Shown here one piece after another: positions 1 through 56,843 of a stretch of 56,843 bases of DNA. This DNA is from Acutalibacter sp. 1XD8-33 (GTDB lineage Bacteria > Bacillota > Clostridia > Oscillospirales > Acutalibacteraceae): NCBI RefSeq assembly GCF_003612555.1, contig NZ_RAZF01000017.1:1-56843 (forward strand). The letters run 5' to 3'. The notes under the pieces are model-generated. The model did not search any database. It saw nothing but the letters and a program-made list of their open reading frames with translations, and had not been told where the DNA came from. Position 1 is the stretch's first letter. Each line of letters starts with the position of its first letter. The position numbers and the translations under genes are program-made.

Positions 1-265
1 GGAGCGTTCTGACCTGACCGAGTCGGCAGACGAGACCAGCTGAGACTCAACGCCCTCAAGGTCTTGCCCTTAAACACCTGAGAAGCGTATTTTTGCCAGG
101 GTGGTGAATAATAGGTTAACACTCGCTGCGCTCGGTTAACTATCCGAGTTTTGCAAAGCAAAACTCTTAAGAGGGGACGGAGAGTTCATCTCGCACAGCG
201 AGATGAATCTCTTTTGCAACTGAGAAAAGCGTCCCCTGGAAACCGGAGCCAGCCAGCGCCGTGGA
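1..265. repeat. Mosaic palindromic intergenic repeat block 1 (cut by window edge)
   Basis: Start of the window lies inside a repeat mosaic also seen in many later gaps. Recognisable modules are a GAGACC/GGTCTC-type arm with CGACCGAG (about 18-40), the GGTCTTGCCCTTAA-ACACCTGAGAAGCG segment (about 60-90), a pair of GTTAAC boxes (115-120 and 134-139), a hairpin with stem GAGTTTTGC and loop AAA (146-166), and an inverted repeat GAGTTCATCTCG/CGAGATGAATCTC (182-212). The same modules recur near 8.3, 16.3, 45.7 and 56.8 kb. No credible gene lies in it. Confidence 0.85.
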
Positions 266-496
266 TGAACGCACCCAGCACGCCTTGCAAGCCCCTGGAA
301 GCGTGCCAAGCTCTCTCTCCCGGCCGCAAATGGGCAAAAAGAAGCCTGTCCCGAACGTGTGCAAAACCACCGCGTTGGGATGCGCGGAAAAGCGGCCCTG
401 AAAGCGCGACAGAAACCGCCCTTTGAGAAGGGAAACAGAAAGGCCGCAAAGGCAGGCGGCTCTAGGGCCGGGCCGGAGAAGGCGCTTGGCGGGTTC
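266..496. other. Intergenic stretch, no gene recognised
   Basis: Between the repeat block and the tandem repeats I see no ribosome-binding site followed by a convincing coding frame. The open frames here run through the repeat arrays on both strands and have low-complexity products, so I do not regard them as genes. Confidence 0.5.
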
Positions 497-568
497 AGTA
501 AAAGTGACAGTAAAAACGACAGTATAAACAGCAGTAAAAGTGACAGTAAAAACGGCAGTAGAAACCTC
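497..568. repeat. 12-bp tandem repeat, six units
   Basis: Six head-to-tail 12-bp units of consensus AGTAAAARYGRC fill 497-568. The first three and last three units form a 36-bp higher-order repeat (497-532 and 533-568). In one plus frame this reads as a Ser/Lys/Asp/Asn repeat, but without a start signal. Confidence 0.85.
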
Positions 569-574
569 AGCCAT

Positions 575-626
575 AATAAGACAAAGACAAAGAATAAGAC
601 AAAGACAAAGAATAAGACAAAGACAT
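575..626. repeat. 18-bp tandem repeat, almost three units
   Basis: The unit AATAAGACAAAGACAAAG occurs at 575-592 and 593-610 and, incomplete, at 611-626. It follows the 12-bp array by six bases and ends 80 bases before the CPBP gene. It is strongly purine-rich on the plus strand. Confidence 0.85.
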
Positions 627-705
627 CCCCCCACCCCCCAAGGGGGCTTCTCCCTGTGAGATCTGTTTGAGGAAAGAGAAGAAACGCCGGAAAGAAAGGA
701 AATTT

Positions 706-2247
706 ATGAATCAGGAAAATCAAGAGATCCAGGCGGCCAACGCCGCGCAGGCCCCGGGGCAGAGCATGTCCCCGCAGCCGGAACCGGCGGCAGCGCCCGG
801 GACTGCGTATTATGGGGGTCCGGCCGCAGACGCGGCCCCGTTTATCCCCGCCCAGGCCCAGCCGCCCGCCGGAAGCCCGGAGCAGGCCCCCGGCTACTGC
901 GGCCCGTACCAACCCCAGGGCGCGCCGGGCCCGGTTCCGCCGCCCGCCCAACCCTGGGGGCCCGCTCAGCCTCCATATCCGTATGCTTCGGTTCCCCAGG
1001 CCACCCCCCAGGCGGTAGCGCCCGGGACTGTGTATTACGGGGGTCCGGCCGCAAACGCGGCCCCGTTTATTCCCGCCCAGGCCCAACCGCCCGCCGGGAG
1101 TCCGGCTCAGGCCCCCGGCTACTGCGGCCCGTACCAGCCTCAGGGCACGCCGGGCCCGGTTCCGCCGCCCGCCCAACCCAGCGGGCCTGCTCAGCCCCCG
1201 TATTCCTATGCCCCGCCGCCGGTTCCGTCCCAGGCCTGCGGGTATGCCCCTCCGCCTTCCTACGCGGTAAAGTCCAAGGACCCGCGAAAAACCAACGCGG
1301 TGCGGGATCTGAATACCATGAGCGTGCTGGTGGCCGTCATGACCATGCTGAGCCTATTGATACAGAGCGTTGTGGTCTATGCCTGCATGAGCGCCGGGCT
1401 GGACCTGAGCGCCCCCTCTCAGGGGCTGGCCCTGGCGGTGATGACAGTGGCCATGTCTCCCCTGTGTACGGCCAGCCCTTGCCTTGGCTATATGCTCTTT
1501 GGCGGCAGGCGGCGGGACTGGAACTATCATCTGCGCTTTCAGAAGGTGGGGCCCTTTTCTCTGGTGCTGGTGTTGGGAGGGCTGGGGCTGTGCCTGTTGG
1601 CGAATTTCCCCGCCGCCGGGGTGGACGCCCTTCTGGAATCCCTGGGCGCCTCCGAGCCGGCCTCTGGGCTGGGCCAGGGGAAAAGCTGGTCCCAGCTGGC
1701 CGTGGAGCTTTTGGGGGTGGCGGTGCTGGTGCCCCTGGTGGAGGAGTTCGCGTTCCGGGGCGTGATCTTCTCCGGGCTGCGGCGGTTTGGCACAGGCTTC
1801 GCGGTGGTGGGCTCGGCGTTGATCTTTGGCTTCGCCCACCTGAGCCCCTCCTCGGTGGTGTTCGCCACCCTGGCGGGAGCCGTTATGGTCTGGCTCTATG
1901 CCGTTACGGGGAACCTGTGGGTCTCCGTGGCCATCCACATGCTGAACAACGCCCTGGCTGTGCTGGGGGAGTACGCCGGATTCCTGGCGGGGCCGGACAA
2001 TATGGCGCTACTGGAGAACATCCTGCTGTTTGGGCCCATGGCATTGGGGTTGTTGGCGGCTTTGCTGGGAGTCACGCTTTGGCGGAAGCGGCTGAAGAGC
2101 CTGTTCAGCCGGAACTTCCGGGAGCAGTCTCCTCTGGGCTGGCCTTCCCTGAAGCTGGGGGAGTCCGCGAGGTGCCTGGCCAGGTCTCTGGTGCTGTGGG
2201 GGCTGCTGTTCATCGTGATTCTGTATACCCTGTGCCTCTTCCTGTGA
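706..2247 (+). CDS. CPBP family intramembrane metalloprotease with proline-rich N-terminus
   Basis: Predicted integral-membrane protein of the CPBP (CAAX protease/bacteriocin-processing, Abi) family, about 513 residues. The C-terminal half is hydrophobic and carries the three family motifs in order: EEFAFRG near residue 346, FGFAH about 30 residues later, and HMLNN after that; the Glu and His residues are the likely metal-binding catalytic set. The first 200 residues are soluble, rich in Pro, Ala, Gln and Tyr, and contain a duplicated 75-residue segment. I chose ATG 706 because AAAGGAA lies just upstream; an in-frame start at 667 would only add a Lys/Arg-rich leader. The stop overlaps the tadA start by one base, so the two are probably translationally coupled. 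The substrate is unknown. Confidence 0.85.
   Translation: MNQENQEIQAANAAQAPGQSMSPQPEPAAAPGTAYYGGPAADAAPFIPAQAQPPAGSPEQAPGYCGPYQPQGAPGPVPPPAQPWGPAQPPYPYASVPQATPQAVAPGTVYYGGPAANAAPFIPAQAQPPAGSPAQAPGYCGPYQPQGTPGPVPPPAQPSGPAQPPYSYAPPPVPSQACGYAPPPSYAVKSKDPRKTNAVRDLNTMSVLVAVMTMLSLLIQSVVVYACMSAGLDLSAPSQGLALAVMTVAMSPLCTASPCLGYMLFGGRRRDWNYHLRFQKVGPFSLVLVLGGLGLCLLANFPAAGVDALLESLGASEPASGLGQGKSWSQLAVELLGVAVLVPLVEEFAFRGVIFSGLRRFGTGFAVVGSALIFGFAHLSPSSVVFATLAGAVMVWLYAVTGNLWVSVAIHMLNNALAVLGEYAGFLAGPDNMALLENILLFGPMALGLLAALLGVTLWRKRLKSLFSRNFREQSPLGWPSLKLGESARCLARSLVLWGLLFIVILYTLCLFL
793..1235 (+). repeat. 225-bp in-frame tandem duplication inside the CPBP gene
   Basis: The segment starting at 793 (GCGCCCGGGACT...) is repeated from 1018 with a 225-bp period (75 codons). 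Both copies encode a YYGGPAA-type start, an APFIPAQAQPP core and a PGPVPPPAQP end. Differences are scattered, so the duplication is not recent but still clearly recognisable. Confidence 0.85.
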
Positions 2248-2711
2248 TGGAGCGGGAATTTCTGCCGGAAAAAAGGTTTATGGCCCGGGCCCTGGAGCTG
2301 GCCCGGGAGGCCGCCCTGGCCGGAGAGGCGCCGGTGGGAGCGGTGGTGGTCCGGGGGGGCGAGATTCTGGGCGAGGGCCGCAACCGCCGGGAAGCGCTCC
2401 AGAGCCCCCTGGCCCACGGGGAGATGGAGGCCATGGAAAGGGCCGCCGGAAAGCTGGGGTCCTGGCGGCTGACGGGCTGCCAGCTGTACGTCACCCTGGA
2501 GCCCTGCCCCATGTGCGCGGGGGCTGCAGTGAACGCCCGGATAGAACGGATTGTCTTTGGAACCGAGGACCTGGCGGCGGGCTGCTGCGGCACGGCGGCC
2601 AATGTGCTGACCCTGCCGGGGGCCTTTCATCCCAAGGTGTACCGGGGGTTTCTGGAGGAGGAGTGCAGGGCCCTGCTGGAAGGGTTCTTCCGGGACCTGC
2701 GGGGGAACTGA
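2247..2711 (+). CDS. tadA: tRNA-specific adenosine deaminase
   Basis: 154-residue zinc deaminase of the TadA family, which converts A34 to inosine in tRNA-Arg(ACG). Zinc ligands and proton shuttle are visible as H57-x-E59 and the PCPMC motif (C87, C90). The usual HAE motif is HGE here, a substitution next to the catalytic Glu. The ATG shares a base with the upstream TGA (TGATG), indicating coupling to the CPBP gene. Length fits the family. Confusion with guanine or cytosine deaminases is possible, but the PCPMCAGA context favours TadA. Confidence 0.88.
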   Translation: MEREFLPEKRFMARALELAREAALAGEAPVGAVVVRGGEILGEGRNRREALQSPLAHGEMEAMERAAGKLGSWRLTGCQLYVTLEPCPMCAGAAVNARIERIVFGTEDLAAGCCGTAANVLTLPGAFHPKVYRGFLEEECRALLEGFFRDLRGN

Positions 2712-2775
2712 GGACCGTCCTGATATAGAAAACATGCTTGCCCCAGATTTTGCGGGGGGCCAAAAGGAGGAAACA

Positions 2776-3453
2776 ATGGGAGACTATCAGAACATCAGAA
2801 AAGAGATCGATTCCTACTGCGGGCTGTGCTGCCAGGACTGCGGGTTCCGGGAGAGCACGGGATGCGGGGGGTGCATCGCCACAGAGGGGCATCCCTTCCA
2901 CGGGGAGTGCGCCCTGGCCCAATGCGCCATCGGGAAAAAGCGGGGCTTCTGCGGCGAGTGCCCGGACTTCCCCTGCCAGCTGCTGGAGAGCTTTTCCAAC
3001 GACCCGGAGCACGGCGACACCCCGCCCGGGGCCAGGATCCAGGCTTGTTCCCAGACCAAGGCCCGGCTGGTGTCCGCGGCCCGGGAGGGAACGGATCCCC
3101 AGGGCGTGTGCGGGCACCACTGCGACCACTGCCCCTTCTCCCAGTGGTGCGGCGGCTGCCGGAGCGTCTACCCCGGGTGCTCCTTCGCTACCCTCTATGA
3201 GGACGGCAAATGCCCCAACACAGCCTGCGCCGGAGAGCGGAGCCTGGACGGCTGCTACGCCTGCCCGGACCTAACGGAATGCCGGAAGGGCTACTTCGAC
3301 GCCGGGGACGGCTATACCGCCCAGGGCGCTGCCCGGTTTATCGCGAAACACGGCAAAGAGGCCTATGCCATGGCCCTGGAACAGGCCGGGGAACGGCCGG
3401 AGGGCCTGGACACAGCGGAAAAGCTGGTGGAATTTTACGAAAAATTCCTGTAA
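2776..3453 (+). CDS. Cysteine-rich DUF3795-like protein
   Basis: About 225 residues with many paired cysteines: YCGLCCQDC near the start, CGGC, CGECPDFPC, a second YCxHCDHC-like half (CGHHCDHCPFSQWCGGC), and CYACPDL near the end. The N-terminal half matches the DUF3795 pattern, small proteins thought to bind metal through CxxC pairs; the second half looks like a diverged repeat of the same motif. AGGAGG stands six bases before ATG 2776; an upstream in-frame start lacks such a site. Function unknown. It precedes the YdcF-like gene by about 15 bases, suggesting one transcript. Confidence 0.7.
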   Translation: MGDYQNIRKEIDSYCGLCCQDCGFRESTGCGGCIATEGHPFHGECALAQCAIGKKRGFCGECPDFPCQLLESFSNDPEHGDTPPGARIQACSQTKARLVSAAREGTDPQGVCGHHCDHCPFSQWCGGCRSVYPGCSFATLYEDGKCPNTACAGERSLDGCYACPDLTECRKGYFDAGDGYTAQGAARFIAKHGKEAYAMALEQAGERPEGLDTAEKLVEFYEKFL

Positions 3454-3468
3454 AAGGTGGGGGCGAGA

Positions 3469-4242
3469 ATGGGAAAGCGGGTTCGGAAGCTGGGAAAATG
3501 GGCCTTTGCGGCCCTGTGCGTTCTGGGCATCCTCTGGTTCTGTATGCCCATCCTCCACGGGGGCTTCGGCGAGGGCTCGGTCTTTGGGGTCGCCGTGTGC
3601 GGGATGGGGCTGGCCCTGGTCCTCTGGGCCCCCAAATGGGCCCGCCGGGGCGGCTGGCGGCGGGTTCTGTGCTGGGTGTGGGCGGCGCTCTATGTGCTGG
3701 GCCTGGGCTGGGCCGGATACCTCACCGGGCTTATCGTCTCCTACCAGGCGGCAAAGACCCCGGACGGCCTGAACGTGGTGGTGCTGGGGGCCCAGGTGTA
3801 CAGCGCGGAGCGCATGGGCATGAGCCTGACCAACCGGGTGGCCAAGGCCCGGGAGTATCTGGAGGCCAACCCCGAGGCGCGGTGCATCGTCACCGGGGGC
3901 ATGGGGGGCAACGAGCCCTGCCCGGAATCCCTGGCCGCGAAGAACGCCCTGGTGCGGGGCGGCGTCGACCCGGACCGGATCTACATGGAGGACAAGTCCC
4001 GGAACACCCGGCAGAACCTGACGTTCGCCATGGAGCTGGCCCAGAAGGAGGGGCTGGACACCAGGGTGGCGGTGGTCAGCCAGAATTTCCACCTGTACCG
4101 GGCGGTGCGGCTGGCCCGGGCGGCGGGCTTCGAGGCCTATGGCCTCCCGGCGGAGACGGACCCCATCATTTTCCCCTCCTACTACGGCCGGGAGCTGCTC
4201 TCCCTGACCAAATGGTATCTGGAGGAAATGCTGGGGGGATAG
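3469..4242 (+). CDS. YdcF/SanA-type (DUF218) membrane protein
   Basis: 257 residues. Three hydrophobic segments occupy the first ~100 residues, followed by a soluble DUF218 (YdcF/ElyC/SanA) domain starting at LNVVVLGAQ and including the VTGG and SRNTRQN motifs typical of the fold. Family members act in envelope or cell-wall precursor metabolism, but substrate is unproven. Start ATG 3469 is preceded by AAAGGTGGGGG; GTG 3457 is inside that site and was rejected. It follows the DUF3795 gene by 15 bases. Confidence 0.8.
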   Translation: MGKRVRKLGKWAFAALCVLGILWFCMPILHGGFGEGSVFGVAVCGMGLALVLWAPKWARRGGWRRVLCWVWAALYVLGLGWAGYLTGLIVSYQAAKTPDGLNVVVLGAQVYSAERMGMSLTNRVAKAREYLEANPEARCIVTGGMGGNEPCPESLAAKNALVRGGVDPDRIYMEDKSRNTRQNLTFAMELAQKEGLDTRVAVVSQNFHLYRAVRLARAAGFEAYGLPAETDPIIFPSYYGRELLSLTKWYLEEMLGG

Positions 4243-4334
4243 AAGGGACTTTTGATATGGGGGCTTTTTAGGCGCGGCAGTGCGTCCAGATTTCAGAGAG
4301 CCGGGTGTGCTCTCGGCTGGTACGCTCGTGCGTT

Positions 4335-4715
4335 GCCGCTGGCCTGCTCCGGAACTAGGAAACTTTTTTCTCAGTTGCATTTCCTCTTGCCGATATTTTG
4401 CGAAGCAAAACTCGGACAGTTAGCCGAGTGAAACGAGGATTAACTGTTATTCACTACTTCAAAAAATGCGCTTCTTAGGAAGTTAAGGTCAAGGGCAAGA
4501 CCTTGGGAACGCTGGTCTCGCCTGCCGGTTCGGTCGGGTCAGAGCAATCGCCACCGGCGATTTTCCCCGCCCCTGGACCGCGCAATGTGTTGTGGCTGCG
4601 CGAAAACCGTAAAACGTTCACGACGAGCAAAGCGAGGAGTGGGTAAAAGTTTTGTCCACTTTTTCAAAAGTGGTGGGGGTCAGGGGGCGAAGCCCCCAGC
4701 CGCCGGAGGCCATAC
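4335..4715. repeat. Mosaic palindromic intergenic repeat block 2
   Basis: Fills most of the gap between the YdcF-like gene and the acetyltransferase. Modules include GAACTAGGAAACTTTTTTC (from 4351), an imperfect GTTAAC-type inverted region near 4415-4450, a CGCTTCT...GGTCAAGGGCAAGACC arm, CGACGAG-rich box, and a plus-orientation two-hairpin core: GTAAAAGTTTT at 4643, stem 1 CCACTTTT/AAAAGTGG at 4656-4673, stem 2 GGGGGC/GCCCCC with loop GAA at 4683-4697. A GCCGCCGGAGGCC tail follows, as at 51.45 and 55.65 kb. Confidence 0.85.
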
Positions 4716-4742
4716 ACAATCAACAAAGAAAGAGGGATCGTC

Positions 4743-5405
4743 ATGAAATTTGCCTGTGAAGAAGAAAAAATCAAGGCCGGGGTGCTGTTCTGCCCCGCAG
4801 ACCCGGAGCTGGTGGCCATGAAGCGCAGGACCCACAACCTGAACGTGGACTACAACCAGACCCACGAGGACGAGTTCGAGAAGCGGGACCGGATCCTCCA
4901 TGAGATCATCGGCGAATTCGGCGAGGGCGGGCGCATTCAGGGTCCCATCGCCTTCCACTATGGCAAGCACACGAAGATCGGCAAGGGCTTTTTCGCCAAC
5001 TTCAACTTCACCGTCCAGGACGACGGGGAGGTCACCATTGGGGAGAACTGCAATTTCGGGCCCAACGTTACCATCGTCACCCCGGTACACCCCATGATCG
5101 CCTCCGAGCGCCGGGCCATGCGCACGGCGGAGGGGGAAAAGAAGCTCCTCTGCTACGCCAAGCCCGTGCACATCGGCAGCGACTGCTGGTTCGGGGCCAA
5201 CGTCACCGTCTGTCCGGGGGTGACCGTCGGAGACGGCTGCGTTATCGGCGCGGGCAGCGTGGTCACACGGGATATCCCCTCGAACAGCTTCGCCGCCGGG
5301 GTCCCTTGCCGGGTGATCCGGGAGATCACGGAGGCGGACAGCATGGCCCATATGCCGGAGGTCCTGGGGGGCTGCCAGGTGCTCCCGGATGAAGAGCAGC
5401 GGTAA
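4743..5405 (+). CDS. Sugar O-acetyltransferase (maltose/galactoside acetyltransferase type)
   Basis: 220-residue left-handed beta-helix acetyltransferase. Hexapeptide repeats begin at IAFHYGKHTKIGKGFFANFNF and continue through CVIGAGSVVTRDIPSNSFAAGVPCRVIR, the canonical C-terminal segment of the LacA/Maa/NodL group. The TPVHP His is the likely catalytic base. The enzyme transfers acetyl from acetyl-CoA to a sugar hydroxyl; the acceptor cannot be told. An N-terminal helical segment of about 50 residues matches the Mac domain. It is monocistronic as far as I can see, with a repeat block directly upstream. Confidence 0.85.
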   Translation: MKFACEEEKIKAGVLFCPADPELVAMKRRTHNLNVDYNQTHEDEFEKRDRILHEIIGEFGEGGRIQGPIAFHYGKHTKIGKGFFANFNFTVQDDGEVTIGENCNFGPNVTIVTPVHPMIASERRAMRTAEGEKKLLCYAKPVHIGSDCWFGANVTVCPGVTVGDGCVIGAGSVVTRDIPSNSFAAGVPCRVIREITEADSMAHMPEVLGGCQVLPDEEQR

Positions 5406-5470
5406 AACCCCTTTTCTCTTTCCTGCTGAGAAACGCTTCTAAAAATTTTCCATCGTTAAGATAACGGAAT

Positions 5471-5500
5471 GGGCAGTGAGCCGGGGATGACTCACTGCCC
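5471..5500 (-). terminator. Stem-loop downstream of the minus-strand GNAT gene
   Basis: Perfect 10-bp stem GGGCAGTGAG / CTCACTGCCC with a 10-base loop, 14 bases past the stop of the GNAT gene. The following T-run on the minus strand is poor, so termination efficiency is uncertain. Confidence 0.5.
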
Positions 5501-5513
5501 GATAAACGGGAAT

Positions 5514-6029
5514 TTACACCTGCAATTCATACAAATAATCCGAAAAATTTTTCTCCGTGCCGCGCTTTTTATAAGTGCTTTCTCCTGTTACCTGAAAGCC
5601 CAGTTTTCTTACGACCTTATTCGAAGCGATATTTTCCTTATTGACTCTTACAGTAATCCTTTTTGCTCCCTGCCTGACGGCATAATCGATCATGCCCTTT
5701 GCGGCCTCTATAGCATATCCGTTTCTCCAGTAATCTCTGTGAACGCAGTACGCAATATCGTAAGTCCTTCCGTTATCGCTTACCATAAAGCTGCAGGTCC
5801 CTATCCTTACATGTGTATCCTTCAATTCGGAGATCAGATAACAGCAGTCCTCGTCCTCGGATAATGCCTCTATTTCCCTGACATAATCCTCGTCGATCTC
5901 TTCCATGGCCTCGTCGGGCAAATACTCGCCCATTTCCGGGTCGTTCCAAATACTGATTGCAAATCGCGCGTCCTCTTTTTCGAAGCTGCGCAGATATAGC
6001 CTCGGCGTTTCTATTGTCTGTACTTTCAT
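5514..6029 (-). CDS. GNAT family N-acetyltransferase (RimJ/RimL-like)
   Basis: 171 residues, beginning ETPRLYLRSFEKEDA, the classic start of the RimJ/RimL/ribosomal-protein acetyltransferase group. An acetyl-CoA-binding region is seen around YWRNGYAIEAAKGMIDYA, followed by NIASNKVVRKLGF. The substrate (protein N-terminus or small molecule) cannot be inferred. GGAGG stands seven bases before the ATG. Base composition is clearly more AT-rich than the flanking genes, as for its upstream minus-strand neighbour, which suggests horizontal acquisition. Confidence 0.85.
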   Translation of the reverse strand: MKVQTIETPRLYLRSFEKEDARFAISIWNDPEMGEYLPDEAMEEIDEDYVREIEALSEDEDCCYLISELKDTHVRIGTCSFMVSDNGRTYDIAYCVHRDYWRNGYAIEAAKGMIDYAVRQGAKRITVRVNKENIASNKVVRKLGFQVTGESTYKKRGTEKNFSDYLYELQV

Positions 6030-6111
6030 TTATATACCTCCAGGTGGGCTTCATCGCACATTCCAATCAATGATTCATGACAATGCCTGATGACAAAACT
6101 GGAATTTACTC

Positions 6112-6648
6112 TTATTTGGTCTGTTTCCATATCTTTGGCCACATAGTGCCATTACTATACGCTACAAAGAAAGTGCGGAATTGTTTTTTATCAAATTCGC
6201 CGTTGCTGATGATTATTTCTTGAACAATACCGTTTAACTTTATCATATATCCTGTTTCTTGGTATCTGTTTCGCATATAAAAAATTTTTCGCCTTGTTCT
6301 CAGTTCTATGTCGGAGGCATCTTTATCACAAGGTTCAATGGAAATGATAATCTTTTTTTCGGGATACTTGCTTTGTATATTCTGTAATATAGCGCTTCCG
6401 TAACCTTTTGAGCGAAGGCGTTTATCTACGGCAAAAAACATAACAAACACAATTTTGCTGTTGTGTGCCAAATATACAAAGCCACACAAGGTGTTGCCAT
6501 CATAAAACCCTAGAAACTCCGTGTTCCACAATTTAGACATTGCCACCATCATTGGAAACGGCATTCGCTCCTTTTTAGGGAATGCCTCAAAGTAAATGTG
6601 TTTTATATCCGTACTGTTTAACCTTACCTTTTTCGCTCTAATTTGCAT
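6112..6648 (-). CDS. AT-rich GNAT-like acetyltransferase
   Basis: 178 residues. A GNAT core is visible: substrate arm TEFLGFYDGNTLCGFVYLA, then the acetyl-CoA loop FAVDKRLRSKGYGSAILQ. The C-terminal third has no pattern I recognise. It starts at ATG 6648 with GGAG nine bases upstream. Codon use is strikingly AT-rich for this genome, making this the clearest candidate for recent transfer in the window. It lies 82 bases upstream of the other minus-strand GNAT and may share its transcript. Confidence 0.75.
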   Translation of the reverse strand: MQIRAKKVRLNSTDIKHIYFEAFPKKERMPFPMMVAMSKLWNTEFLGFYDGNTLCGFVYLAHNSKIVFVMFFAVDKRLRSKGYGSAILQNIQSKYPEKKIIISIEPCDKDASDIELRTRRKIFYMRNRYQETGYMIKLNGIVQEIIISNGEFDKKQFRTFFVAYSNGTMWPKIWKQTK

Positions 6649-6786
6649 ATAGCATTACTCCGTAAATTCCGGTTTGTCGAGCCGATTATATCATAAGTTT
6701 TTTTCCATTTCAAGTGGCTGTTAGTGAAGTCCACAATGGCTGGAGCCGCCAACACGAAAGAGAAAAGAGGCGCGGTAAAACCAGCC

Positions 6787-6815
6787 TTGACAAAGAGGGC
6801 GCTTTATGGTAGAAT
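6787..6815 (+). promoter_or_regulatory. Sigma-A promoter of pyrC
   Basis: Consensus -35 TTGACA (6787-6792), 17-bp spacer, -10 TAGAAT (6810-6815). It predicts a leader of about 150 bases before pyrC. Confidence 0.8.
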
Positions 6816-6841
6816 AATCCAAAAATGGGGAGGGGATTTTT

Positions 6842-6946
6842 GTGCGGAGGGCTTCTAAAAGCAAAAAATCCTTCGGGTTCCGGGTCCTTGTGCTGGGTGC
6901 CCAGCGTTCCCCTTTCTTTGCCGGATTTTCCCCCATTCAGAGATGA
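6842..6946 (+). CDS. Candidate pyrC leader peptide (34 codons)
   Basis: GTG 6842 is preceded by GGGGAGGGGA at about seven bases and opens a 34-codon frame rich in Arg, Lys, Ser and Phe (starting MRRASKSKKSFGF). The stop TGA at 6944-6946 lies inside the terminator-like hairpin just before pyrC. A ribosome reaching the stop would mask that hairpin. This arrangement fits attenuation coupled to translation, as in enterobacterial pyrBI, but it could also be chance; no homologue is known to me. Confidence 0.35.
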   Translation: MRRASKSKKSFGFRVLVLGAQRSPFFAGFSPIQR

Positions 6947-6961
6947 GTGGGGGTATCTTTT
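6930..6961 (+). terminator. Attenuator-like terminator in the pyrC leader
   Basis: Ten-pair stem CCCCCATTCA / TGAGTGGGGG (one G-U pair) with a GAGA tetraloop at 6930-6953, followed by TATCTTTTT. It ends directly before the pyrC Shine-Dalgarno AGGAGGAG, so it can only make sense as a conditional terminator within the pyrC transcript. I do not see a clear PyrR-binding consensus. Confidence 0.65.
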
Positions 6962-6973
6962 TAGGAGGAGCCT

Positions 6974-8230
6974 ATGAAACTTTTGCTGAAAGGCGCCCGG
7001 ATCATCGACCCCGCCCAGGGCCTGGACGGCCCCGGAGACATCCTGCTGAAGGAGGGGAAAATCGCCGCCCTGGGGGAGGACCTGCCCTCTGAGGGCTGCG
7101 AAATCGTGGACTGCCGGGGACTGGCGGCCGCGCCGGGTCTGGTGGACCTCCACGTCCACCTGCGGGACCCGGGCCAGACCCACAAGGAGGACCTGTTCTC
7201 CGCCTGCCGGGCCGCTGCGGCGGGGGGCGTCACCAGCCTCTTGGCCATGCCCAACACCCAGCCCCCCATGGATTCCCCGGCGCTGGTGGCGAACCTTCTG
7301 GAGCGGGCGAAATCCGCCGATGCCGCCGTATACACCGCCGCCTGCGTGACCCTGGGCCTGGAGGGGACCCAATGCGCGGATTATGAGGCCCTGCGCCGGG
7401 CGGGGGCCGTGGCCCTCAGCGACGACGGTAAACCGGTGGCCAGCACCCGCTGCCTGCTGGAGGCCCTGGACCGGGCCCGCTCTTTGGGGCTGCTCCTCAC
7501 CGCCCACTGCGAGGACCGGGATCTGGCTCGCGGGGGCCTGATGAACCAGGGGGAGACCGCCCAAAAGCTGGGGGTGAAGGGGATTCCCCCCGCCGCCGAG
7601 GACTGCGGCGTGGCCCGGGAGCTTGCGGCCGCGGCCAGCATCGGCGCGCCCATCCACATCTGCCATGTGAGCACCAAGGGCTCGGTGGCCCTGATCCGGG
7701 ACGCCAAGGCCCGGGGGGTGAAGGTCACCGCCGAGACATGCCCTCACTACCTGTTGCTCACAGACCGGGCCCTGGAGGGCATGGACGCGGACTGCCGGAT
7801 GAACCCGCCCCTGGGCAGCGAGGAGGACAGGCAGGCCCTGATCGAGGGCCTTCTGGACGGCACCCTGGACGCCATCGCCACGGATCACGCCCCCCATACC
7901 CCGGAGGAGAAGGCGGATTTCATCGCCGCGCCCAACGGCTCCATCGGCATGGAGACCTCTCTGGCGGCGGTGCTGACGGTCCTTTCCGGCCGGATGAGCC
8001 TCTCCGGAATTATCGAGAAGATGAGCCGGAACCCGGCGAAAATCCTGGGCATTCCGGGGGGAAGCCTTGTGGTGGGCGGGCCCGCCGACGTGGCGCTTTT
8101 CGACCCAGAGGAGCGCTGGACCGTGGACCCCCGGAAGCTCCACGGCAAGAGCCGGAATACGCCCTTCAAGGGCATGGAGCTCACCGGAAGGGTGAAGATG
8201 ACCTTTTTCCGGGGGAGGCGGGTTTTCTGA
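6974..8230 (+). CDS. pyrC: Dihydroorotase
   Basis: 418 residues, class I (PyrC of the Bacillus/Clostridium type). It closes carbamoyl-aspartate to dihydroorotate, step 3 of UMP synthesis. The metal-binding DLHVHLRDPG motif (H60, H62) opens the amidohydrolase barrel, AMPNTQP lies downstream, and ATDHAPH carries the catalytic Asp. AGGAGGAG precedes ATG 6974. The stop codon is followed immediately by a mosaic repeat block, which separates it from pyrF. Regulation is probably by the leader described above. Confidence 0.95.
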   Translation: MKLLLKGARIIDPAQGLDGPGDILLKEGKIAALGEDLPSEGCEIVDCRGLAAAPGLVDLHVHLRDPGQTHKEDLFSACRAAAAGGVTSLLAMPNTQPPMDSPALVANLLERAKSADAAVYTAACVTLGLEGTQCADYEALRRAGAVALSDDGKPVASTRCLLEALDRARSLGLLLTAHCEDRDLARGGLMNQGETAQKLGVKGIPPAAEDCGVARELAAAASIGAPIHICHVSTKGSVALIRDAKARGVKVTAETCPHYLLLTDRALEGMDADCRMNPPLGSEEDRQALIEGLLDGTLDAIATDHAPHTPEEKADFIAAPNGSIGMETSLAAVLTVLSGRMSLSGIIEKMSRNPAKILGIPGGSLVVGGPADVALFDPEERWTVDPRKLHGKSRNTPFKGMELTGRVKMTFFRGRRVF

Positions 8231-8945
8231 TTCATTCGTCGTGAAGGTTTTATGTTGTTTGACAAGCTAGCCTAACAACCGTAAAAGTTTTGCGCGAGCT
8301 TTTTCAAAAGCTCGCGGAGTGTGAGGCAGAGCCTCACGACCTTGCCCTTGACCTTAAACACCTGAGAAGCGCAATTTTTGCGGGTGGTGAATAATAGGTT
8401 AACGCTCGCTGTGCTCGGTTAACTATCCGAGTTTTGCTCCGCAAAACATCGGCAAGAGGGGGGGCGGAGAGTTCATCTCGTATAACGAGATGAAACTCTT
8501 TTGCAACTGAATAAAAAGCACCCCTGGAAACCGGAACCAGCCAGCTCTGTGCGGTAGGCAAGCCTTTCGTTGGCTTTGCATATGCAAAGCCAAACAAGAA
8601 ACCCCCGACGAGGGTTTCTTGCGGAAAACAGTCCACCGGACTGTTTTCCTATCTTCCTGCGTTGCTTTCTCAGGTGTTTTAAGGACAAGACCTTGGGGCG
8701 TTGGGTCTCGGCTGCCGCCTCGGTCGGCGCTTGACGGTCCCCACTGGGGACCAGCGCCCCCAAACCCCACAAACTTTTTGAAAAGAAGTTTAAGACGTTA
8801 CCTTCGGTAAGTCTCAAAAACTTTTACCCTGGCGGGCTTTGTGCTCTCAGCCAGCGGCGAGCGTTCGCACCCAGCCAAAACGCGCTCTGGGCCAGCTGAA
8901 ATCTGGACGCGCTCTCGCGCCCACCGTACCCCCCATATATAAATA
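8231..8945. repeat. Mosaic palindromic intergenic repeat block 3
   Basis: Begins right after the pyrC stop. In order: reverse CGACGAATGAA box; two-hairpin core with GTAAAAGTTTT (8281), stem 1 GCGAGC/GCTCGC (8294-8315) and stem 2 GTGAGGC/GCCTCAC (8321-8337); GTCTTGCCCTTGACC arm; GTTAAC pair; GAGTTTTGC-type hairpin; GAGTTCATCTCG inverted repeat; GGAAACCGG-CCAGCCAG; palindrome around TTTGCATATGCAAAG; GAAACCC/GGGTTTC hairpin; CAGTCC/GGACTG hairpin with loop ACC; GGTCCCC/GGGGACC hairpin; and a reverse core ending CAAAAACTTTTACCCTGG near 8830. A GC-rich tail with CCGTACCCCCCATATA follows, shared with the pyrD leader. Confidence 0.88.
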
Positions 8946-8983
8946 CATAAAAAATATCAAACCATACTGAGGAGGAAAATCTC

Positions 8984-9925
8984 ATGTCAATGGACCGGCT
9001 GCTGGAAAACATCATGCGCAAGCAGAACCCCACGGTGGCGGGGCTGGACCCCAAGCTCAGCTACATCCCGGAGCACATCAAGGCCCGCTGCTTTGCGGAG
9101 CACGGCAAAACCTTGGAGGGCGCCGCCGCCGCTCTGCTGGCCTTCAACAAGGGCCTCATCGACAGCCTCTGGGACGTGGTCCCCGCCGTGAAGCCCCAGG
9201 CCGCCTACTATGAGATGTACGGCTGGCAGGGGATGCGGGCCCTCAGCGAGACCATCGCCTACGCCAAGAGCAAGGGCCTCTTCGTCATCACTGACGGCAA
9301 GCGCAACGACATCGGGGCCACTATGGAGGCCTACGCCGCCGCCCATCTGGGCCAGACCGACGTGGAGGGCGAGTCCTTCGAGGCCTTCGGGGCGGACGCC
9401 CTCACGGTGAACGGCTACCTGGGCACCGATGGCATCGACCCCTTGCTCTCCGTGTGCGCCGGCAGGGACAAGGGCATTTTCGTGCTGGCGAAAACCTCCA
9501 ACCCCTCCGCCGGGGAGTTCCAGGACCAGATGCTCCACGCCATGTACGAGCCCCTCTACCGGGCCATGGGCAATATGTGCCAGCAGTGGGGCCTGAAGCT
9601 GCCCGGCCGGTACGGCTACTCCGGCGTGGGGGCCGTGGTGGGGGCCACCTATCCCAAGCAGCTGAAGGAGCTGCGGAAGGCCCTGCCCAACACCATCTTC
9701 CTGGTGCCCGGCTACGGGGCCCAGGGGGGCGCGGCCAAGGACGTGGCCCAGGGCTTTGACAGGCACGGGGCCGGGGCCATCGTCAACTCCTCCCGGGCCA
9801 TCCTCTGCGCCTGGCAGAAGGAGGGCTGCGACCCGGAGGATTACGCCGGGGCCGCACGCCGGGAGGCCGTCCGGATGCGGAACGAGATCATGGCGGAGCT
9901 GGGCGGCATCAGCTTGCCGGTGTAG
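8984..9925 (+). CDS. pyrF: Orotidine 5'-phosphate decarboxylase (type 2, long form)
   Basis: 313 residues, the longer subgroup of OMP decarboxylases. It makes UMP from OMP, the last step of the pathway. The catalytic DGKRNDIG motif (D104, K106, D109) is intact, and VPGYGAQGG marks the phosphate-binding region near the C-terminus. GGAGG precedes ATG 8984. It is followed one base later by the phospholipase-like gene, then pyrK, in a tight run. No terminator is seen between pyrF and pyrK. Confidence 0.95.
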   Translation: MSMDRLLENIMRKQNPTVAGLDPKLSYIPEHIKARCFAEHGKTLEGAAAALLAFNKGLIDSLWDVVPAVKPQAAYYEMYGWQGMRALSETIAYAKSKGLFVITDGKRNDIGATMEAYAAAHLGQTDVEGESFEAFGADALTVNGYLGTDGIDPLLSVCAGRDKGIFVLAKTSNPSAGEFQDQMLHAMYEPLYRAMGNMCQQWGLKLPGRYGYSGVGAVVGATYPKQLKELRKALPNTIFLVPGYGAQGGAAKDVAQGFDRHGAGAIVNSSRAILCAWQKEGCDPEDYAGAARREAVRMRNEIMAELGGISLPV

Positions 9926-9926
9926 C

Positions 9927-10595
9927 ATGGCCTCGCGGATCATGCACCTGCTCCTGGCCAGGGAGCTGCTGAAAACCAGAGAGTTCGCCCAGCCGGAGGC
10001 CTTTCTCTTTGGGTCTCTTCTGCCGGACGCCCCCCGGTCGGAGACAGCGGGAAAGGGCAACCGGGCCAGCCATTTTCTGGCGGACCGGGACCCCCTGCGC
10101 ACCTACGACCTGGAGGCCTTCCGGCGGCTTTATGGGGACCGCCTTCGGGAGGAGGGGCTCTATCTGGGCTACTACCTCCACCTGGTCCAGGACAGCGTCT
10201 ACCGGAGGTTCCAGCACGGGAAGTGGCGCTGGGGCAGGCTGAGCGAGGAGGAGTTCCACATCCTGTACCGGGACTATAGCCGGCTCAACGGCCAGTTTAT
10301 CCGTCGGTACGGCCTGAAAAATACCGTGAAACTCCCTGAAAACGGGGAGAAAGAGGACGTGTGCCTGCGGTTTTCTCTGCGGCCTGGGGAGCTGCTGGAG
10401 CAGATGGAAGAGGACTTTCGCCGGGAAGAGCCGGGAGAACCGGAAGAGCCGGGCTTCCTCACCTGGGAGATGGCCCAGGAGTTTGTGGAGGAGGCTTTTC
10501 AGGTGTGCCAAAAGGAGCTCTCCGCCCTCAGCGGGGGCGGGCCTCTGTTGGACCCCTGGTCCCTGGCGTGGAATAGATTGGAGAGGATACGATGA
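9927..10595 (+). CDS. Zinc-dependent phospholipase C-like protein, in the pyr operon
   Basis: 222 residues. The pattern HLLLARELL, FGSLLPDA, SHFL and GYYLHLVQDSVYRRF resembles the zinc-dependent phospholipase C/P1-nuclease fold (PF00882 group), in which such His and Asp residues bind metals. No signal peptide is visible, so a cytosolic hydrolase is more likely than a secreted lipase. It starts one base after the pyrF stop and overlaps the pyrK start (ATGA), placing it firmly within a pyrimidine operon. Its contribution to pyrimidine metabolism is unknown. Confidence 0.6.
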   Translation: MASRIMHLLLARELLKTREFAQPEAFLFGSLLPDAPRSETAGKGNRASHFLADRDPLRTYDLEAFRRLYGDRLREEGLYLGYYLHLVQDSVYRRFQHGKWRWGRLSEEEFHILYRDYSRLNGQFIRRYGLKNTVKLPENGEKEDVCLRFSLRPGELLEQMEEDFRREEPGEPEEPGFLTWEMAQEFVEEAFQVCQKELSALSGGGPLLDPWSLAWNRLERIR

Positions 10596-11362
10596 AACCG
10601 TTTGATTCTGTTCTGTGTACATTGACGGAAGCGGCGGAGATCGCCCCAGGGATCTTCGACTTCCGCCTCCGCTGCCCGGAGCTGGCGGCTCTGGCCCTGC
10701 CCGGACAGTTCGCCCAGGTGCGCCTGCCGGGGCACATCCTGCGCCGTCCCATCTCCCTATGCGGCATCGACCGGGAGCGGGGGGAGCTGCGGCTGGTGTT
10801 CCAGGTGCGGGGGGAGGGCACGGCGGAGCTGGCCCGGTTCCAGGCCGGGGACTCCCTGGAGATCCTGGCCCCCCTGGGCAAGGGTTTCCCTCTCGACAGG
10901 GCGAAGCGGACCTTGCTTTTGGGAGGGGGGATCGGCGTGCCCCCGCTGCTGGCCGCGGCCCGGGAGCTGGGGGAAGCCGCGGTGGCTGTGCTGGGCTTCC
11001 GCACCCGGCAGGCCGTGATTCTGGAGGAGGACTTCCGCGCCGCCGGGGCCAGGGTGCTCATTGCCACGGACGATGGCAGCTATGGCTTCCACGGGCTGGT
11101 GACGGAGCTTGCGGCGGGGGAGGACTTCGACGTGCTCCTCGCCTGCGGGCCGGGGCCCATGCTTCGGGGGGCCAAGGCCCTGGCGGAGGAGAGGGGCGCG
11201 GCGGGATATCTCTCGTTGGAGCAGCGGATGGCCTGCGGCGTGGGGGCCTGCCTGGGCTGCGCGGTGGCTCTGCTGGACGAAAGCGGCGGGGAGTACTATG
11301 GCCATGTGTGTAAGGACGGCCCGGTGTTCCCCATGGAGAGCATCGCGGAGGGCGCACTTTAA
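10592..11362 (+). CDS. pyrK: Dihydroorotate dehydrogenase B, electron transfer subunit
   Basis: 256 residues of the ferredoxin-reductase type. LRRPISLCG binds FAD, LLLGGGIGVPPLLAAA and LLACGPGPML form the NAD(H) domain, and the C-terminal C-G-V-G-A-C-L-G-C with a later Cys binds the [2Fe-2S] cluster. It passes electrons from dihydroorotate oxidation in PyrD to NAD. Its ATG overlaps the preceding stop. The pyrD partner follows about 210 bases later after a repeat block. Confidence 0.95.
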   Translation: MKPFDSVLCTLTEAAEIAPGIFDFRLRCPELAALALPGQFAQVRLPGHILRRPISLCGIDRERGELRLVFQVRGEGTAELARFQAGDSLEILAPLGKGFPLDRAKRTLLLGGGIGVPPLLAAARELGEAAVAVLGFRTRQAVILEEDFRAAGARVLIATDDGSYGFHGLVTELAAGEDFDVLLACGPGPMLRGAKALAEERGAAGYLSLEQRMACGVGACLGCAVALLDESGGEYYGHVCKDGPVFPMESIAEGAL

Positions 11363-11530
11363 GACCTTGGGGACTCTGTCCCCAAGCCCCTGCGGCCTTT
11401 GAAAAGGCCGGCGAAACTTTTACCCGCTCCGCGTTCGTTCCATTGGCGGGCGCAGGGTACAAAGCCAAAACGCGCGCCCAGACTGGTGCCCCTTGACTAG
11501 CTCCCGCGCCCGCCGTACCCCCCATATAAA
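11363..11530. repeat. Mosaic palindromic intergenic repeat block 4
   Basis: Starts immediately after the pyrK stop. It is a reverse-orientation two-hairpin core: stem 2 TTGGGGAC/GTCCCCAA, stem 1 GGCCTTT/AAAAGGCC, then CGAAACTTTTACCC at about 11410. The tail CCAAAACGCGC...GCCGTACCCCCCATATAAAATACC closely matches the sequence directly upstream of pyrF (about 8878-8950). Confidence 0.85.
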
Positions 11531-11572
11531 ATACCTCAAAAACGCAAATCCCCCAGAGAGAGGAGCAAGCTC

Positions 11573-13072
11573 ATGATCATTCTGTGTTCCAACGGCCTCA
11601 CCAGCCCGGCCCTGCGCCGGGCGGCGGGGCGGTTCGCAAAAGCCGGAGGCTGGGCCGCCCTGGTGGTGACCGCGGACCCGGACTACCGGGAGAAGAACTA
11701 CCACGTCCCCCGCTGTAAGGAGGAGCTGGCAGCCCTGGGCCTGCGGGCGGAGATCTTCGATTTCGACTTCCAGCCCCCGGAGGCCCTGCTGAACTACGAC
11801 GCGGTGGAGCTCATGGGCGGCGACCCCTGCTACCTCCTGGATTCCATCCACCGGCACGGCGGGGAGGACGCCTTGCGCCGGGTGGCGGAGAAGGGCCTGC
11901 TCATCGCCTGGAGCGCCGGGGCCCTGGCCCTGGGCCCCAGCCTGGAGCTCTTCCAGCGGCTTGAGCCGGGCGGGGACGCCCAGGCCTTGGGCCTCACGGA
12001 CCTGGAAATTTTGCCCCACTATAGCCGCTTCCACACCCGCTACGAGGGCCTGGAGGCCCAGTGCGCCGCCTACGAGAAGGAGCGGGGCCGTAAGGTCTGC
12101 CGCCTGGACGACGGCGAGGGCCTGCTGCTGGACGGCCAGGGGCGGCTGGTGGAGGAAATCCTCTCCCCCCTGCGGGTGACGGTGGCCGGGGTGGAGTTCC
12201 GCAACCCCGTGATCGCCGCCTCGGGCACCTTCGGCTTCGGCCGGGAATACGGGGAGCTCTACCCTCTCAGCGAACTGGGAGGGATCAGCTGCAAGGGGAC
12301 CACCCTCCATGCCCGCCCCGGCAACCCGCCCCCCAGGGTCACCGAGACCCCCGGAGGGATGCTCAACGCCGTGGGCCTGCAGAATCCCGGGGTGGAGCAC
12401 TTCATCCGGGAGGACCTGCCCTGGCTCAGCCGCCAGGGGACCCGGATTATCGCCAACGTGGCGGGCAGTGCCGTGGAGGACTACTGCCGCACCGCCGAGC
12501 TCTTGAACGACACCTCCGTGGACATGGTGGAGCTGAACATCTCCTGCCCAAACGTGAAGGAGGGCGGGGTGCAGTTTGGGGTCACGGCGGAAGGGGTGGC
12601 GGGGGTCACCGGGGCCGTGCGCCGGGTGTGCAAAAAGCCCCTGATGGTGAAGCTCTCCCCCAACGTCACCGACATCGGGGAGATGGCCGCCGCCGCCGAG
12701 AGCGCCGGGGCGGACGCGGTGTCCCTGATCAACACCCTCACCGGGATGCGGGTGGACATCCGCACCCGCCGGCCCATCATCCACAACAACACCGGGGGCC
12801 TCTCCGGCCCGGCGGTGCTCCCTGTGGCCCTGCGCATGGTGTGGCAGGCCTCCCAGCGGGTGAAAATCCCTATCGTGGGCCTGGGGGGCATCGCCACATG
12901 GCAGGACGCGGTGGAAATGCTCCTCTGCGGGGCCAGCGCCATCCAGGTGGGCACGGCCATCTTCACCGACCCCTACGCCCCCCTGAAAATCCGGGACGGC
13001 CTGCTGGCCTATCTGGAGGAGAACGGCATCCGGTCTGTCTCTGAGCTCACGGGAGGTGTGCGGCCATGGTGA
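11573..13072 (+). CDS. pyrD: Peptidase S51-like domain fused to dihydroorotate dehydrogenase (catalytic subunit)
   Basis: 499 residues. Residues 1 to about 198 resemble peptidase E (family S51, glutamine-amidotransferase-like fold): GGDPCYLL at 82-89, nucleophile elbow AWSAGA with S114, and EILPHY with H149. From about residue 201 a complete class 1B PyrD follows: RVTVAGVEFRNPVIAASGTFGFG, NISCPNV with active-site C325, and the FMN-binding VGLGGIATWQDA. The frame is continuous, with no stop and no good internal ribosome site (GTG 12175 has only a distant AGGAAA). PyrD oxidises dihydroorotate to orotate with PyrK. The role of the N-terminal domain is unknown. The stop overlaps the next gene by seven bases. 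Confidence 0.85.
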   Translation: MIILCSNGLTSPALRRAAGRFAKAGGWAALVVTADPDYREKNYHVPRCKEELAALGLRAEIFDFDFQPPEALLNYDAVELMGGDPCYLLDSIHRHGGEDALRRVAEKGLLIAWSAGALALGPSLELFQRLEPGGDAQALGLTDLEILPHYSRFHTRYEGLEAQCAAYEKERGRKVCRLDDGEGLLLDGQGRLVEEILSPLRVTVAGVEFRNPVIAASGTFGFGREYGELYPLSELGGISCKGTTLHARPGNPPPRVTETPGGMLNAVGLQNPGVEHFIREDLPWLSRQGTRIIANVAGSAVEDYCRTAELLNDTSVDMVELNISCPNVKEGGVQFGVTAEGVAGVTGAVRRVCKKPLMVKLSPNVTDIGEMAAAAESAGADAVSLINTLTGMRVDIRTRRPIIHNNTGGLSGPAVLPVALRMVWQASQRVKIPIVGLGGIATWQDAVEMLLCGASAIQVGTAIFTDPYAPLKIRDGLLAYLEENGIRSVSELTGGVRPW

Positions 13073-13740
13073 CGAAGGTGTACCTCATCCGCCACTGCCA
13101 GTCCATGGGCAACCTGGGCGGGCGGTTTCAGGGGCGCTTCGACGCGGACGTGAGCCCGGACGGCCAGAAGCAGCTGGAGCTCTTGGGTCTGCGCTTTCGC
13201 AACGAGCACCTGGACGCGGTCTACACCAGCCCTCTGCTCCGGGCCCGAAAAACCGCCCAGGCCCTGGCGAAGTATCATCCTGTGGATGTGACAGACGAGC
13301 CCGGCCTTTTGGAGATCGACGTGGGGGACATGGAGAACCTGCTCCTCTCCCAGGTGGCGGAGCGCTTCCCCCAGGTGGCCTGGGACTGGGACAACGCCCC
13401 GGACCAGTGCCGCTTCCCCGGCGGCGAGACCATGGAGGAGGTCTATGCCCGGGTGAACGCCGCCTTGGACCGGATCATCCAGGGGAATCCGGGGAAAACC
13501 GTCGCCGTGGCGACCCACGGGGGCGCGCTACGGAATATCTGGGCCCGTGTGGAGACGGGAAGCCCGGAAGGCCTCCGCCGGAGCCAGGTTTTTGGCAATA
13601 CCAGCGTGAGCCTGCTGGAGGCGGAGGGGGGCGCTCTCCACTGGCGCTATACCAACGACCTCTCCCACCTGCCCGAAGAGATGCGAAAGCCCAGAATGTA
13701 CTACCGCTTCGACCAGGGCAAGGGGGCGGAGCCGGTATGA
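13066..13740 (+). CDS. Histidine phosphatase family protein
   Basis: 224 residues of the phosphoglycerate-mutase-like superfamily. The phosphohistidine motif is LIRHCQS near the N-terminus, with E in LLEIDVGDMENL and the second His in VATHGGALR. Family members include phosphatases of sugar phosphates, cobalamin intermediates and nucleotides; substrate cannot be assigned. It overlaps pyrD by seven bases and ruvX by four, so it is co-translated with both. The Cys in RHCQS instead of the common Gly/Ala is a mild oddity. Confidence 0.85.
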   Translation: MVTKVYLIRHCQSMGNLGGRFQGRFDADVSPDGQKQLELLGLRFRNEHLDAVYTSPLLRARKTAQALAKYHPVDVTDEPGLLEIDVGDMENLLLSQVAERFPQVAWDWDNAPDQCRFPGGETMEEVYARVNAALDRIIQGNPGKTVAVATHGGALRNIWARVETGSPEGLRRSQVFGNTSVSLLEAEGGALHWRYTNDLSHLPEEMRKPRMYYRFDQGKGAEPV

Positions 13741-14168
13741 TCATTCTCGGCGTGGACCTGGGCCATGCCCGTACGGGCCTTGCGGTGTGCGATAAGGGGG
13801 AGTTGCTGGCCTCCCCCCTCAAAGTGATCGCCCAGCGGGACCCGGAACGGCTCATGGAGGAGGTGGCGGCGGCGGCCAAGGAGGCCGGAGCCGAGCTTCT
13901 GGCCGTGGGCCTGCCCCGGAACATGGACGGCACCGAGGGGGACAGCGCCCGCTTTGCCCGGGAGATGGGGGAGAGGCTGGGGGCGCTCTCCGGCCTGCCG
14001 GTGGAGTTTGTGGACGAGCGGGGCACCACCATCACGGCCCACGGCTACCTGAACGACACCAACACCCGGGGCAAAAAGCGCAAGGCCGTGGTGGACGCGG
14101 TGGCGGCGGTGATTATTTTGGAGGATTTTCTGCGGAGACGGCGGAACCTCTCTTCCCCCGGGGAGTAG
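13737..14168 (+). CDS. ruvX: Putative pre-16S rRNA nuclease / Holliday junction resolvase RuvX
   Basis: 143 residues of the YqgF family, RNase H-like fold. VDLGHARTGLAV carries the first acidic residue, VGLPRNMDGTEG the family signature, VEFVDERGTT the Glu and VDAVAAVIILEDFL the final Asp. Known roles of YqgF include 16S rRNA 5' maturation. ATG overlaps the upstream stop (ATGA). It ends this co-transcribed run. Confidence 0.9.
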   Translation: MIILGVDLGHARTGLAVCDKGELLASPLKVIAQRDPERLMEEVAAAAKEAGAELLAVGLPRNMDGTEGDSARFAREMGERLGALSGLPVEFVDERGTTITAHGYLNDTNTRGKKRKAVVDAVAAVIILEDFLRRRRNLSSPGE

Positions 14169-14234
14169 AGCGGGCGTTGGGGGCGCGTTTTGGGGGCTGT
14201 TCCCGGAAAAAGTTCTGGGATTTCCAATTATAGG

Positions 14235-14263
14235 TTTCCTTTTTGGGAATACTATGGTATACT
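14235..14263 (+). promoter_or_regulatory. Extended -10 promoter upstream of ispDF
   Basis: TGG-TATACT (14255-14263) forms an extended -10; a weak -35 TTTCCT stands 17 bp upstream. It is about 95 bases before the ispDF start. Confidence 0.5.
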
Positions 14264-14298
14264 TTCTGAGAGACAAGCGGCTGCGCACACGATCTCTC

Positions 14299-14318
14299 AA
14301 AAAGTATACTTTGTTGAA
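14299..14318. repeat. 20-bp repeat containing palindrome AAAGTATACTTT, copy 1
   Basis: AAAAAGTATACTTTGTTGAA, identical to 16074-16093. The core AAAGTATACTTT is a perfect 12-bp palindrome. This copy lies between the ispDF promoter and start codon, a position suited to an operator. Confidence 0.7.
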
Positions 14319-14356
14319 ATGGCTTTGCGTGTGAAAGCAGGATGGAGGCGGATGGC

Positions 14357-15574
14357 GTGAAAAACGGCGGGTTTGGCGCGGTGCTGGTAGCTGCGGGCAG
14401 CTCCAGCCGGATGGGAGCCCTCCCCGGGGGGCGGTCCAAGGTGCTGGAGGATTTGGGAGGCCGGCCGGTACTGTGCCGGTCTATGGAAACGCTTCTCCAG
14501 AGCCCCTATATCAGGAAGCTCTGCGTGGTGTGCCGACAGGAAGAGATGGCGGAAATCGCCGGGTTGGCGGCGGAAATAGCGGCCAGGACGGTACAGGGGA
14601 AAACCGTTGTGTTCGCCCAGGGAGGGGAAACCCGGCAGGAATCCGTGTGGAAGGGGGTCCAGGCCCTGGAGGGAGAGGGGGAGTACCTGCTGTTTCACGA
14701 TGGAGCCCGGCCTTTTTTGAGCCTGGCCCTGGTGGAGGCGGTCTGCCGGGACGCGCTGGCCTTTGGAGCGGCCACGGCGGCGGTGCCCAGCAAGGACACC
14801 TGCAAGCTGGCGGATAGAGAGAGCTTCGTGGAGTCCACCCCGGACCGGGGCCGGCTCTGGGCGGTGCAGACGCCCCAGGCATTCCAACGGGAGCTCTACC
14901 TCTACGCGGCGGAAAAAGCCCGGGCTCAGGGCCTGGACTGCACCGACGACTGCCAGCTGGTGGAGGCCGCCGGGGGCCGGGTGAAGCTGACCCGGGGAGA
15001 CTATAAAAATCTCAAGCTCACCACGCCGGAGGACCTGCTTCTGGCCCGGGCGGCGGTGGAGGAAGAAAAAAGGAATGAAATGGAGGGAAGTGAGGGAATG
15101 CGTGTTGGCAGCGGTTACGATGTACACCGGCTGGCAGAGGGCCGGGCACTGATTCTGGGCGGGGTGAACGTCCCCTTTGAGCGGGGCTTGCTGGGCCACT
15201 CCGACGCGGATGTGCTGTCCCACGCGGTGATGGATGCCCTGTTGGGCGCTGCGGCACTGGGGGACATTGGAAAACTCTTTCCAGACAGCGACCCCCAATA
15301 CCAGGGAGCAGACAGCCTCCAGCTGCTCGCGGAGGTTTGCCGGGTGGTCAGGCGCAAGGGCTGGGAGATCGGCAATATCGATGCCACGGTGATTGCCCAG
15401 CGGCCCAAGCTGGCTCCCCATATAGAAAAAATGCGGGAGAACATCGCCCGGGCCTGCGGTATAGACACGGGCCGGGTGAGCGTAAAGGCCACCACAGAGG
15501 AGGGTCTGGGCTTCACCGGGAGGGGAGATGGCATCGCCGCCCAAGCGGTGTGTCTGCTGAACGAGGAGGGATAA
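14357..15574 (+). CDS. ispDF: Bifunctional IspD/IspF: MEP cytidylyltransferase and MECDP synthase
   Basis: About 405 residues with two enzymes of the non-mevalonate isoprenoid pathway. IspD: nucleotide-binding [12 protein letters not shown] near the N-terminus, HDGARPF centrally, and TDDCQLVE late in the domain. IspF: from about residue 250 ([11 protein letters not shown]), with metal ligands in DVH and the [10 protein letters not shown] motif. IspD acts in step 3 and IspF in step 5. I chose GTG 14357 because GGAGG lies eight bases upstream; ATG 14342 would be within two bases of that site. A GNAT gene follows after three bases. Fused IspDF is common in alpha- and epsilon-proteobacteria and occurs elsewhere. 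Confidence 0.93.
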
Positions 15575-15577
15575 ACG

Positions 15578-16042
15578 GTGCTGCATTTGGAGCCCGTTAC
15601 AAAAGAGAACTGGCGGGACGCTGTTTTTCTCACCACAGACCCGAAGCACGAGAATCCCCTAGACGAGGAGTGGGTCACCAGTACGGCGTTCTCCATGCTT
15701 CAGGCGGTATACGAGGAGAACTGGGACTGCCGGGTGGTTTACGATGGAGAGATGATGGTGGGCTTTGTGTTCTACGGCCTTTGGAAGGGGAACCGCCCTT
15801 TGCTGTGCCGGTACATGATTGACATTGACCACCAGGGCAAGGGGTACGGCCAAAGGGCCCTGCCCTTGATCGTCCGGCAGATCTGCGCTCAGTACCACAG
15901 CCAGAAGGTCTATGTCACCCTGGAAAAGGAGAACAGGCGCGCTGTATACCTCTATGAGAAATTTGGCTTTCGGGACACAGGAGAGGTAGACGAGGGTGAG
16001 AATGTGTATCTATATCGCGTGGATGGCGCTGGCGCCATGTGA
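15578..16042 (+). CDS. GNAT family N-acetyltransferase (polyamine-acetyltransferase-like)
   Basis: 154 residues. MLHLEPVTKENWRDAVFL and the central MIDIDHQGKGYGQRALPLIV (acetyl-CoA loop) plus NRRAVYLYEKFGFRDTGE resemble the BltD/SpeG-like spermidine acetyltransferase group. It begins at GTG 15578, with GGAGGG six bases upstream inside the ispDF end, so it is likely translated from the ispDF mRNA. Substrate is unproven. Confidence 0.82.
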   Translation: MLHLEPVTKENWRDAVFLTTDPKHENPLDEEWVTSTAFSMLQAVYEENWDCRVVYDGEMMVGFVFYGLWKGNRPLLCRYMIDIDHQGKGYGQRALPLIVRQICAQYHSQKVYVTLEKENRRAVYLYEKFGFRDTGEVDEGENVYLYRVDGAGAM

Positions 16043-16073
16043 CCGCGCTTAACAGGCCTCCATGTATACAGTT

Positions 16074-16093
16074 AAAAAGTATACTTTGTTGAA
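16074..16093. repeat. 20-bp repeat containing palindrome AAAGTATACTTT, copy 2
   Basis: Second exact copy of AAAAAGTATACTTTGTTGAA in the same orientation, 31 bases after the GNAT stop. The two copies bracket the ispDF-GNAT segment at a distance of 1775 bp. Confidence 0.7.
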
Positions 16094-16094
16094 G

Positions 16095-16640
16095 GCGTGT
16101 TTTGGCCTCTGGCAGCCAGGGTTTCACCCTGGACTGGACCAAACTTTTTGAAAAAAATTTGGATCAAAAACTTTTACCCTGGTTGGCTTTTGGGCACTCA
16201 GCCAGCCAGATTAAAATGTTTCGTAGACTTCGTGAAACGAAGTCTTGCCTTTCTGAAAGGCGGCGAGGTGTGGGAGAGTTCGCTTCGCGAACTCTTGAGC
16301 TCCACGGTCTTGCCCTTAACACCTGAGAGGCGCAATTTTTGCGGGTGGTGAATGATAGTTAACGCTCGCTACGCTCGGTTAACTATCAAGAGGGGGGCGG
16401 AGAGTTCATCTCGTTGCACGAGATGAAACTCTTTTGCAACGGAACAAAAAGCACCCCTGGAAAACGGAGACAGCCAACTCTGGGCGCAGTATCTCAGCCA
16501 AAAGTTCCCGCCGGGCTGTTTGCCCGTTCACCCAGCCCGGCAGAGTTTTCCGTAGGAAAACTCATGTCACACGGCGAAACTCAGCTATCTCCTTCCGCCA
16601 TTCTTCGTGCCGTGTGCCGTTCCCCCCATAAAAAACTCCC
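16095..16640. repeat. Mosaic palindromic intergenic repeat block 5
   Basis: Holds a reverse core (AAACTTTTTGAAAAAAATTT, then CAAAAACTTTTACCCTGGTTGG near 16160-16190), CACTCAGCCAGCCAG, a TAAAATGTTTCGTAGACTTCG variant with its own inverted arms GACTTCGT/ACGAAGTC, a hairpin with GAGTTCGC/GCGAACTC (16272-16292), GGTCTTGCCCTTAACACCTGAGAGGCG, GTTAAC pair, GAGTTCATCTCG/CGAGATGAAACTC, a hairpin with stem GAGTTTTCC (16541-16563) and the GTCACACGGCGAAACTCAGCTA module. It ends about 40 bases before the MBL-fold gene. Confidence 0.85.
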
Positions 16641-16683
16641 AGAAAGTATAGCGATCAAACAAATATGTTACGGAGGAAATAGC

Positions 16684-17301
16684 ATGATGAAATTGAAGTG
16701 GCTGGGCCATTCCTGCTTCCGGGTGGAGTGCGGAGATTTTGCCCTGGTGCTGGACCCCTTTGAGCCGGGCAGCGTGCCGGGCTGCAAGGAGATCCGGGAG
16801 ACCGCCGGGGGCGTGCTGTGCAGCCATCAGCACCATGACCATAACTACATTGCGGGCGTCACGCTGAAAGAGGGGGAGAACCCCTTCCATGTGGAGGCTC
16901 TGGACTCCTTTCACGATGACTGCCAGGGCGCAAAGCGCGGCCCCAACCGCATCCATATCCTGGAGGCGGGCGGCGTCCGTGTGGCCCATTTCGGGGACAT
17001 CGGCTGTATGCCCAGTCCCGCCCAGCTGGAGCGGCTCCAGAACCTGGACGCGGTGATGATTCCTGTGGGCGGCTTTTACACTGTGGGCCCCCAGGAGGCC
17101 AAGGCCATTGTGGACGCCATCCATTCCCGGGTCGTCATCCCCATGCACTACCGTTCTGAGAGCTTTGGCTTTGATGTGCTGGGCACGGTGGAGGACTTTC
17201 TGGCGCTGTGCGGCAAGGTCCGCCGGGCAGAGGGGGATACCCTGGAGATCACCCCCGGCATGGAGCCGGAGGTGGTGGTGCTCGCTTATGCAGGATCTTA
17301 A
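16684..17301 (+). CDS. MBL-fold metal-dependent hydrolase (UlaG-like)
   Basis: 205 residues of the short metallo-beta-lactamase superfamily group. MKLKWLGHSCF opens the fold; SHQHHDHN is the HxHxDH metal motif; VAHFGDIG and VVIPMHYRS provide later ligands. Members hydrolyse small esters, lactones or nucleic acid; substrate unknown. ATG 16684 follows GGAGGAAATAGC; upstream in-frame sequence belongs to the repeat block. It stands 31 bases before the flavodiiron gene and may be co-transcribed with it, although a TATAAT-like box (about 17311) lies between them. Confidence 0.85.
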   Translation: MMKLKWLGHSCFRVECGDFALVLDPFEPGSVPGCKEIRETAGGVLCSHQHHDHNYIAGVTLKEGENPFHVEALDSFHDDCQGAKRGPNRIHILEAGGVRVAHFGDIGCMPSPAQLERLQNLDAVMIPVGGFYTVGPQEAKAIVDAIHSRVVIPMHYRSESFGFDVLGTVEDFLALCGKVRRAEGDTLEITPGMEPEVVVLAYAGS

Positions 17302-17332
17302 TTGCAAATTCTATAATTAAAGGAGAGTTTAT

Positions 17333-19123
17333 ATGGAAATTACCCAGGATATCAAGTATGTAGGCGTCAACGACCATCAGGTGGACCTGTTCGAGGGCCA
17401 GTACGTGGTGCCCAACGGCATGGCCTACAATTCCTATGTGGTGCTGGACGAAAAGGTTACGGTGTTCGACACGGTGGACGCCAAATTCACCCATGAGTGG
17501 CTGGACAATATCCAGAGCGTTCTGGGCTCCCGAAAGCCGGACTACCTGGTCATTCAGCATATGGAGCCAGACCACTCCGCCAACATCGCCCATTTCATGC
17601 AGATGTATCAGGAAACCACCATCGTCTCCAGCGAGAAGTCCTTTGCCATGATGGGCCAGTTCTTTGGTACAGCCTTTGAGGACCGCCGCCTGGTGGTAGC
17701 GGAAGGGGATACCCTGTGCACCGGCAGGCACACCTTTGCCTTTGTGGCCGCTCCCATGGTCCACTGGCCGGAGGTGCTGGTGACCTATGATACCTGCGAC
17801 AAGGTCCTGTTCTCCGCCGACGGCTTCGGCAAGTTCGGCGCGCTGGATGTGGAGGAGGAATGGGACTGCGAGGCCCGCCGGTATTATATCGGCATTGTGG
17901 GCAAATACGGCGCCCAGGTGCAGGCCCTGCTCAAGAAAGCGGCGGGGCTGGATATTCAGATCATCTGCCCTACCCACGGCCCCGTGCTCAAGGAGAACCT
18001 GGGCCACTATCTCCGGCTCTATGATCTGTGGTCCTCCTATACCCCGGAGAGCGAGGGCATTGTCATTGCCTATACCTCTGTCTACGGCAACACCAGAAAG
18101 GCCGTGGAGCAGTTTGCGGAGAAGCTCCGCCAGAAGGGATGCCCCAAGGTGGTTATCCACGATCTGGCCCGCTGCGACATGGCGGAGGCAGTGGAGGACG
18201 CTTTCCGCTACAACAAGCTGGTGCTGGCCACCACCACCTATAACGCGGAGATCTTCCCCTTTATGCGCACCTTCATCAACCACCTCACAGAGAGGAACTT
18301 CCAGAACCGCACCGTGGCCCTCATTGAGAACGGCACCTGGGCCCCCATGGCCGCACGGGTGATGAAGGGAATGCTGGAGAAGTCTAAAAAGATCACCCTG
18401 GCCGAGCCGGTGGTGACCATCCGCTCCGCCCTGAACGGGGAGAGCGGCGAGAAGCTGGAGGCCCTGGCCAACAACCTGTGCCAGGACTATCTGGCCCGCC
18501 AGGACGACACCGCAGACAAGCACGACCTCACCGCTCTGTTCAACATCGGCTATGGCTTGTATGTGGTCACCAGCAACGACGGCAAAAAGGACAACGGCCT
18601 GATTGTGAACACGGTGACCCAGGTGACCAACACCCCCAACCAGATCGCGGTGTGCATCAATAAGGACAATTATTCTCATCATGTGATCAAGCAGACGGGG
18701 AAGATGAACATCAACTGCCTCTCAGAGGACGCGCCCTTCTCCCTGTTCCAGAACTTCGGTTTCCAGAGCGGCCGCGCGGCGGACAAGTTCGCGGGTCAGG
18801 AGATTCTCCGCTCAGACAACGGCCTGGCTTTCCTGCCCATGTATATCAACTCCTTCCTGTCCCTGAAGGTGGAGCAGTACGTGGACCTGGACACCCACGG
18901 CATGTTCATCTGCACCGTGACGGAAGCCCGGGTGATCTCCAACGTGGAGACCATGACCTACACCTACTACCAGAACAACGTGAAGCCCAAGCCCCAGACC
19001 GAGGGCAAGAAGGGCTGGGTGTGCAAGGTCTGCGGGTACGTGTACGAGGGCGAGGAGCTGCCGGACGACTTCGTGTGCCCCCTGTGCAAGCACGGCCCGG
19101 CGGACTTTGAGCGGATCGAGTAA
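17333..19123 (+). CDS. Four-domain flavodiiron protein with flavin reductase and rubredoxin domains
   Basis: 596 residues. The MBL-like diiron domain (1 to ~250) has ligands H76, E78, D80, H81, H144, D163 and H215. A flavodoxin domain (~255-390) contains IAYTSVYGNTRKA for FMN. Residues ~405-540 form a flavin-reductase-like FMN domain (LYVVTSNDGKKDNGLIVNTVTQVT). The tail is a rubredoxin with two Cys pairs (CKVCGYVYEGEELPDDF and CPLC). Such proteins reduce O2 to water or NO to N2O in anaerobes; fusion of the electron carriers allows a short chain from NAD(P)H. GGAG precedes the ATG, and a strong terminator follows. Confidence 0.92.
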   Translation: MEITQDIKYVGVNDHQVDLFEGQYVVPNGMAYNSYVVLDEKVTVFDTVDAKFTHEWLDNIQSVLGSRKPDYLVIQHMEPDHSANIAHFMQMYQETTIVSSEKSFAMMGQFFGTAFEDRRLVVAEGDTLCTGRHTFAFVAAPMVHWPEVLVTYDTCDKVLFSADGFGKFGALDVEEEWDCEARRYYIGIVGKYGAQVQALLKKAAGLDIQIICPTHGPVLKENLGHYLRLYDLWSSYTPESEGIVIAYTSVYGNTRKAVEQFAEKLRQKGCPKVVIHDLARCDMAEAVEDAFRYNKLVLATTTYNAEIFPFMRTFINHLTERNFQNRTVALIENGTWAPMAARVMKGMLEKSKKITLAEPVVTIRSALNGESGEKLEALANNLCQDYLARQDDTADKHDLTALFNIGYGLYVVTSNDGKKDNGLIVNTVTQVTNTPNQIAVCINKDNYSHHVIKQTGKMNINCLSEDAPFSLFQNFGFQSGRAADKFAGQEILRSDNGLAFLPMYINSFLSLKVEQYVDLDTHGMFICTVTEARVISNVETMTYTYYQNNVKPKPQTEGKKGWVCKVCGYVYEGEELPDDFVCPLCKHGPADFERIE

Positions 19124-19169
19124 AAAAGAGAAGCGAGAACCAGAGAGGGGAAGACCTCATAAAGAAGGT

Positions 19170-19216
19170 AAGGGCAAGACAGGCCGCGGCGGTCTGTCTT
19201 GCCCTTTTATTTTTAT
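19170..19216 (+). terminator. Intrinsic terminator of the flavodiiron gene
   Basis: Perfect 13-bp stem AAGGGCAAGACAG (19170-19182) / CTGTCTTGCCCTT (19194-19206) with a GC-rich 11-base loop, followed by TTATTTTTAT. Convergent with the minus-strand gene ending at 19227, which it may also serve. Confidence 0.9.
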
Positions 19217-19226
19217 ACGGTATCGT

Positions 19227-19934
19227 TTATCTGTCCTCTCCCATAATCCATTGGTCATTATGCTCCGTATCAATCAATTTCAAGGTGTACGCGTTGGGAA
19301 CAGATATCGTATAATCATTTTTGCCACTTGTTGGGTCATACTCGCTTATGGCGATTGCAGAGTATAAACCGCTGTAGTTTTCGTTATATGGATGGAGATG
19401 CCTTTTTTCTTTCATAATATCATACGCGCTGATTGGGGTATTGTCATAAAACATATATCCATAAATCGGGTCTATCACACCATACCGTCCCTCATAGTAT
19501 GCTTCGCAGACCACATAGCCGTTATATGCCTTTTCAGGATTTGCCAGATACACAATCCGGCATGGTATGTTAGAGCACTGAAGGAATACGGCACAAACCC
19601 GCGCCATATCCGCACACCAGTCTGTGCCTCGTTCTATAATTTGCTTCTCAGTACCTCCAAAAAGCATATCTTTAAAATCTACATCATATTTTGCCGCAAT
19701 TTCAGAGGTAAACTTTATCACATTGGAGATTGTCTCTCTATCTGTTTTCCCACGAAACTGTCCTGCAAAATCAAATAATTCATGCCGGGTCATATCATAC
19801 TTTTTTACTTGAGAATACAGAGACCGATAAGACGCATCGTCCAATCGAACCATTCCTTTGATGAGCGTATCATCTATGGAATTTTCAGCGTGTACGTCAT
19901 TCCGAAGCATTACCCCATAGCTTTTCCCAAACAC
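19227..19934 (-). CDS. Transglutaminase-like protein, probably 5'-truncated
   Basis: Up to 235 residues. DWCADMARVCAVFLQCSNIPCRIVY matches the nucleophile region of transglutaminase-like domains, and EAYYEGRYGVIDPIYG the C-terminal strand with Asp. The usual catalytic His (HxWVE) is not there: the aligned stretch reads YVVCEAYY, so activity is doubtful. The gene is AT-rich relative to neighbours. The first possible ATG lies only a few bases from a mosaic repeat block, without a visible ribosome-binding site or promoter, which suggests that the true 5' end was lost. Confidence 0.6.
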   Translation of the reverse strand: MFGKSYGVMLRNDVHAENSIDDTLIKGMVRLDDASYRSLYSQVKKYDMTRHELFDFAGQFRGKTDRETISNVIKFTSEIAAKYDVDFKDMLFGGTEKQIIERGTDWCADMARVCAVFLQCSNIPCRIVYLANPEKAYNGYVVCEAYYEGRYGVIDPIYGYMFYDNTPISAYDIMKEKRHLHPYNENYSGLYSAIAISEYDPTSGKNDYTISVPNAYTLKLIDTEHNDQWIMGEDR

Positions 19935-20350
19935 ATCGCACCAAGTGTGTGCGAGGCGTAAGCTGGTTTTCGCGGTGGTGTCAAAAAGATTGACAGTCGC
20001 ACGGCTCGGTCTATCTTTCCGTTTCCACCCCAGCCGCGAAACGGCTGTCTTTTGCTACGCAAAAGTTCGGCGAAAACTCTGCAAAACTGGGTACGTATAC
20101 ACGCAGAACTGGCTGGTTCCGCATTCACCCCGCTCGCATTTTGTGGCGAGCCGCAAAATGCGAGCGGGGCGCCTGACGCGAAGAATGGAGCGATGAGATA
20201 GCTGGGTTTCGCCAGGCGTCATGAGTTTTGCAAAGCAAAACTCTGCAAAGCTGGGTGCGCAGCGCTATCCCCGCGGGCAAAGAGCCAGCCGAACGTGCTC
20301 TGCCTGGGGCGCGTCTCAAAAAATAGTTCCATAAAACTTTTATCCTGGTC
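19935..20350. repeat. Mosaic palindromic intergenic repeat block 6
   Basis: Begins with CCAAGTGTGTGCGAGGCG, then TTTCGCGGTGGTGTCAAAAA, CTCGG...TATCTTTCCGTTTCC, a GCATTTTGC-containing inverted pair (CTCGCATTTTG/CAAAATGCGAG, about 20138-20164), a GAGTTTTGC hairpin with loop AAA (20222-20242) and AAACTTTTATCCTGGTCAGC at the end. The same module order is seen at 49.44 and 56.6 kb. Confidence 0.85.
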
Positions 20351-20367
20351 AGCTGTGCGCGTCAGCG

Positions 20368-20880
20368 TCAGCTCGCCTGCAGGCTCTCCAGCTTGGCGTC
20401 GATATACCCCCGCACCTGGTCCTTTGGGATTTCCAAGGCGGCGGCAAACTCCCCAAAGAGCATGTCCTCCGCCTGCTTGAGGAAGCGCTCGTCCACGCTG
20501 CCGAACTTCCGCTTCTGCTGGAGCATGGCCCGCTTTTTGGCGGAGATGGAGAGAGTGAGCTCCATCCAGTCCTGGCAGTTATGGCTTTTCAGCATGGCGT
20601 CATAGCGCTCGGAGAGCTCCCGGCTGGCCCGGCAGTGGACCGCCGGACAGTTCAGGGTGGGAATCAGGCAGATAAGCCGGTCCGCCTCTTCCCGGGAGAT
20701 GATGGGCCGGATGAACACCTTTTCAGAGTCCACCGGCACGGAAATAACGCAGGATTGATACAGCGGCCGCATGATGTAATAAAGCCGTTCCTGGGAATCG
20801 GGAAACTGCTGGGCCTTAATCTCGCTGACCCGGCACACGCCTGTTCCGCCGTACTGTACCAACTGCCCTACCTGATACAT
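20368..20880 (-). CDS. CarD family transcriptional regulator
   Basis: 170 residues. The N-terminal VGQLVQYGGTGVCRVSEI and YYIMRPLYQ...ISVPVDSEKVFIRPIIS form the CarD/CdnL/TRCF RNA-polymerase-interacting Tudor-like domain. The C-terminal ~100 residues are helical (DWMELTLSISAKKRAMLQQKRKFGSVDERFLKQAEDMLFGEFA), as expected for the DNA-binding part. CarD proteins bind the RNAP beta subunit and modulate open-complex stability. Single gene with its own promoter; a repeat block lies beyond its 3' end. Confidence 0.87.
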   Translation of the reverse strand: MYQVGQLVQYGGTGVCRVSEIKAQQFPDSQERLYYIMRPLYQSCVISVPVDSEKVFIRPIISREEADRLICLIPTLNCPAVHCRASRELSERYDAMLKSHNCQDWMELTLSISAKKRAMLQQKRKFGSVDERFLKQAEDMLFGEFAAALEIPKDQVRGYIDAKLESLQAS

Positions 20881-20932
20881 AGTTTTACCCCCTCTTTTTT
20901 CTTTTTGCGTCCGTGCTTTTTTACATATATAT

Positions 20933-20961
20933 AGTATAACACGTTTTTTTCAAAAATGTAA
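20933..20961 (-). promoter_or_regulatory. Sigma-A promoter of the carD-like gene
   Basis: On the minus strand: TTACAT (20956-20961), 17-bp spacer, TATACT (20933-20938), about 50 bases ahead of the start codon. A GAGGGGGT ribosome site follows. Confidence 0.6.
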
Positions 20962-21070
20962 GCAAGAAATCATAAAAGAGGGGGTGAATTGGAAATTTTT
21001 TTCAAAAAATGAGCCTTATTGTAAACGCACTAAAAAACTGGCATTTGATCTCTTTGGAACCACGCTAACG

Positions 21071-21517
21071 TTACCACACGCCGTTGGCAACCCAGTGGGG
21101 CAGAAGCCCGCAATCGGTGAGCAGAACCATAATCCGGATCAGCAGCCCCAAGGCGGAGATCACGATTCCGGCGACGGCCAAGCCCCGGGTGCGGTCCCCC
21201 CGAAAGCCCAGGATGGAGGCGACAAGCCCCAGGGGCAACAGCACAATGCTGGTGAAAAAGTAGCCCACCAGGGAAGAGGTAAAGCCCAACACCGTGCAGA
21301 TATCCATCCAGGTAAAGGGCTTCTGCCGGGGAAACAGGGCCGGGGGCACAGAAGGGACCGGTGTCCCTGGGCGGACAGGCCGGGGCACGAATCCCGGCGG
21401 GGTGTAGGGAAGCGGTTGGGCGGGAACAGGAGCGCTGGGGGGCAGAGGGGCCCCGCAGGCGGCGCAGGCCGGAGCCTGATCCTCGCTCCACTGGCCGCAA
21501 TGGGCGCATTGCTTCAT
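21071..21517 (-). CDS. Small zinc-ribbon, proline-rich membrane protein
   Basis: 148 residues: an N-terminal zinc ribbon (CAHCGQW...CAACG), a proline-rich linker of ~40 residues, and two hydrophobic helices (TVLGFTSSLVGYFFTSIVLLPLGLVASILGF and AVAGIVISALGLLIRIMVLL), resembling DUF4190-type membrane domains. Function unknown. CAGGAGGTATCACC gives a strong ribosome site. Its start overlaps the preceding GNAT stop (ATGA), so it is the third gene of a coupled operon. Architecture parallels the larger zinc-ribbon protein at 31.2-32.3 kb. Confidence 0.7.
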   Translation of the reverse strand: MKQCAHCGQWSEDQAPACAACGAPLPPSAPVPAQPLPYTPPGFVPRPVRPGTPVPSVPPALFPRQKPFTWMDICTVLGFTSSLVGYFFTSIVLLPLGLVASILGFRGDRTRGLAVAGIVISALGLLIRIMVLLTDCGLLPHWVANGVW

Positions 21518-22287
21518 GGTGATACCTCCTGAATGGATTTTGCGAAAAGGAGCTCATCTTCCGGCGTGTAGCCCGCCTTACGGTAGAGGCTCTGGGCGGG
21601 GAGGTTGTCTTTCCCGGTGAGCAGGGAGAACTCCTCCGCGCCCCAGGCATCCCGGCAGTACGCCTCTCTAAACCGGAGCATTTCCAGAGCAAGGCCCTGG
21701 CGGCGGAATTCCTCCCGGACAAAGAGCTCCGTCACCTGGGCTGTGGGCCGCTCGTAGCAGAAGGACCGCAGCGCCTGAACGCACAGGAATCCGGCGGGCT
21801 GGCCTTCCGCCTCCCCGAGAAAGGCGGTCTCCTGGGAGTTTTCCCCTAGGGAGCGGGCCACGGCCTCCACGGTGGTCAGGGAGGGGCCGTTGAAGCGCTG
21901 GTTCAGCAAAAACAGTTGGGGCGCGTCCTCCGGGCGGGCGGGGCGAATCCGCCAGCCGGGCTTGGGCAGGCCGGCAACCCGCCGCAGCTTCAGGGGCCGC
22001 CGGGTGAGGAACTCCGCGTTCTCGTCCATGGTGGTCCGGGGGTGGGGATAGACGTCCGCGTCCAGGGCCACTGGTTCGTCCACCACGTAGAGCCAGCCGG
22101 GGGCCGTGCCGTTGTGGATGATGCTTCCGCCGTCCCCATATGTCTCATAGCCCAGGCATGTGGGCTTGTGGGAAAAGGCCTCCGCCAGGGCCCGCCACTG
22201 GGTGACGGTGCTGCCCGTCCGAAGCTCTGAGAGCTCCAGGGGAGAGCCGTGATACCAGATGCCGGCGGGGTCGATGGGTGCGCTCAT
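21514..22287 (-). CDS. GNAT acetyltransferase with ADP-ribosyltransferase-like N-terminal domain
   Basis: 257 residues. The C-terminal half (from about RIRPARPEDAPQLF) is a GNAT domain with the acetyl-CoA loop VREEFRRQGLALEMLRF and NLPAQSLYRKAGY. The N-terminal ~105 residues are not GNAT: WYHGSPLELSEL, then WLYVVDEPVALDADVY and TRRPLKLRRV, which follow the pattern of Arr-type rifampin ADP-ribosyltransferases (YxHGT, YVVEP, SADPLRV). That relation is an inference by eye. The start overlaps the MFS stop by four bases and the end overlaps the zinc-ribbon gene. A role in drug or metabolite modification is plausible but unproven. Confidence 0.7.
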   Translation of the reverse strand: MSAPIDPAGIWYHGSPLELSELRTGSTVTQWRALAEAFSHKPTCLGYETYGDGGSIIHNGTAPGWLYVVDEPVALDADVYPHPRTTMDENAEFLTRRPLKLRRVAGLPKPGWRIRPARPEDAPQLFLLNQRFNGPSLTTVEAVARSLGENSQETAFLGEAEGQPAGFLCVQALRSFCYERPTAQVTELFVREEFRRQGLALEMLRFREAYCRDAWGAEEFSLLTGKDNLPAQSLYRKAGYTPEDELLFAKSIQEVSP

Positions 22288-23594
22288 GCGGCGCGCCCTC
22301 CCTGCTTTGCCTGCCGCTGGCCTGCCAGAAGCAGCGCGAAGCCCAGGAGGAACAGGATGGCCAGGCTGATTACGCCGATGGAGTCCCGGCCGGTGAGCTG
22401 AGTGAACAGAGCCACCAGCAGAGGGCCGATCACCGCAGCAAACTTACCGAAGATATCGAAGAAGCCGAAGTACTCGTTGGAGCGCTCTGGGGGGATGAGC
22501 TTGCCGAAATGGGACCGGGAGATGGCCTGAATGCCCCCCTGGACCGTGCCCACCAGAAAGGCCATGCACCAGAACAGCACCAGAGACAGGGTGCGGGCGG
22601 ACAGGTCGTCAGGGTGGTTCTCAATGTTGAAGCCCATGTAGAAGCCCACCAGGCAGATAAAGAAGTACACCCCCACCGCGCCGCAGAGGGCCCGCAGCGC
22701 CCCGATCCGCTCCGCCAGCCTGCCGAAGAGGATGGAAAAGGGCACGGCCACGATCTGGGTCATGAGCAGGGCCAAAATCATGCTGATATTGTCCAGCTTC
22801 AGCTTGGAGCCATAGGAAGTGGACACGGAGATGATGGTGCCCACGCCGTCAATATAGAAGAAATATGCCAGGATAAAGAGGAAGATGTGCTTTTGGGAGA
22901 AGATATCCTTGGCGGTGCGCACCAGATTCTGAAAAGTGGAGCGTACCAGGTTCTTTTTGGCCTCGATGTAGTGTACCTGCCGCACGTTTTTCAGGAAGGG
23001 GATGCTGAACACCGCCCACCACAGGCTGGTGAGGACGATTACCAGCTTGAAAGCCAGCATGTTTTCCATGCCCATCACCAGAAGGATCACGATGGAGATC
23101 ACAAAGGGGATGGTGCTGCCCCCGATGTAGCCCATGGCGTAGCCCCAGGAGGACACCCGGTCCATGCGCTCGTTGGTGGTCACGTCCGTGAGGAAGGAGT
23201 CGTAGAAGAGGCAGGAGCCGGAGAAGCCGATGTGGGAGAGCACGTAGCCGATGAGGAGCATCCGGTATTCTCCGAAGAGGGCGCTGACCAGAGTGAAGCC
23301 CACGCCGATGGCCAGAAAGGCGGCGAAGAGCTTTTTCTTGTGGCCCTTGTGGTCGGCCAATGCGCCCAGCACCGGGGCCAGGATGGCCACCACAAAGGTG
23401 GAGATGGAGGTGCCGTAGGACCAGAGCACCAGATTGTCCGCGCCGTTCTGCTGGCAGACATTGCCGAAGTAGATGGGGAAGATTACCGCCAGGATATTGG
23501 TGGCGTAGACGGAGTTGGCCCAGTCGTAGAGGATCCAGCTTTTTTCCTCCCTGGTGAATTTTTTCTCGTTTTTTGCCGGGCTCTTGGTTGCCAT
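22284..23594 (-). CDS. MFS transporter, Atg22/UMF1-like
   Basis: About 436 residues, twelve hydrophobic segments. The start EEKSWILYDWANSVYATNILAVIFPIYF is characteristic of the UMF1/Atg22 (vacuole effluxer) branch of the major facilitator superfamily, in which members are often amino-acid or unknown exporters. GRLAERIGALRA is the MFS loop motif between the halves. I chose ATG 23594 with AAGGGGTG upstream. First gene of a three-gene coupled set (MFS, ART/GNAT fusion, zinc ribbon). Confidence 0.85.
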   Translation of the reverse strand: MATKSPAKNEKKFTREEKSWILYDWANSVYATNILAVIFPIYFGNVCQQNGADNLVLWSYGTSISTFVVAILAPVLGALADHKGHKKKLFAAFLAIGVGFTLVSALFGEYRMLLIGYVLSHIGFSGSCLFYDSFLTDVTTNERMDRVSSWGYAMGYIGGSTIPFVISIVILLVMGMENMLAFKLVIVLTSLWWAVFSIPFLKNVRQVHYIEAKKNLVRSTFQNLVRTAKDIFSQKHIFLFILAYFFYIDGVGTIISVSTSYGSKLKLDNISMILALLMTQIVAVPFSILFGRLAERIGALRALCGAVGVYFFICLVGFYMGFNIENHPDDLSARTLSLVLFWCMAFLVGTVQGGIQAISRSHFGKLIPPERSNEYFGFFDIFGKFAAVIGPLLVALFTQLTGRDSIGVISLAILFLLGFALLLAGQRQAKQGGRAA

Positions 23595-23689
23595 AGAAAC
23601 ACCCCTTTGCATGGTATGGATATAGTATCCCATATTTTTGGGAAAAGCACAAGGGGTTTTGTGGAATTTATTTTGTTTTTGGATGGCCG

Positions 23690-24393
23690 CTGGCGGCTTA
23701 GGGAACTTTTTGAAAAAAGTTCCCTAAGAACCCTCAAAAACTTTTACCCTGGTTGGCTTTTGCGCACTCAGCCAGCCAGGGCAAAAGTTTCGTCAACCTT
23801 TTCAAAGGTTGCAGGGTGTGGGACAGAGTCCCACGGTCTTGTCCTTAAACACCTGAGAAAACAACGCAGGAAAATAGGAAAACAGTCCAGTGGACTGTTT
23901 TCCGTAAGGTCTCAGCTTCCGCTTCGGTCGGCGCTGAACGGTCTCCACAGGAGACCAGCGCCCCTCGTCGGGGGGTGAGCGTTCTGCCGGATACTTGGCA
24001 AAGCCAAGTATTGCAGACAACGCTGCGAACCGACCGAGCCGGCAGGCGAGACTCTTATCCCGACTGCGGAACAGGCGGGACAAAAGCCCTTAGCCCGGAG
24101 AAAGCCAGCGGCGTGTGGGTTTTTGTTTGATGGGCGCGCACCGGGCACAGGGCGTCCGGCTGGCTCTCCGCCCGCGGAGTCGGCTCTGTGCGCCTCGCAT
24201 CCAGTCCGGCGAGTTTTGCTTTGCAAAACTCGTGACACACGGCGCAACTCAGCTATATCCTTTCGCCATTGTCCGCGCCGTGTGCCCCGCTCGCATTTTG
24301 CGGCTCGCCGCAAAATGGCCGTGGGGAAACGGGCTTTGCCCGTTTCCCCGGCGGTTCGTCCTTCGGACGAACCCGAGCGGGGGCCGCCGGAAA
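23690..24393. repeat. Mosaic palindromic intergenic repeat block 7
   Basis: Begins with a 30-base near-perfect palindrome TTAGGGAACTTTTT/AAAAAGTTCCCTAA (23698-23727), then a head-to-head pair: ACTTTTACCCTGGTTGGCT facing AGCCAGCCAGGGCAAAAGT (23743-23788). A forward two-hairpin core follows: stem 1 CAACC/GGTTG (23794-23811), stem 2 GTGGGAC/GTCCCAC (23818-23834). Then CAGTCC/GGACTG hairpin with loop AGT (23877-23903), GGTCTCC/GGAGACC, TACTTGGC/GCCAAGTA with loop AAA, GAGTTTTGC with loop TTT (about 24210), CATTTTGCGG/CCGCAAAATG, GGGGAAACGGGC with loop TTT (24323-24349) and GGTTCGTCC with loop TTC (24353-24373). It ends at the mtaB stop codon. Confidence 0.9.
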
Positions 24394-25689
24394 TCAAGCA
24401 AACCCCAGCTCCCCCCGGCACCAGTCCCCTTCTGCGCCCGTCAGCCGCACCAGCAGAATCCGCCCGGAGAGGTCCTCCCGGCTCTCCGCCCGCACGGGGG
24501 TGTAATTGGGCGTGTGCCCCTCGTAGACCCCAGGGCACATCGCCTCCTCAAAAAGCACCGGTTCCTCAAGCCCCACCTGGGCCTGGAAAAACGCCCGGCG
24601 GCTCTGGTCCATGGCGGCGGACATCCGGCGGGCGCGGGCCTCCTTCACGGCGGCGTCCACCTGGTTTGGGGCACGGTCCGCCACAGTCCCCGGCCTGCGG
24701 GAATAGGGGAACACATGGGCCTTGGCAAAGCCCAGCTCCTGGCAGAAGGCCAGGGAGGCCGCGAACTCCTCCTCCGTCTCCCCGGGAAAGCCCACCATGA
24801 TGTCCGTGGTCACCGCGCAGCCGGGGAAGGCCCCCCGCAGGTTCTCCACAATCTCCCGGTACTGGGCGGCGGTGTAGTGGCGGTTCATCCGGCGCAGGGT
24901 GCCGTCACAGCCGCTCTGCAGGGACAGGTGGAACTGGGGGCAGAGCTTCTCCTGGGCACGCATCCGGGCAATCACCTCCGGGGTCAGGCGCTCCGGCTCC
25001 AGCGAGCCCAGGCGCACCCGCCGGATCCCATCGGCCCCGCAGGCGGCTTCGATGGCGTCGCAGAGGTCAAGGCCCAGGTCCTGGCCGTAGGCGGGCAGGT
25101 TGATCCCCGTGAGCACCACCTCCCGAAAGCCCGAGGCGGCCAGCCCTTCCACCTCCCGGCGCAGGTCACACAGGGGCTTGGAGCGCACCGGCCCCCTGGC
25201 GAAGGGGATCACGCAGTAGGAGCAGAAGCGCTGGCAGCCGTCCTGAATCTTCACGAAGGCCCGGGTGTGGCCGCTGAAGCCGTGGACCGTCATGGGCTCG
25301 AAGGCCTCTTTTTTTTCGTGGGGGGCGATGTCCACGATCCGCGCCCGGGTGGAGAGGAAGGCCAGGATCCGCTCCCCCAGCGCGCCGCGGTTCACCGTGC
25401 CCAGCACAATGTCCGCCTCGGGAAGCCCGGCGGCATCCTCTGGAAAGGCCTGGGGCCAGCAGCCGGTGAGGACCATCACCGCCTGGGGGTTCTGGCGCTT
25501 GAGGCGGCGCAGGGCCTGCCGGGCCTTCTGGTCGCTCTGGGCGGTGACGGTGCAGGAGTTCACCACCGCCACGTCGGCGGGCTCGCCCTCCTCCGCGGCC
25601 TGAAAGCCCTGGCGCAGCAGGGCCTCCAGCATGGCCTGGGACTCGTATTGGTTCACCTTGCAGCCAAGGGTCAGAAATTTCACTTTCAT
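24394..25689 (-). CDS. mtaB: tRNA t6A37 methylthiotransferase
   Basis: 431 residues, radical SAM methylthiotransferase. The N-terminal domain begins MKVKFLTLGCKVNQYESQ, the MtaB hallmark (cluster Cys in LGCKVNQ). NSCTVTAQSDQKAR and TGCWPQ supply the remaining auxiliary-cluster Cys. The radical SAM motif is QDGCQRFCSYCVIPFARG. A TRAM-like C-terminal part follows. It converts t6A to ms2t6A at position 37 of tRNA. ATG 25689 has CAGGAG at eight bases; the longer open frame upstream runs into repeat sequence and is not used. Confidence 0.92.
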   Translation of the reverse strand: MKVKFLTLGCKVNQYESQAMLEALLRQGFQAAEEGEPADVAVVNSCTVTAQSDQKARQALRRLKRQNPQAVMVLTGCWPQAFPEDAAGLPEADIVLGTVNRGALGERILAFLSTRARIVDIAPHEKKEAFEPMTVHGFSGHTRAFVKIQDGCQRFCSYCVIPFARGPVRSKPLCDLRREVEGLAASGFREVVLTGINLPAYGQDLGLDLCDAIEAACGADGIRRVRLGSLEPERLTPEVIARMRAQEKLCPQFHLSLQSGCDGTLRRMNRHYTAAQYREIVENLRGAFPGCAVTTDIMVGFPGETEEEFAASLAFCQELGFAKAHVFPYSRRPGTVADRAPNQVDAAVKEARARRMSAAMDQSRRAFFQAQVGLEEPVLFEEAMCPGVYEGHTPNYTPVRAESREDLSGRILLVRLTGAEGDWCRGELGFA

Positions 25690-26030
25690 GGCTTCGCTCC
25701 TGGATTTTGAAGTATCGGATGGCCGCTGGCAGTTTAGGGGTTCCACCCCTAAAAACCCCGCCACCTTTTGAAAAAGGTGGACGAAAACTTTTACGGTTGT
25801 TGGGTCAGCTCGTCAAAACATCAAAGCCTTCACGACGAATGAAATGAGGAGTGACATTGCGCGGTCAAGGGGCGGGGAAAATCGCCAGTGGCGAAGAGTT
25901 CATGCAGGCATGAACTCTTGCTCTGACCCGACCGAACCGGCAGGCGAGACCAACGTCCCCAAGGTCTTGCCGTAGGGCGCGGCAGGCTTGGCGTAGCCAA
26001 GTCTTGTGCGCCCGAAGGCCCCCTACCACT
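25690..26030. repeat. Mosaic palindromic intergenic repeat block 8
   Basis: A reverse two-hairpin core: stem 2 AGGGGTT/AACCCCT-type near 25735, stem 1 CCACCTTTT/AAAAGGTGG (about 25761-25781), box GAAAACTTTTACGGTTG. Then CTTCACGACGAATGAAATGAGGAG and GACATTGCGCGGTCAA (near-identical to 43.33-43.42 kb over about 80 bp), a GTTCATGCAGGCATGAAC palindrome, and a CTTGGC/GCCAAG hairpin with loop GTA. Confidence 0.85.
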
Positions 26031-26042
26031 CAAAAAAGAACA

Positions 26043-26180
26043 CAAAAAAGTAACCGCTCCCCGGCCAAGGTAAAGCGGTTGCTTTTATTTAGAAGTACCA
26101 ATTAACCGGGCCAACCGTCTATCCGGCGGACTCTCCTTATTTTCTGCTTTTATTATACACGTGCGCCCGGGATTTGTCAA
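26043..26180 (-). ncRNA. Small-RNA-like transcription unit A
   Basis: On the minus strand: -35 TTGACA (26175-26180), 17-bp spacer, -10 TATAAT (26152-26157), both perfect. About 100 bases later a stem AACCGCT/AGCGGTT (26052-26080) is followed by ACTTTTTTG, an intrinsic terminator. No start codon lies behind the AAGGAGAG in the transcript, so I read it as a non-coding RNA of about 100 nt. It shares a 14-bp core (AACCGGGCCAACCG on the plus strand, 26104-26117) with unit B. Confidence 0.65.
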
Positions 26181-26204
26181 GACTGCCGCTGTTCAAGAGG
26201 GTAA

Positions 26205-26332
26205 CAAAGCAAAACCGCCACTCGGCAAAGTGACGGCTTTTGTAGAAATACAAAACACCTGAACCGGGCCAACCGCTTGCGGCAATGCCCTTTTCTTACG
26301 CTTATTTTAGCATAGCGGCGAAACTTTGTCAA
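26205..26332 (-). ncRNA. Small-RNA-like transcription unit B
   Basis: Same layout as unit A, directly upstream on the minus strand: TTGACA (26327-26332), 17-bp spacer, TAAAAT (26304-26309), 14-bp shared core at 26262-26275, and terminator stem CCGTCACT/AGTGGCGG (26215-26236, one G-U pair) followed by TTTTGCTTTG. Predicted RNA is about 90 nt. The tandem arrangement of two similar short units recalls regulatory or antitoxin RNAs, but no toxin frame was found. Confidence 0.6.
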
Positions 26333-26359
26333 GCCTATCCCAGGCGGGGGAGCGTTTCG

Positions 26360-27106
26360 TTTCCTTTTTTATATGGGCGCGTGAGTGCGCCCGCTGGCTG
26401 GTTGCGGGGCACAGGGCCGGGCGGGCATTTCGGCCGGGATGCTGCGCCCAGAGCTGGCTTTCTCCGCAGGGTGTGCACCGCACCCTGCCCGGCGAGTTTT
26501 CCGCAGGAAAACTCATGACGCCTGACGAAGCTCAGCCATCTCATCGCTCCATTCTTCGCGTCAGGCGCCCCGCTCGGGTTCGTCCTTCGGACGAACCGCC
26601 GGAGGAAACGGGCAAGGCCCGCTTCCTCGCGGCCATTTTGCGGCTCGCCGCAAAATGCGAGCGGGGCATACGCCGCTGGCTTTCTCCGGCTTCCAGGCCT
26701 TTTTGTTGGCTTTGCATATGCAAAGCCAAACAAGAAGTCTCGCCTGCCGGCTCGGTCGGTTCGCGGCTTGTGTGCCACAGGCACACGCTCACCCCCCGAC
26801 GAGGGGCGCTGGTCTCCTGTGGAGACCGTTCAGCGCCGACCGAAGCGGAAGCTGAGACCTTGCGGAAAACAGTCCAGTGGACTGTTTTCCTATTTTCCTG
26901 CGTTGTTTTCTCAGGTGTTAAGGTCAAGGGCAAGGTCGCGGGGTTTCGCCCCCGCACGACGACCAGCTTAAGACCAGCTGGACCGGTCAATTCCCCCTAT
27001 AAAATTTTCACGACGAACGAAGTGAGGAGTGGGTAAAAGTTTTTGATCAAACTTTTTTCAAAAGTTTGTGGGGTGTGGGGTGAAACCCCACGACCTTGCG
27101 GTGTGA
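26360..27106. repeat. Mosaic palindromic intergenic repeat block 9
   Basis: Among the longest blocks. Hairpins in order: GAGTTTTCC (about 26498-26518), GGTTCGTCC with loop TTC (26577-26597), CATTTTGCGG/CCGCAAAATG, the TTTGCATATGCAAAG palindrome, TGTGCC/GGCACA, GGTCTCC/GGAGACC, CAGTCC/GGACTG with loop AGT (26864-26890), then CGACGAACGAAGTGAGGAG and a forward two-hairpin core with GTAAAAGTTTTTGA (27033), stem 1 CAAAC/GTTTG (27048-27068) and stem 2 GTGGGGT/ACCCCAC (27075-27091). Compared with block 7, the 26.8-26.9 kb part is inverted. It ends 15 bases from the ABC-F stop. Confidence 0.9.
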
Positions 27107-29011
27107 CTACCCCTCCAGAGCCTCACTGAGCTCCGTCCACTGGGCCAGCAGCCGGTCGGTCTGCTCCGAGAGGGCGGAGAGCTCCGCCGAGGCCTCTGTC
27201 ACCGCCTGATAGTCCGCCGAGACCTCCGGGTCCAGCAGCCGGGCCTCCAGCTCCTGCCTGCGGGCGTCCGCCTGGTCGATCTCTTTTTCCAGCCGGGCCA
27301 GGGCCGCTTTCTTCTTCCGCAGCTCCGCGTCCCGCTCTTTGCGCTGCTTGTAGAGGTTCACCTTGGGCTGGGCCTTCTTCTCCTCCAGAGCCTCCATGGC
27401 CTCCCGGCGCTCCAAGTAGTAGTCGTAGTTGCCGTGGTACAGGGCCGCGCCCCAGGGCCCCAGCACGTACACCTTGTCCGCCAGCTTGTTGATGAGATAC
27501 CGGTCGTGGCTCACCACAAAGAGAGTGCCGTCGTAGCCGGAAAGGGCCTCCTCCAGGGCCTCGCAGGAGCCGATGTCCAGGTGGTTGGTGGGCTCGTCCA
27601 GCAGCAGGAAATTGGCCTTGGAGAGCATGAGCTTCAAAAGCAGGATCCGCGCCCGCTCGCCGCCGCTGAGGGCCCCCACGGGCTTGAACACGTCCTCCCC
27701 CTTGAAGAGGAACACCGCCAGGGCGCTGCGGACCTCCGTCTGGTTCATCCGGGGATGCAGGTCCCAGATCTCGTCGATGACCTCCTTCTCGTCGTGGAGG
27801 CTCATCTGGGACTGCTCGTAATACCCCAGGTCCACCCCCGCGCCAATGCGCACGAAGCCCGTGTCCGGCCGGTACTGGTCCAGCAGGATCTTGAAAAGGC
27901 TGGTTTTCCCGCAGCCGTTGGGCCCGATGAGGAAGATCTTCTCCCCACGCTTGATCTCCAGGTTCACGTTCTGGAAGATGGGCGGGCCCCCGAAGGAGAG
28001 GCTCAGGTCCTCCGCCGTGAGCACGTCGTCCCCGCTGCGGCGGCTGGCGTGGAACTGGAACCGGATGCTCTCCGGGTCCTGCTCGGGCTTCTCCAGGGTG
28101 GCCTCCAGCCGGTCGATGGCCTTCTGCTTGCTGGCGATGGTCACGTAGTTGCGCTCCTGATTCCAGCGCTTCTGCTGTTCAATGATCCCCTCGATGCGCT
28201 TGATCTCCCGCTGGGTGTTCTCGTACACCCGCTCCATAGCCAGGCGCTTCTCCGCCCGCAGCTCCAGAGAGCGGCTATAGTTGCCCTTGTAGGAGTCCAG
28301 AGTTCTGCCGTGCATCTCCAGGGTGCGGGTGGTCACCTTGTCCAGGAAGTACCGGTCGTGGGAGATGACGATGTAGGCCCCGGCATAGCTCTGGAGAAAG
28401 CCCTCCAGCCACTCCACAGAGGGGATGTCCAGGTGGTTGGTGGGCTCGTCCAGCAGCAGCAGATTGGCCCCGCCCAGGAGCATTTTCGCCAGCTGGAGTT
28501 TGGCCTTCTGGCCGCCGCTGAGCACGCCCACCCGGTTTTCCGTCTGCTCCTCGGTGAAGCCCAGGCCCAGAAGGGTGCTCCTGGCCCGGGAGCGGCAGGT
28601 GAGGCCCCCCTGGTCCACAAAGCAGTCGTTCAGCTCCCCTTGGCGGAGGATGAGGGCCTCCTGCTCCTCTGGGGGCGGGTTCTGGGAGAGCCGCAGAGAG
28701 AGCTCCTCCAGCTCGGCCTCCATTCTGAGGAGATGGGCGAACACGGTCATGACCTCCTCGTAGGCGGTCTTTTCCAGGTCCCGGCATACGTGCTGCTCCA
28801 TGTAGCCGGGGGAAGTTTCCTTGGAGAACACCGCCGCGCCGGTATCCGGGACATACTCCCCGGTGAGGACCTTGAACAGGCTGGTCTTGCCGCTGCCGTT
28901 CACCCCCACAAGGCCCACCCGCTCGCCTTTCTGTATTTCAAAACTGATATTTTCCAGGATCTTTTCCTCGCCGAAGCTGAGGGAAATCCCACTGACTGTT
29001 AAAATTGCCAT
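27107..29011 (-). CDS. ABC-F family ATP-binding protein
   Basis: 634 residues with two ABC domains and no membrane segment. Walker A sites GVNGSGKTS and GPNGCGKTS, signatures VGVLSGGQKAKLQLAKM and VGALSGGERARILLLKL, Walker B LLLDEPTNHLD in both halves. The linker between them and the C-terminal ~80 residues are charged and helical (coiled-coil-like), as in Uup/YdiF/YkpA types. ABC-F proteins act on the ribosome in translation factor or antibiotic-protection roles; which one is not evident. ATG 29011 has AAAGGAA 11 bases upstream. It is divergent from nrdR. Confidence 0.9.
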   Translation of the reverse strand: MAILTVSGISLSFGEEKILENISFEIQKGERVGLVGVNGSGKTSLFKVLTGEYVPDTGAAVFSKETSPGYMEQHVCRDLEKTAYEEVMTVFAHLLRMEAELEELSLRLSQNPPPEEQEALILRQGELNDCFVDQGGLTCRSRARSTLLGLGFTEEQTENRVGVLSGGQKAKLQLAKMLLGGANLLLLDEPTNHLDIPSVEWLEGFLQSYAGAYIVISHDRYFLDKVTTRTLEMHGRTLDSYKGNYSRSLELRAEKRLAMERVYENTQREIKRIEGIIEQQKRWNQERNYVTIASKQKAIDRLEATLEKPEQDPESIRFQFHASRRSGDDVLTAEDLSLSFGGPPIFQNVNLEIKRGEKIFLIGPNGCGKTSLFKILLDQYRPDTGFVRIGAGVDLGYYEQSQMSLHDEKEVIDEIWDLHPRMNQTEVRSALAVFLFKGEDVFKPVGALSGGERARILLLKLMLSKANFLLLDEPTNHLDIGSCEALEEALSGYDGTLFVVSHDRYLINKLADKVYVLGPWGAALYHGNYDYYLERREAMEALEEKKAQPKVNLYKQRKERDAELRKKKAALARLEKEIDQADARRQELEARLLDPEVSADYQAVTEASAELSALSEQTDRLLAQWTELSEALEG

Positions 29012-29160
29012 AGAGAAAAACGTTCCTTTCAAAAGCGGGAATGGGGCATCGCGAAAAAGCGCCCCGGAACAGGAGAACAGCGGGCGTTCCCTTTTGGGCC
29101 GCGTTAACGATATGCCAAATCATGTCTTAATAATTTATGTAAAGTAATTTCTTAAAATCC

Positions 29161-29189
29161 TTGCATTTACCGCAGATTTCGTGTATAAT
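29161..29189 (+). promoter_or_regulatory. Sigma-A promoter of nrdR
   Basis: TTGCAT (29161-29166), 17-bp spacer, perfect TATAAT (29184-29189), 37 bases before the start codon. Confidence 0.8.
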
Positions 29190-29225
29190 CGTAAGAACAG
29201 CACAAGAAAGGGAGATGTTGTAACC

Positions 29226-29690
29226 GTGAAATGCCCCTACTGTGGATATACCGAGAGCAAAGTGGTAGATTCCCGCCCCACAGACGAAAGCGAACGAATC
29301 CGCCGCCGTCGCGAGTGCCTGAAATGCAGCAAGCGCTTCACCACCTATGAGATCATCGAGAACGTGCCCATTGTGGTCATCAAGAAAGACCGCTCTCGGG
29401 AGGCCTTTGACCGGCAGAAGTTGCTTAACGGCCTGCTGCGCGCCTGCGAGAAACGCCCGGTATCTATTGACACCCTGGAGCATATTGTCACAGAGATCGA
29501 AGCGCTGCTTCAGAATTCCCTGGACAAGGAGGTTTCCTCCCAGCGCATTGGCACCTATGCCATGGAAAAGCTGAAAACAGTGGACGAGGTGGCCTATGTG
29601 CGCTTCGCTTCAGTGTACCGCCAGTTTAAGGACATCAACAGCTTTATGGAAGAGCTGAGCAAAATCATCAGCAGCAAGCAGAACGGATAA
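29226..29690 (+). CDS. nrdR: Transcriptional repressor NrdR
   Basis: 154 residues. The N-terminal zinc ribbon has [19 protein letters not shown] and [15 protein letters not shown]; the ATP-cone follows ([25 protein letters not shown]). NrdR represses ribonucleotide reductase genes on sensing dATP/ATP. The start is GTG 29226, which gives the canonical MKCPYC beginning; GGGAG lies 11 bases upstream, slightly far. An in-frame GTG at 29181 falls within the -10 box and is excluded. Confidence 0.95.
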
Positions 29691-29715
29691 AGCCCGGGGA
29701 ACCGCTCCCCGAAGG

Positions 29716-29754
29716 AAAAATCAGGCGCGCCGGAACCGGTCGCGTCTGGTTTTT
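29716..29754. terminator. Bidirectional terminator between nrdR and the kinase gene
   Basis: Stem AAAAATCAGGCGCG / CGCGTCTGGTTTTT with G-U pairs, followed by TTTTATTTT on the plus strand. It lies between convergent genes and touches the stop of the minus-strand gene. Confidence 0.75.
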
Positions 29755-30256
29755 ATTTTGCCAGCCTCCGCAGGATTTCATCCGCCAACTGGGCGGGACA
29801 GCCTGTCTCTACAGCCAGTTTTTCCGTGTCCATTTTTTCGTATAGCGGCAGGCGCTCCAGGCTTCTTTGCAGCACATCAGGGGCGCGGAGTCCGGTGTCA
29901 ACGTCTTTCTGGATGTGGGCCCGCAGGGTATCCGGTTTTGCCGTCAGAGTGAATATGCGGAGCTCTGCCCTTTCCAGATGCAGCCGGGCCAGCAGCTCGT
30001 CTAAAATAGCCTGCTGATGCAGGACCCAGCAAAAGAGCACTGTCTCAAAGGCCGGGCAGGCCAAAAAGCGGTTGAGCATATCGGTGATGTTGTTCATCAC
30101 CAGAGTCTTGGTCTCCTGGGTCACCTGGAACGGCTCCATATCCCAGCACCAGTCGCCGTCTAAAAACACGCAGGGCGGAAGCCTCTTTTTCAGCTCCTGG
30201 CAGAGGGCGGTCTTTCCCACGCCCATAGTGCCGTTTATCAGAATCAGTCGCTTCAC
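29753..30256 (-). CDS. P-loop kinase/ATPase of unknown substrate
   Basis: 167 residues. Walker A GTMGVGKT at the N-terminus, then FLDGDWCWDMEPF, typical of small-molecule kinases of the AAA_33/shikimate-kinase-like group (chloramphenicol phosphotransferase, gluconate kinase). The rest is helical with no lid motif I can name. Its start overlaps the galU stop by four bases, so it is co-translated with galU; a role in nucleotide-sugar metabolism would be guesswork. Confidence 0.7.
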   Translation of the reverse strand: MKRLILINGTMGVGKTALCQELKKRLPPCVFLDGDWCWDMEPFQVTQETKTLVMNNITDMLNRFLACPAFETVLFCWVLHQQAILDELLARLHLERAELRIFTLTAKPDTLRAHIQKDVDTGLRAPDVLQRSLERLPLYEKMDTEKLAVETGCPAQLADEILRRLAK

Positions 30257-31128
30257 AGGGTTTTTGCCAGCTCCTTTAGATAGGCCCGGAATTCCCCGCC
30301 GATTTCAGGATGGCCCAGGGCGGCTTCCACCCCGGCCTGCATGACCCCCAGCTTGCTGCCCATGTCGTAGCGCTTGCCTGTAAAGTCCAGAGCCACCATG
30401 CCCTTCCGCCGGGCCAGGGTTTTCATGGCGTCGGTGAGCTGGATCTCGCCGCCCGCGCCGGGAGGGGTCACGTCCAGAATATCGAAGATCTCCGGGGGCA
30501 GCACACAGCGGCCCAGGATGGAATAGAGGGAGAATTCCTGACCTGGGGCGGGCTTTTCGATCATGTCCGTGCAGCGGAAGCAGTTCCCCGCCAAGGGCTC
30601 CACCTTCAGAGAGGAGTACTTGTGGATGGCCTGGGGAGAGACCTCTTTTACCCCCGCCACTCCCAGGCCATACTGTTCATAGGCCCGAATCAGCTGGCCG
30701 CAGGCGGGGTCCTCTCCCATAATCACATCGTCCCCATAGAGCACGGCGAATGGCTCCCCGCCGATAAAGTTCCGGGCGCAGTTTACCGCGTGGCCCAGGC
30801 CCTTGGTCTCTTTCTGGCGCACATACCAGATATTCGCCAGCTTTGTGATGCTTCGGACCTGCTCCAGAATGGCGGCTTTGCCCGGGTCGGTGGCCAGCCG
30901 GTCCTCCAGCTCGGGGGCCCGGTCGAAATGGTCCTCCAGAAGGCCCTTGCCCCGGTTGGTGATAATCAGGATCTCCTCAATGCCCGAGGCGGCGGCCTCC
31001 TCCACAATGTATTGAATGGCGGGCTTGTCCACAATGGGCAGCATTTCCTTGGGCATGGCTTTGGTGGCGGGGAGCACTCGGGTGCCCAGACCCGCCGCGG
31101 GGATTACGGCCTTGCGTACCTTTTTCAT
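30253..31128 (-). CDS. galU: UTP-glucose-1-phosphate uridylyltransferase
   Basis: 291 residues. KAVIPAAGLGTRVLPATKAMPKEMLPIVDKPAIQYIVEEA is the nucleotidyl-transferase signature of GalU; GLGHAVNCARNFIGGEPFAVLYGDD and GGEIQLTDAM follow. It makes UDP-glucose for glycolipids, teichoic acids or exopolysaccharide. The ATGA overlap with the small kinase marks a two-gene operon. Expected length for bacterial GalU. Confidence 0.95.
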   Translation of the reverse strand: MKKVRKAVIPAAGLGTRVLPATKAMPKEMLPIVDKPAIQYIVEEAAASGIEEILIITNRGKGLLEDHFDRAPELEDRLATDPGKAAILEQVRSITKLANIWYVRQKETKGLGHAVNCARNFIGGEPFAVLYGDDVIMGEDPACGQLIRAYEQYGLGVAGVKEVSPQAIHKYSSLKVEPLAGNCFRCTDMIEKPAPGQEFSLYSILGRCVLPPEIFDILDVTPPGAGGEIQLTDAMKTLARRKGMVALDFTGKRYDMGSKLGVMQAGVEAALGHPEIGGEFRAYLKELAKTL

Positions 31129-31219
31129 CGCTCTACTCCTTTTTCTGGGAGGCCGTGGAGGCCTCTTCCCTGAAACTATTACCTTGGTTAGCGGAATGCG
31201 CTGGCCCCCGTATCAAAAA

Positions 31220-32287
31220 CTACAAGAGCAGGGGAACCACGTTCACCAGCAGAAAATAGCACACGAACATGCACACGGCGATAGAGGTGTTCACGCCCCC
31301 CAGATTGTCCAGCGTCATCTGGGGCTCGTCTGCCAGGTTGGCAGACTTTACCTCCCGGACCTTGCGCACACAGTGATTCATATACATCTTATTGCCCCGC
31401 ACGCCCAAAAAGATCATTACGGCCAGCATCAGCACCAGGCAGATCAGGGGCAGGCAGACCTTCAGATAGATGACGGGGTCCTCGCCCATAAGTTGGGAGA
31501 TCACCAGCATCTGTTCGCTGCTGGGGGAGAAGCCCTGGCTGATGTCCATGCCCGCCTGTTCCATTAGAGAGATCAGCTGGGGGGTGGCCACAAACACCGA
31601 GGCCGACAGGTACAGCAGATAGAGCAGAAACATCAGCCCCGTAAAAATGGCGCCGTACTTATACTGCTTGCGGTAGAGCATCCAGGCCCCGGAAAAGAGG
31701 AAGGCCGAAAAGTTGAATTTGTTCCGGCGGGTCTGCTTGATATAGCGGAAAACCGGCATATAATAGGAGGTGTTCTGCTTCACCAGCTTAGAGGCGTCTC
31801 CAAAGCTCACCCCCGTGTCCAGCATGTCCGCCGGGTTCACCCCGCCCATGGGGTCGAAAATAAAGGGAGCGGGAATATAGGGCCCCCGTTGGGGCGCGCC
31901 GCCATAGGGAGCGTACGGAGGGGGCTGCTGCTGGCTCTGGCCGGGGTGGGGAGGCACCGGAGGCGGCGGGGAATTCTGATAGCGCTGGGGCTGGCCCAGA
32001 AGGGAGCCGCCGCACCGGCTGCAGAATAGGGCGCTGTGGCTGTTCAGGCAGCCGCAGGCCGGGCACTCCCGGTCCTTGATCTCGGCGGACACGTCGGGAG
32101 CCTTGGGGGGGCTGGGGGGCGACCATTCCTTGCCGGATTCATGCAGGCCGGTGAAGATGCATTTGCCCTCTTTCTCATAACAGTGGCGGTGATAGGGCGC
32201 GCCGCACTGGGGGCAGACCACGACATCGTCGTCCTCCTGAAAGGGTACGCCGCAGACAGGGCATTTCACGCCGTTAAAATCAATCAT
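31220..32287 (-). CDS. RING-like zinc-ribbon / DUF2628 membrane protein
   Basis: About 355 residues. N-terminal prokaryotic RING-like module (CPVCGVPFQEDDDVVVCPQCGAPYHRHCYEKEGKC), then a second zinc ribbon (CPACGCLNSHSALFCSRCG), a Pro/Gln-rich linker (~105-145), and a DUF2628-like membrane part with FNFSAFLFSGAWMLYRKQYKYGA and three to four hydrophobic helices. Function unknown; such proteins are common in Clostridia. Start ATG 32287 or TTG 32293: GGAGAGGG is better spaced for TTG, so the start is uncertain by two codons. Confidence 0.75.
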   Translation of the reverse strand: MIDFNGVKCPVCGVPFQEDDDVVVCPQCGAPYHRHCYEKEGKCIFTGLHESGKEWSPPSPPKAPDVSAEIKDRECPACGCLNSHSALFCSRCGGSLLGQPQRYQNSPPPPVPPHPGQSQQQPPPYAPYGGAPQRGPYIPAPFIFDPMGGVNPADMLDTGVSFGDASKLVKQNTSYYMPVFRYIKQTRRNKFNFSAFLFSGAWMLYRKQYKYGAIFTGLMFLLYLLYLSASVFVATPQLISLMEQAGMDISQGFSPSSEQMLVISQLMGEDPVIYLKVCLPLICLVLMLAVMIFLGVRGNKMYMNHCVRKVREVKSANLADEPQMTLDNLGGVNTSIAVCMFVCYFLLVNVVPLLL

Positions 32288-32328
32288 AGCCAAAAGCCAT
32301 TCCCTCTCCGTTCTAGAATTCCGAAACG

Positions 32329-32356
32329 ATTATAATAAGATATTAGATATTGTACA
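32329..32356 (-). promoter_or_regulatory. Candidate promoter of the DUF2628 gene
   Basis: Perfect minus-strand TATAAT (32329-32334); the -35 candidate TGTACA (32351-32356, 16-bp spacer) is weak. Confidence 0.45.
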
Positions 32357-32458
32357 CGATTCCGGCGAAAAGTGCAACGAAAACCCGGGGAATTTTCATT
32401 CTGTTAACAAATTCCCAGGCTTTTCAGGGCGAAACGGAGAGGAAAAGTTTCCGCCGCC

Positions 32459-32487
32459 TTGCATTTTTCAGAGGGGTATGCTATGAT
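32459..32487 (+). promoter_or_regulatory. Sigma-A promoter of the MATE gene
   Basis: TTGCAT (32459-32464), 17-bp spacer, TATGAT (32482-32487). Its -10 covers an in-frame ATG at 32483, which argues for a downstream start codon. Confidence 0.6.
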
Positions 32488-32521
32488 AAAGCAATTCTAT
32501 TTGCTTGCGGAGGAAATGAAA

Positions 32522-33925
32522 ATGAGGTTGAAGGAACGGTTCAGCAGCCCTTTCTATGGCCAGATCGTCAAGCTGGTCACACCCATTGTGCTGCAAAACC
32601 TGCTGAGTTCTGCGGTGAGCTCGGCGGATGTGGTGATGCTTAATTTTGTGGGCCAATCGGCCATCTCGGCGGTGAGCCTGGCCAGCCAGTACGCCAGCGT
32701 GCTGTTCATGGTGTTCTATGGTCTGGGCACCGGCGCCACCATGCTCTGCGCCCAGTATTACGGCAAAAAGGACTTCCGGGCCATCGAGGTGGTTCAGGGG
32801 ATCGCCCTGCGGTTTTCCGTGGGCATCTCCCTGGGTTTCGCGGTGCTGGCCCTGACGGTCCCCCAGTATATGATGCTGGTGTTTACCAACGACCAGGAGC
32901 TGATCCAGCTGGGGGCAGGGTATATCCGGATTCTCAGCGTGTGCTATTTGTGCTGGGGCGTGACGGAGGTATACATCTCTATCCTGCGCAGCGTGGGCCG
33001 GGTGGCAATCGGCACGGTGCTCAACACAGTGGCGGTGGTGCTGAACGTAATCCTGAACGCGGTCTTTATCTTCGGCTGGCTGGGCGTGCCCAAGATGGGG
33101 GCCAACGGCGTGGCCCTGGCCACCTCCATCTCCCGGCTGGTGGAGCTGGCCCTGTGCTTTGTGGTGTCCGCACGGTCCCCCCAGGTGAAGCTGAAGCTGC
33201 GGATGATCTTTGTGAAGAACGCGGTGCTGTTCCGGGACTTTCTCAAGCTCTCCCTGCCCGCCATGGCCAACGACGTGGTCTGGGGGCTGGCGTTTTCCCT
33301 GTACTCGGTGATTATCGGCCATCTGGGCAACGACGCCGTTGCGGCCAACTCTCTGGCCACGGTGGTGCGGGGCTTCGGCACTGTCCTGTGCTTTGGCCTG
33401 GCCAGTGCGGGAGGCATCCTGCTGGGGCAGAAGATCGGCGAGGGCAGGCTGGAGGAGGCCCGTGCGGACGGCCGGCGGCTTTTATGGCTCACCGTGGCCG
33501 CGGGAGCCGTGGGGGGGCTGATCGTGCTGTGTGCCCGGCCCTTTGTGCTGCTGTACGCCGGGAACGGCAATTTCACCGAGACGGCCCTGGGCTACCTGAG
33601 CGTGATGCTCCTGATCAACAGCTACTACGTGATGGGCGCGGCGGTGAACACCACCCTGATAGCCGGCGTGTTCCGGGCGGGAGGGGACAGCCGCTTCGGC
33701 CTGATCTGCGACTTCTTCGACATGTGGGTCTACGCCCTGCCGGTGGGCTTTTTGGCAGCGTTCGTGTTCAAGCTGCCGGTGCTGTGGGTGTATTTCATTA
33801 TGTGTACCGACGAGTTCGTAAAGTGGCCCTGGGTCTTTAAGCGCTACCGCTCCGGGAAATGGCTGAAGAACATCACCCGGGAAGGCCTCTTCGAGAAGGA
33901 GCCCGCCGGAGCCGAGGGCCAGTAA
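32522..33925 (+). CDS. MATE family efflux transporter
   Basis: About 467 residues, twelve hydrophobic segments. The start FYGQIVKLVTPIVLQNLLSSAVSSADVVMLNFVGQSAISAVSLASQ is typical for the NorM/DinF superfamily, with the internal repeat visible at LSLPAMANDVVWGLAFSLYSVIIGHLG. It probably exports drugs or metabolites in exchange for Na+ or H+. I chose ATG 32522: GGAGG is eight bases upstream, whereas ATG 32516 is too close and ATG 32483 overlaps the promoter. The phosphopantetheinyl transferase gene follows after 12 bases. Confidence 0.88.
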   Translation: MRLKERFSSPFYGQIVKLVTPIVLQNLLSSAVSSADVVMLNFVGQSAISAVSLASQYASVLFMVFYGLGTGATMLCAQYYGKKDFRAIEVVQGIALRFSVGISLGFAVLALTVPQYMMLVFTNDQELIQLGAGYIRILSVCYLCWGVTEVYISILRSVGRVAIGTVLNTVAVVLNVILNAVFIFGWLGVPKMGANGVALATSISRLVELALCFVVSARSPQVKLKLRMIFVKNAVLFRDFLKLSLPAMANDVVWGLAFSLYSVIIGHLGNDAVAANSLATVVRGFGTVLCFGLASAGGILLGQKIGEGRLEEARADGRRLLWLTVAAGAVGGLIVLCARPFVLLYAGNGNFTETALGYLSVMLLINSYYVMGAAVNTTLIAGVFRAGGDSRFGLICDFFDMWVYALPVGFLAAFVFKLPVLWVYFIMCTDEFVKWPWVFKRYRSGKWLKNITREGLFEKEPAGAEGQ

Positions 33926-33937
33926 GGGGGAATCCGG

Positions 33938-34537
33938 TTGGTTTACATAACTAAACTACCCAAAGAGCTTGACCGGAAAGCCGCAGTGGCGGCGGAGCGG
34001 AAGGCCGGATGGGCCCTGCTCTGTTATGGCATGGAGCGCTTGGGGCTGGAGGTTCCGGTTAACATAAAGCAGGCACTGGAGGTCGGGGAACACGGCAAGC
34101 CCTATTTCAGAGACAAGCGGTTCCACTTCAACATCAGCCACAGCCGAGGGCTGGCGGCCTGCGCCCTGGAATCCTTCCCCGTGGGGCTGGATCTGGAGCG
34201 GGAGAGGGTATTTTCATCGACCTTGGCGGCGCGGATTCGTGGAGAGGGGGAGGAGGCTCTCACCGGGGAGGACCCGTCCCTTCTGACCCAGCTGTGGACC
34301 TGCAAGGAAGCCCACATGAAATACACCGGGATGGGAATGGCCCAGGGCATCCAGGAGACGGCCTTTTCCCGGCTGGGGCCAGAACCCCGGCTGCGGGGCG
34401 AAGGCCCCTGGCTGCGGAGCCTGCGGCTGGAGCGGGGACCGGAGGCCTGGCATCTGACGGAGTGCTGCGGGGAGCCCTTTGCCCTGGAGCTGGAGTGGGT
34501 GAGCTGGGAGGCACTTCAGCCGTATGCACAGATATAA
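33938..34537 (+). CDS. 4'-phosphopantetheinyl transferase (Sfp-type)
   Basis: 199 residues. The three family motifs are GKPYFRDKRFHFNISHSRG, VGLDLE and LWTCKEAHMKYTGMG (Mg2+ and CoA binding Asp/Glu/Lys). It activates carrier proteins by transfer of phosphopantetheine. No NRPS, PKS or other carrier-protein gene lies in the window, so its target is elsewhere or is the fatty-acid ACP. The start is TTG 33938 with AAGGGGG seven bases upstream. Likely co-transcribed with the MATE gene; a terminator follows. Confidence 0.87.
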   Translation: MVYITKLPKELDRKAAVAAERKAGWALLCYGMERLGLEVPVNIKQALEVGEHGKPYFRDKRFHFNISHSRGLAACALESFPVGLDLERERVFSSTLAARIRGEGEEALTGEDPSLLTQLWTCKEAHMKYTGMGMAQGIQETAFSRLGPEPRLRGEGPWLRSLRLERGPEAWHLTECCGEPFALELEWVSWEALQPYAQI

Positions 34538-34564
34538 TGCCCCCCTGCGCCGCCATACCGCCGC

Positions 34565-34601
34565 AAAAAAGCTCCCCCGATTCTGTCGGGGGAGCTTTTT
34601 T
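34565..34601. terminator. Strong bidirectional intrinsic terminator
   Basis: Perfect stem AAAAAAGCTCCCCCGA / TCGGGGGAGCTTTTTT with loop TTCTG. It separates the convergent transferase gene and the export operon and has a T-run on both strands. Confidence 0.93.
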
Positions 34602-34623
34602 GTATCTTGGAAAAGGAACACGG

Positions 34624-35880
34624 TTATTCGTGCCGCAGGGCGTCGATGGGGTTTAGGTTCGCGGCTTTTACGGAAGGGATCAGGCCGAAGATAATGCCGA
34701 TCACCATGGAGAACAACACACCCAGGAAAATAGCGGGCACGCTGATGGCCACCGGAGTTTGGGCCACGTTGGAGATCAGCTCCGCCATGCCAATGCCCGC
34801 GCCCACGCCCAGAACGCCGCCCAGGCTGGTGAGTACGGCCGCCTCTGTCAGGAACTGCCAGAGAATCCGGCTTTTTTTGGCCCCGATGGCCTTTTTCAGT
34901 CCGATTTCTCGGGTGCGCTCGGTGACGGACACCAGCATGATGTTCATTACGCCGATGCCGCCTACCAGAAGGGAGATGCTGGCAATCCATACCAGCTGCT
35001 GGTTGGTGGCGTTGCTCAGGTCCTGGAGGTCTTTGGCCTTTTCCAGGGTGTTCTCTGCCTTGTAGACGATCGTCTCATTGGTGCAGTGGGTGTTCAGCAG
35101 CTCGGCCACGTCCTTGCCTACCTTGGACATCGCCTCGGTATAGCTTACCCGCACGGCCAGCTCTTGGGGCTCGTCATAGGCGAAGAGAGTGGGCCAGATC
35201 ACGTTGGGCAGGAAAACCGCGCCGGCGTTGCGGTTGTTCATGTAGGTGTAGTAATCTTCTTCCGAATTGATCACCGGCTCAAACTTGGTGTCCAACTCTA
35301 CCACGCCCACAACCACCAGGGCAATGGAATTGTACTCAATGGTCTTGCCGATGGGGTCCTCGCTCTGGAACAGGGACTTGGCGGTGTTGTCGTCGATTAC
35401 GGCTACCGGGCGGAAATCCGTGAAATCCTTGGGAACGAACATCCGCCCCCGTTTGACGGAATAGCCGCAGGTGGTGAAATAGTTGTTGTCTACCCCATAG
35501 GTGGGGCAGCTGGAGAGCTCCACGTTACCGTAGTAATAGGAGTAGCCATAGTTCCGGCGGGTATAGGCGCTGGCGGAAACCACATCGTCCATGGCGGCAA
35601 TCTCGTCCAGCGTCCCACTGGAAATCTGGGGGATGCCCTGGGGGATGCCCTCGTCCATGCCATAGGGATAGTCGCTGTTGTCTGCCCGGTAAAGCTGTAC
35701 CCGGGTCACATTGTTGCCAGCGCCGATCAGGTTTTGTTTGATCTGCTCGTTGGTGCCCTTGATGGTGGAGACAATGGAGATGATGGCGGCAATGCCGATG
35801 ATAATGCCCAGCATGGTCAGAAAGGACCGCATTTTATGGGCCCAGATGCCCTGAAAGGACAGGCGGATATTCTCAATCAA
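34624..35880 (-). CDS. MacB-type ABC transporter permease
   Basis: About 418 residues. The start LIENIRLSFQGIWAHKMRSFLTMLGIIIGIAAIISIVS and the C-terminal triple-helix block (IASISLLVGGIGVMNIMLVSVTERTREIGLKKAIGAKKS, LFSMVIGIIFGLIPSVKAANLNPIDALRHE) are canonical for the MacB/FtsX family, with a ~220-residue extracytoplasmic domain between helix 1 and 2. I prefer TTG 35880 because GGAGGTG stands six bases upstream; ATG 35895 has no such site. It overlaps the adaptor stop. Last gene of the four-gene export operon. Confidence 0.9.
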   Translation of the reverse strand: MIENIRLSFQGIWAHKMRSFLTMLGIIIGIAAIISIVSTIKGTNEQIKQNLIGAGNNVTRVQLYRADNSDYPYGMDEGIPQGIPQISSGTLDEIAAMDDVVSASAYTRRNYGYSYYYGNVELSSCPTYGVDNNYFTTCGYSVKRGRMFVPKDFTDFRPVAVIDDNTAKSLFQSEDPIGKTIEYNSIALVVVGVVELDTKFEPVINSEEDYYTYMNNRNAGAVFLPNVIWPTLFAYDEPQELAVRVSYTEAMSKVGKDVAELLNTHCTNETIVYKAENTLEKAKDLQDLSNATNQQLVWIASISLLVGGIGVMNIMLVSVTERTREIGLKKAIGAKKSRILWQFLTEAAVLTSLGGVLGVGAGIGMAELISNVAQTPVAISVPAIFLGVLFSMVIGIIFGLIPSVKAANLNPIDALRHE

Positions 35881-38008
35881 GGAGCTCACCTCCATTTTCA
35901 GCGGGAGCAACGCCGCCGGTTTCGTCGGACTCTGTGGAGCCCTCAGCCTCCCCGGAGGCTTCTCCGCCCTCTTCGGCTTCGCCGGGATCCACTGTCCGGG
36001 GCATGATTCCCATATCAGGGGAGCCGAATTCTTCGTCCCCGCCTTCAGGTAGGCTGGAAACATCAGAAGAAGCGTTTTCCTCCGGCCAGGGAGGTTCGCC
36101 CGTATCGGCCAGCAGGGCCCGAACGCCTTCCTTTACATCCGGACCATAGGGGAAGGCCACGAAATCCTCGATCCCCACGCCGGATTTGATCTCATAGTAT
36201 CCCCCGCCGTAGATGGTCTTGCCCACCTGAATATATTGCTTTACCAGCCGGTTGTCCCGGCCTGCCATCATCACGTAGTAGCCGGAATCGTCCTCCCGGA
36301 TATACATTTTATCCAGATACAGGGCGTCCGTGCTGGTAGTGTCTGTGATGTTCATGGAGATATCCACATAGGCGCCGGACTGAATGGTGTCGTCCGGGTC
36401 CAGAAGCACGGAGGTAAACTCATACTGGGAGCTGTTGGGGTTGCCGCCACCATTAAAATAGCCGTTCTCCACAGGATAGTCGGAGATGGAGACGATCTGG
36501 GCGGTGTAGGTCATGCCGTTCATCCAGGAGGTGACAGTCACCTGATCCCCCACGTTTACGCTGCCCAGCAGGTTTTCGCTGAGGGTGCCGCTGACAAAGT
36601 ACTGCTGGGCGCCGGACACCACCAGGAAGGGTTTGCTTTCCGCTAGGGCGGAGTCGATGTCGATCAGGGTGCGTACCTGGCCGTCCACGGTGCTGAGCAC
36701 GGTAGAATTCTCCAGAGAGCGCTTGGCTTTGTCCAGATCCAGCTGGGCCTGCTTCAAATTGTGCTGTAAATTGGTAATCTCCCGCTTTTTCTCCTTGATG
36801 AGCTTGTTCAGCTCCGCGGAGGTATAGCCCATAGAATTGTAATTATCAGGCTCGGGAGTGGGCTTTGCGGTGGGTTTGGGCGTGGGAGTGGCATCCTTGG
36901 GCGCGGGATCGAAAAAGTCTCCTTCCAGGATGCTTTCCCCGGCCTGTATGCCGCCCACCAGGCCGGGCAGGCTGAGAATGGCGGAAAGACTGGTGCCGTC
37001 CAGAGTGAAGGAAGAGATGAGCTCGCCGTAATTGGAGTCGTGCTTGCGCACCTCAAATACCGCCGCGAAGGGCGACCGAAGGGCGTCGCGCTCCCCCTCC
37101 ACAGCCAGGGCCTGGGGCTCCCCCGGGCTCTGGAAAAAGGCCATGTTCATGGGGGTTAGAGGGTCTGCCTCCGGGCTCTGGGAATCCCCGCCCTCAGAGC
37201 CGCCGCCCTCCGGGGGCGTGGGGTCCGGCTCCGGCGTGGGGGTGGGGGTGGGCTCGCCTGTAGGCTCCGGGGTGACAACGGGGACCGGCGTGGGATCCGG
37301 CTGGTTCAGGCCGAAGAGCAGCTTGAGGAATCCGGGTGTCATCCGGAAGCCGTCCTTGCACAGGAAATAGTAGGGGTCCTCGCTGGTGCCGCTGCCCTTA
37401 TAGGGCTTGGAGTTTTCATCCAGCTCCTCATATACGTTCACATCCGGGTCTGGGGTGGGGAAGGGGGTGGGGGTGACCACGGGTTTGGGTGTGGGCTTTG
37501 GCGTAGGCTTGGGAGTGGGGGTTGGCTTGCGGGTGGGCGTGGGCCGAACCACCACCGTGCCGCCGCCCCCGTTATTATTGTTGTTGTTGGAGACAGGCTT
37601 GGTGTTCTGGAGCTTTTTCAGCTGGCGCTGGGCTTCGTCGATACGCACCTGCGCCTGTTTGGAGGCGATCTCCTTGGCCTCCACGTCCAGCTCCAGGGAA
37701 GTGCGGTCATATTGGAGCAGGGGGGTGCCCACGCTGACCTGCTGCCCCTCCTGGACGAAGATTTCGCTGATGGACTTGCCGGTGTCCGGGTAGAGCTCCT
37801 GCACGTAATCGGAGACGATGTTGCCGGAGCAGGAGGTTTGATCCCCCCAGTAGCTGGTGGACACATAGCTCACGGGCTGAACCTTGACGGTTTTCTGGTC
37901 GTTGCGGTACTGAATATAGAGAACGGTCCCGATGATAATCCCGGCAAGGACGACCGCCGTGATTCCAAGAATAATCAGCCGTTTCCGGGTTTTTGCCTTA
38001 TTGTTCAT
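35873..38008 (-). CDS. Efflux adaptor (HlyD/MacA-type) with long Pro/Thr-rich inserts
   Basis: 711 residues, far longer than the usual 350-450. One N-terminal membrane anchor (RLIILGITAVVLAGIIIGTVLYI), then a lipoyl/barrel half (GKSISEIFVQEGQQVSVGTPLLQYD), coiled-coil pieces (RIDEAQRQLKKLQ and ELNKLIKEKKREITNLQHNLKQAQLDLDKAK), and the second lipoyl/beta-barrel half. The hairpin is interrupted by ~270 residues with TPKPTPKPTP-type repeats and acidic Ser/Glu stretches; the C-terminus is acidic. The insert ought to lie outside the membrane near the wall. It overlaps the ATPase gene by 11 bases and the permease by eight. Confidence 0.85.
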   Translation of the reverse strand: MNNKAKTRKRLIILGITAVVLAGIIIGTVLYIQYRNDQKTVKVQPVSYVSTSYWGDQTSCSGNIVSDYVQELYPDTGKSISEIFVQEGQQVSVGTPLLQYDRTSLELDVEAKEIASKQAQVRIDEAQRQLKKLQNTKPVSNNNNNNGGGGTVVVRPTPTRKPTPTPKPTPKPTPKPVVTPTPFPTPDPDVNVYEELDENSKPYKGSGTSEDPYYFLCKDGFRMTPGFLKLLFGLNQPDPTPVPVVTPEPTGEPTPTPTPEPDPTPPEGGGSEGGDSQSPEADPLTPMNMAFFQSPGEPQALAVEGERDALRSPFAAVFEVRKHDSNYGELISSFTLDGTSLSAILSLPGLVGGIQAGESILEGDFFDPAPKDATPTPKPTAKPTPEPDNYNSMGYTSAELNKLIKEKKREITNLQHNLKQAQLDLDKAKRSLENSTVLSTVDGQVRTLIDIDSALAESKPFLVVSGAQQYFVSGTLSENLLGSVNVGDQVTVTSWMNGMTYTAQIVSISDYPVENGYFNGGGNPNSSQYEFTSVLLDPDDTIQSGAYVDISMNITDTTSTDALYLDKMYIREDDSGYYVMMAGRDNRLVKQYIQVGKTIYGGGYYEIKSGVGIEDFVAFPYGPDVKEGVRALLADTGEPPWPEENASSDVSSLPEGGDEEFGSPDMGIMPRTVDPGEAEEGGEASGEAEGSTESDETGGVAPAENGGELLD

Positions 38009-39131
38009 GAGACGGTTCCTCCCCTCCTTCCGGCGCGGCTTTTGCGTGTTCCGGATTTTCCAGATCCTCCGTCAGCCGGTTGAGCTGGCGCTCTAAGGCG
38101 GCGATGATGGACTGGCCGCTGATAGGCTCCTCGTCCGGGAATTCGGGCTCCTGGGGCTTCTCCGGCCCGGGGGCCTTTTCAGGATTAGGAGCCTTCTGAA
38201 TTTCCGGACGGGGCTTGGACTCCGGCGCCTTCCCGGCCTGCGGGAGACTTTGAGGTGCCGCGGGGCCTTTTTGAGAGGGGTCCGGCTGCTGAGCAGCCGT
38301 TGGGGCCGGGCCGCCAGCCTGCGAGAGGGGCCGCTGGCCGGTGGAAGGCGCCGGGGCCGGCGGAGTGGGAACCGCTGGCCGGGGGAGAGCGGCGTGGGCG
38401 GCGGATGCCGCCGTAGCCGCCTGTGTCGCGGCAGGAGAATGGGGCATTCCGGAATCTTGGCCGGAACCGCCTAAAAGCAGTCCGTCCCGGATGTGCAGGG
38501 TGCGCTTGGCGTGGGCGGCGATCTCCGGCTCGTGGGTAATCATCACGATGGTGACGCCCTCGTCGTTCAGCCGTTGGAAAATCTCCATGATCTGTTCGCC
38601 GGACTTGGTGTCCAGGGCGCCGGTGGGCTCGTCGGCCAAAAGGATTTTCGGGCTGTTTACAATAGAGCGGGCAATGGCTACCCGCTGGCATTGCCCGCCG
38701 GAGAGCTGGGTGGGCTTGAATTCCGTGCGGTCGCCCAGGCCCACCCGTTCCAGGGCCTTGCGGGCGATCTCCTGGCGTTCCCGGCGGCGCACGCCCGCAT
38801 AGAGCAGGGGCAAGGCCACGTTATCCAAGGCGGACTGCCGGGAGAGCAGGTAGAAGCTCTGAAATACAAAGCCGATGCTGTGCAGCCGTACCTCGGACAT
38901 GCGCTTTTCGCTGATCTTGGCAATGTCCTCGCCGTCCAGGATATATTCCCCGGAGGTGGGGCTGTCCAGACAGCCGATAATGTTCATCAGGGTGGTTTTG
39001 CCGGAGCCAGAGGGCCCCATAATGGCCACATATTCCCCCTCCTCCACGGAGAGGGAGATGCCGCCCAGCACGGGAACCTCCATTTTGCCCTGCAAATAGG
39101 TTTTATAGATGTCGCGCAGTTCAAGCATCAT
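37998..39131 (-). CDS. MacB/LolD-type ABC ATP-binding protein with Ala/Pro-rich tail
   Basis: 377 residues. The first ~230 form an intact ABC domain: Walker A GPSGSGKTT (39-47), Q-loop in FVFQSFYLL, signature LSGGQCQRVAIARS, Walker B ILLADEPTGALD, switch His in MITHEPEIAA. This is the MacB/LolD/FtsE class. The remaining ~145 residues are Ala/Pro/Gln-rich and low complexity, ending in a short helix (SIIAALERQLNRLTEDLENPE), a tail unusual for this class. It overlaps both neighbours (ATGA with the upstream adaptor). It powers the export complex. Confidence 0.9.
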   Translation of the reverse strand: MMLELRDIYKTYLQGKMEVPVLGGISLSVEEGEYVAIMGPSGSGKTTLMNIIGCLDSPTSGEYILDGEDIAKISEKRMSEVRLHSIGFVFQSFYLLSRQSALDNVALPLLYAGVRRRERQEIARKALERVGLGDRTEFKPTQLSGGQCQRVAIARSIVNSPKILLADEPTGALDTKSGEQIMEIFQRLNDEGVTIVMITHEPEIAAHAKRTLHIRDGLLLGGSGQDSGMPHSPAATQAATAASAAHAALPRPAVPTPPAPAPSTGQRPLSQAGGPAPTAAQQPDPSQKGPAAPQSLPQAGKAPESKPRPEIQKAPNPEKAPGPEKPQEPEFPDEEPISGQSIIAALERQLNRLTEDLENPEHAKAAPEGGEEPSHEQ

Positions 39132-40564
39132 TGTTCCGTGCCCTCCGTGCCGTCGCCGCCCGCTGTATCATCTCCGCCTTCAGGAACGGCCGCGCCGTCA
39201 TCCAGAGTGCCGGCGTCCCCCTCGGGAACCATGCCGCCATCATCGGGAATGGCCTCCCCGCCCTCGGGCAGGGTGTTGTCTATTCCAAAGTTGGGGTCCA
39301 TATCCCCGCCCGTGGTATCGCCGCCCATGCCGTCCTCACCGGGAAGGGTCTGGGCGGAGGCGTCGGTGGTGGTGGGGCCGCCCTCTACCAAGCCCTCCAC
39401 AGGATAGGCGATATAGTCGCTGACCTCCAGGCCGCTGGAGATCTGATACAGGTCCTCGGCGGAGTCATATTCTCCCAGCATAATGGCCCGGCGTTCCAGC
39501 TTTTCGTTTTCGTCCCGGGCCCAGACATAGCTTCCCGCGCCGTCGCTGACCACATAGGCGGAGGGAAGCCAGATGCCGGCGCGGGCAGAAGAGCCCCCGT
39601 TGTCCGGCTCAATATATACGTGCTGCCCAAGCATCAGGCCGTCCAGAGAGTTGAGCACCACATAAAAATTGTATTTGGAGCTCTGCTCTCCCTGGTCCCC
39701 GCCGTAATAGTACATATTGTTGTTATTGTCCTGGGCCGGCTCGTGCTCTACTGTGTCCACAACGCCGGACCAGGTAGCGCCGCTGTCCACCCGGGAGTGG
39801 ACCGTGACGGCCTGGCCCTCATAGAGAGAGCCAATGTTCATCTCGGTGATGGTGCCTTTAATGCGGAACTCCCCGGAAGAGAGAATGCTCATATAGGGCA
39901 AAGGCTGGCCCATGTTGTCGGTCTGGGGGGTCAGGTTGATCTGCTGGACCACGCCCTCCACCTCGGAGAGAACCTCGTTGTTGTCCCGGGCGGAGCGGAG
40001 CTTTTCCAGCTCGCTCTGCTTTACAGAACGCTGGTACTCTTGGTTTTTGATCTGAAGCTCCACAGACTGAATCTCAATGGTATAGGAAAGCTGGTCGTCC
40101 TTGCTGGCGTCCTTCTTTTCCGCCTCCAGAGTTTTTTTCTGGTCCTGGAAGGAGGTGATCTGGTTGGCGATGCCCTCCAGCTCCAGCTCGGCCTGGCGGA
40201 TCGAGAGGTCCATTTCGCCGGTGTCATAGCGGAACAGAGGCGTGCCCACAGAGACCGGATCCCCCTCCGCCACCAGCACTTCTGAGACGGTGCGGGTGTC
40301 GTCCTTGTTGATCTTGGTGATCTTTTGGGGTTCCACCAGGCCGGAATAGCGGGGGTCGGTATCTACGCCGGCGCCGGTGATGGAAGCCACGGAGCTTACG
40401 TAGACAGGGGAGGCGCCGCTGGCCTCCAAATAGCCTTTCAGCCAGAAGAACCACACGCAGAGCCCAATGATGACCAGGCCCGCCGCGCATCCCGCCGCGA
40501 TCAGGGCGGGGCGCTTCTTATTTTGGGGGTTCCTCCCGGGATTGTTCGCTGTATTATGTTCCAT
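39128..40564 (-). CDS. Efflux adaptor (HlyD/MacA-type), first of two in the operon
   Basis: 478 residues. N-terminal membrane anchor (ALIAAGCAAGLVIIGLCVWFFWL), lipoyl half (TVSEVLVAEGDPVSVGTPLFRYD), helical hairpin with coiled-coil character (LSIRQAELELEGIANQITSFQDQKKTLEAEKKDA...), second half (VEGVVQQI, FRIKGTITEMNIGSLYEGQAVTVHSR) and a Gly/Asp/Glu-rich C-terminal ~80 residues. It is a paralogue in architecture, but not a close copy, of the 711-residue adaptor two genes on. First gene after the minus-strand promoter at 40.75 kb. Confidence 0.87.
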   Translation of the reverse strand: MEHNTANNPGRNPQNKKRPALIAAGCAAGLVIIGLCVWFFWLKGYLEASGASPVYVSSVASITGAGVDTDPRYSGLVEPQKITKINKDDTRTVSEVLVAEGDPVSVGTPLFRYDTGEMDLSIRQAELELEGIANQITSFQDQKKTLEAEKKDASKDDQLSYTIEIQSVELQIKNQEYQRSVKQSELEKLRSARDNNEVLSEVEGVVQQINLTPQTDNMGQPLPYMSILSSGEFRIKGTITEMNIGSLYEGQAVTVHSRVDSGATWSGVVDTVEHEPAQDNNNNMYYYGGDQGEQSSKYNFYVVLNSLDGLMLGQHVYIEPDNGGSSARAGIWLPSAYVVSDGAGSYVWARDENEKLERRAIMLGEYDSAEDLYQISSGLEVSDYIAYPVEGLVEGGPTTTDASAQTLPGEDGMGGDTTGGDMDPNFGIDNTLPEGGEAIPDDGGMVPEGDAGTLDDGAAVPEGGDDTAGGDGTEGTEQ

Positions 40565-40746
40565 ATACGGGTGCGCTCCTTGCTATACAGAGTTGCAGGG
40601 CACAGTTATAGTAAACGCGCGGGAAAGCCGGCAGGGCGATTACAATGCCGGGCGGGCCGGGGGATAAGAACTCCGCCGCCTGGTTCAAAAAGCCTTTGTG
40701 ATTCTTTATGAACCGCGTTGACTATATGCCCACAATATACTGTGTT

Positions 40747-40775
40747 ATTATACATCATTTACCCAGACATATCAA
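40747..40775 (-). promoter_or_regulatory. Sigma-A promoter of the export operon
   Basis: Minus strand TTGATA (40770-40775), 17-bp spacer, TATAAT (40747-40752). The leader to the first adaptor is about 175 bases and contains no repeat module. Confidence 0.7.
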
Positions 40776-40872
40776 CCGCTTTTTGACCTCCAATCTTTAA
40801 AATTTTATTAACGAGAGCGGCAGATGTCCCTCTACAATTATAAAGACACCGTTTTGCAGCGAAAGGTCACGG

Positions 40873-40901
40873 TTGATTTTACTTTTTTTTTCCGCTATAC
40901 T
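40873..40901 (+). promoter_or_regulatory. Sigma-A promoter of the RNase H gene
   Basis: TTGATT (40873-40878), 17-bp T-rich spacer, TATACT (40896-40901), about 67 bases before the start codon. Back-to-back with the export operon promoter. Confidence 0.65.
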
Positions 40902-40968
40902 GTAAAGACGCGGAAAACGTGTTTATAAAGGGAGTCTTTTCGGAAAGCGCACCTTAAAGGAGGCAGAC

Positions 40969-41574
40969 ATGGCAAAAAAATTTTACGCGGTACGGGTAGG
41001 CCGGGATGGTTCCGGGATCTATACCACCTGGGACGAATGCAAGCGGCAGGTGCATGGGGTCGCCCGGGCGGTTTACAAGAGCTTTCCCACCCGGGAGGAG
41101 GCGGAGGCCTTTGTGCGGGGCTGGGAAAAGGGCGCGGAGCCGGAGCCGGAGGAGCTCTGGCAGGGGGCCGTGGCCTATGTGGACGGCAGCTACGACAAGG
41201 TCACCGGGGATTTCTCCTGCGGGGCGGTGCTGTTCTATGAGGGGGGGCAGGTGGAATTCTCAGAGCGCTTTTCGGACCGGGAGCTCTCCGAAATGCACAA
41301 TGTGGCGGGGGAGATCATGGGCGTGCTGACGGTGCTGCGGTACTGCCGGGAGAGGGGGATTCCGGCGGTGGAGATCCACCACGACTACGAGGGCCTGGGC
41401 CGCTGGGCGGACGGCAGCTGGAAGGCCAACAAGCCGGGGACCCAGCGGTACGCGGCGGAGTGCCGGGAGACGGCCAGGACGGTGGAGCTGCGCTTTGTGA
41501 AGGTGAAGGGCCACTCCGGCGACAAGTATAATGATATGGCGGACGCGCTGGCGCGAAAAGCCCTGGGAATCTAG
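40969..41574 (+). CDS. rnhA: Ribonuclease HI with N-terminal viroplasmin (RHBD) domain
   Basis: 201 residues. Residues 1-45 (KFYAVRVGRDGSGIYTTWDECKRQVHGVARAVYKSFPTREEAEAF) are the RNA/DNA hybrid-binding 'caulimovirus viroplasmin' domain typical of eukaryotic RNase H1 and some Firmicutes enzymes. The catalytic domain has D72 (AYVDGSYD), E115 (AGEIMG), D139 (HHDYEG) and the last Asp in NDMADALA. It removes RNA from hybrids. AAAGGAGG precedes the ATG. Monocistronic. Confidence 0.92.
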   Translation: MAKKFYAVRVGRDGSGIYTTWDECKRQVHGVARAVYKSFPTREEAEAFVRGWEKGAEPEPEELWQGAVAYVDGSYDKVTGDFSCGAVLFYEGGQVEFSERFSDRELSEMHNVAGEIMGVLTVLRYCRERGIPAVEIHHDYEGLGRWADGSWKANKPGTQRYAAECRETARTVELRFVKVKGHSGDKYNDMADALARKALGI

Positions 41575-41589
41575 AGCCGAGCCGGCGGC

Positions 41590-42015
41590 GGGCGCCGTAA
41601 AAGTTTTTGATCAAACTTTTTTCAAAAAGTTTGTGGGGTTTGGGGCAACGCCCCAAGGTCTTGCCCTTGACCTGAAACACCTGAGAAAGCAACGCGGGAA
41701 AATAGGGGAACAGTCCAGTGGACTGTTCCCCGCAAGAAACCCACGTATGGGGTTTCCTGTTTGGCTTTGCATTTGCAAAGCCAACGAAAGCTATATAGCA
41801 CTGGCTGGTTCCGGTTTCCAGGGGATGCTTTTTCTCTTTGCAAAAAGCATCCCCTCTTTGCGCATTCTGCGCAAATTCACCCCTGCAAAAATGCGCTTCT
41901 CAGGAGGTAAGGTCAAGAGATAAGACCTTGAGGGCGTTGCCCTCAAACTCCCACCACCTTTGAAAAGGTGGACGAAACTTTTACCCTGGTGGGCTTTGCC
42001 GGAATCAGAAAGCCT
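41590..42015. repeat. Mosaic palindromic intergenic repeat block 10
   Basis: Starts 22 bases after the RNase H stop with GTAAAAGTTTTTGATCAAAC and a forward two-hairpin core (stem 1 CAAAC/GTTTG, stem 2 TTGGGGC/GCCCCAA). Then the CCTTGACC-ACACCTGAGAAAG arm, CAGTCC/GGACTG hairpin with loop AGT, GAAACCC-type hairpin, TTTGCATTTGCAAAG, CCCCT/AGGGG around 41820-41860, and a reverse core with CCACCTTT/AAAAGGTGG (41951-41968) ending GAAACTTTTACCCTGG. The block is thus bounded by inverted GTAAAAGTTT boxes. Confidence 0.88.
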
Positions 42016-42019
42016 GCGT

Positions 42020-43183
42020 CTATCCCCGCACAGCCTTCTCCAGGCGCTCCAGGGCCTCCTCCAGCACCCGCCGGGGCACCGCCAGATTCACCCGCTCGAA
42101 CCCCGCGCCCTCTTCGCCAAACATGTAGCCCTCGTCCAGGAACAGCTCCGCCTTCTGGACCATCATCTCCTCCAGCTCCTCCTTGGTCTTGCCCAGAGCA
42201 GTGCAGTCCAGCCAGAGAAGATAGGTGCCCTGCAGCTCCACAGGCTTGATCTCCGGCAGATTCTCCCGGATGAAATCCACCGCCAGCCGGTAGTTCTGGT
42301 GGATGGTCTCAATCATCTCCTCCATCCAGGCCTCGCACTGGGTATAGGCAATGCGGCAGGCCTCCAGGCCCAGAGCGGGGGGACCGCCGTGGCCCGCCAC
42401 CTTCCGGAACGCCTCCCGGTCCGCCTCGTTGGGGATGATGATGTTGGATGTCTGCATGGCCGCCAGATTGAAGGTCTTGCTGGGCGCGGTGCACACGATG
42501 ATCTCGTCCTCCGGGGCCACCGCGGCGATGACGGTGTGCTTGTGACCGGGCATGATGATGTCAAAGTGGATCTCGTCGCTGACAATGCGCACGTGGTTCT
42601 TCCGGCAGATTTCCGTGATCCGCCGGAGCTCCTCCTCGGTCCACACCCGGCCCACGGGGTTGTGGGGGCTGCACAGAATGAGCATTTTGCTGTTCTCCTC
42701 CGCCGCCAGCTTTTCCAGCAGGCCGAAGTCGATGGAATAAACGCCGCCCTCATAGACCAGGGGGCAGCGGACGGTCTGGCAGCTGTGGTTCTCAATGGCC
42801 ATGTAGAAGGGGTAGTAGACCGGCGTGAAGATGATGACCCCGTCGCCCGGCTGGCAGAAGGCCCGCACCGCGAACATCAGGGCCTCCACCACGCCCCGGG
42901 TGCCGCAGATCCACTCCGGCTCAATGTGCCAGCCGTGGCGCTTCTCCATCCAGGCGCAGACCGTGCCGAGATACTCCTCTGTGGGACCGGTGTAGCCCAG
43001 GATATGGGTGTCCATATAGGCCTTCAGGCCCTCCCCGATCTCCGGGGCGTTTTTGAACTCCATATCCGCCACGGAGAAGGGGACGATTCCCGGGGAGAGA
43101 TCGGGCTTTTTCTCCTTCATGCCGTTCCATTTTCCGCTGCCGTGCTGAGAGCGGTCGATCAGGGTCTCGAAATCGTACTTCAT
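42020..43183 (-). CDS. PatB/MalY-type PLP-dependent C-S lyase or aminotransferase
   Basis: 387 residues. MKYDFETLIDRSQHGSGKWNGM and VPFSVADMEFKNAPEI are characteristic of the MalY/PatB cystathionine beta-lyase subgroup. HNPVGRVWTEEEL and SDEIHFDI are fold-I motifs, and the Schiff-base Lys is in APSKTFNLAAMQTS. The likely reaction is cleavage of cystathionine or cysteine conjugates to homocysteine or thiol, pyruvate and ammonia. ATG 43183 has AAGGAG nine bases upstream. Confidence 0.9.
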   Translation of the reverse strand: MKYDFETLIDRSQHGSGKWNGMKEKKPDLSPGIVPFSVADMEFKNAPEIGEGLKAYMDTHILGYTGPTEEYLGTVCAWMEKRHGWHIEPEWICGTRGVVEALMFAVRAFCQPGDGVIIFTPVYYPFYMAIENHSCQTVRCPLVYEGGVYSIDFGLLEKLAAEENSKMLILCSPHNPVGRVWTEEELRRITEICRKNHVRIVSDEIHFDIIMPGHKHTVIAAVAPEDEIIVCTAPSKTFNLAAMQTSNIIIPNEADREAFRKVAGHGGPPALGLEACRIAYTQCEAWMEEMIETIHQNYRLAVDFIRENLPEIKPVELQGTYLLWLDCTALGKTKEELEEMMVQKAELFLDEGYMFGEEGAGFERVNLAVPRRVLEEALERLEKAVRG

Positions 43184-43204
43184 AGAGATTGCTCCTTTGT
43201 TTTT

Positions 43205-43548
43205 TGAGTAATATGGGGCCTCCATGCGCAAAGAAACGCGCATTCCGGCAAGACCTTGGAGGCGCTGCCTCCAAACCTCCGCGAGCTTTTGAAGAAAGCT
43301 AAGACTTCGCAGAGCGAAGTTTGCAAAACTTTTACGGTTGTTCGGTTAGCTCGTCAAAACACATAAAACCTTCACGACGAATGAAATGAGGAGTGACATT
43401 GCGCGGTCAAAGACTTGGCGTAGCCAAGTCTCAGGCGTCTAGGCCCCTTGCGGGGTGTGGGGGAGAGCGTCTGCCAGCGGTAGACACGCTGCGAACCGAC
43501 CGAGGCGGCAGCCGAGACCCAGCGCCCCACGACCTTGCCAGCGGCCCA
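43205..43548. repeat. Mosaic palindromic intergenic repeat block 11
   Basis: Contains GGAGGCGCTGCCTCC, GCGAGCTTTTGAAGAAAGCT, the GACTTCGCAGAGCGAAGT inverted repeat, AAACTTTTACGGTTG, GACGAATGAAATGAGGAG with GACATTGCGCGGTCAA (matches block 8), ACTTGGC/GCCAAGT with loop GTA and GTCTGCC/GGTAGAC arms. It ends at the methyltransferase stop codon. Confidence 0.82.
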
Positions 43549-44508
43549 TCACTGGCAGACCAGCGTGGCGAACCGGCACCGGGTTTCCCTGGCGGGCAGG
43601 GCGTCCACCCGCATCCCGGCGGCGATTTCCCCTTCGGGCGTGGGCTGGATCTGGAACCAGGGCCCCGCCTCCGGGCGGACCTGCCAGCCGCAGCGCTCCA
43701 TCATCCCCCGCAGCTGTTCCAAAGAGAACGCGCCGGGCAGGCCGACTTTGGCGGCGGCTCTGTGGTTGACCCCGTCCTCCTCCGGGAAGAACATGCACAT
43801 GGCGTAGAGGGTCCCTCCGCAGACCCGGCGCAGCTCTCGGAGAGCGGCCTCGGGCCCGGGGATGTTCTGCAGGCCCAGGCAGGTGGTGATGACCGGGACG
43901 GCGCCGTCCTCAAAGGGTATGTTCTTGGCGTCAAAGGCCATCAGACCCAGCCGCCCGCTTTGGAGATGCTCCCCCCAGCGGGAGGCCTGGTAATCCGCCA
44001 GCACGGTGGGAGACAGATCGCTGGCAATCAGAGGGGCCTCCACCTGAGAGAGAAGCTGGGAGATCAGCGTGCCCCGGCCGCTGGCAATGTCCAGCACAGG
44101 CCCGACGGCGCTTTTCAGGCTCTCTGTGATAAAGTCCATCTGGGCCTGGAAGCTGTCTCTGTATTCCTGGGGGTAGCACCGCGCCCAGGAGGCCTCGTGA
44201 ACCTCCACCGCCTCCCGGAAGCGCCCCTGGATTCGCAGCAGAGAGGCCTTGGCGGAGAGGTCCGCGCCGTTGAGGGTTTCCGGAGGGGCCGCCTCCAGAG
44301 CTTTGGAAAGGGCGGGGTTTTCCCCGAAAAACTCCTCCAGAGCCCTCTGGCTCTCGGCCCAGAAGTCCCCCGTTTCCGGCGGAAACAGGCAGGGAATCCC
44401 CCGTGCGCTGGGGAAGTCCGCACCGCAGGCCGTGCAGGAAAAGCCCCCCTCTCCGGTGGGGGCCAATTCTCCCCGGCACACCGGGCACACCGGATGGAGC
44501 CCGCTCAT
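43549..44508 (-). CDS. Class I SAM-dependent methyltransferase with zinc-ribbon N-terminus
   Basis: 319 residues. An N-terminal zinc ribbon (CPVCRGELA...FSCTACG followed by FPSARGIPCLFP) resembles the start of the RlmA/YcgJ-like methyltransferases. The SAM-binding motif I is VGPVLDIASGRGTLISQLL, with IASDLSP as motif II. Substrate unknown; rRNA and small-molecule targets are both possible. The ATG overlaps the nth stop (ATGA), so both come from one mRNA. Confidence 0.78.
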   Translation of the reverse strand: MSGLHPVCPVCRGELAPTGEGGFSCTACGADFPSARGIPCLFPPETGDFWAESQRALEEFFGENPALSKALEAAPPETLNGADLSAKASLLRIQGRFREAVEVHEASWARCYPQEYRDSFQAQMDFITESLKSAVGPVLDIASGRGTLISQLLSQVEAPLIASDLSPTVLADYQASRWGEHLQSGRLGLMAFDAKNIPFEDGAVPVITTCLGLQNIPGPEAALRELRRVCGGTLYAMCMFFPEEDGVNHRAAAKVGLPGAFSLEQLRGMMERCGWQVRPEAGPWFQIQPTPEGEIAAGMRVDALPARETRCRFATLVCQ

Positions 44509-45140
44509 ATCCCCACCTTGGGGCAGAACTCCGCCAGAGAACAGGCCCCGCATTTGGCGCTTCGGGCGGTACACACCGCCCGGCCGTGGAGCACCAGACG
44601 GTGGCAGAAATCGTTGGATTCCTCAGGGGGCAGCAGGGCCCGCAGGTCCTTCTCCACCTTTTCCGGGGCCTTATTGGCGGTCAGGCCCAGCCGCCCGGAG
44701 ATGCGGATGCAGTGGGTGTCCGTGACCACGGCGGGCTTGTGGAACACGTCCCCCAGAAGCAGGTTGGCGGTTTTCCGGCCCACGCCGGGCAGGCTGAGCA
44801 GGTCCTCCATGTTGTCCGGCACCTGCCCGCCGAAGTCGTCTCGGATTTTCCGGCAGGCCCCCAGAATGTCCCGAGCCTTTGCCCGGAAAAAGCCGCAGGA
44901 GTGGATCAGCTCCCCGATCTCCTCCTCGGTGCCCTCGCAGAAGGCCTCCAGGGTGGGGAAGCGGGCGAACAGGGCCGGGGTGACCAGATTGACCCGGGCG
45001 TCGGTGCACTGGGCGGCCAGGCGGGTGGCGATGAGCAGCTGGAGAGGGTCGGTGTATTCCAGAGAGCAGAGGGCGTCCGGATATTCTTTCTTCAGAGCGT
45101 CCACGGCCAGCAGGGCCCGCTCCTGGATAGTGATGGGCAT
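44505..45140 (-). CDS. nth: Endonuclease III
   Basis: 211 residues, DNA glycosylase/AP lyase for oxidised pyrimidines in base excision repair. The helix-hairpin-helix LPGVGRKTAN carries the catalytic Lys, VVTDTHCIR the catalytic Asp, and CTARSAKCGACSLAEFC the [4Fe-4S] cluster in the standard C-x6-C-x2-C-x5-C spacing. First gene of the nth-methyltransferase pair. Confidence 0.95.
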   Translation of the reverse strand: MPITIQERALLAVDALKKEYPDALCSLEYTDPLQLLIATRLAAQCTDARVNLVTPALFARFPTLEAFCEGTEEEIGELIHSCGFFRAKARDILGACRKIRDDFGGQVPDNMEDLLSLPGVGRKTANLLLGDVFHKPAVVTDTHCIRISGRLGLTANKAPEKVEKDLRALLPPEESNDFCHRLVLHGRAVCTARSAKCGACSLAEFCPKVGI

Positions 45141-45224
45141 AGGCGTGCCTCCTTTTGCTTTTTTCTACATCATACACCAAAATCCGGCCGTTGACAAGGG
45201 AAAAACCAGGACATATAATTTAAG

Positions 45225-46130
45225 TGTGATTTTTTGAGGGGGAACGGTGCGCGCGGCGGCTGAGCAAGGAGCACAAGTCCGGGCACATTTTCTGGCTGGG
45301 ATGCTGCGCCCGCCGCTGACGTTCTCCGCATCCGCCCCGCTCGGGTTCGTCCATAGGACGAACCGCCGGGGAAACGGTCAAAGCCCGTTTCCCCACGGCC
45401 ATTTTGCGGCTCGCCGCAAAATGTGAGCGGGGCGCCCGACGCGAGGAATGGAGCGATGAGATAGCAAGGTTTCGTCAGGCGTCATGAGTTTTGCAAAGCT
45501 GGGTGCTGGACGCCCGCCGCGCCAAGAATGGTGAAATGAGCAGGCTGGGTTTCGCGGTAGTGTCAAAAAGATAAACACTCGCATAGCTCGGTTTATCTTT
45601 CCGTTTTCCTGCGGAAAACTCGCCGGGCTGGGTGCGTTTCTTCACGCCGCTGGCCGGTTCCGGTTTCCAGGGGAGCTTTTTATTCAGTTGCAAAAGAGAT
45701 TCATCTCGCACGGCGAGATGAACTCTCCGCCCCCCTCTTGTATAGTTAACCGAGCGCAGCGAGTGTTGACCTATTATTCACCACCCGCAAAAATTGCGCT
45801 TCTCAGGCTATTAAGGGCAAGATCTTGGGGACGCCGGTCTCGCTTGCCGCTTCGGTCGGTTCGCAGCATGGTCTGCAATACTTGGCTTTGCCAAGTATCC
45901 GGCAGAACGCTCACCCCTCAAACTTCCACGAGCTTTTGAAGAAAGCTAAGACTTCGCAGAGCGAAGTCTGCAAAACTTTTACGATGGTTCGGTTAGCTTG
46001 TCACAACATCAAAACCTTCACGACGAATGTAATGAGGAGTGGGTAAAATGTTTCGTAGACTTCGTTCTACGAAGTCTTACCTTTCTCAAAGGTTGCGGAG
46101 GTTTGGAGGCAGAGCCTCCAAGGTCTTAAA
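45225..46130. repeat. Mosaic palindromic intergenic repeat block 12
   Basis: About 0.9 kb without a credible gene. Modules: AACGGTGCGCGCGGCGGCT...GCAAGGAGCAC (as at 47.34 kb), GGTTCGTCC hairpin with loop ATA (45344-45364), GGGGAAACGG/CCGTTTCCCC with one mismatch, CATTTTGCGG/CCGCAAAATG, GAGTTTTGC, TTTCGCGGTAGTGTCAAAAA, the GAGATTCATCTCG inverted repeat, reverse GTTAAC region, TACTTGGC/GCCAAGTA with loop TTT, GAGCTTTTGAAGAAAGCT, AAACTTTTACGATGG, CGACGAATG box and a TAAAATGTTTCGTAGACTTCG end unit. It ends next to the TraX-like gene's ribosome site. Confidence 0.88.
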
Positions 46131-46144
46131 AAAAGGAGGATTTC

Positions 46145-46798
46145 ATGAGCTCTGCGGCGCTGCAATGCCTCGCCCTTGGGACCATGCTCATCGACCACAT
46201 CGGCTTTCGGCTCTTCCCCCAGACAGAGCCCCTGCGGATGGTGGGGCGGCTGGCATTTCCCATCTTCGCCTTTCTGCTGGCGGAGGGCTTCGTAAAAACC
46301 GGGGACCGGAAGCGGTACTTCCTGCGGCTGGGGGCCTTCGCCCTGCTGTCCGAGATCCCATACAAGATTTTCGTGTACGGGGACCGGTGGGGTACATATA
46401 TGGGAGTGAACCCCTGGCGGAACGTATTTTTCGAGCTGGTGCTCATGTTCCTGGCCCTCTGGTGCGCGGAGCGGGGAGGACTCTTCTGGCTGGGCGCCGG
46501 GGGACTGGCGGTGCTGGCAGAGGCCCTGGGGACCATGTACGGGGGTTACGGCGTGCTGCTGGCCATGGGATTTTTCCTGTTCCGGGAGAAGCGCTGGGCG
46601 GGGATGCTTTGCCTTGGTGCGCTGACGCTTTTATACTGCGGCTTTCACAATAGCTGGTTTCAGATCTGGGCCGTCGGGGCGGCGGTTCCCCTGGGCTTTT
46701 ACAACGGCCAGCAGGGACGGCGGCTGCCCCGGTACTTCGGCTATGTGTTCTACCCCGCCCATCTGCTGGCCATTTACGCCGTCTGGCTGGCTTTTTAA
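46145..46798 (+). CDS. TraX family membrane protein
   Basis: 217 residues with six to eight hydrophobic segments. LQCLALGTMLIDHIGFRLFP, RMVGRLAFPIFAFLLAEGF and the terminal YVFYPAHLLAIYAVW are the TraX signature (F-pilin acetylase family). Chromosomal TraX homologues without any conjugation genes are common in Firmicutes and are thought to acetylate unknown surface or cell-wall components. AAAAGGAGGA precedes the ATG. It is isolated between two long repeat blocks. Confidence 0.85.
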   Translation: MSSAALQCLALGTMLIDHIGFRLFPQTEPLRMVGRLAFPIFAFLLAEGFVKTGDRKRYFLRLGAFALLSEIPYKIFVYGDRWGTYMGVNPWRNVFFELVLMFLALWCAERGGLFWLGAGGLAVLAEALGTMYGGYGVLLAMGFFLFREKRWAGMLCLGALTLLYCGFHNSWFQIWAVGAAVPLGFYNGQQGRRLPRYFGYVFYPAHLLAIYAVWLAF

Positions 46799-47750
46799 GG
46801 TCGTGGGGCGTTGGGTCTCGCCTGGTCTCGTCTGCCGACTCGGTCGGGTCAGAACGATTGCCACCGGCAATCTTCCCCGGCTCGGTCGGTTCGCGGCGTG
46901 TCTGCCACTGGCGATTGTCGCCCCCTAAGAACCCCACAAACTGTTTGAAAAGAAGTTTAAGACGTTACCTTCGGTAAGTCTCAAAAACTTTTACCCTGCT
47001 TCCTCACTTCGTTCGTCGCACACGGCGCGAAGAATGGCGAAAAGATAGGGCTAGGTTTCGCCGTGTGTCATGAGTTTTGCTTCGCAAAACTCTGCCAAGC
47101 TGGGCGCAGGCGCACTCAGCTAGCCAGGGTAAAAGTTTCGTCAACCTTTTCAAAGGTTGCAGGGTGTGGGACGGAGTCCCATGGTTTTGCCTTTGACCTT
47201 AAACTCCTAAGAAGCGCATTTTTGGTGGTGAATTGACGGGCGAAGCCCGGCAAGAGGCCCCTTTTTGCAAGAAAGAGGCCTAGTCTCGGGGTAAGCCAGC
47301 TCTGTGGGCAGCATGTGCTTTTTTTGATGGGTGGAGAACGGCGCGCACGGCGGCTAGGCAAGGAGCACAAGTCCGGGCACGTTTTCTAGCTGGGCGCGGG
47401 CACACGCCGCTGGCTTTTGCCGCATGTGCCCCGCACCCAGCCCTGCAGAGTTTTCCGCAGGAAAACGGAAAGATAAACCGAGCCGCGCGAGTGTTTATCT
47501 TTTTGTCACGACCGCGAAGCCTAGCCTACGCCTTGCATTTGCTTGGCGCGGTGTACCCCGCTCGCATTTTGCGGCAGGCCGCAAAATGGCCGTGGGAAAA
47601 CGGGCAAAGCCCGTTTTCCCGGCGGTTCGTCCGAAGGACGAACCCGAGCGGGGCCCGTCGCGCCCACAGCCCCCCTTCAAAAACAAACAGAAAAGCAAAA
47701 GCAGACCCCAGGGCGAAAAGCTCCGGGGCCCGCTTTTTCATTCTACTTCC
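46799..47750. repeat. Mosaic palindromic intergenic repeat block 13
   Basis: Starts right after the TraX-like stop. It includes AAACTGTTTGAAAAGAAGTTT with GACGTTACCTTCGGTAAGTC, CAAAAACTTTTACCCTG, GAGTTTTGC with loop TTC (about 47073), AGCCAGGGTAAAAGTTTCGTC, a forward two-hairpin core (CAACC/GGTTG 47142-47159; GTGGGAC/GTCCCAT 47165-47181), GGCCTC repeats, AACGGCGCGCACGGCGGCT, GAGTTTTCC hairpin, CATTTTGCGG inverted pair, GGGAAAACGGGC with loop AAA (47594-47620) and GGTTCGTCC with loop GAA (47624-47644). It ends close to the esterase stop. Confidence 0.88.
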
Positions 47751-47759
47751 ATGCGGGAA

Positions 47760-49328
47760 TCAGTGCAGGAAGATCTGCTCCTCGTCGTCCTCGGGCGGGG
47801 TGAAGGGATTGGGCGCTACCGGCAGATAGGCGGCGTAAAGGGCGTCGTCGTGGTGGTGGCGCATCTCGCAGGCCCGGTCGAAGATCATGGTGGCGGCGTC
47901 GTCCGGGGTGCAGGCGTCCCAGTGGGGCAGGGACGGGTAGTTGGGGTCGCCGTACTTGGCGAAGTTCACGAAGGAACCCGCCATCTGCTCCTCCAGCCGG
48001 TCGGACACGCCGGGAATGTCGCAGATGGGCACAATGTGGGTGTTGTGGAAGAAGAAGGGGATGTCCGCGCAGTGCCAGGCGGGGTGGCCGTCGTCCAGGG
48101 GCATGTCCAGATTGAACAGGTAGCAGTAGGAGGGAGACTCCGGGTGCTGGGCCTTCTTCCGGGCGAAGTCCTTGGTGGCCTCCCGGCACATGGCGTCCAG
48201 GGAGAGCAGGTCGGTGAGGTTCTTCTCCGGGTAGCACTCCCGGAAGAGCCGGGCGACCTCTTCGGCGTTGCCCCGGAGCTTCTTCGCGACCATGGCCATG
48301 CGCTCCTCCTTGGTGAGCTCGTCCTTATGGGGCACGCCGGGGGCAAAGGCGAACTCCCCGAACACGCTGCCGATGATGGTGGGGATGGTCTTGGCGTGGT
48401 CCGTGAAGCCCACCTCCCTGGGGTCGCCCACGTAGAACTCGTTCTCCAGGGGGCCGTTGCCGGTGTAGTGGCCCTGCTTGGCGATCTCCGGGGCCACGGC
48501 CTTATATGCCTCCGCCAGCTTTTCATACTCGATGGTCTCCAGCTGCTCCACCTGATCCGCCGTGAGGCCCAGATGCTGGAGCATGGCCTCGATGAGGGGG
48601 CGGCTGTCCTTGTCCGGGGCGGGGCCCAGCAGGCCGTCGAACACGCCGCTCATGATGATGCCTTTGTGGAAGAGGCCGTCCGCCTCGGGGATCTGCATCA
48701 GGTTGAACACCTTGGCCCCGCCGCCGGACTGGCCGAAGATGGTCACGTTGTCCGGGTCGCCGCCGAAGCCCGCGATGTTCTCGTGGACCCACTCCAGAGC
48801 GGCCACCAGATCTGCGTTGCCCGCGTTGGCGGAGTTCTGGTACTTCTCCCCGTAGGGGGACAGGTCCAGGTAGCCCAGGATGTTCAGCCGGTGGTTCAGG
48901 GTGACCACCACCACGTCGCCGAACTTGGAGAGGGCGTCGCCGTCATAGGCCACCTGCTCGATGGAAGAGCCCGCAGAGAAGCCGCCCCCGTGGAGCCAGA
49001 CCATGACGGGTTTCTTGGCGGCGGGATCGATGGAGGGGCTCCATATGTTCAGATACTGGCAGTTCTCGTCCTTGGGCCAGTAGCGGTGGGGCACCATCAC
49101 CTCGCCCTGGGCGGTCTCCCGGTCCAGCATGGGGCTGACGTAGCCGTAAGAGAGGGCGTCCTTCACGCCCTCCCAGGGCGCGGGAGGCGTGGGGGGCTGG
49201 AAGCGCTTGGCGTCCGCGTACTTGATGCCGTGGAAGGTATAGGTGCCGTCCCAGAGGAAGCCCCGGAGCTTTCCGGCCTTGGTCTGGACGATGGGGGAGG
49301 TGGTGGAGCAGACGAACTGTTTTGCCAT
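47760..49328 (-). CDS. Type-B carboxylesterase
   Basis: About 522 residues of the cholinesterase-like carboxylesterase family. Oxyanion hole VWLHGGGFSAGSS, nucleophile elbow IFGQSGGGAKVFNL, catalytic acid in SVFGEFAF and His in HPAWHCADIPFFF. Typical length for para-nitrobenzyl-esterase-type enzymes; no signal peptide, hence cytosolic. It hydrolyses ester bonds of unknown xenobiotic or natural substrates. ATG 49328 has AAAGGAA nine bases upstream. Confidence 0.92.
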   Translation of the reverse strand: MAKQFVCSTTSPIVQTKAGKLRGFLWDGTYTFHGIKYADAKRFQPPTPPAPWEGVKDALSYGYVSPMLDRETAQGEVMVPHRYWPKDENCQYLNIWSPSIDPAAKKPVMVWLHGGGFSAGSSIEQVAYDGDALSKFGDVVVVTLNHRLNILGYLDLSPYGEKYQNSANAGNADLVAALEWVHENIAGFGGDPDNVTIFGQSGGGAKVFNLMQIPEADGLFHKGIIMSGVFDGLLGPAPDKDSRPLIEAMLQHLGLTADQVEQLETIEYEKLAEAYKAVAPEIAKQGHYTGNGPLENEFYVGDPREVGFTDHAKTIPTIIGSVFGEFAFAPGVPHKDELTKEERMAMVAKKLRGNAEEVARLFRECYPEKNLTDLLSLDAMCREATKDFARKKAQHPESPSYCYLFNLDMPLDDGHPAWHCADIPFFFHNTHIVPICDIPGVSDRLEEQMAGSFVNFAKYGDPNYPSLPHWDACTPDDAATMIFDRACEMRHHHDDALYAAYLPVAPNPFTPPEDDEEQIFLH

Positions 49329-49431
49329 AGTCAATCGTTCCTTTCAGGGAATATTTTTCATCTGCAACTATTTTACTATAAATTGGAAGGATGATCAAGA
49401 GAAAATAGGAAAAATGTGGGGGTGTTTGTGA

Positions 49432-49790
49432 AGTAATAGGAGGCCTCCGGCACACCGCGCCAAGCGGAGCGAAATGAGCAGGCTAGGTTTCGCGGTGGTG
49501 TCAAAAAGATTAACACTCGCACGGCTCGGTCTATCTTTCCGTTTCCGCCCCAGCCGTGAGACGGCTGTCTTTTGCTGCGCAAAAGTGCGGCGAAAACTCT
49601 GCCAAGCTGGGTGCGGACGCTCTCAGCTGGCCAGGGGCCTGTCTCAGCTGCCGCTTCCGTCGCCGACCGAAGCGGCAGCTGAGACTCAACGCCCCTAAGC
49701 CGCTGGAGGGTGAGCGTCTGCCAGTGGCAGACACGCCGCGAACCGACCGAGCCGGCAGGCGAGACTCCAACACATCGTCTAAAACATCGT
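49432..49790. repeat. Mosaic palindromic intergenic repeat block 14
   Basis: Begins GGCCTCCGGCACACCGCGCCAAGC, then TTTCGCGGTGGTGTCAAAAA and CTCGGTCTATCTTTCCG (as block 6), CAGCCGTGAGACGGCTG, TTTTGC-TGC-GCAAAA hairpin, CTCAGCTGGCCAG, CGACCGAAGCGGCAGCTGAGAC facing GTCTCAGCTGCCGCTTC, GTCTGCC/GGCAGAC with loop AGT, and CCGGCAGGCGAGAC. Confidence 0.85.
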
Positions 49791-49818
49791 CCCAAACCAT
49801 CGCCCAACACACACGCCC

Positions 49819-49852
49819 GAACAAGTCTTCCCAGGAGGGCTTGTTCTATTTT
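49819..49852 (+). terminator. Terminator-like stem-loop upstream of spoIIIAA
   Basis: Stem GAACAAGTC / GGCTTGTTC (one G-U) with inner TTCC/GGA pairs, followed by TATTTTC. It would stop plus-strand read-through from the repeat region into the sporulation operon. Confidence 0.6.
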
Positions 49853-49872
49853 CTCCCGGACAACCATAGAAT
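49845..49872 (+). promoter_or_regulatory. Candidate sigma-E promoter of the spoIIIA operon
   Basis: TCTATTT (49845-49851), 13-bp spacer, CATAGAAT (49865-49872), compared with the Bacillus sigma-E pattern around KMATATT-N13/14-CATACAMT. The position, 28 bases before the start codon, suits the known sigma-E control of spoIIIA. The match is imperfect. Confidence 0.45.
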
Positions 49873-49899
49873 GGACCAGACACAAAAAGGAGTGAGACG

Positions 49900-50829
49900 A
49901 TGAAAACCATGGGATTTGACGCGGTGGCGGGGCGGCTGCCCCTGTACGGGAAGGAGCTTCTGGCACTGCCCGGTCCGGTGAAGGACCAGGCCTTTGACAT
50001 CCGCTTTTCCGTTGGCCAGCCGGTGACGGTGTGCGGGAGGGAGGGGGCGGTTTACCTGCGGGAGTCCGGAGGAATGTCCAGAGCTTTAGAACCGGGGCTG
50101 GCCACTGTCTTTGCCGGTGACATCAAGGAGCTGTTTTTCTCCGTGTGCGGGCATTCGGTGTTCAGCCATGAAAACGAAATCCGGGAGGGCTATGTGAACT
50201 GGGACGGCCTGTGCCGGGTGGGCGTCTGTGGCACGGCCGTAACGGAGAACCACCGGGTAAAAGCCCTGCGGGACATCACCTCTCTGGTGTTCCGGATTCC
50301 CCGGGACGTGCCCGGCTGCGGGGACAGGCTTTTTCAAAAAGGAGTTGACCCAGCCCGGGGGCTGCTCATCGCCGGAGAGCCCAGCAGCGGCAAGACCACC
50401 TTTCTCCGGGACGTGGCCCGGTCCCTGTCCCTGGGGCGGTTCGGGCCCAGCCGCCGGGTGGCGGTACTGGATTGCCGGGGAGAGCTGGGTGGATTCGACC
50501 TGGGGCCCTGCGCGGACATACTTCGGGGCTATCCCAAGGCCGAGGCCTTTGACGCCGCCATCCGAACGCTTTCGCCGGAGGTCTTGGTGTGCGACGAGCT
50601 GGCCCCCCAGGACCTGGAGCCGGTGCTGCGGTCGGTCTATGCCGGAGTGGGGCTGGTGGCTACCGTGCACGCGCAGGCCCGCCACATCAAAAGCCGCCCC
50701 CTTTGCCGGGAGCTGCTGGACACAGGGGCGTTTCAAACGCTGGCTGTTCTGGCGGGGCGGGGAAGCCCCGGCCGTCTGGCCTATGTGGAGGTCGAGAGAG
50801 AGTTCCGCCGGGAAAGCTGGGCTGGGTGA
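49900..50829 (+). CDS. spoIIIAA: Stage III sporulation protein AA (ATPase)
   Basis: 309 residues. Secretion-ATPase-like protein with Walker A GEPSSGKTT (159-167), Walker B LVCDEL and the Asp-box VAVLDCRGELGGF. SpoIIIAA is thought to energise the SpoIIIA-SpoIIQ channel that links mother cell and forespore. AAGGAG stands upstream of ATG 49900. Stop TGA overlaps the spoIIIAB ATG by one base. Confidence 0.93.
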   Translation: MKTMGFDAVAGRLPLYGKELLALPGPVKDQAFDIRFSVGQPVTVCGREGAVYLRESGGMSRALEPGLATVFAGDIKELFFSVCGHSVFSHENEIREGYVNWDGLCRVGVCGTAVTENHRVKALRDITSLVFRIPRDVPGCGDRLFQKGVDPARGLLIAGEPSSGKTTFLRDVARSLSLGRFGPSRRVAVLDCRGELGGFDLGPCADILRGYPKAEAFDAAIRTLSPEVLVCDELAPQDLEPVLRSVYAGVGLVATVHAQARHIKSRPLCRELLDTGAFQTLAVLAGRGSPGRLAYVEVEREFRRESWAG

Positions 50830-51305
50830 TGAGACTTCTGGGAGGGATTCTGCTGGTGCTCAGCGGCCTGTGCTGGGGGCTGGGAGAGGCGGGGAGGCTG
50901 AGCCGGAGGGCCCGGCTGTTGACGGAATTCCAGCAGCTGATGCAGGCCCTGCGCACGGAAATCTCCTATTCCTCCCGGCCATTGGGCGAGATAATCTCTA
51001 AGAGTGAGAGCAGGTTTTGCCGGGAGGCGGCGGATAGACCGGAGTTCCGGCGGAACCCGGCGGAGGCTTTGGCCCGGACGGGGGAGGAATTGCTCCGGAA
51101 TCCCAAGGACCGGCAGCTGTTTCGGGACTTTGCTCAGGGTCTGGGGGCCAGTGACACCCAGGGCCAGATAGAACACCTGCGGCTGCATATGGCCCTGGGG
51201 GAGGAGAATCTCAGGGAAGCCCGGGAGGAGTGCAGGGAAAAGCGCAGGCTCTATATCGCCCTGGGGCTCTTCGGTGGCCTGGCGGCCTGCATTGTAGTGA
51301 TGTGA
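50829..51305 (+). CDS. spoIIIAB: Stage III sporulation protein AB
   Basis: 158 residues. N-terminal membrane segment (LLGGILLVLSGLCWGLGEA), helical middle, and C-terminal membrane segment (LYIALGLFGGLAACIVVM), as in SpoIIIAB, which resembles type II secretion GspF-like proteins. Motif LTEFQQLMQALRTEISYSSRPLGEI is typical. Start chosen at ATG 50829 (TGATG overlap). A repeat block begins within ten bases of its stop and separates it from spoIIIAC. Confidence 0.9.
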   Translation: MRLLGGILLVLSGLCWGLGEAGRLSRRARLLTEFQQLMQALRTEISYSSRPLGEIISKSESRFCREAADRPEFRRNPAEALARTGEELLRNPKDRQLFRDFAQGLGASDTQGQIEHLRLHMALGEENLREAREECREKRRLYIALGLFGGLAACIVVM

Positions 51306-51500
51306 GGTCCCCGGCGAACTCTCCCACACCCTGCGAGCTCTTGAAGAAAGCTAAAACTTTTACGCTGGCCAGATGGACCGGTTCATGCCAACCAGGGTAA
51401 AAGCTTTTGAGGGTTCTTAGGGAACTTTTTTCAAAAACTTCCCTAAGCCGCCGGAGGCCGTAACTATCGTAAAAATATTTCACGAAACCGGGACGTCCCC
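51306..51500. repeat. Mosaic repeat block 15, inside the spoIIIA operon
   Basis: Lies between spoIIIAB and spoIIIAC, which normally abut. It starts with TGCGAGCTCTTGAAGAAAGCT and TAAAACTTTTACGCTGGCC, which faces CCAACCAGGGTAAAAGCTTTTGAG in inverted orientation (51348-51408). Then stem TTAGGGAA/TTCCCTAA around 51417-51447 and the GCCGCCGGAGGCCGTAACTA tail. The strong stem-loops would be expected to affect read-through in the operon. Confidence 0.88.
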
Positions 51501-51531
51501 GGTTATGCGGGAAAGGAAAGTGGGCGTAGCC

Positions 51532-51726
51532 GTGGAAGTGGACCTGATTTTTAAAATAGCCGCCATTGGCATCATTGTGGCGGTGCTGAACCAGCTGCTG
51601 ATCCGTTCCGGACGGGAGGAGCAGGCTATGATGACCACCCTGGCGGGGCTCATCGTGGTGCTGATGATGATCATCAACGAGATCGACGCCCTGTTCCAGA
51701 CCATCAAGGAAGTGTTTCAGCTATGA
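51532..51726 (+). CDS. spoIIIAC: Stage III sporulation protein AC
   Basis: 64 residues, two membrane helices: LIFKIAAIGIIVAVLNQLLIRSGREEQAMMTTLAGLIVVLMMIINEID, matching SpoIIIAC closely. The start is uncertain. GTG 51532 gives the family's usual length and beginning, with AAAGGAAAG 11 bases upstream; ATG 51505 and GTG 51520 are in frame but less well placed, and 51505 is at the repeat boundary. The stop overlaps spoIIIAD (ATGA). Confidence 0.88.
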   Translation: MEVDLIFKIAAIGIIVAVLNQLLIRSGREEQAMMTTLAGLIVVLMMIINEIDALFQTIKEVFQL

Positions 51727-52118
51727 GCGCCGGGGCTCTTTTGGGTATCGGCGTATGCGCCCTGTGCGCGGCGGTGCTGGGCACGCTGGTAAAAAAGAGC
51801 AACCGGGAATACGCCCTGCTGCTGGCTGCGCTGACGGCGGTGCTGATCTTGGCTTGGGCGGTGGAAAGCGCCGCGCCTCTGGTGGAGCAGATCATGGATT
51901 TGGCGGGAGGCGGGGAACTGGGAGGGCTGTGCCTTTCTGTGATGCTCAAAGCCGTGGGTCTGACCGTGCTGGGGCAGCTGGCGGCCCAACTGTGTAAAGA
52001 CGCGGGGGAGGCAGCCCTGGCCTATGGGGTGGAGCTGGCGGCGAAAATTGCCGTGCTGGCTGTGGCAATGCCGGTGCTGGCCCAGCTTTTTGATTTTCTG
52101 GGAGAAATCATCCAATGA
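51723..52118 (+). CDS. spoIIIAD: Stage III sporulation protein AD
   Basis: 131 residues with three to four membrane helices: ALLGIGVCALCAAVLGTLVKKSNREYALLLAALTAVLILAW and a central LGGLCLSVMLKAVGLTVLGQLAAQLCKDAGEAALA, the typical SpoIIIAD conserved segment. Overlaps spoIIIAC and spoIIIAE by four bases each. Confidence 0.92.
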   Translation: MSAGALLGIGVCALCAAVLGTLVKKSNREYALLLAALTAVLILAWAVESAAPLVEQIMDLAGGGELGGLCLSVMLKAVGLTVLGQLAAQLCKDAGEAALAYGVELAAKIAVLAVAMPVLAQLFDFLGEIIQ

Positions 52119-53236
52119 GAAAGAGTGGAAAAAGAAGGAAGGTCCGGCAGAGTCTGACGGTGCTGGTTATCGCCCTGCTTCTGGGAATCGCCGCCCCTTC
52201 TGCCTGGGCGCAAGGAGAAGTCTATGAAAAAAGCGGGGCGGAGGAGCTGTATCAGGCGTTGGACGAGGACGCTCGGGACCTGCTGTCACGGGCGGGCGTG
52301 GAAGGCGGGATGGTAGAGGAGGGCGTCTCGGGAAAAAGCCTGCTGGAAGGGGCGGGGGAGCTGGTCCGTGAAAAGATGGGGGCCCCCTTGAAGGCCCTGG
52401 CGGCGCTGCTGGGAATTATCGTCCTCTGCCGGCTGGGCAGCTGCTTTGAGGAGGGGTCCCTGGGGGAAAACGCCCAGATGATCGGAGCCGCCGCCTGCGC
52501 GGTGGTAATGGTTGGGCCTGTGCTGGGAATGCTGGGAGCCTGCCAGAAAGTGGCTGACAGCGCGTCGGCGTTTTTAGCGGCGGCGGTGCCGGTCTATGCC
52601 GGGCTGCTGGCAGCGGCGGGCAACCTGGCCTCGGGCGGCGGGTACAGCTTTCTGGCAATGCTGGCCGGGGGAGCCATTCCGGTGCTGGCAGGGGGAATTC
52701 TCTTGCCTGCTTTGCGGATCTATCTGGGGTTGGCGGCGGCTTCGGCTTTGTCCTCCGTAAAGGTGGACAAAGCCGCCGAAGCGATCTACGCTCTGGGGAA
52801 ATGGGCGCTGGTGACGGCGGTGACCGCCTTTGCCGGGGTGCTTTCGGTGCAGACAGCGGTGAACGCCCAGGTAGACGCGGCGGCCGCCAAGGCCGCGAAA
52901 CTGGCTCTTGCCACGGGGGTCCCTATTGTGGGGGGAGCTTTGGGGGACGCGGTGGGAGCCATTCAGAACAGCGTGCACATTGTAAAATCCGGGGTGGGGG
53001 CTTTCGGGATGCTTGCGGCGTTGTGCCTGTTCGCCCCAGCCATGATCGAGTGCGCCCTGTGGTGCGGCGTGTGCGCGGCGGGGCAGGCGGCAGGGGACAT
53101 TTTTGGAGCCTCTAAGGCGAGCGCCCTTCTGGAGGCCTTTTCCGGGACAGCGAAAATGATTTTGGCTGTGATGGCCAGTGTGTGCGCCGTGTGCGTAGCC
53201 AGCGCCGCCGCCATCGTCTTTGCCGGGGGCTCGTGA
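52115..53236 (+). CDS. spoIIIAE: Stage III sporulation protein AE
   Basis: 373 residues. A signal-peptide-like N-terminus (SLTVLVIALLLGIAAPSAWAQG), an extracytoplasmic helical stretch, then several membrane helices (LIVLCRLGSCFEEG region, VPVYAGLLAAAGNLASGGGYSFLAMLAGGAIPVLAGGILLPALRIYLGLAAASALS, AVTAFAGVLSVQTAVNAQVDAAAAKAAK), consistent with SpoIIIAE, a putative permease-like part of the feeding-tube channel. The stop TGA is followed by a repeat block of ~400 bp. Confidence 0.92.
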   Translation: MRKSGKRRKVRQSLTVLVIALLLGIAAPSAWAQGEVYEKSGAEELYQALDEDARDLLSRAGVEGGMVEEGVSGKSLLEGAGELVREKMGAPLKALAALLGIIVLCRLGSCFEEGSLGENAQMIGAAACAVVMVGPVLGMLGACQKVADSASAFLAAAVPVYAGLLAAAGNLASGGGYSFLAMLAGGAIPVLAGGILLPALRIYLGLAAASALSSVKVDKAAEAIYALGKWALVTAVTAFAGVLSVQTAVNAQVDAAAAKAAKLALATGVPIVGGALGDAVGAIQNSVHIVKSGVGAFGMLAALCLFAPAMIECALWCGVCAAGQAAGDIFGASKASALLEAFSGTAKMILAVMASVCAVCVASAAAIVFAGGS

Positions 53237-53620
53237 GGGCAAGATCTTGGGGGCGCTGGTCTCACCTGGGCTCGTCTGCCGGTTCGGTTGGTTCGCGGCG
53301 TTGTCTGCAATACTTGGCTTTGCCAAGTATCCGGCAGAACGCTCACCCCCACACTCCGCCAGCTGGTCAATGTTGTTCCATAAAATGTTCGCGACGAATG
53401 AAATGAGGAGCGGGTGAAAGTTTTTGAGACTTACCGAAGGTAACGTCTTAAACTTCTTTTCAAAAAGTTTGTGGGGTGTGGGGATGACAATCACCTGCGG
53501 CGATTTCCCGTCGCCGACCGAGGCGGGAAAGCTCCCCAGTGGGGGAGAGTTCATGCAGGCATGAACTCTCCCGACCGAGTCGGCATCCGAGACCAGCCGA
53601 GACAACCCCAAGGCCTTAGA
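53237..53620. repeat. Mosaic repeat block 16, inside the spoIIIA operon
   Basis: About 400 bp of repeat between spoIIIAE and spoIIIAF. Modules: GGGCAAGATCTTGGG, CGTCTGCCGGTTCGGTTGG, TACTTGGC/GCCAAGTA with loop TTT (about 53312), GACGAATGAAATGAGGAG, GTGAAAGTTTTTGAGAC with GACTTACC/GGTAACGTC arms, AAACTTCTTTTCAAAAAGTTT, and a GTTCATGCAGGCATGAAC palindrome (about 53551-53568). A GAGAAAGGAG ribosome site for spoIIIAF follows. Confidence 0.88.
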
Positions 53621-53637
53621 GAAAGGAGCGAAAACAG

Positions 53638-54108
53638 ATGGAAGAGGCGGTGCAAAATGCCGGCATGGTGTGCGGCGCGCTCATCGCGGCGGAGCTGATC
53701 GGACGGCTTTGCCCGAAAAGCAAGATGCTGGGCTTTGTCCAGGCCCTGATGGCTTTGGTGCTGCTGGCCTCCGCCGGAGCGGCCTTGGCCGGGGCGGAGT
53801 GGACATGGCCGGAGGAGCCGGCCGGGGATTCTTGGCAGAATCAGGAGCTCAACGAATATGTAGAGGGCCAATACGCGGGAGCGGCGGAGGCGGAGACGGA
53901 GAGATATCTCCAGGGGCTATTGGCGGCGGCGGGACTGACGGCGAAAAAAATCACGGCTACGATCAATATAATGGAGGACGGCAGCATAGTATTAACCAAG
54001 GCCGCGGCCCTGTTCTCCTATGAAAGCGACGCCCAGCGGGCACGGGCTCTGCTGGAGAACGCCCTGGGAGACAGGGTGGAGGTTGAGATAGGCTATGATG
54101 GATCTTGA
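53638..54108 (+). CDS. spoIIIAF: Stage III sporulation protein AF
   Basis: 156 residues. Two N-terminal membrane helices (MVCGALIAAELIGRLCP and LGFVQALMALVLLASAGAALAG) and a soluble C-terminal ring-building-motif-like domain (AKKITATINIMEDGSIVLTKAAALFSYESDAQRARALLENALGDRVEVEI). Divergent, as SpoIIIAF usually is, but length, topology and position identify it. Overlaps spoIIIAG by 14 bases. Confidence 0.85.
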   Translation: MEEAVQNAGMVCGALIAAELIGRLCPKSKMLGFVQALMALVLLASAGAALAGAEWTWPEEPAGDSWQNQELNEYVEGQYAGAAEAETERYLQGLLAAAGLTAKKITATINIMEDGSIVLTKAAALFSYESDAQRARALLENALGDRVEVEIGYDGS

Positions 54109-54631
54109 AAAACTGCGGGAGCTCTGGAATACGGTCAGAAAGGACAAACGATTCATCCGGCTGGTGTTTCTGCTGGGGGCGGGAGGGATCGCGCTGATCT
54201 ATCTTTCCACCTGGTTTGGGCAGAAAGAGCCTCTGCCCCAAGAAACACAGACCGAGGAGGCACTGGCCGCCGGAGACTACCAGCGGCAGCTGGAGCAGGA
54301 TTTGCGGCGGGTGGTCCGGGCGGTGACAGGAGAACCCGACCCGGAGGTGATGGTCACTCTGGAAAACGGGGGGGAAGCTGTCTATGCCGAGGACCGTAAA
54401 GAGGACCGCCGGGAAAGCGGCGGGGAGACGGAAAGGACCTATGTGATCCTGAAAGACAGCGGGGGAGCCCAGCGCGGGCTCTCTATAACCGAACTGAGGC
54501 CAAAAGTAAAGGGGGTTGTCATTGTAAGCCGGAGCGCGGCGGATCCGGCCGCGCGGGAAAAACTGGTAAACGCCGCCCGCACTGCCCTGGGGATATCCTC
54601 TTCCCGGGTATGCGTGGTAGAGGGCGGATAA
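54095..54631 (+). CDS. spoIIIAG: Stage III sporulation protein AG
   Basis: 178 residues. Single N-terminal membrane helix (FIRLVFLLGAGGIALIYLSTW), acidic linker, then the ring-building motif seen as LEQDLRRVVRAVTGEPDPEVMVTLENGGEAVYAED and the closing PKVKGVVIVSRSAADPAAREKLVNAARTALGISSSRVCVVEGG. SpoIIIAG forms a large ring in the intermembrane space. ATG 54095 or 54098 are both possible. Confidence 0.93.
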   Translation: MMDLEKLRELWNTVRKDKRFIRLVFLLGAGGIALIYLSTWFGQKEPLPQETQTEEALAAGDYQRQLEQDLRRVVRAVTGEPDPEVMVTLENGGEAVYAEDRKEDRRESGGETERTYVILKDSGGAQRGLSITELRPKVKGVVIVSRSAADPAAREKLVNAARTALGISSSRVCVVEGG

Positions 54632-54673
54632 ATGAAAACTGATAAATGAAAATTGACAAAGGTGGGTGCATCC

Positions 54674-55249
54674 ATGACAAAGAAACTTGGCAGGAAACAA
54701 CTGGTGTTGGCGTCTCTGGTGCTGGCGCTGGGGGCGGCGGTGTATTTGAACTGGCAGTTCGCCGGGACCAACAAACTGCCCGTGGGGGACGAGGGGAACA
54801 CCTCTAGCCAGCTGGGGGCGGCCCAGCTGGTGAATAACGCCTATGTGGAGACGGTAAGCGACAACTTGGAGGAGGGAGCCGTCCAGACAAACGGAAAGGC
54901 GGGGTCCTTGGCAGAGGCCCGGCTGAACCGGCAGAACTCCCGGGACGAGGCCCTGGAGCTGCTGGACAATGTGCTGGAGGACGCGGAGGCGGACAGCGAC
55001 GCCAAAAAGCTGGCGGTAGAGCAGGCCTCGGCCATGGCCCAGAACATTCTGAAAGAGAGCAATGTGGAGAGCCTGTTAAAGGCCAAGGGCTATGAGGAAT
55101 CCGTGGCCTATATTGCGGAGGAACAGTGTAGCGTGGTGGTGTCCGGGGACCTGCAGGACAGCGACATGCTTATCGTCCAGGAGGTGGTGATGGAGCAGAC
55201 CGGGCTTTCCGCGGAAAAGATCAAGATCATCGGGGCCGCCAAGCAGTAG
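54674..55249 (+). CDS. spoIIIAH: Stage III sporulation protein AH
   Basis: 191 residues. N-terminal membrane helix (LVLASLVLALGAAVYLNWQFAG), variable linker, helical NSRDEALELLDNVLEDAEADSDAKKLAVEQASAMAQNILKESNVESLLKAKGYEESVAYI and EQCSVVVSGDLQDSDMLIVQEVVMEQTGLSAEKIKII, the ring-building motif domain that binds SpoIIQ across the septum. ATG 54674 has AAGGTGGG upstream; TTG 54653 is unlikely. Last gene of the operon; a terminator follows. Confidence 0.93.
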   Translation: MTKKLGRKQLVLASLVLALGAAVYLNWQFAGTNKLPVGDEGNTSSQLGAAQLVNNAYVETVSDNLEEGAVQTNGKAGSLAEARLNRQNSRDEALELLDNVLEDAEADSDAKKLAVEQASAMAQNILKESNVESLLKAKGYEESVAYIAEEQCSVVVSGDLQDSDMLIVQEVVMEQTGLSAEKIKIIGAAKQ

Positions 55250-55261
55250 GGCGGCGCTCAG

Positions 55262-55302
55262 AAACAGGCATGTTCCGCCGGTCGCGGGGATGCCTGTTTT
55301 TT
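55262..55302 (+). terminator. Intrinsic terminator of the spoIIIA operon
   Basis: Stem AAACAGGCAT / ATGCCTGTTT with a GC-rich loop, followed by TTT and TC. Located 13 bases after the spoIIIAH stop. Confidence 0.9.
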
Positions 55303-55329
55303 CTGTGGCAGGGGGAAAGGCGCGGCTAC

Positions 55330-55450
55330 GGCAAGACCTTGGGGTTTTGAGTCTCAGCTACCGCTTCGGTCGGTTCGCAGCATGTCTGCCACTGGCAGAC
55401 GCTCACCCCCAAACCCCACAAATCGCCACAGGCGATTTTCCCCGCCCCTT
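55330..55450. repeat. Mosaic palindromic intergenic repeat block 17 (short)
   Basis: GCAAGACCTTGGGG, GAGTCTCAGCTACCGCTTCGG, GTCTGCC/GGCAGAC with loop ACT, CTCACCCCCAAACCCCACAAA and ATCGCCACAGGCGATTTTCCCCGCCCCTTGACCGCG (compare 4.55 kb). Confidence 0.8.
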
Positions 55451-55513
55451 GACCGCGTAAATTATTTCGTTATTGACTGAATAATGTATTTGGCTTTTCC
55501 TCAAAACTTAGCC

Positions 55514-55542
55514 TTGCCCGGAGAGAAAAAGAATGGTATAAT
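55514..55542 (+). promoter_or_regulatory. Sigma-A promoter of the ClpP-like gene
   Basis: TTGCCC (55514-55519), 17-bp spacer, perfect TATAAT (55537-55542). It lies about 200 bases ahead of the start codon, leaving a leader that contains a repeat core. Confidence 0.7.
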
Positions 55543-55582
55543 AAAGCCACGGCAACGGCAATCGCCAAATGGACGCGGCAAA

Positions 55583-55672
55583 GCAAACCAGGGTAAAAGT
55601 TTCGTCAACCTTTTCAAAGGTTGCGGGGTTTTCAGGGGCAGAGCCCCTGAACCGCCGGAGGCCACACAGTAT
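55583..55672 (+). repeat. Mosaic repeat block 18: two-hairpin core in a 5' leader
   Basis: The simplest isolated copy: CAAACCAGGGTAAAAGTTTC, stem 1 CAACC/GGTTG (55606-55623), stem 2 TCAGGGGC/GCCCCTGA with loop AGA (55632-55650), and the CCGCCGGAGGCC tail. It lies between the promoter at 55.5 kb and the ClpP-like gene, hence inside the mRNA leader. Confidence 0.85.
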
Positions 55673-55745
55673 TACTTTAAAAAATCGTTCCGTATCTTTT
55701 TTCCGGTTTTGGGCACACTCTTTCCATAAAGGAGAGTGCTGTCCA

Positions 55746-56513
55746 ATGAAAAAAACTGTCACAAAAAAAAGCCAGGTTAAGGCTTTGAAGAATCAGGAGG
55801 AAGCGAACCAGGAGCAGGAGGAGCTGTCTCAGCAGCAGAAGCAGATCACGGAGAGCGGCTCAGTGGTCACCCACAACCACGGGCACACCGTGCACTGCTT
55901 GACCATTATTGGCCAGATCGAGGGGCACTACATCTCCCCCTCTCAGAATAAAACCACCAAGTACGAGCACGTGATCCCCCAGATCGTGGCGGTGGAGGAG
56001 GACCCGGAGATCGACGGCCTCCTGATGCTGCTGAACACCGTGGGCGGGGATGTGGAGGCCGGGCTGGCCCTGGCGGAGCTGGTGGCCGGCATGAAGAAGC
56101 CCACCGTGTCTCTGGTTCTGGGCGGCGGGCATTCCATCGGGGTGCCTCTGGCTGTGGCGGCGAAGCGATCTTTCATTGCGGAATCCGCCTCCATGACCAT
56201 CCACCCCGTGCGCATGAACGGCCTGGTGCTGGGAATCCCCCAGACCTTGGAGTATTTTCAGCGGATGCAGGACCGGATCACCAATTTCGTCACCCAAAAT
56301 TCTAACATCAGCAAAGAGCGCTTCACCACCCTGGCCATGAACACCCAGGAGCTGGTGATGGACGTGGGCACGGTGCTGGACGGGCCGGACGCGGTGGAGG
56401 AGGGGCTCATCGACTCCCTTGGCTCTCTTTCTGACGCCATGGACTGCCTCAACCGCATGATCGACAAGGAGAAAGGGAAGCGCAGGCCCGGGCGGCCAAA
56501 AAAATCCCAATAG
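55746..56513 (+). CDS. ClpP-like serine protease, TepA/YmfB type
   Basis: 255 residues. A charged Gln/Glu-rich N-terminus of ~40 residues, then a ClpP-crotonase fold: [50 protein letters not shown] with nucleophile S130 in GHSIG, and H153 in MTIHPVR. The C-terminus ends in a basic [10 protein letters not shown] tail. The TepA (translocation-enhancing protein) group in Firmicutes is the best match; in Bacillus the homologue lies near spoIIIE. ATG 55746 has AAGGAG about 11 bases upstream; the longer in-frame extension is made of repeat sequence. Confidence 0.88.
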
Positions 56514-56519
56514 AAAACC

Positions 56520-56541
56520 GGCCTTTCCGGCGGGAAGGGCC
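56520..56541 (+). terminator. Stem-loop after the ClpP-like gene
   Basis: Nine-pair stem GGCCTTTCC / GGAAGGGCC (one G-U) with loop GGCG, seven bases after the stop. There is no T-run, so it may stabilise rather than terminate. Confidence 0.45.
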
Positions 56542-56574
56542 TACATAAAAAGGCTAGGCTTCAGGCGTTGGCGA

Positions 56575-56843
56575 TTTTATATGGGCGCGTGGGTGTGTGC
56601 GCTGGCTGATTGCGGAGCACGGCGCCAAGCGAGTGCGAGGCGTAGGCTGGGTTTCGCGGTAGTGTCAAAAAGATAAACACTCGCATCGCTCGGTTTATCT
56701 TTCCGTTTTGCAAAGCAAAACTCGCCGGGCTGTTGTGCCTCCGGCCAGCGATGGCTGGTTCCAGAACTAGGAAACTTTTTTCTCAGTTGCAAAAGAGATT
56801 CATCTCGCACGGCGAGATGAACTCTCCGTTTCCTCTTGCCGCT
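56575..56843. repeat. Mosaic palindromic intergenic repeat block 19 (cut by window edge)
   Basis: GCGCCAAGCGAGTGCGAGGCG, TTTCGCGGTAGTGTCAAAAA, CTCGGTTTATCTTTCCG, a GTTTTGC hairpin with loop AAA (about 56705-56723), CCAGCGATGGCTGG, GAACTAGGAAACTTTTTTC (56764 on) and the GAGATTCATCTCG/CGAGATGAACTC inverted repeat. The last part repeats block 2 but contains a hairpin module that block 2 lacks. Confidence 0.85.

Follow-up and report, generated by a model that had tools for sequence, protein, structure and literature searches.

The intergenic regions of this 56,843-nucleotide stretch of the Acutalibacter sp. 1XD8-33 genome (here called the window) contain mosaic repeat blocks that are best explained, with a probability of roughly two in three, by small, non-autonomous mobile elements of several kinds, all hairpin-forming, that have inserted again and again both between genes and within one another. 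The most clearly defined of them, which we term Y, is about 50–71 nt long.

Dispersed 13-mers, defined as those with four or more further copies over 795 kb of this genome, account for 10.6 % of the window; with genes taken from a simple in-house caller, they make up 30 % of the intergenic sequence and 2.0 % of the genic sequence there. Joining these 13-mers across gaps of less than 80 nt, with at least 40 bases covered, gave 22 blocks that sum to 13.4 % of the window (Table 1), near to the nineteen gaps and about 15 % given in a preliminary description of this DNA; the longest, block 11, measures 940 bp, where about 0.95 kb had been reported. Self-comparison of the window with 14-mers covered 13.6 % of it, against 1.2–1.4 % in three order-2 Markov controls. 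The blocks hold several unrelated modules, and those named in the preliminary description were recovered, with 16 copies of the GTAAAAGTTT box (both strands), five of GAGTTCATCTCG, and the GAGTTTTGC, GGTTCGTCC and TACTTGGC hairpins. Confinement of the modules to the window had been named as a finding that would count against a repeat family, and they are instead dispersed genome-wide: the GTAAAAGTTT box has 303 genome copies against 27 for a reversed control, and the window is approximately threefold enriched over the genome mean (16 of the 303 in 1.6 % of the bases).

Palindromes are abundant in the intergenic DNA. A search for perfect inverted repeats (stem of at least 8; loops of 0, 2, 3, 4 or 5) found 408 in 180 kb of gaps and 12 in a Markov control. 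Three-base loops, earlier thought characteristic of the modules, were present in 231 of the 408 and two-base loops in 120, so the three-base loop is the commonest form without being universal. The idea of a single large modular family likewise stands in part: the repeats are genome-wide, mosaic, palindrome-built and, in the window, mostly intergenic, but pairs of filled and empty sites resolve them into several small palindromic elements nested in each other. A flipping of content between CCCCGCTCG arms was also considered and dropped, as the orientation of the whole element accounts for the pattern.

Table 1. Coordinates of mosaic repeat blocks, Y elements and GTAAAAGTTT boxes in the window
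Feature	Position	Strand	Remarks
Mosaic repeat block 1	1..247		dispersed 13-mers
Mosaic repeat block 2	4282..4713		dispersed 13-mers
Mosaic repeat block 3	8233..8912		dispersed 13-mers
Mosaic repeat block 4	11358..11425		dispersed 13-mers
Mosaic repeat block 5	16124..16458		dispersed 13-mers
Mosaic repeat block 6	16539..16633		dispersed 13-mers
Mosaic repeat block 7	19978..20348		dispersed 13-mers
Mosaic repeat block 8	23697..24109		dispersed 13-mers
Mosaic repeat block 9	24206..24382		CCCCGCTCG..CGAGCGGGG stem, three hairpins within
Mosaic repeat block 10	25746..25977		dispersed 13-mers
Mosaic repeat block 11 (longest)	26366..27305		as merged, overlaps 3′ end of minus-strand ORF 27107-29032
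Mosaic repeat block 12	41595..42066		dispersed 13-mers
Mosaic repeat block 13	43217..43539		dispersed 13-mers
Mosaic repeat block 14	45326..46131		dispersed 13-mers
Mosaic repeat block 15	46795..47306		dispersed 13-mers
Mosaic repeat block 16	47445..47654		dispersed 13-mers
Mosaic repeat block 17	49441..49767		dispersed 13-mers
Mosaic repeat block 18	51322..51461		dispersed 13-mers
Mosaic repeat block 19	53248..53585		dispersed 13-mers
Mosaic repeat block 20	55322..55460		dispersed 13-mers
Mosaic repeat block 21	55586..55678		dispersed 13-mers
Mosaic repeat block 22	56575..56838		dispersed 13-mers
Y element	15..36	+	conserved 3′ core; truncated by window start
Y element	4515..4564	-	
Y element	8705..8756	-	near box at 8818
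Y element	23909..23960	-	
Y element	24031..24052	+	3′ core; TACTTGGC hairpin nested in 5′ half
Y element	25929..25950	+	3′ core; GAGTTCATG hairpin within inner hairpin
Y element	26737..26791	-	
Y element	26807..26858	+	
Y element	43497..43518	+	3′ core
Y element	45837..45858	-	3′ core; nested TACTTGGC hairpin
Y element	46825..46874	-	within another Y; flanks left agccgggg, right caggcgag
Y-like palindrome	49664..49685	+	3′ core; minus-strand match too, 49641-49735
Y element	49711..49765	+	
Y element	53269..53290	-	3′ core; nested TACTTGGC hairpin
Y element	53572..53593	+	3′ core; nested GAGTTCATG hairpin
Y element	55351..55405	-	
GTAAAAGTTT box of box-H1-H2 core	4643..4652; further + starts 8281, 27033, 41597, 47129, 55593	+	
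GTAAAAGTTT box	8818..8827; further - starts 11414, 16168, 23738, 25785, 41975, 43326, 45973, 46985, 51354	-	

Filled and empty versions of the same site carry the argument for insertion. Within this one genome there are 137 such cases, and 71 of the inserts, from 44 gaps, contain the Y core; 58 of these 71 are 45–62 nt long. The junctions are exact in 26 of the 71, replace one to three bases in 42 and overlap in three; that most are inexact tells against the model. MITEs of DDE-type transposons have terminal inverted repeats and duplicate their target, whereas duplication could apply here to those three cases at most, and the outer stem of Y is closed by bases of the target itself. Nesting is seen directly, as Y within Y and as a 23-nt GAGTTC palindrome within Y. 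The filled/empty pairs thus show that small palindromic elements have entered one another, and the target is seldom if ever duplicated. A search for empty sites through synteny with four other genomes (G005, G010, L003 and L004) was abandoned, these being too rearranged, and no polymorphism for presence or absence of Y was seen among strains of a single species; the closest congener in the comparison is 85 % identical at one protein.

Y combines an outer stem, closed by the GG of the target, with an inner stem whose loop has three bases; a further hairpin is optional, and the 3′ core reads GACCGA-NN-CGGCAG-nn-GAGAC, NN being paired with nn. The two dinucleotides are complementary in 92 of 114 copies from the Acutalibacter genome (shuffle mean 25.8, maximum 40 in 2000), and the covariation score of 80 distinct 54-nt copies is 0.510, against 0.168 for shuffles and at most 0.098 for slid controls. 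Two of five covariation measures were weak, pairs changed on both sides numbering 10 (10.0 in shuffles) and pair types 37 (32.5). The RNAalifold consensus omits the outer stem; for the 3′ core, where a pseudoknot was one candidate, RNAalifold favours a nested 3-bp hairpin that uses the same covarying bases. Pairing in the core is thus shown, whatever its topology. Outside the main stems, GACCGA and the terminal GAGAC (GTCTC on the opposite strand) are conserved, and the GTGCG start may resemble that of group II introns.

Covariation of this strength could also be a sign of RNA function, in which case the blocks would be structured RNA (terminators, mRNA stabilisers or ncRNAs) under RNA-level selection, a reading that draws on the terminator-like hairpins and on the occurrence of GTAAAAGTTT boxes in 21 convergent against 10 divergent gaps (51 : 49 among all gaps). 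However, box orientation relative to genes is balanced, at 43 to 39 in same-strand gaps, and among non-standard cells G.T hardly exceeds A.C (10 to 8; 2 to 0 among the 368 cells of H2), a combination that fits a constraint on DNA rather than mRNA. A catalogued family, which the preliminary description had raised as a competing identity, was not found in Rfam: the whole window gave no match at gathering scores, and two stretches searched at relaxed E gave sub-gathering matches only. As copies are also located within protein genes and within one another, selection at the RNA level is quite an unlikely origin of the blocks. Among the titles and abstract openings listed in literature searches, none described the repeat family, and the sequence and peptide strings matched no paper.

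The left junction of Y follows a simple rule. In viruses, 16 copies (14 distinct) retrieved with a pattern beginning after the Gs are preceded by GG in every case and by GGG in 14 of 16, and in the Acutalibacter genome GGG precedes 79 of the 88 copies with a called left end (88 called of 121), by a caller that demanded GG. Hairpin arms 6 bp or longer span the insertion site in 32 of these 88 copies, where 300 shuffles of the flanks gave a mean of 7.6 and a maximum of 16; Y therefore occupies the tips of hairpins already in place more often than by chance.

We propose that Y inserts after GG or GGG, the target GG completing its outer stem, and that nesting of copies, which reach hundreds in some lineages of the genus, would generate the mosaics. 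A structure-recognising enzyme acting in trans may insert the folded single strand, with the target GG paired to CC of Y. Such a step would follow the logic of IS200/IS605 ends, and membership of that family is not implied. PATEs and other non-autonomous derivatives of IS200/IS605 elements have no target duplication, a fixed 5′ target, end hairpins and target pairing; Y resembles them in its near lack of target duplication and its position 3′ of a fixed short target, but differs in that the one IS inspected, through the flanks of the Y1 gene in L083, showed no Y-like ends. Insertion into lagging-strand ssDNA predicts a replication-strand bias, and Y, in contrast to that prediction, shows none (42 versus 46 copies by GC skew, 36 versus 48 by coding strand), though strand assignment is weak here.

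The same mosaic could have arisen through replication errors, by switching of template from copy to copy at G runs and hairpins and by arm-to-arm correction, without any enzyme belonging to the element. Such a process would suit the even strand distribution, the excess of hairpin tips among targets, and arms that remain paired despite varied sequences and loops (27 distinct 7-bp inner arms among 111 hairpins), but it hardly explains the fixed left end and the motifs conserved outside the main stems, nor is it easily reconciled with Y in phages and other families; we regard it as distinctly unlikely. Copying of a structured RNA by a reverse transcriptase, primed by the 3′ GGG of the target on a template-terminal CCC, would produce one fixed and one looser junction with little target duplication, as observed. 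Across the 29 genomes of the genus, however, the presence of RVT_1 is unrelated to Y density (Spearman 0.03), and RVT_1 is lacking from G026, with 203 Y copies, and from G023, which is 86 % complete and carries 131 copies without RVT_1 or Y1_Tnp, making reverse transcription a doubtful route. No enzyme has come to light for Y, which tells against our account; insertion of mobile elements into intergenic DNA and each other nevertheless remains the preferred one.

As the preliminary description had stated for the window, no transposase or RAYT-like gene was seen, here among the 10 window proteins scanned. The Y1/RAYT search suggested there turned up a single intact Y1 gene for this genome, encoding 160 aa and lying beside a serine recombinase gene in a low-GC stretch; judged by reading, it looks like an ordinary IS200-type TnpA. 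REP sequences with RAYT carry a GTAG/GGAG-type tag conserved at one end of a 20–40 nt palindrome; the conserved end of Y is GAGAC. The blocks share with REP, BIME and REPIN sequences an intergenic, palindromic and clustered nature and hundreds of short copies, and a Y1 gene is at hand, so a RAYT (Y1) transposase might be thought to have moved them. Y1_Tnp, however, occurs in 9 of the 29 genus genomes (this one included), and its presence is uncorrelated with the density of Y (Spearman 0.22, P=0.25), the resident Y1 appears to belong to its mobile region, and the blocks reach 0.94 kb with several unrelated modules; movement by RAYT is very improbable. A multi-copy transposase was not found in an 852 kb sample with the in-house gene caller, though IS copies may be collapsed in the 106-contig draft; three of the genes called there had a paralogue above 70 % (two identical genes in tandem, and a pair on contig C9).

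The Y core motif has 267 matches in the Acutalibacter genome and from 0 to 203 across 28 congeners, 25 of which contain it. Beyond the genus, 45 of the 294 genomes searched in the order contain it as well, and since a reversed-motif control matched once in eight genomes, some single matches are due to chance. Phages, transfer elements and further families of clostridia carry Y in low numbers, so that it reaches beyond its own lineage. Plasmids gave no match to the relaxase stretch, the TnpV stretch or a 66-nt element, and a phage search with a 21-residue insert gave none either, as expected of so short a query.

Small palindromic repeats are common, and their mode of movement is mostly unknown. 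Neisserial intergenic mosaic elements and pneumococcal BOX are likewise modular, mosaic and intergenic, whereas the modules described here are hairpins inserted into hairpins. The mitochondrial hairpin elements (RHE of sponges, double-hairpin elements of Allomyces and GC clusters of yeast) are described as repetitive and are thought to be mobile; those of Allomyces lack flanking duplications, and in a sponge larger motifs were copied too (PMC2800124). Y differs from these in residing on a bacterial chromosome, in phages and in transfer elements, in the definition of its target on the left side, and in covariation that could be measured. A bolder and rather unlikely reading would make Y a minimal mobile element in a class by itself, a nucleic-acid fold of ~50–71 nt that would find its target by base pairing (GG completing the outer stem), insert into hairpin tips and genes, and travel on phages and conjugative elements, no transposase gene being linked to it. 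With its clear left-target rule, filled and empty sites in one genome, 28 congeners of widely differing copy number, phage carriers and genic copies, Y opens the spread of tiny non-coding hairpins, and the tolerance of proteins for them, to direct tests in gut clostridia grown in culture.

Y also enters genes. In other genomes, coding copies lie in cytosine-methylase, relaxase, TnpV and phage genes, and in 11 of the 13 the element is crossed by a single open frame, a figure biased upwards because open frames guided most of the finds; the comparison with element-free homologues covered cases other than L214, L176, L178, L219 and L224. Orthologous TnpV sites without Y exist, and a few bases of the target are missing at the TnpV insertion site. 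As the open frame mostly continues through it, coding Y is probably translated, and gene models for methylases, relaxases and TnpV on clostridial mobile elements may hide a foreign insert of ~21 residues. Splicing or ribosome bypass was considered, and the keeping of frame argues against both, with two out-of-frame cases (L164 and L169) remaining; self-splicing introns, by comparison, need not preserve the frame of their host. Rickettsia palindromic elements (RPEs), some of them CGTC-tagged, are described as small palindromic repeats, many of which lie in-frame in protein genes (PMC3733652, PMC10969869). By description, Y is like RPEs in its in-frame position within unrelated protein genes, and unlike them in following a GG or GGG that closes its outer stem, in nesting in hairpins, in its occurrence in clostridial phages and transfer elements, and in its covarying 3′ mini-stem. 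In the Acutalibacter genome itself, 7 of the 121 Y copies are within predicted genes.

The source genome (G000), whose contig C12 is the window, is a 3.62 Mb draft in 106 contigs with a completeness of 99.98%, and its closest named relatives, judged from one enzyme, are clostridia of the Neglecta/Neglectibacter type. G000 may be a spore-former, which would fit the SpoIIIAE match, below the cut-off, of one gene in the window. The preliminary description read the intergenic repeats of the window as mosaics of palindromic modules, and all the modules it named were recovered. Comparison with 795 kb of the same genome delimited 22 blocks of dispersed repeat DNA, which make up 13.4% of the window; the repeated DNA itself covers 30% of the intergenic bases and 2.0% of the genic bases. 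A count of perfect inverted repeats with stems of at least 8 gave 408 for 180 kb of gaps, whereas a Markov control had 12 and coding DNA 0.10 per kb.

An all-vs-all comparison of gaps in G000 yielded 290 pairs (137 once merged) with an insert of 14–140 nt that is absent from the partner; 110 cases were inspected by reading and all 137 were recounted. The core of Y, the best-defined palindromic element, lies inside 71 of the 137 inserts, spread over 44 different gaps, as in the filled site tttgggg|Y|caacgcccc and its empty counterpart tttgggg|caacgcccc, and includes cases of one Y nested in another. The insert was the sole difference from the empty site in 26 of these 71 cases, whilst 1–3 bases were replaced in 42 and 3 overlapped at the site, so target duplication by Y is at most rare. 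A perfect stem of at least 7 was present in 102 of the 137 inserts, and the same filled/empty pattern was seen for shorter palindromes (GAGTTC.., AACTTGGC..) and for a GC-rich two-hairpin piece of about 57 nt.

Y combines an outer stem, an inner stem and the 3′ core GACCGA-NN-CGGCAG-nn-GAGAC, with NN–nn complementarity in 92 of 114 G000 copies (mean 25.8 and maximum 40 in 2000 shuffles) and in 18 of 24 copies from a 240-kb sample of the congener G026. For covariation, 80 distinct 54-nt copies (58 from G000, 8 from G026 and 14 from other genomes or phages) were drawn from 279 core matches via the position of the inner hairpin, a selection that favours the inner stem and leaves the outer stem and core pairing unaffected. 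Pairing held in 93.7% of cells overall, in 85.6% for the outer stem and in 94.4% for NN–nn, and the covariation score was 0.510, compared with 0.168 for shuffles and at most 0.098 for slid structures. Pairs changed on both sides showed no excess in the 80 copies (10 vs 10.0 in shuffles), and the RNAalifold consensus retained the inner stem and the 3′ mini-stem and dropped the outer stem. Upstream of Y, GG was present in 16/16 viral copies and GGG in 14/16, using a pattern that excludes the Gs themselves, although two pairs of the contigs concerned are identical. In G000 the left end was placed in 88 of 121 copies by a caller that demanded GG, and 79 of the 88 have GGG. The CC within Y pairs with this target GG. 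Arms of at least 6 bp surround 32 of the 88 insertions (7.6 with shuffled flanks); hairpin tips are favoured, yet are no requirement.

Only 7 of 121 Y copies in G000 fall within predicted genes, despite these covering 75% of the sample, and Y is therefore essentially intergenic in this genome. Elsewhere, Y occurs inside protein genes (see table). An open frame runs unbroken through Y in 11 of 13 coding cases (binomial p 2e-4 against one third), a proportion biased by the collection of cases partly through searches for open frames; Y is out of frame in L164 and L169. All six frames were free of stop codons in 12 of the 52 rows drawn from other sources and in 3 of the 61 rows from G000. Among 10 Y-bearing proteins compared with Pfam, six matched above the cut-off, one (L175) below it and three not at all. 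The domain match of the L158 relaxase is split into two stretches, and the Y insert (residues 117–140) directly precedes the better one, which starts at residue 141. Comparison with Y-free homologues covered L180 and L175 (against L207 and each other) as well as TnpV; the TnpV genes without Y (L230–L233) make the empty site visible, relative to which filled sites have lost a few target bases.

Coding copies of Y and coordinates of other features
Stretch	Coordinates	Feature
L180		Y in phage cytosine-methylase-like gene
L175		Y, twice, within phage cytosine-methylase-like coding sequence
L214		Y in phage cytosine-methylase-like gene; identical in sequence to L223, counted once
L158 (G223:C1)	579-1019 and 7448-8875	Y in TnpV and relaxase genes of one contig, about 7 kb apart
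L163		Y in TnpV gene
L164, L169		Y in TnpV homologues of L163
L176, L178, L219, L224		Y in open frames
L181 (G415:C9)	about 1490-1850	Two partial tRNA-Pro copies downstream of intact tRNA-Pro gene
Window	496-579	Tandemly repeated 12-bp unit (CAGTAAAAGTGA-like), with no apparent relation to the palindromes

We prefer a model in which Y moves by folded-strand insertion: an enzyme supplied in trans would insert a folded strand of Y, and the target would be recognised through pairing with the CC of Y. The ends of IS200/IS605 elements read their target by base pairing, a logic that the proposed pairing resembles. The lack of any visible strand bias of Y counts against folded-strand insertion, and Y may instead move by RNA-primed copying or by template switching. 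A survey of Y1 transposases and reverse transcriptases in 29 genomes of the genus, G000 among them, found no mobilizing enzyme for Y: the former occur in nine genomes and the latter in 12, and neither presence tracks Y density (Spearman 0.22 and 0.03, respectively). The Y1 TnpA gene of G000 (L083, contig C9), IS200-type by reading, lies in a stretch of low GC, next to a gene resembling serine recombinases. Among the titles and abstracts listed in searches of the open-licence literature, none described the Y family. The closest precedents are Rickettsia palindromic elements (RPEs) for in-frame palindromes (PMC3733652, PMC10969869) and, for mobility that leaves no duplication, mitochondrial hairpin elements (PMC2800124).

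A second recurrent unit is the core built on the GTAAAAGTTT box, which has 303 copies in the genome (reversed control 27). Read by eye from 117 box-aligned copies in 852 kb, its commonest order is a variable upstream part, the box, hairpin H1, a GGGGTxTG-like link, hairpin H2 and then AAGGTCTT or CCGCCGGAGG. Both hairpins exist in many versions whose arms vary in sequence with complementarity kept, and they harbour other modules within them. H2 hairpins with at least 6/8 standard pairs were found at 46 of 445 anchor matches, with 13 distinct 5′ arms; their 368 cells contain two G.T, no A.C and 25 further mismatches, many near the loop. In a separate count of non-standard cells, G.T (10) was not clearly favoured over A.C (8), and the boxes have no preferred orientation with respect to genes; on these grounds we place the constraint at the level of DNA. 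An extended box, GTAAAAGTTTYGTC, matches in 14 of 59 relatives.

With up to one mismatch, the Y core is matched 267 times in G000 and turns up in 25 of the 28 congeners (range 0 to 203; 203 in G026 and 131 in G023). Outside the genus, 45 of 294 genomes of the order have it; the reversed control gave one match in each of eight genomes of this set, so some of the single matches are chance. Within the class, a stricter 27-nt pattern was found in six of 390 further genomes, same-family ones among them. In viral contigs the exact core matches 11 stretches, at least four of which (L170, L172, L177 and L179) are, by reading, chance matches in unrelated coding sequence, and a 5′-half pattern matches 18. 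A 66-nt Y element matches 3 of 50,697 phage records; the single annotated record that was inspected has it within a 216-bp frame annotated on the opposite strand.

Y was also seen in other settings. Each partial tRNA-Pro copy in L181 has two tandem Y at the place expected for the stretch from anticodon arm to T arm, and in L189/L193 (G630) Y-like elements lie near a tRNA array, followed by TTCGAACCTGTTCGAATTCGACC, a T-arm-like string. An element of ~200 bp in L153 and L154 (G282) has terminal inverted repeats CTGATTAAAT..ATTTAATCAG and a Y-like core inside. In L150–L152 (G051) and L155–L156 (G083), Y cores adjoin or occupy other dispersed-looking sequences that contain the word GATGAGGTG or GAGGTAGCGAAGCGG; some lie close to the end of a contig.
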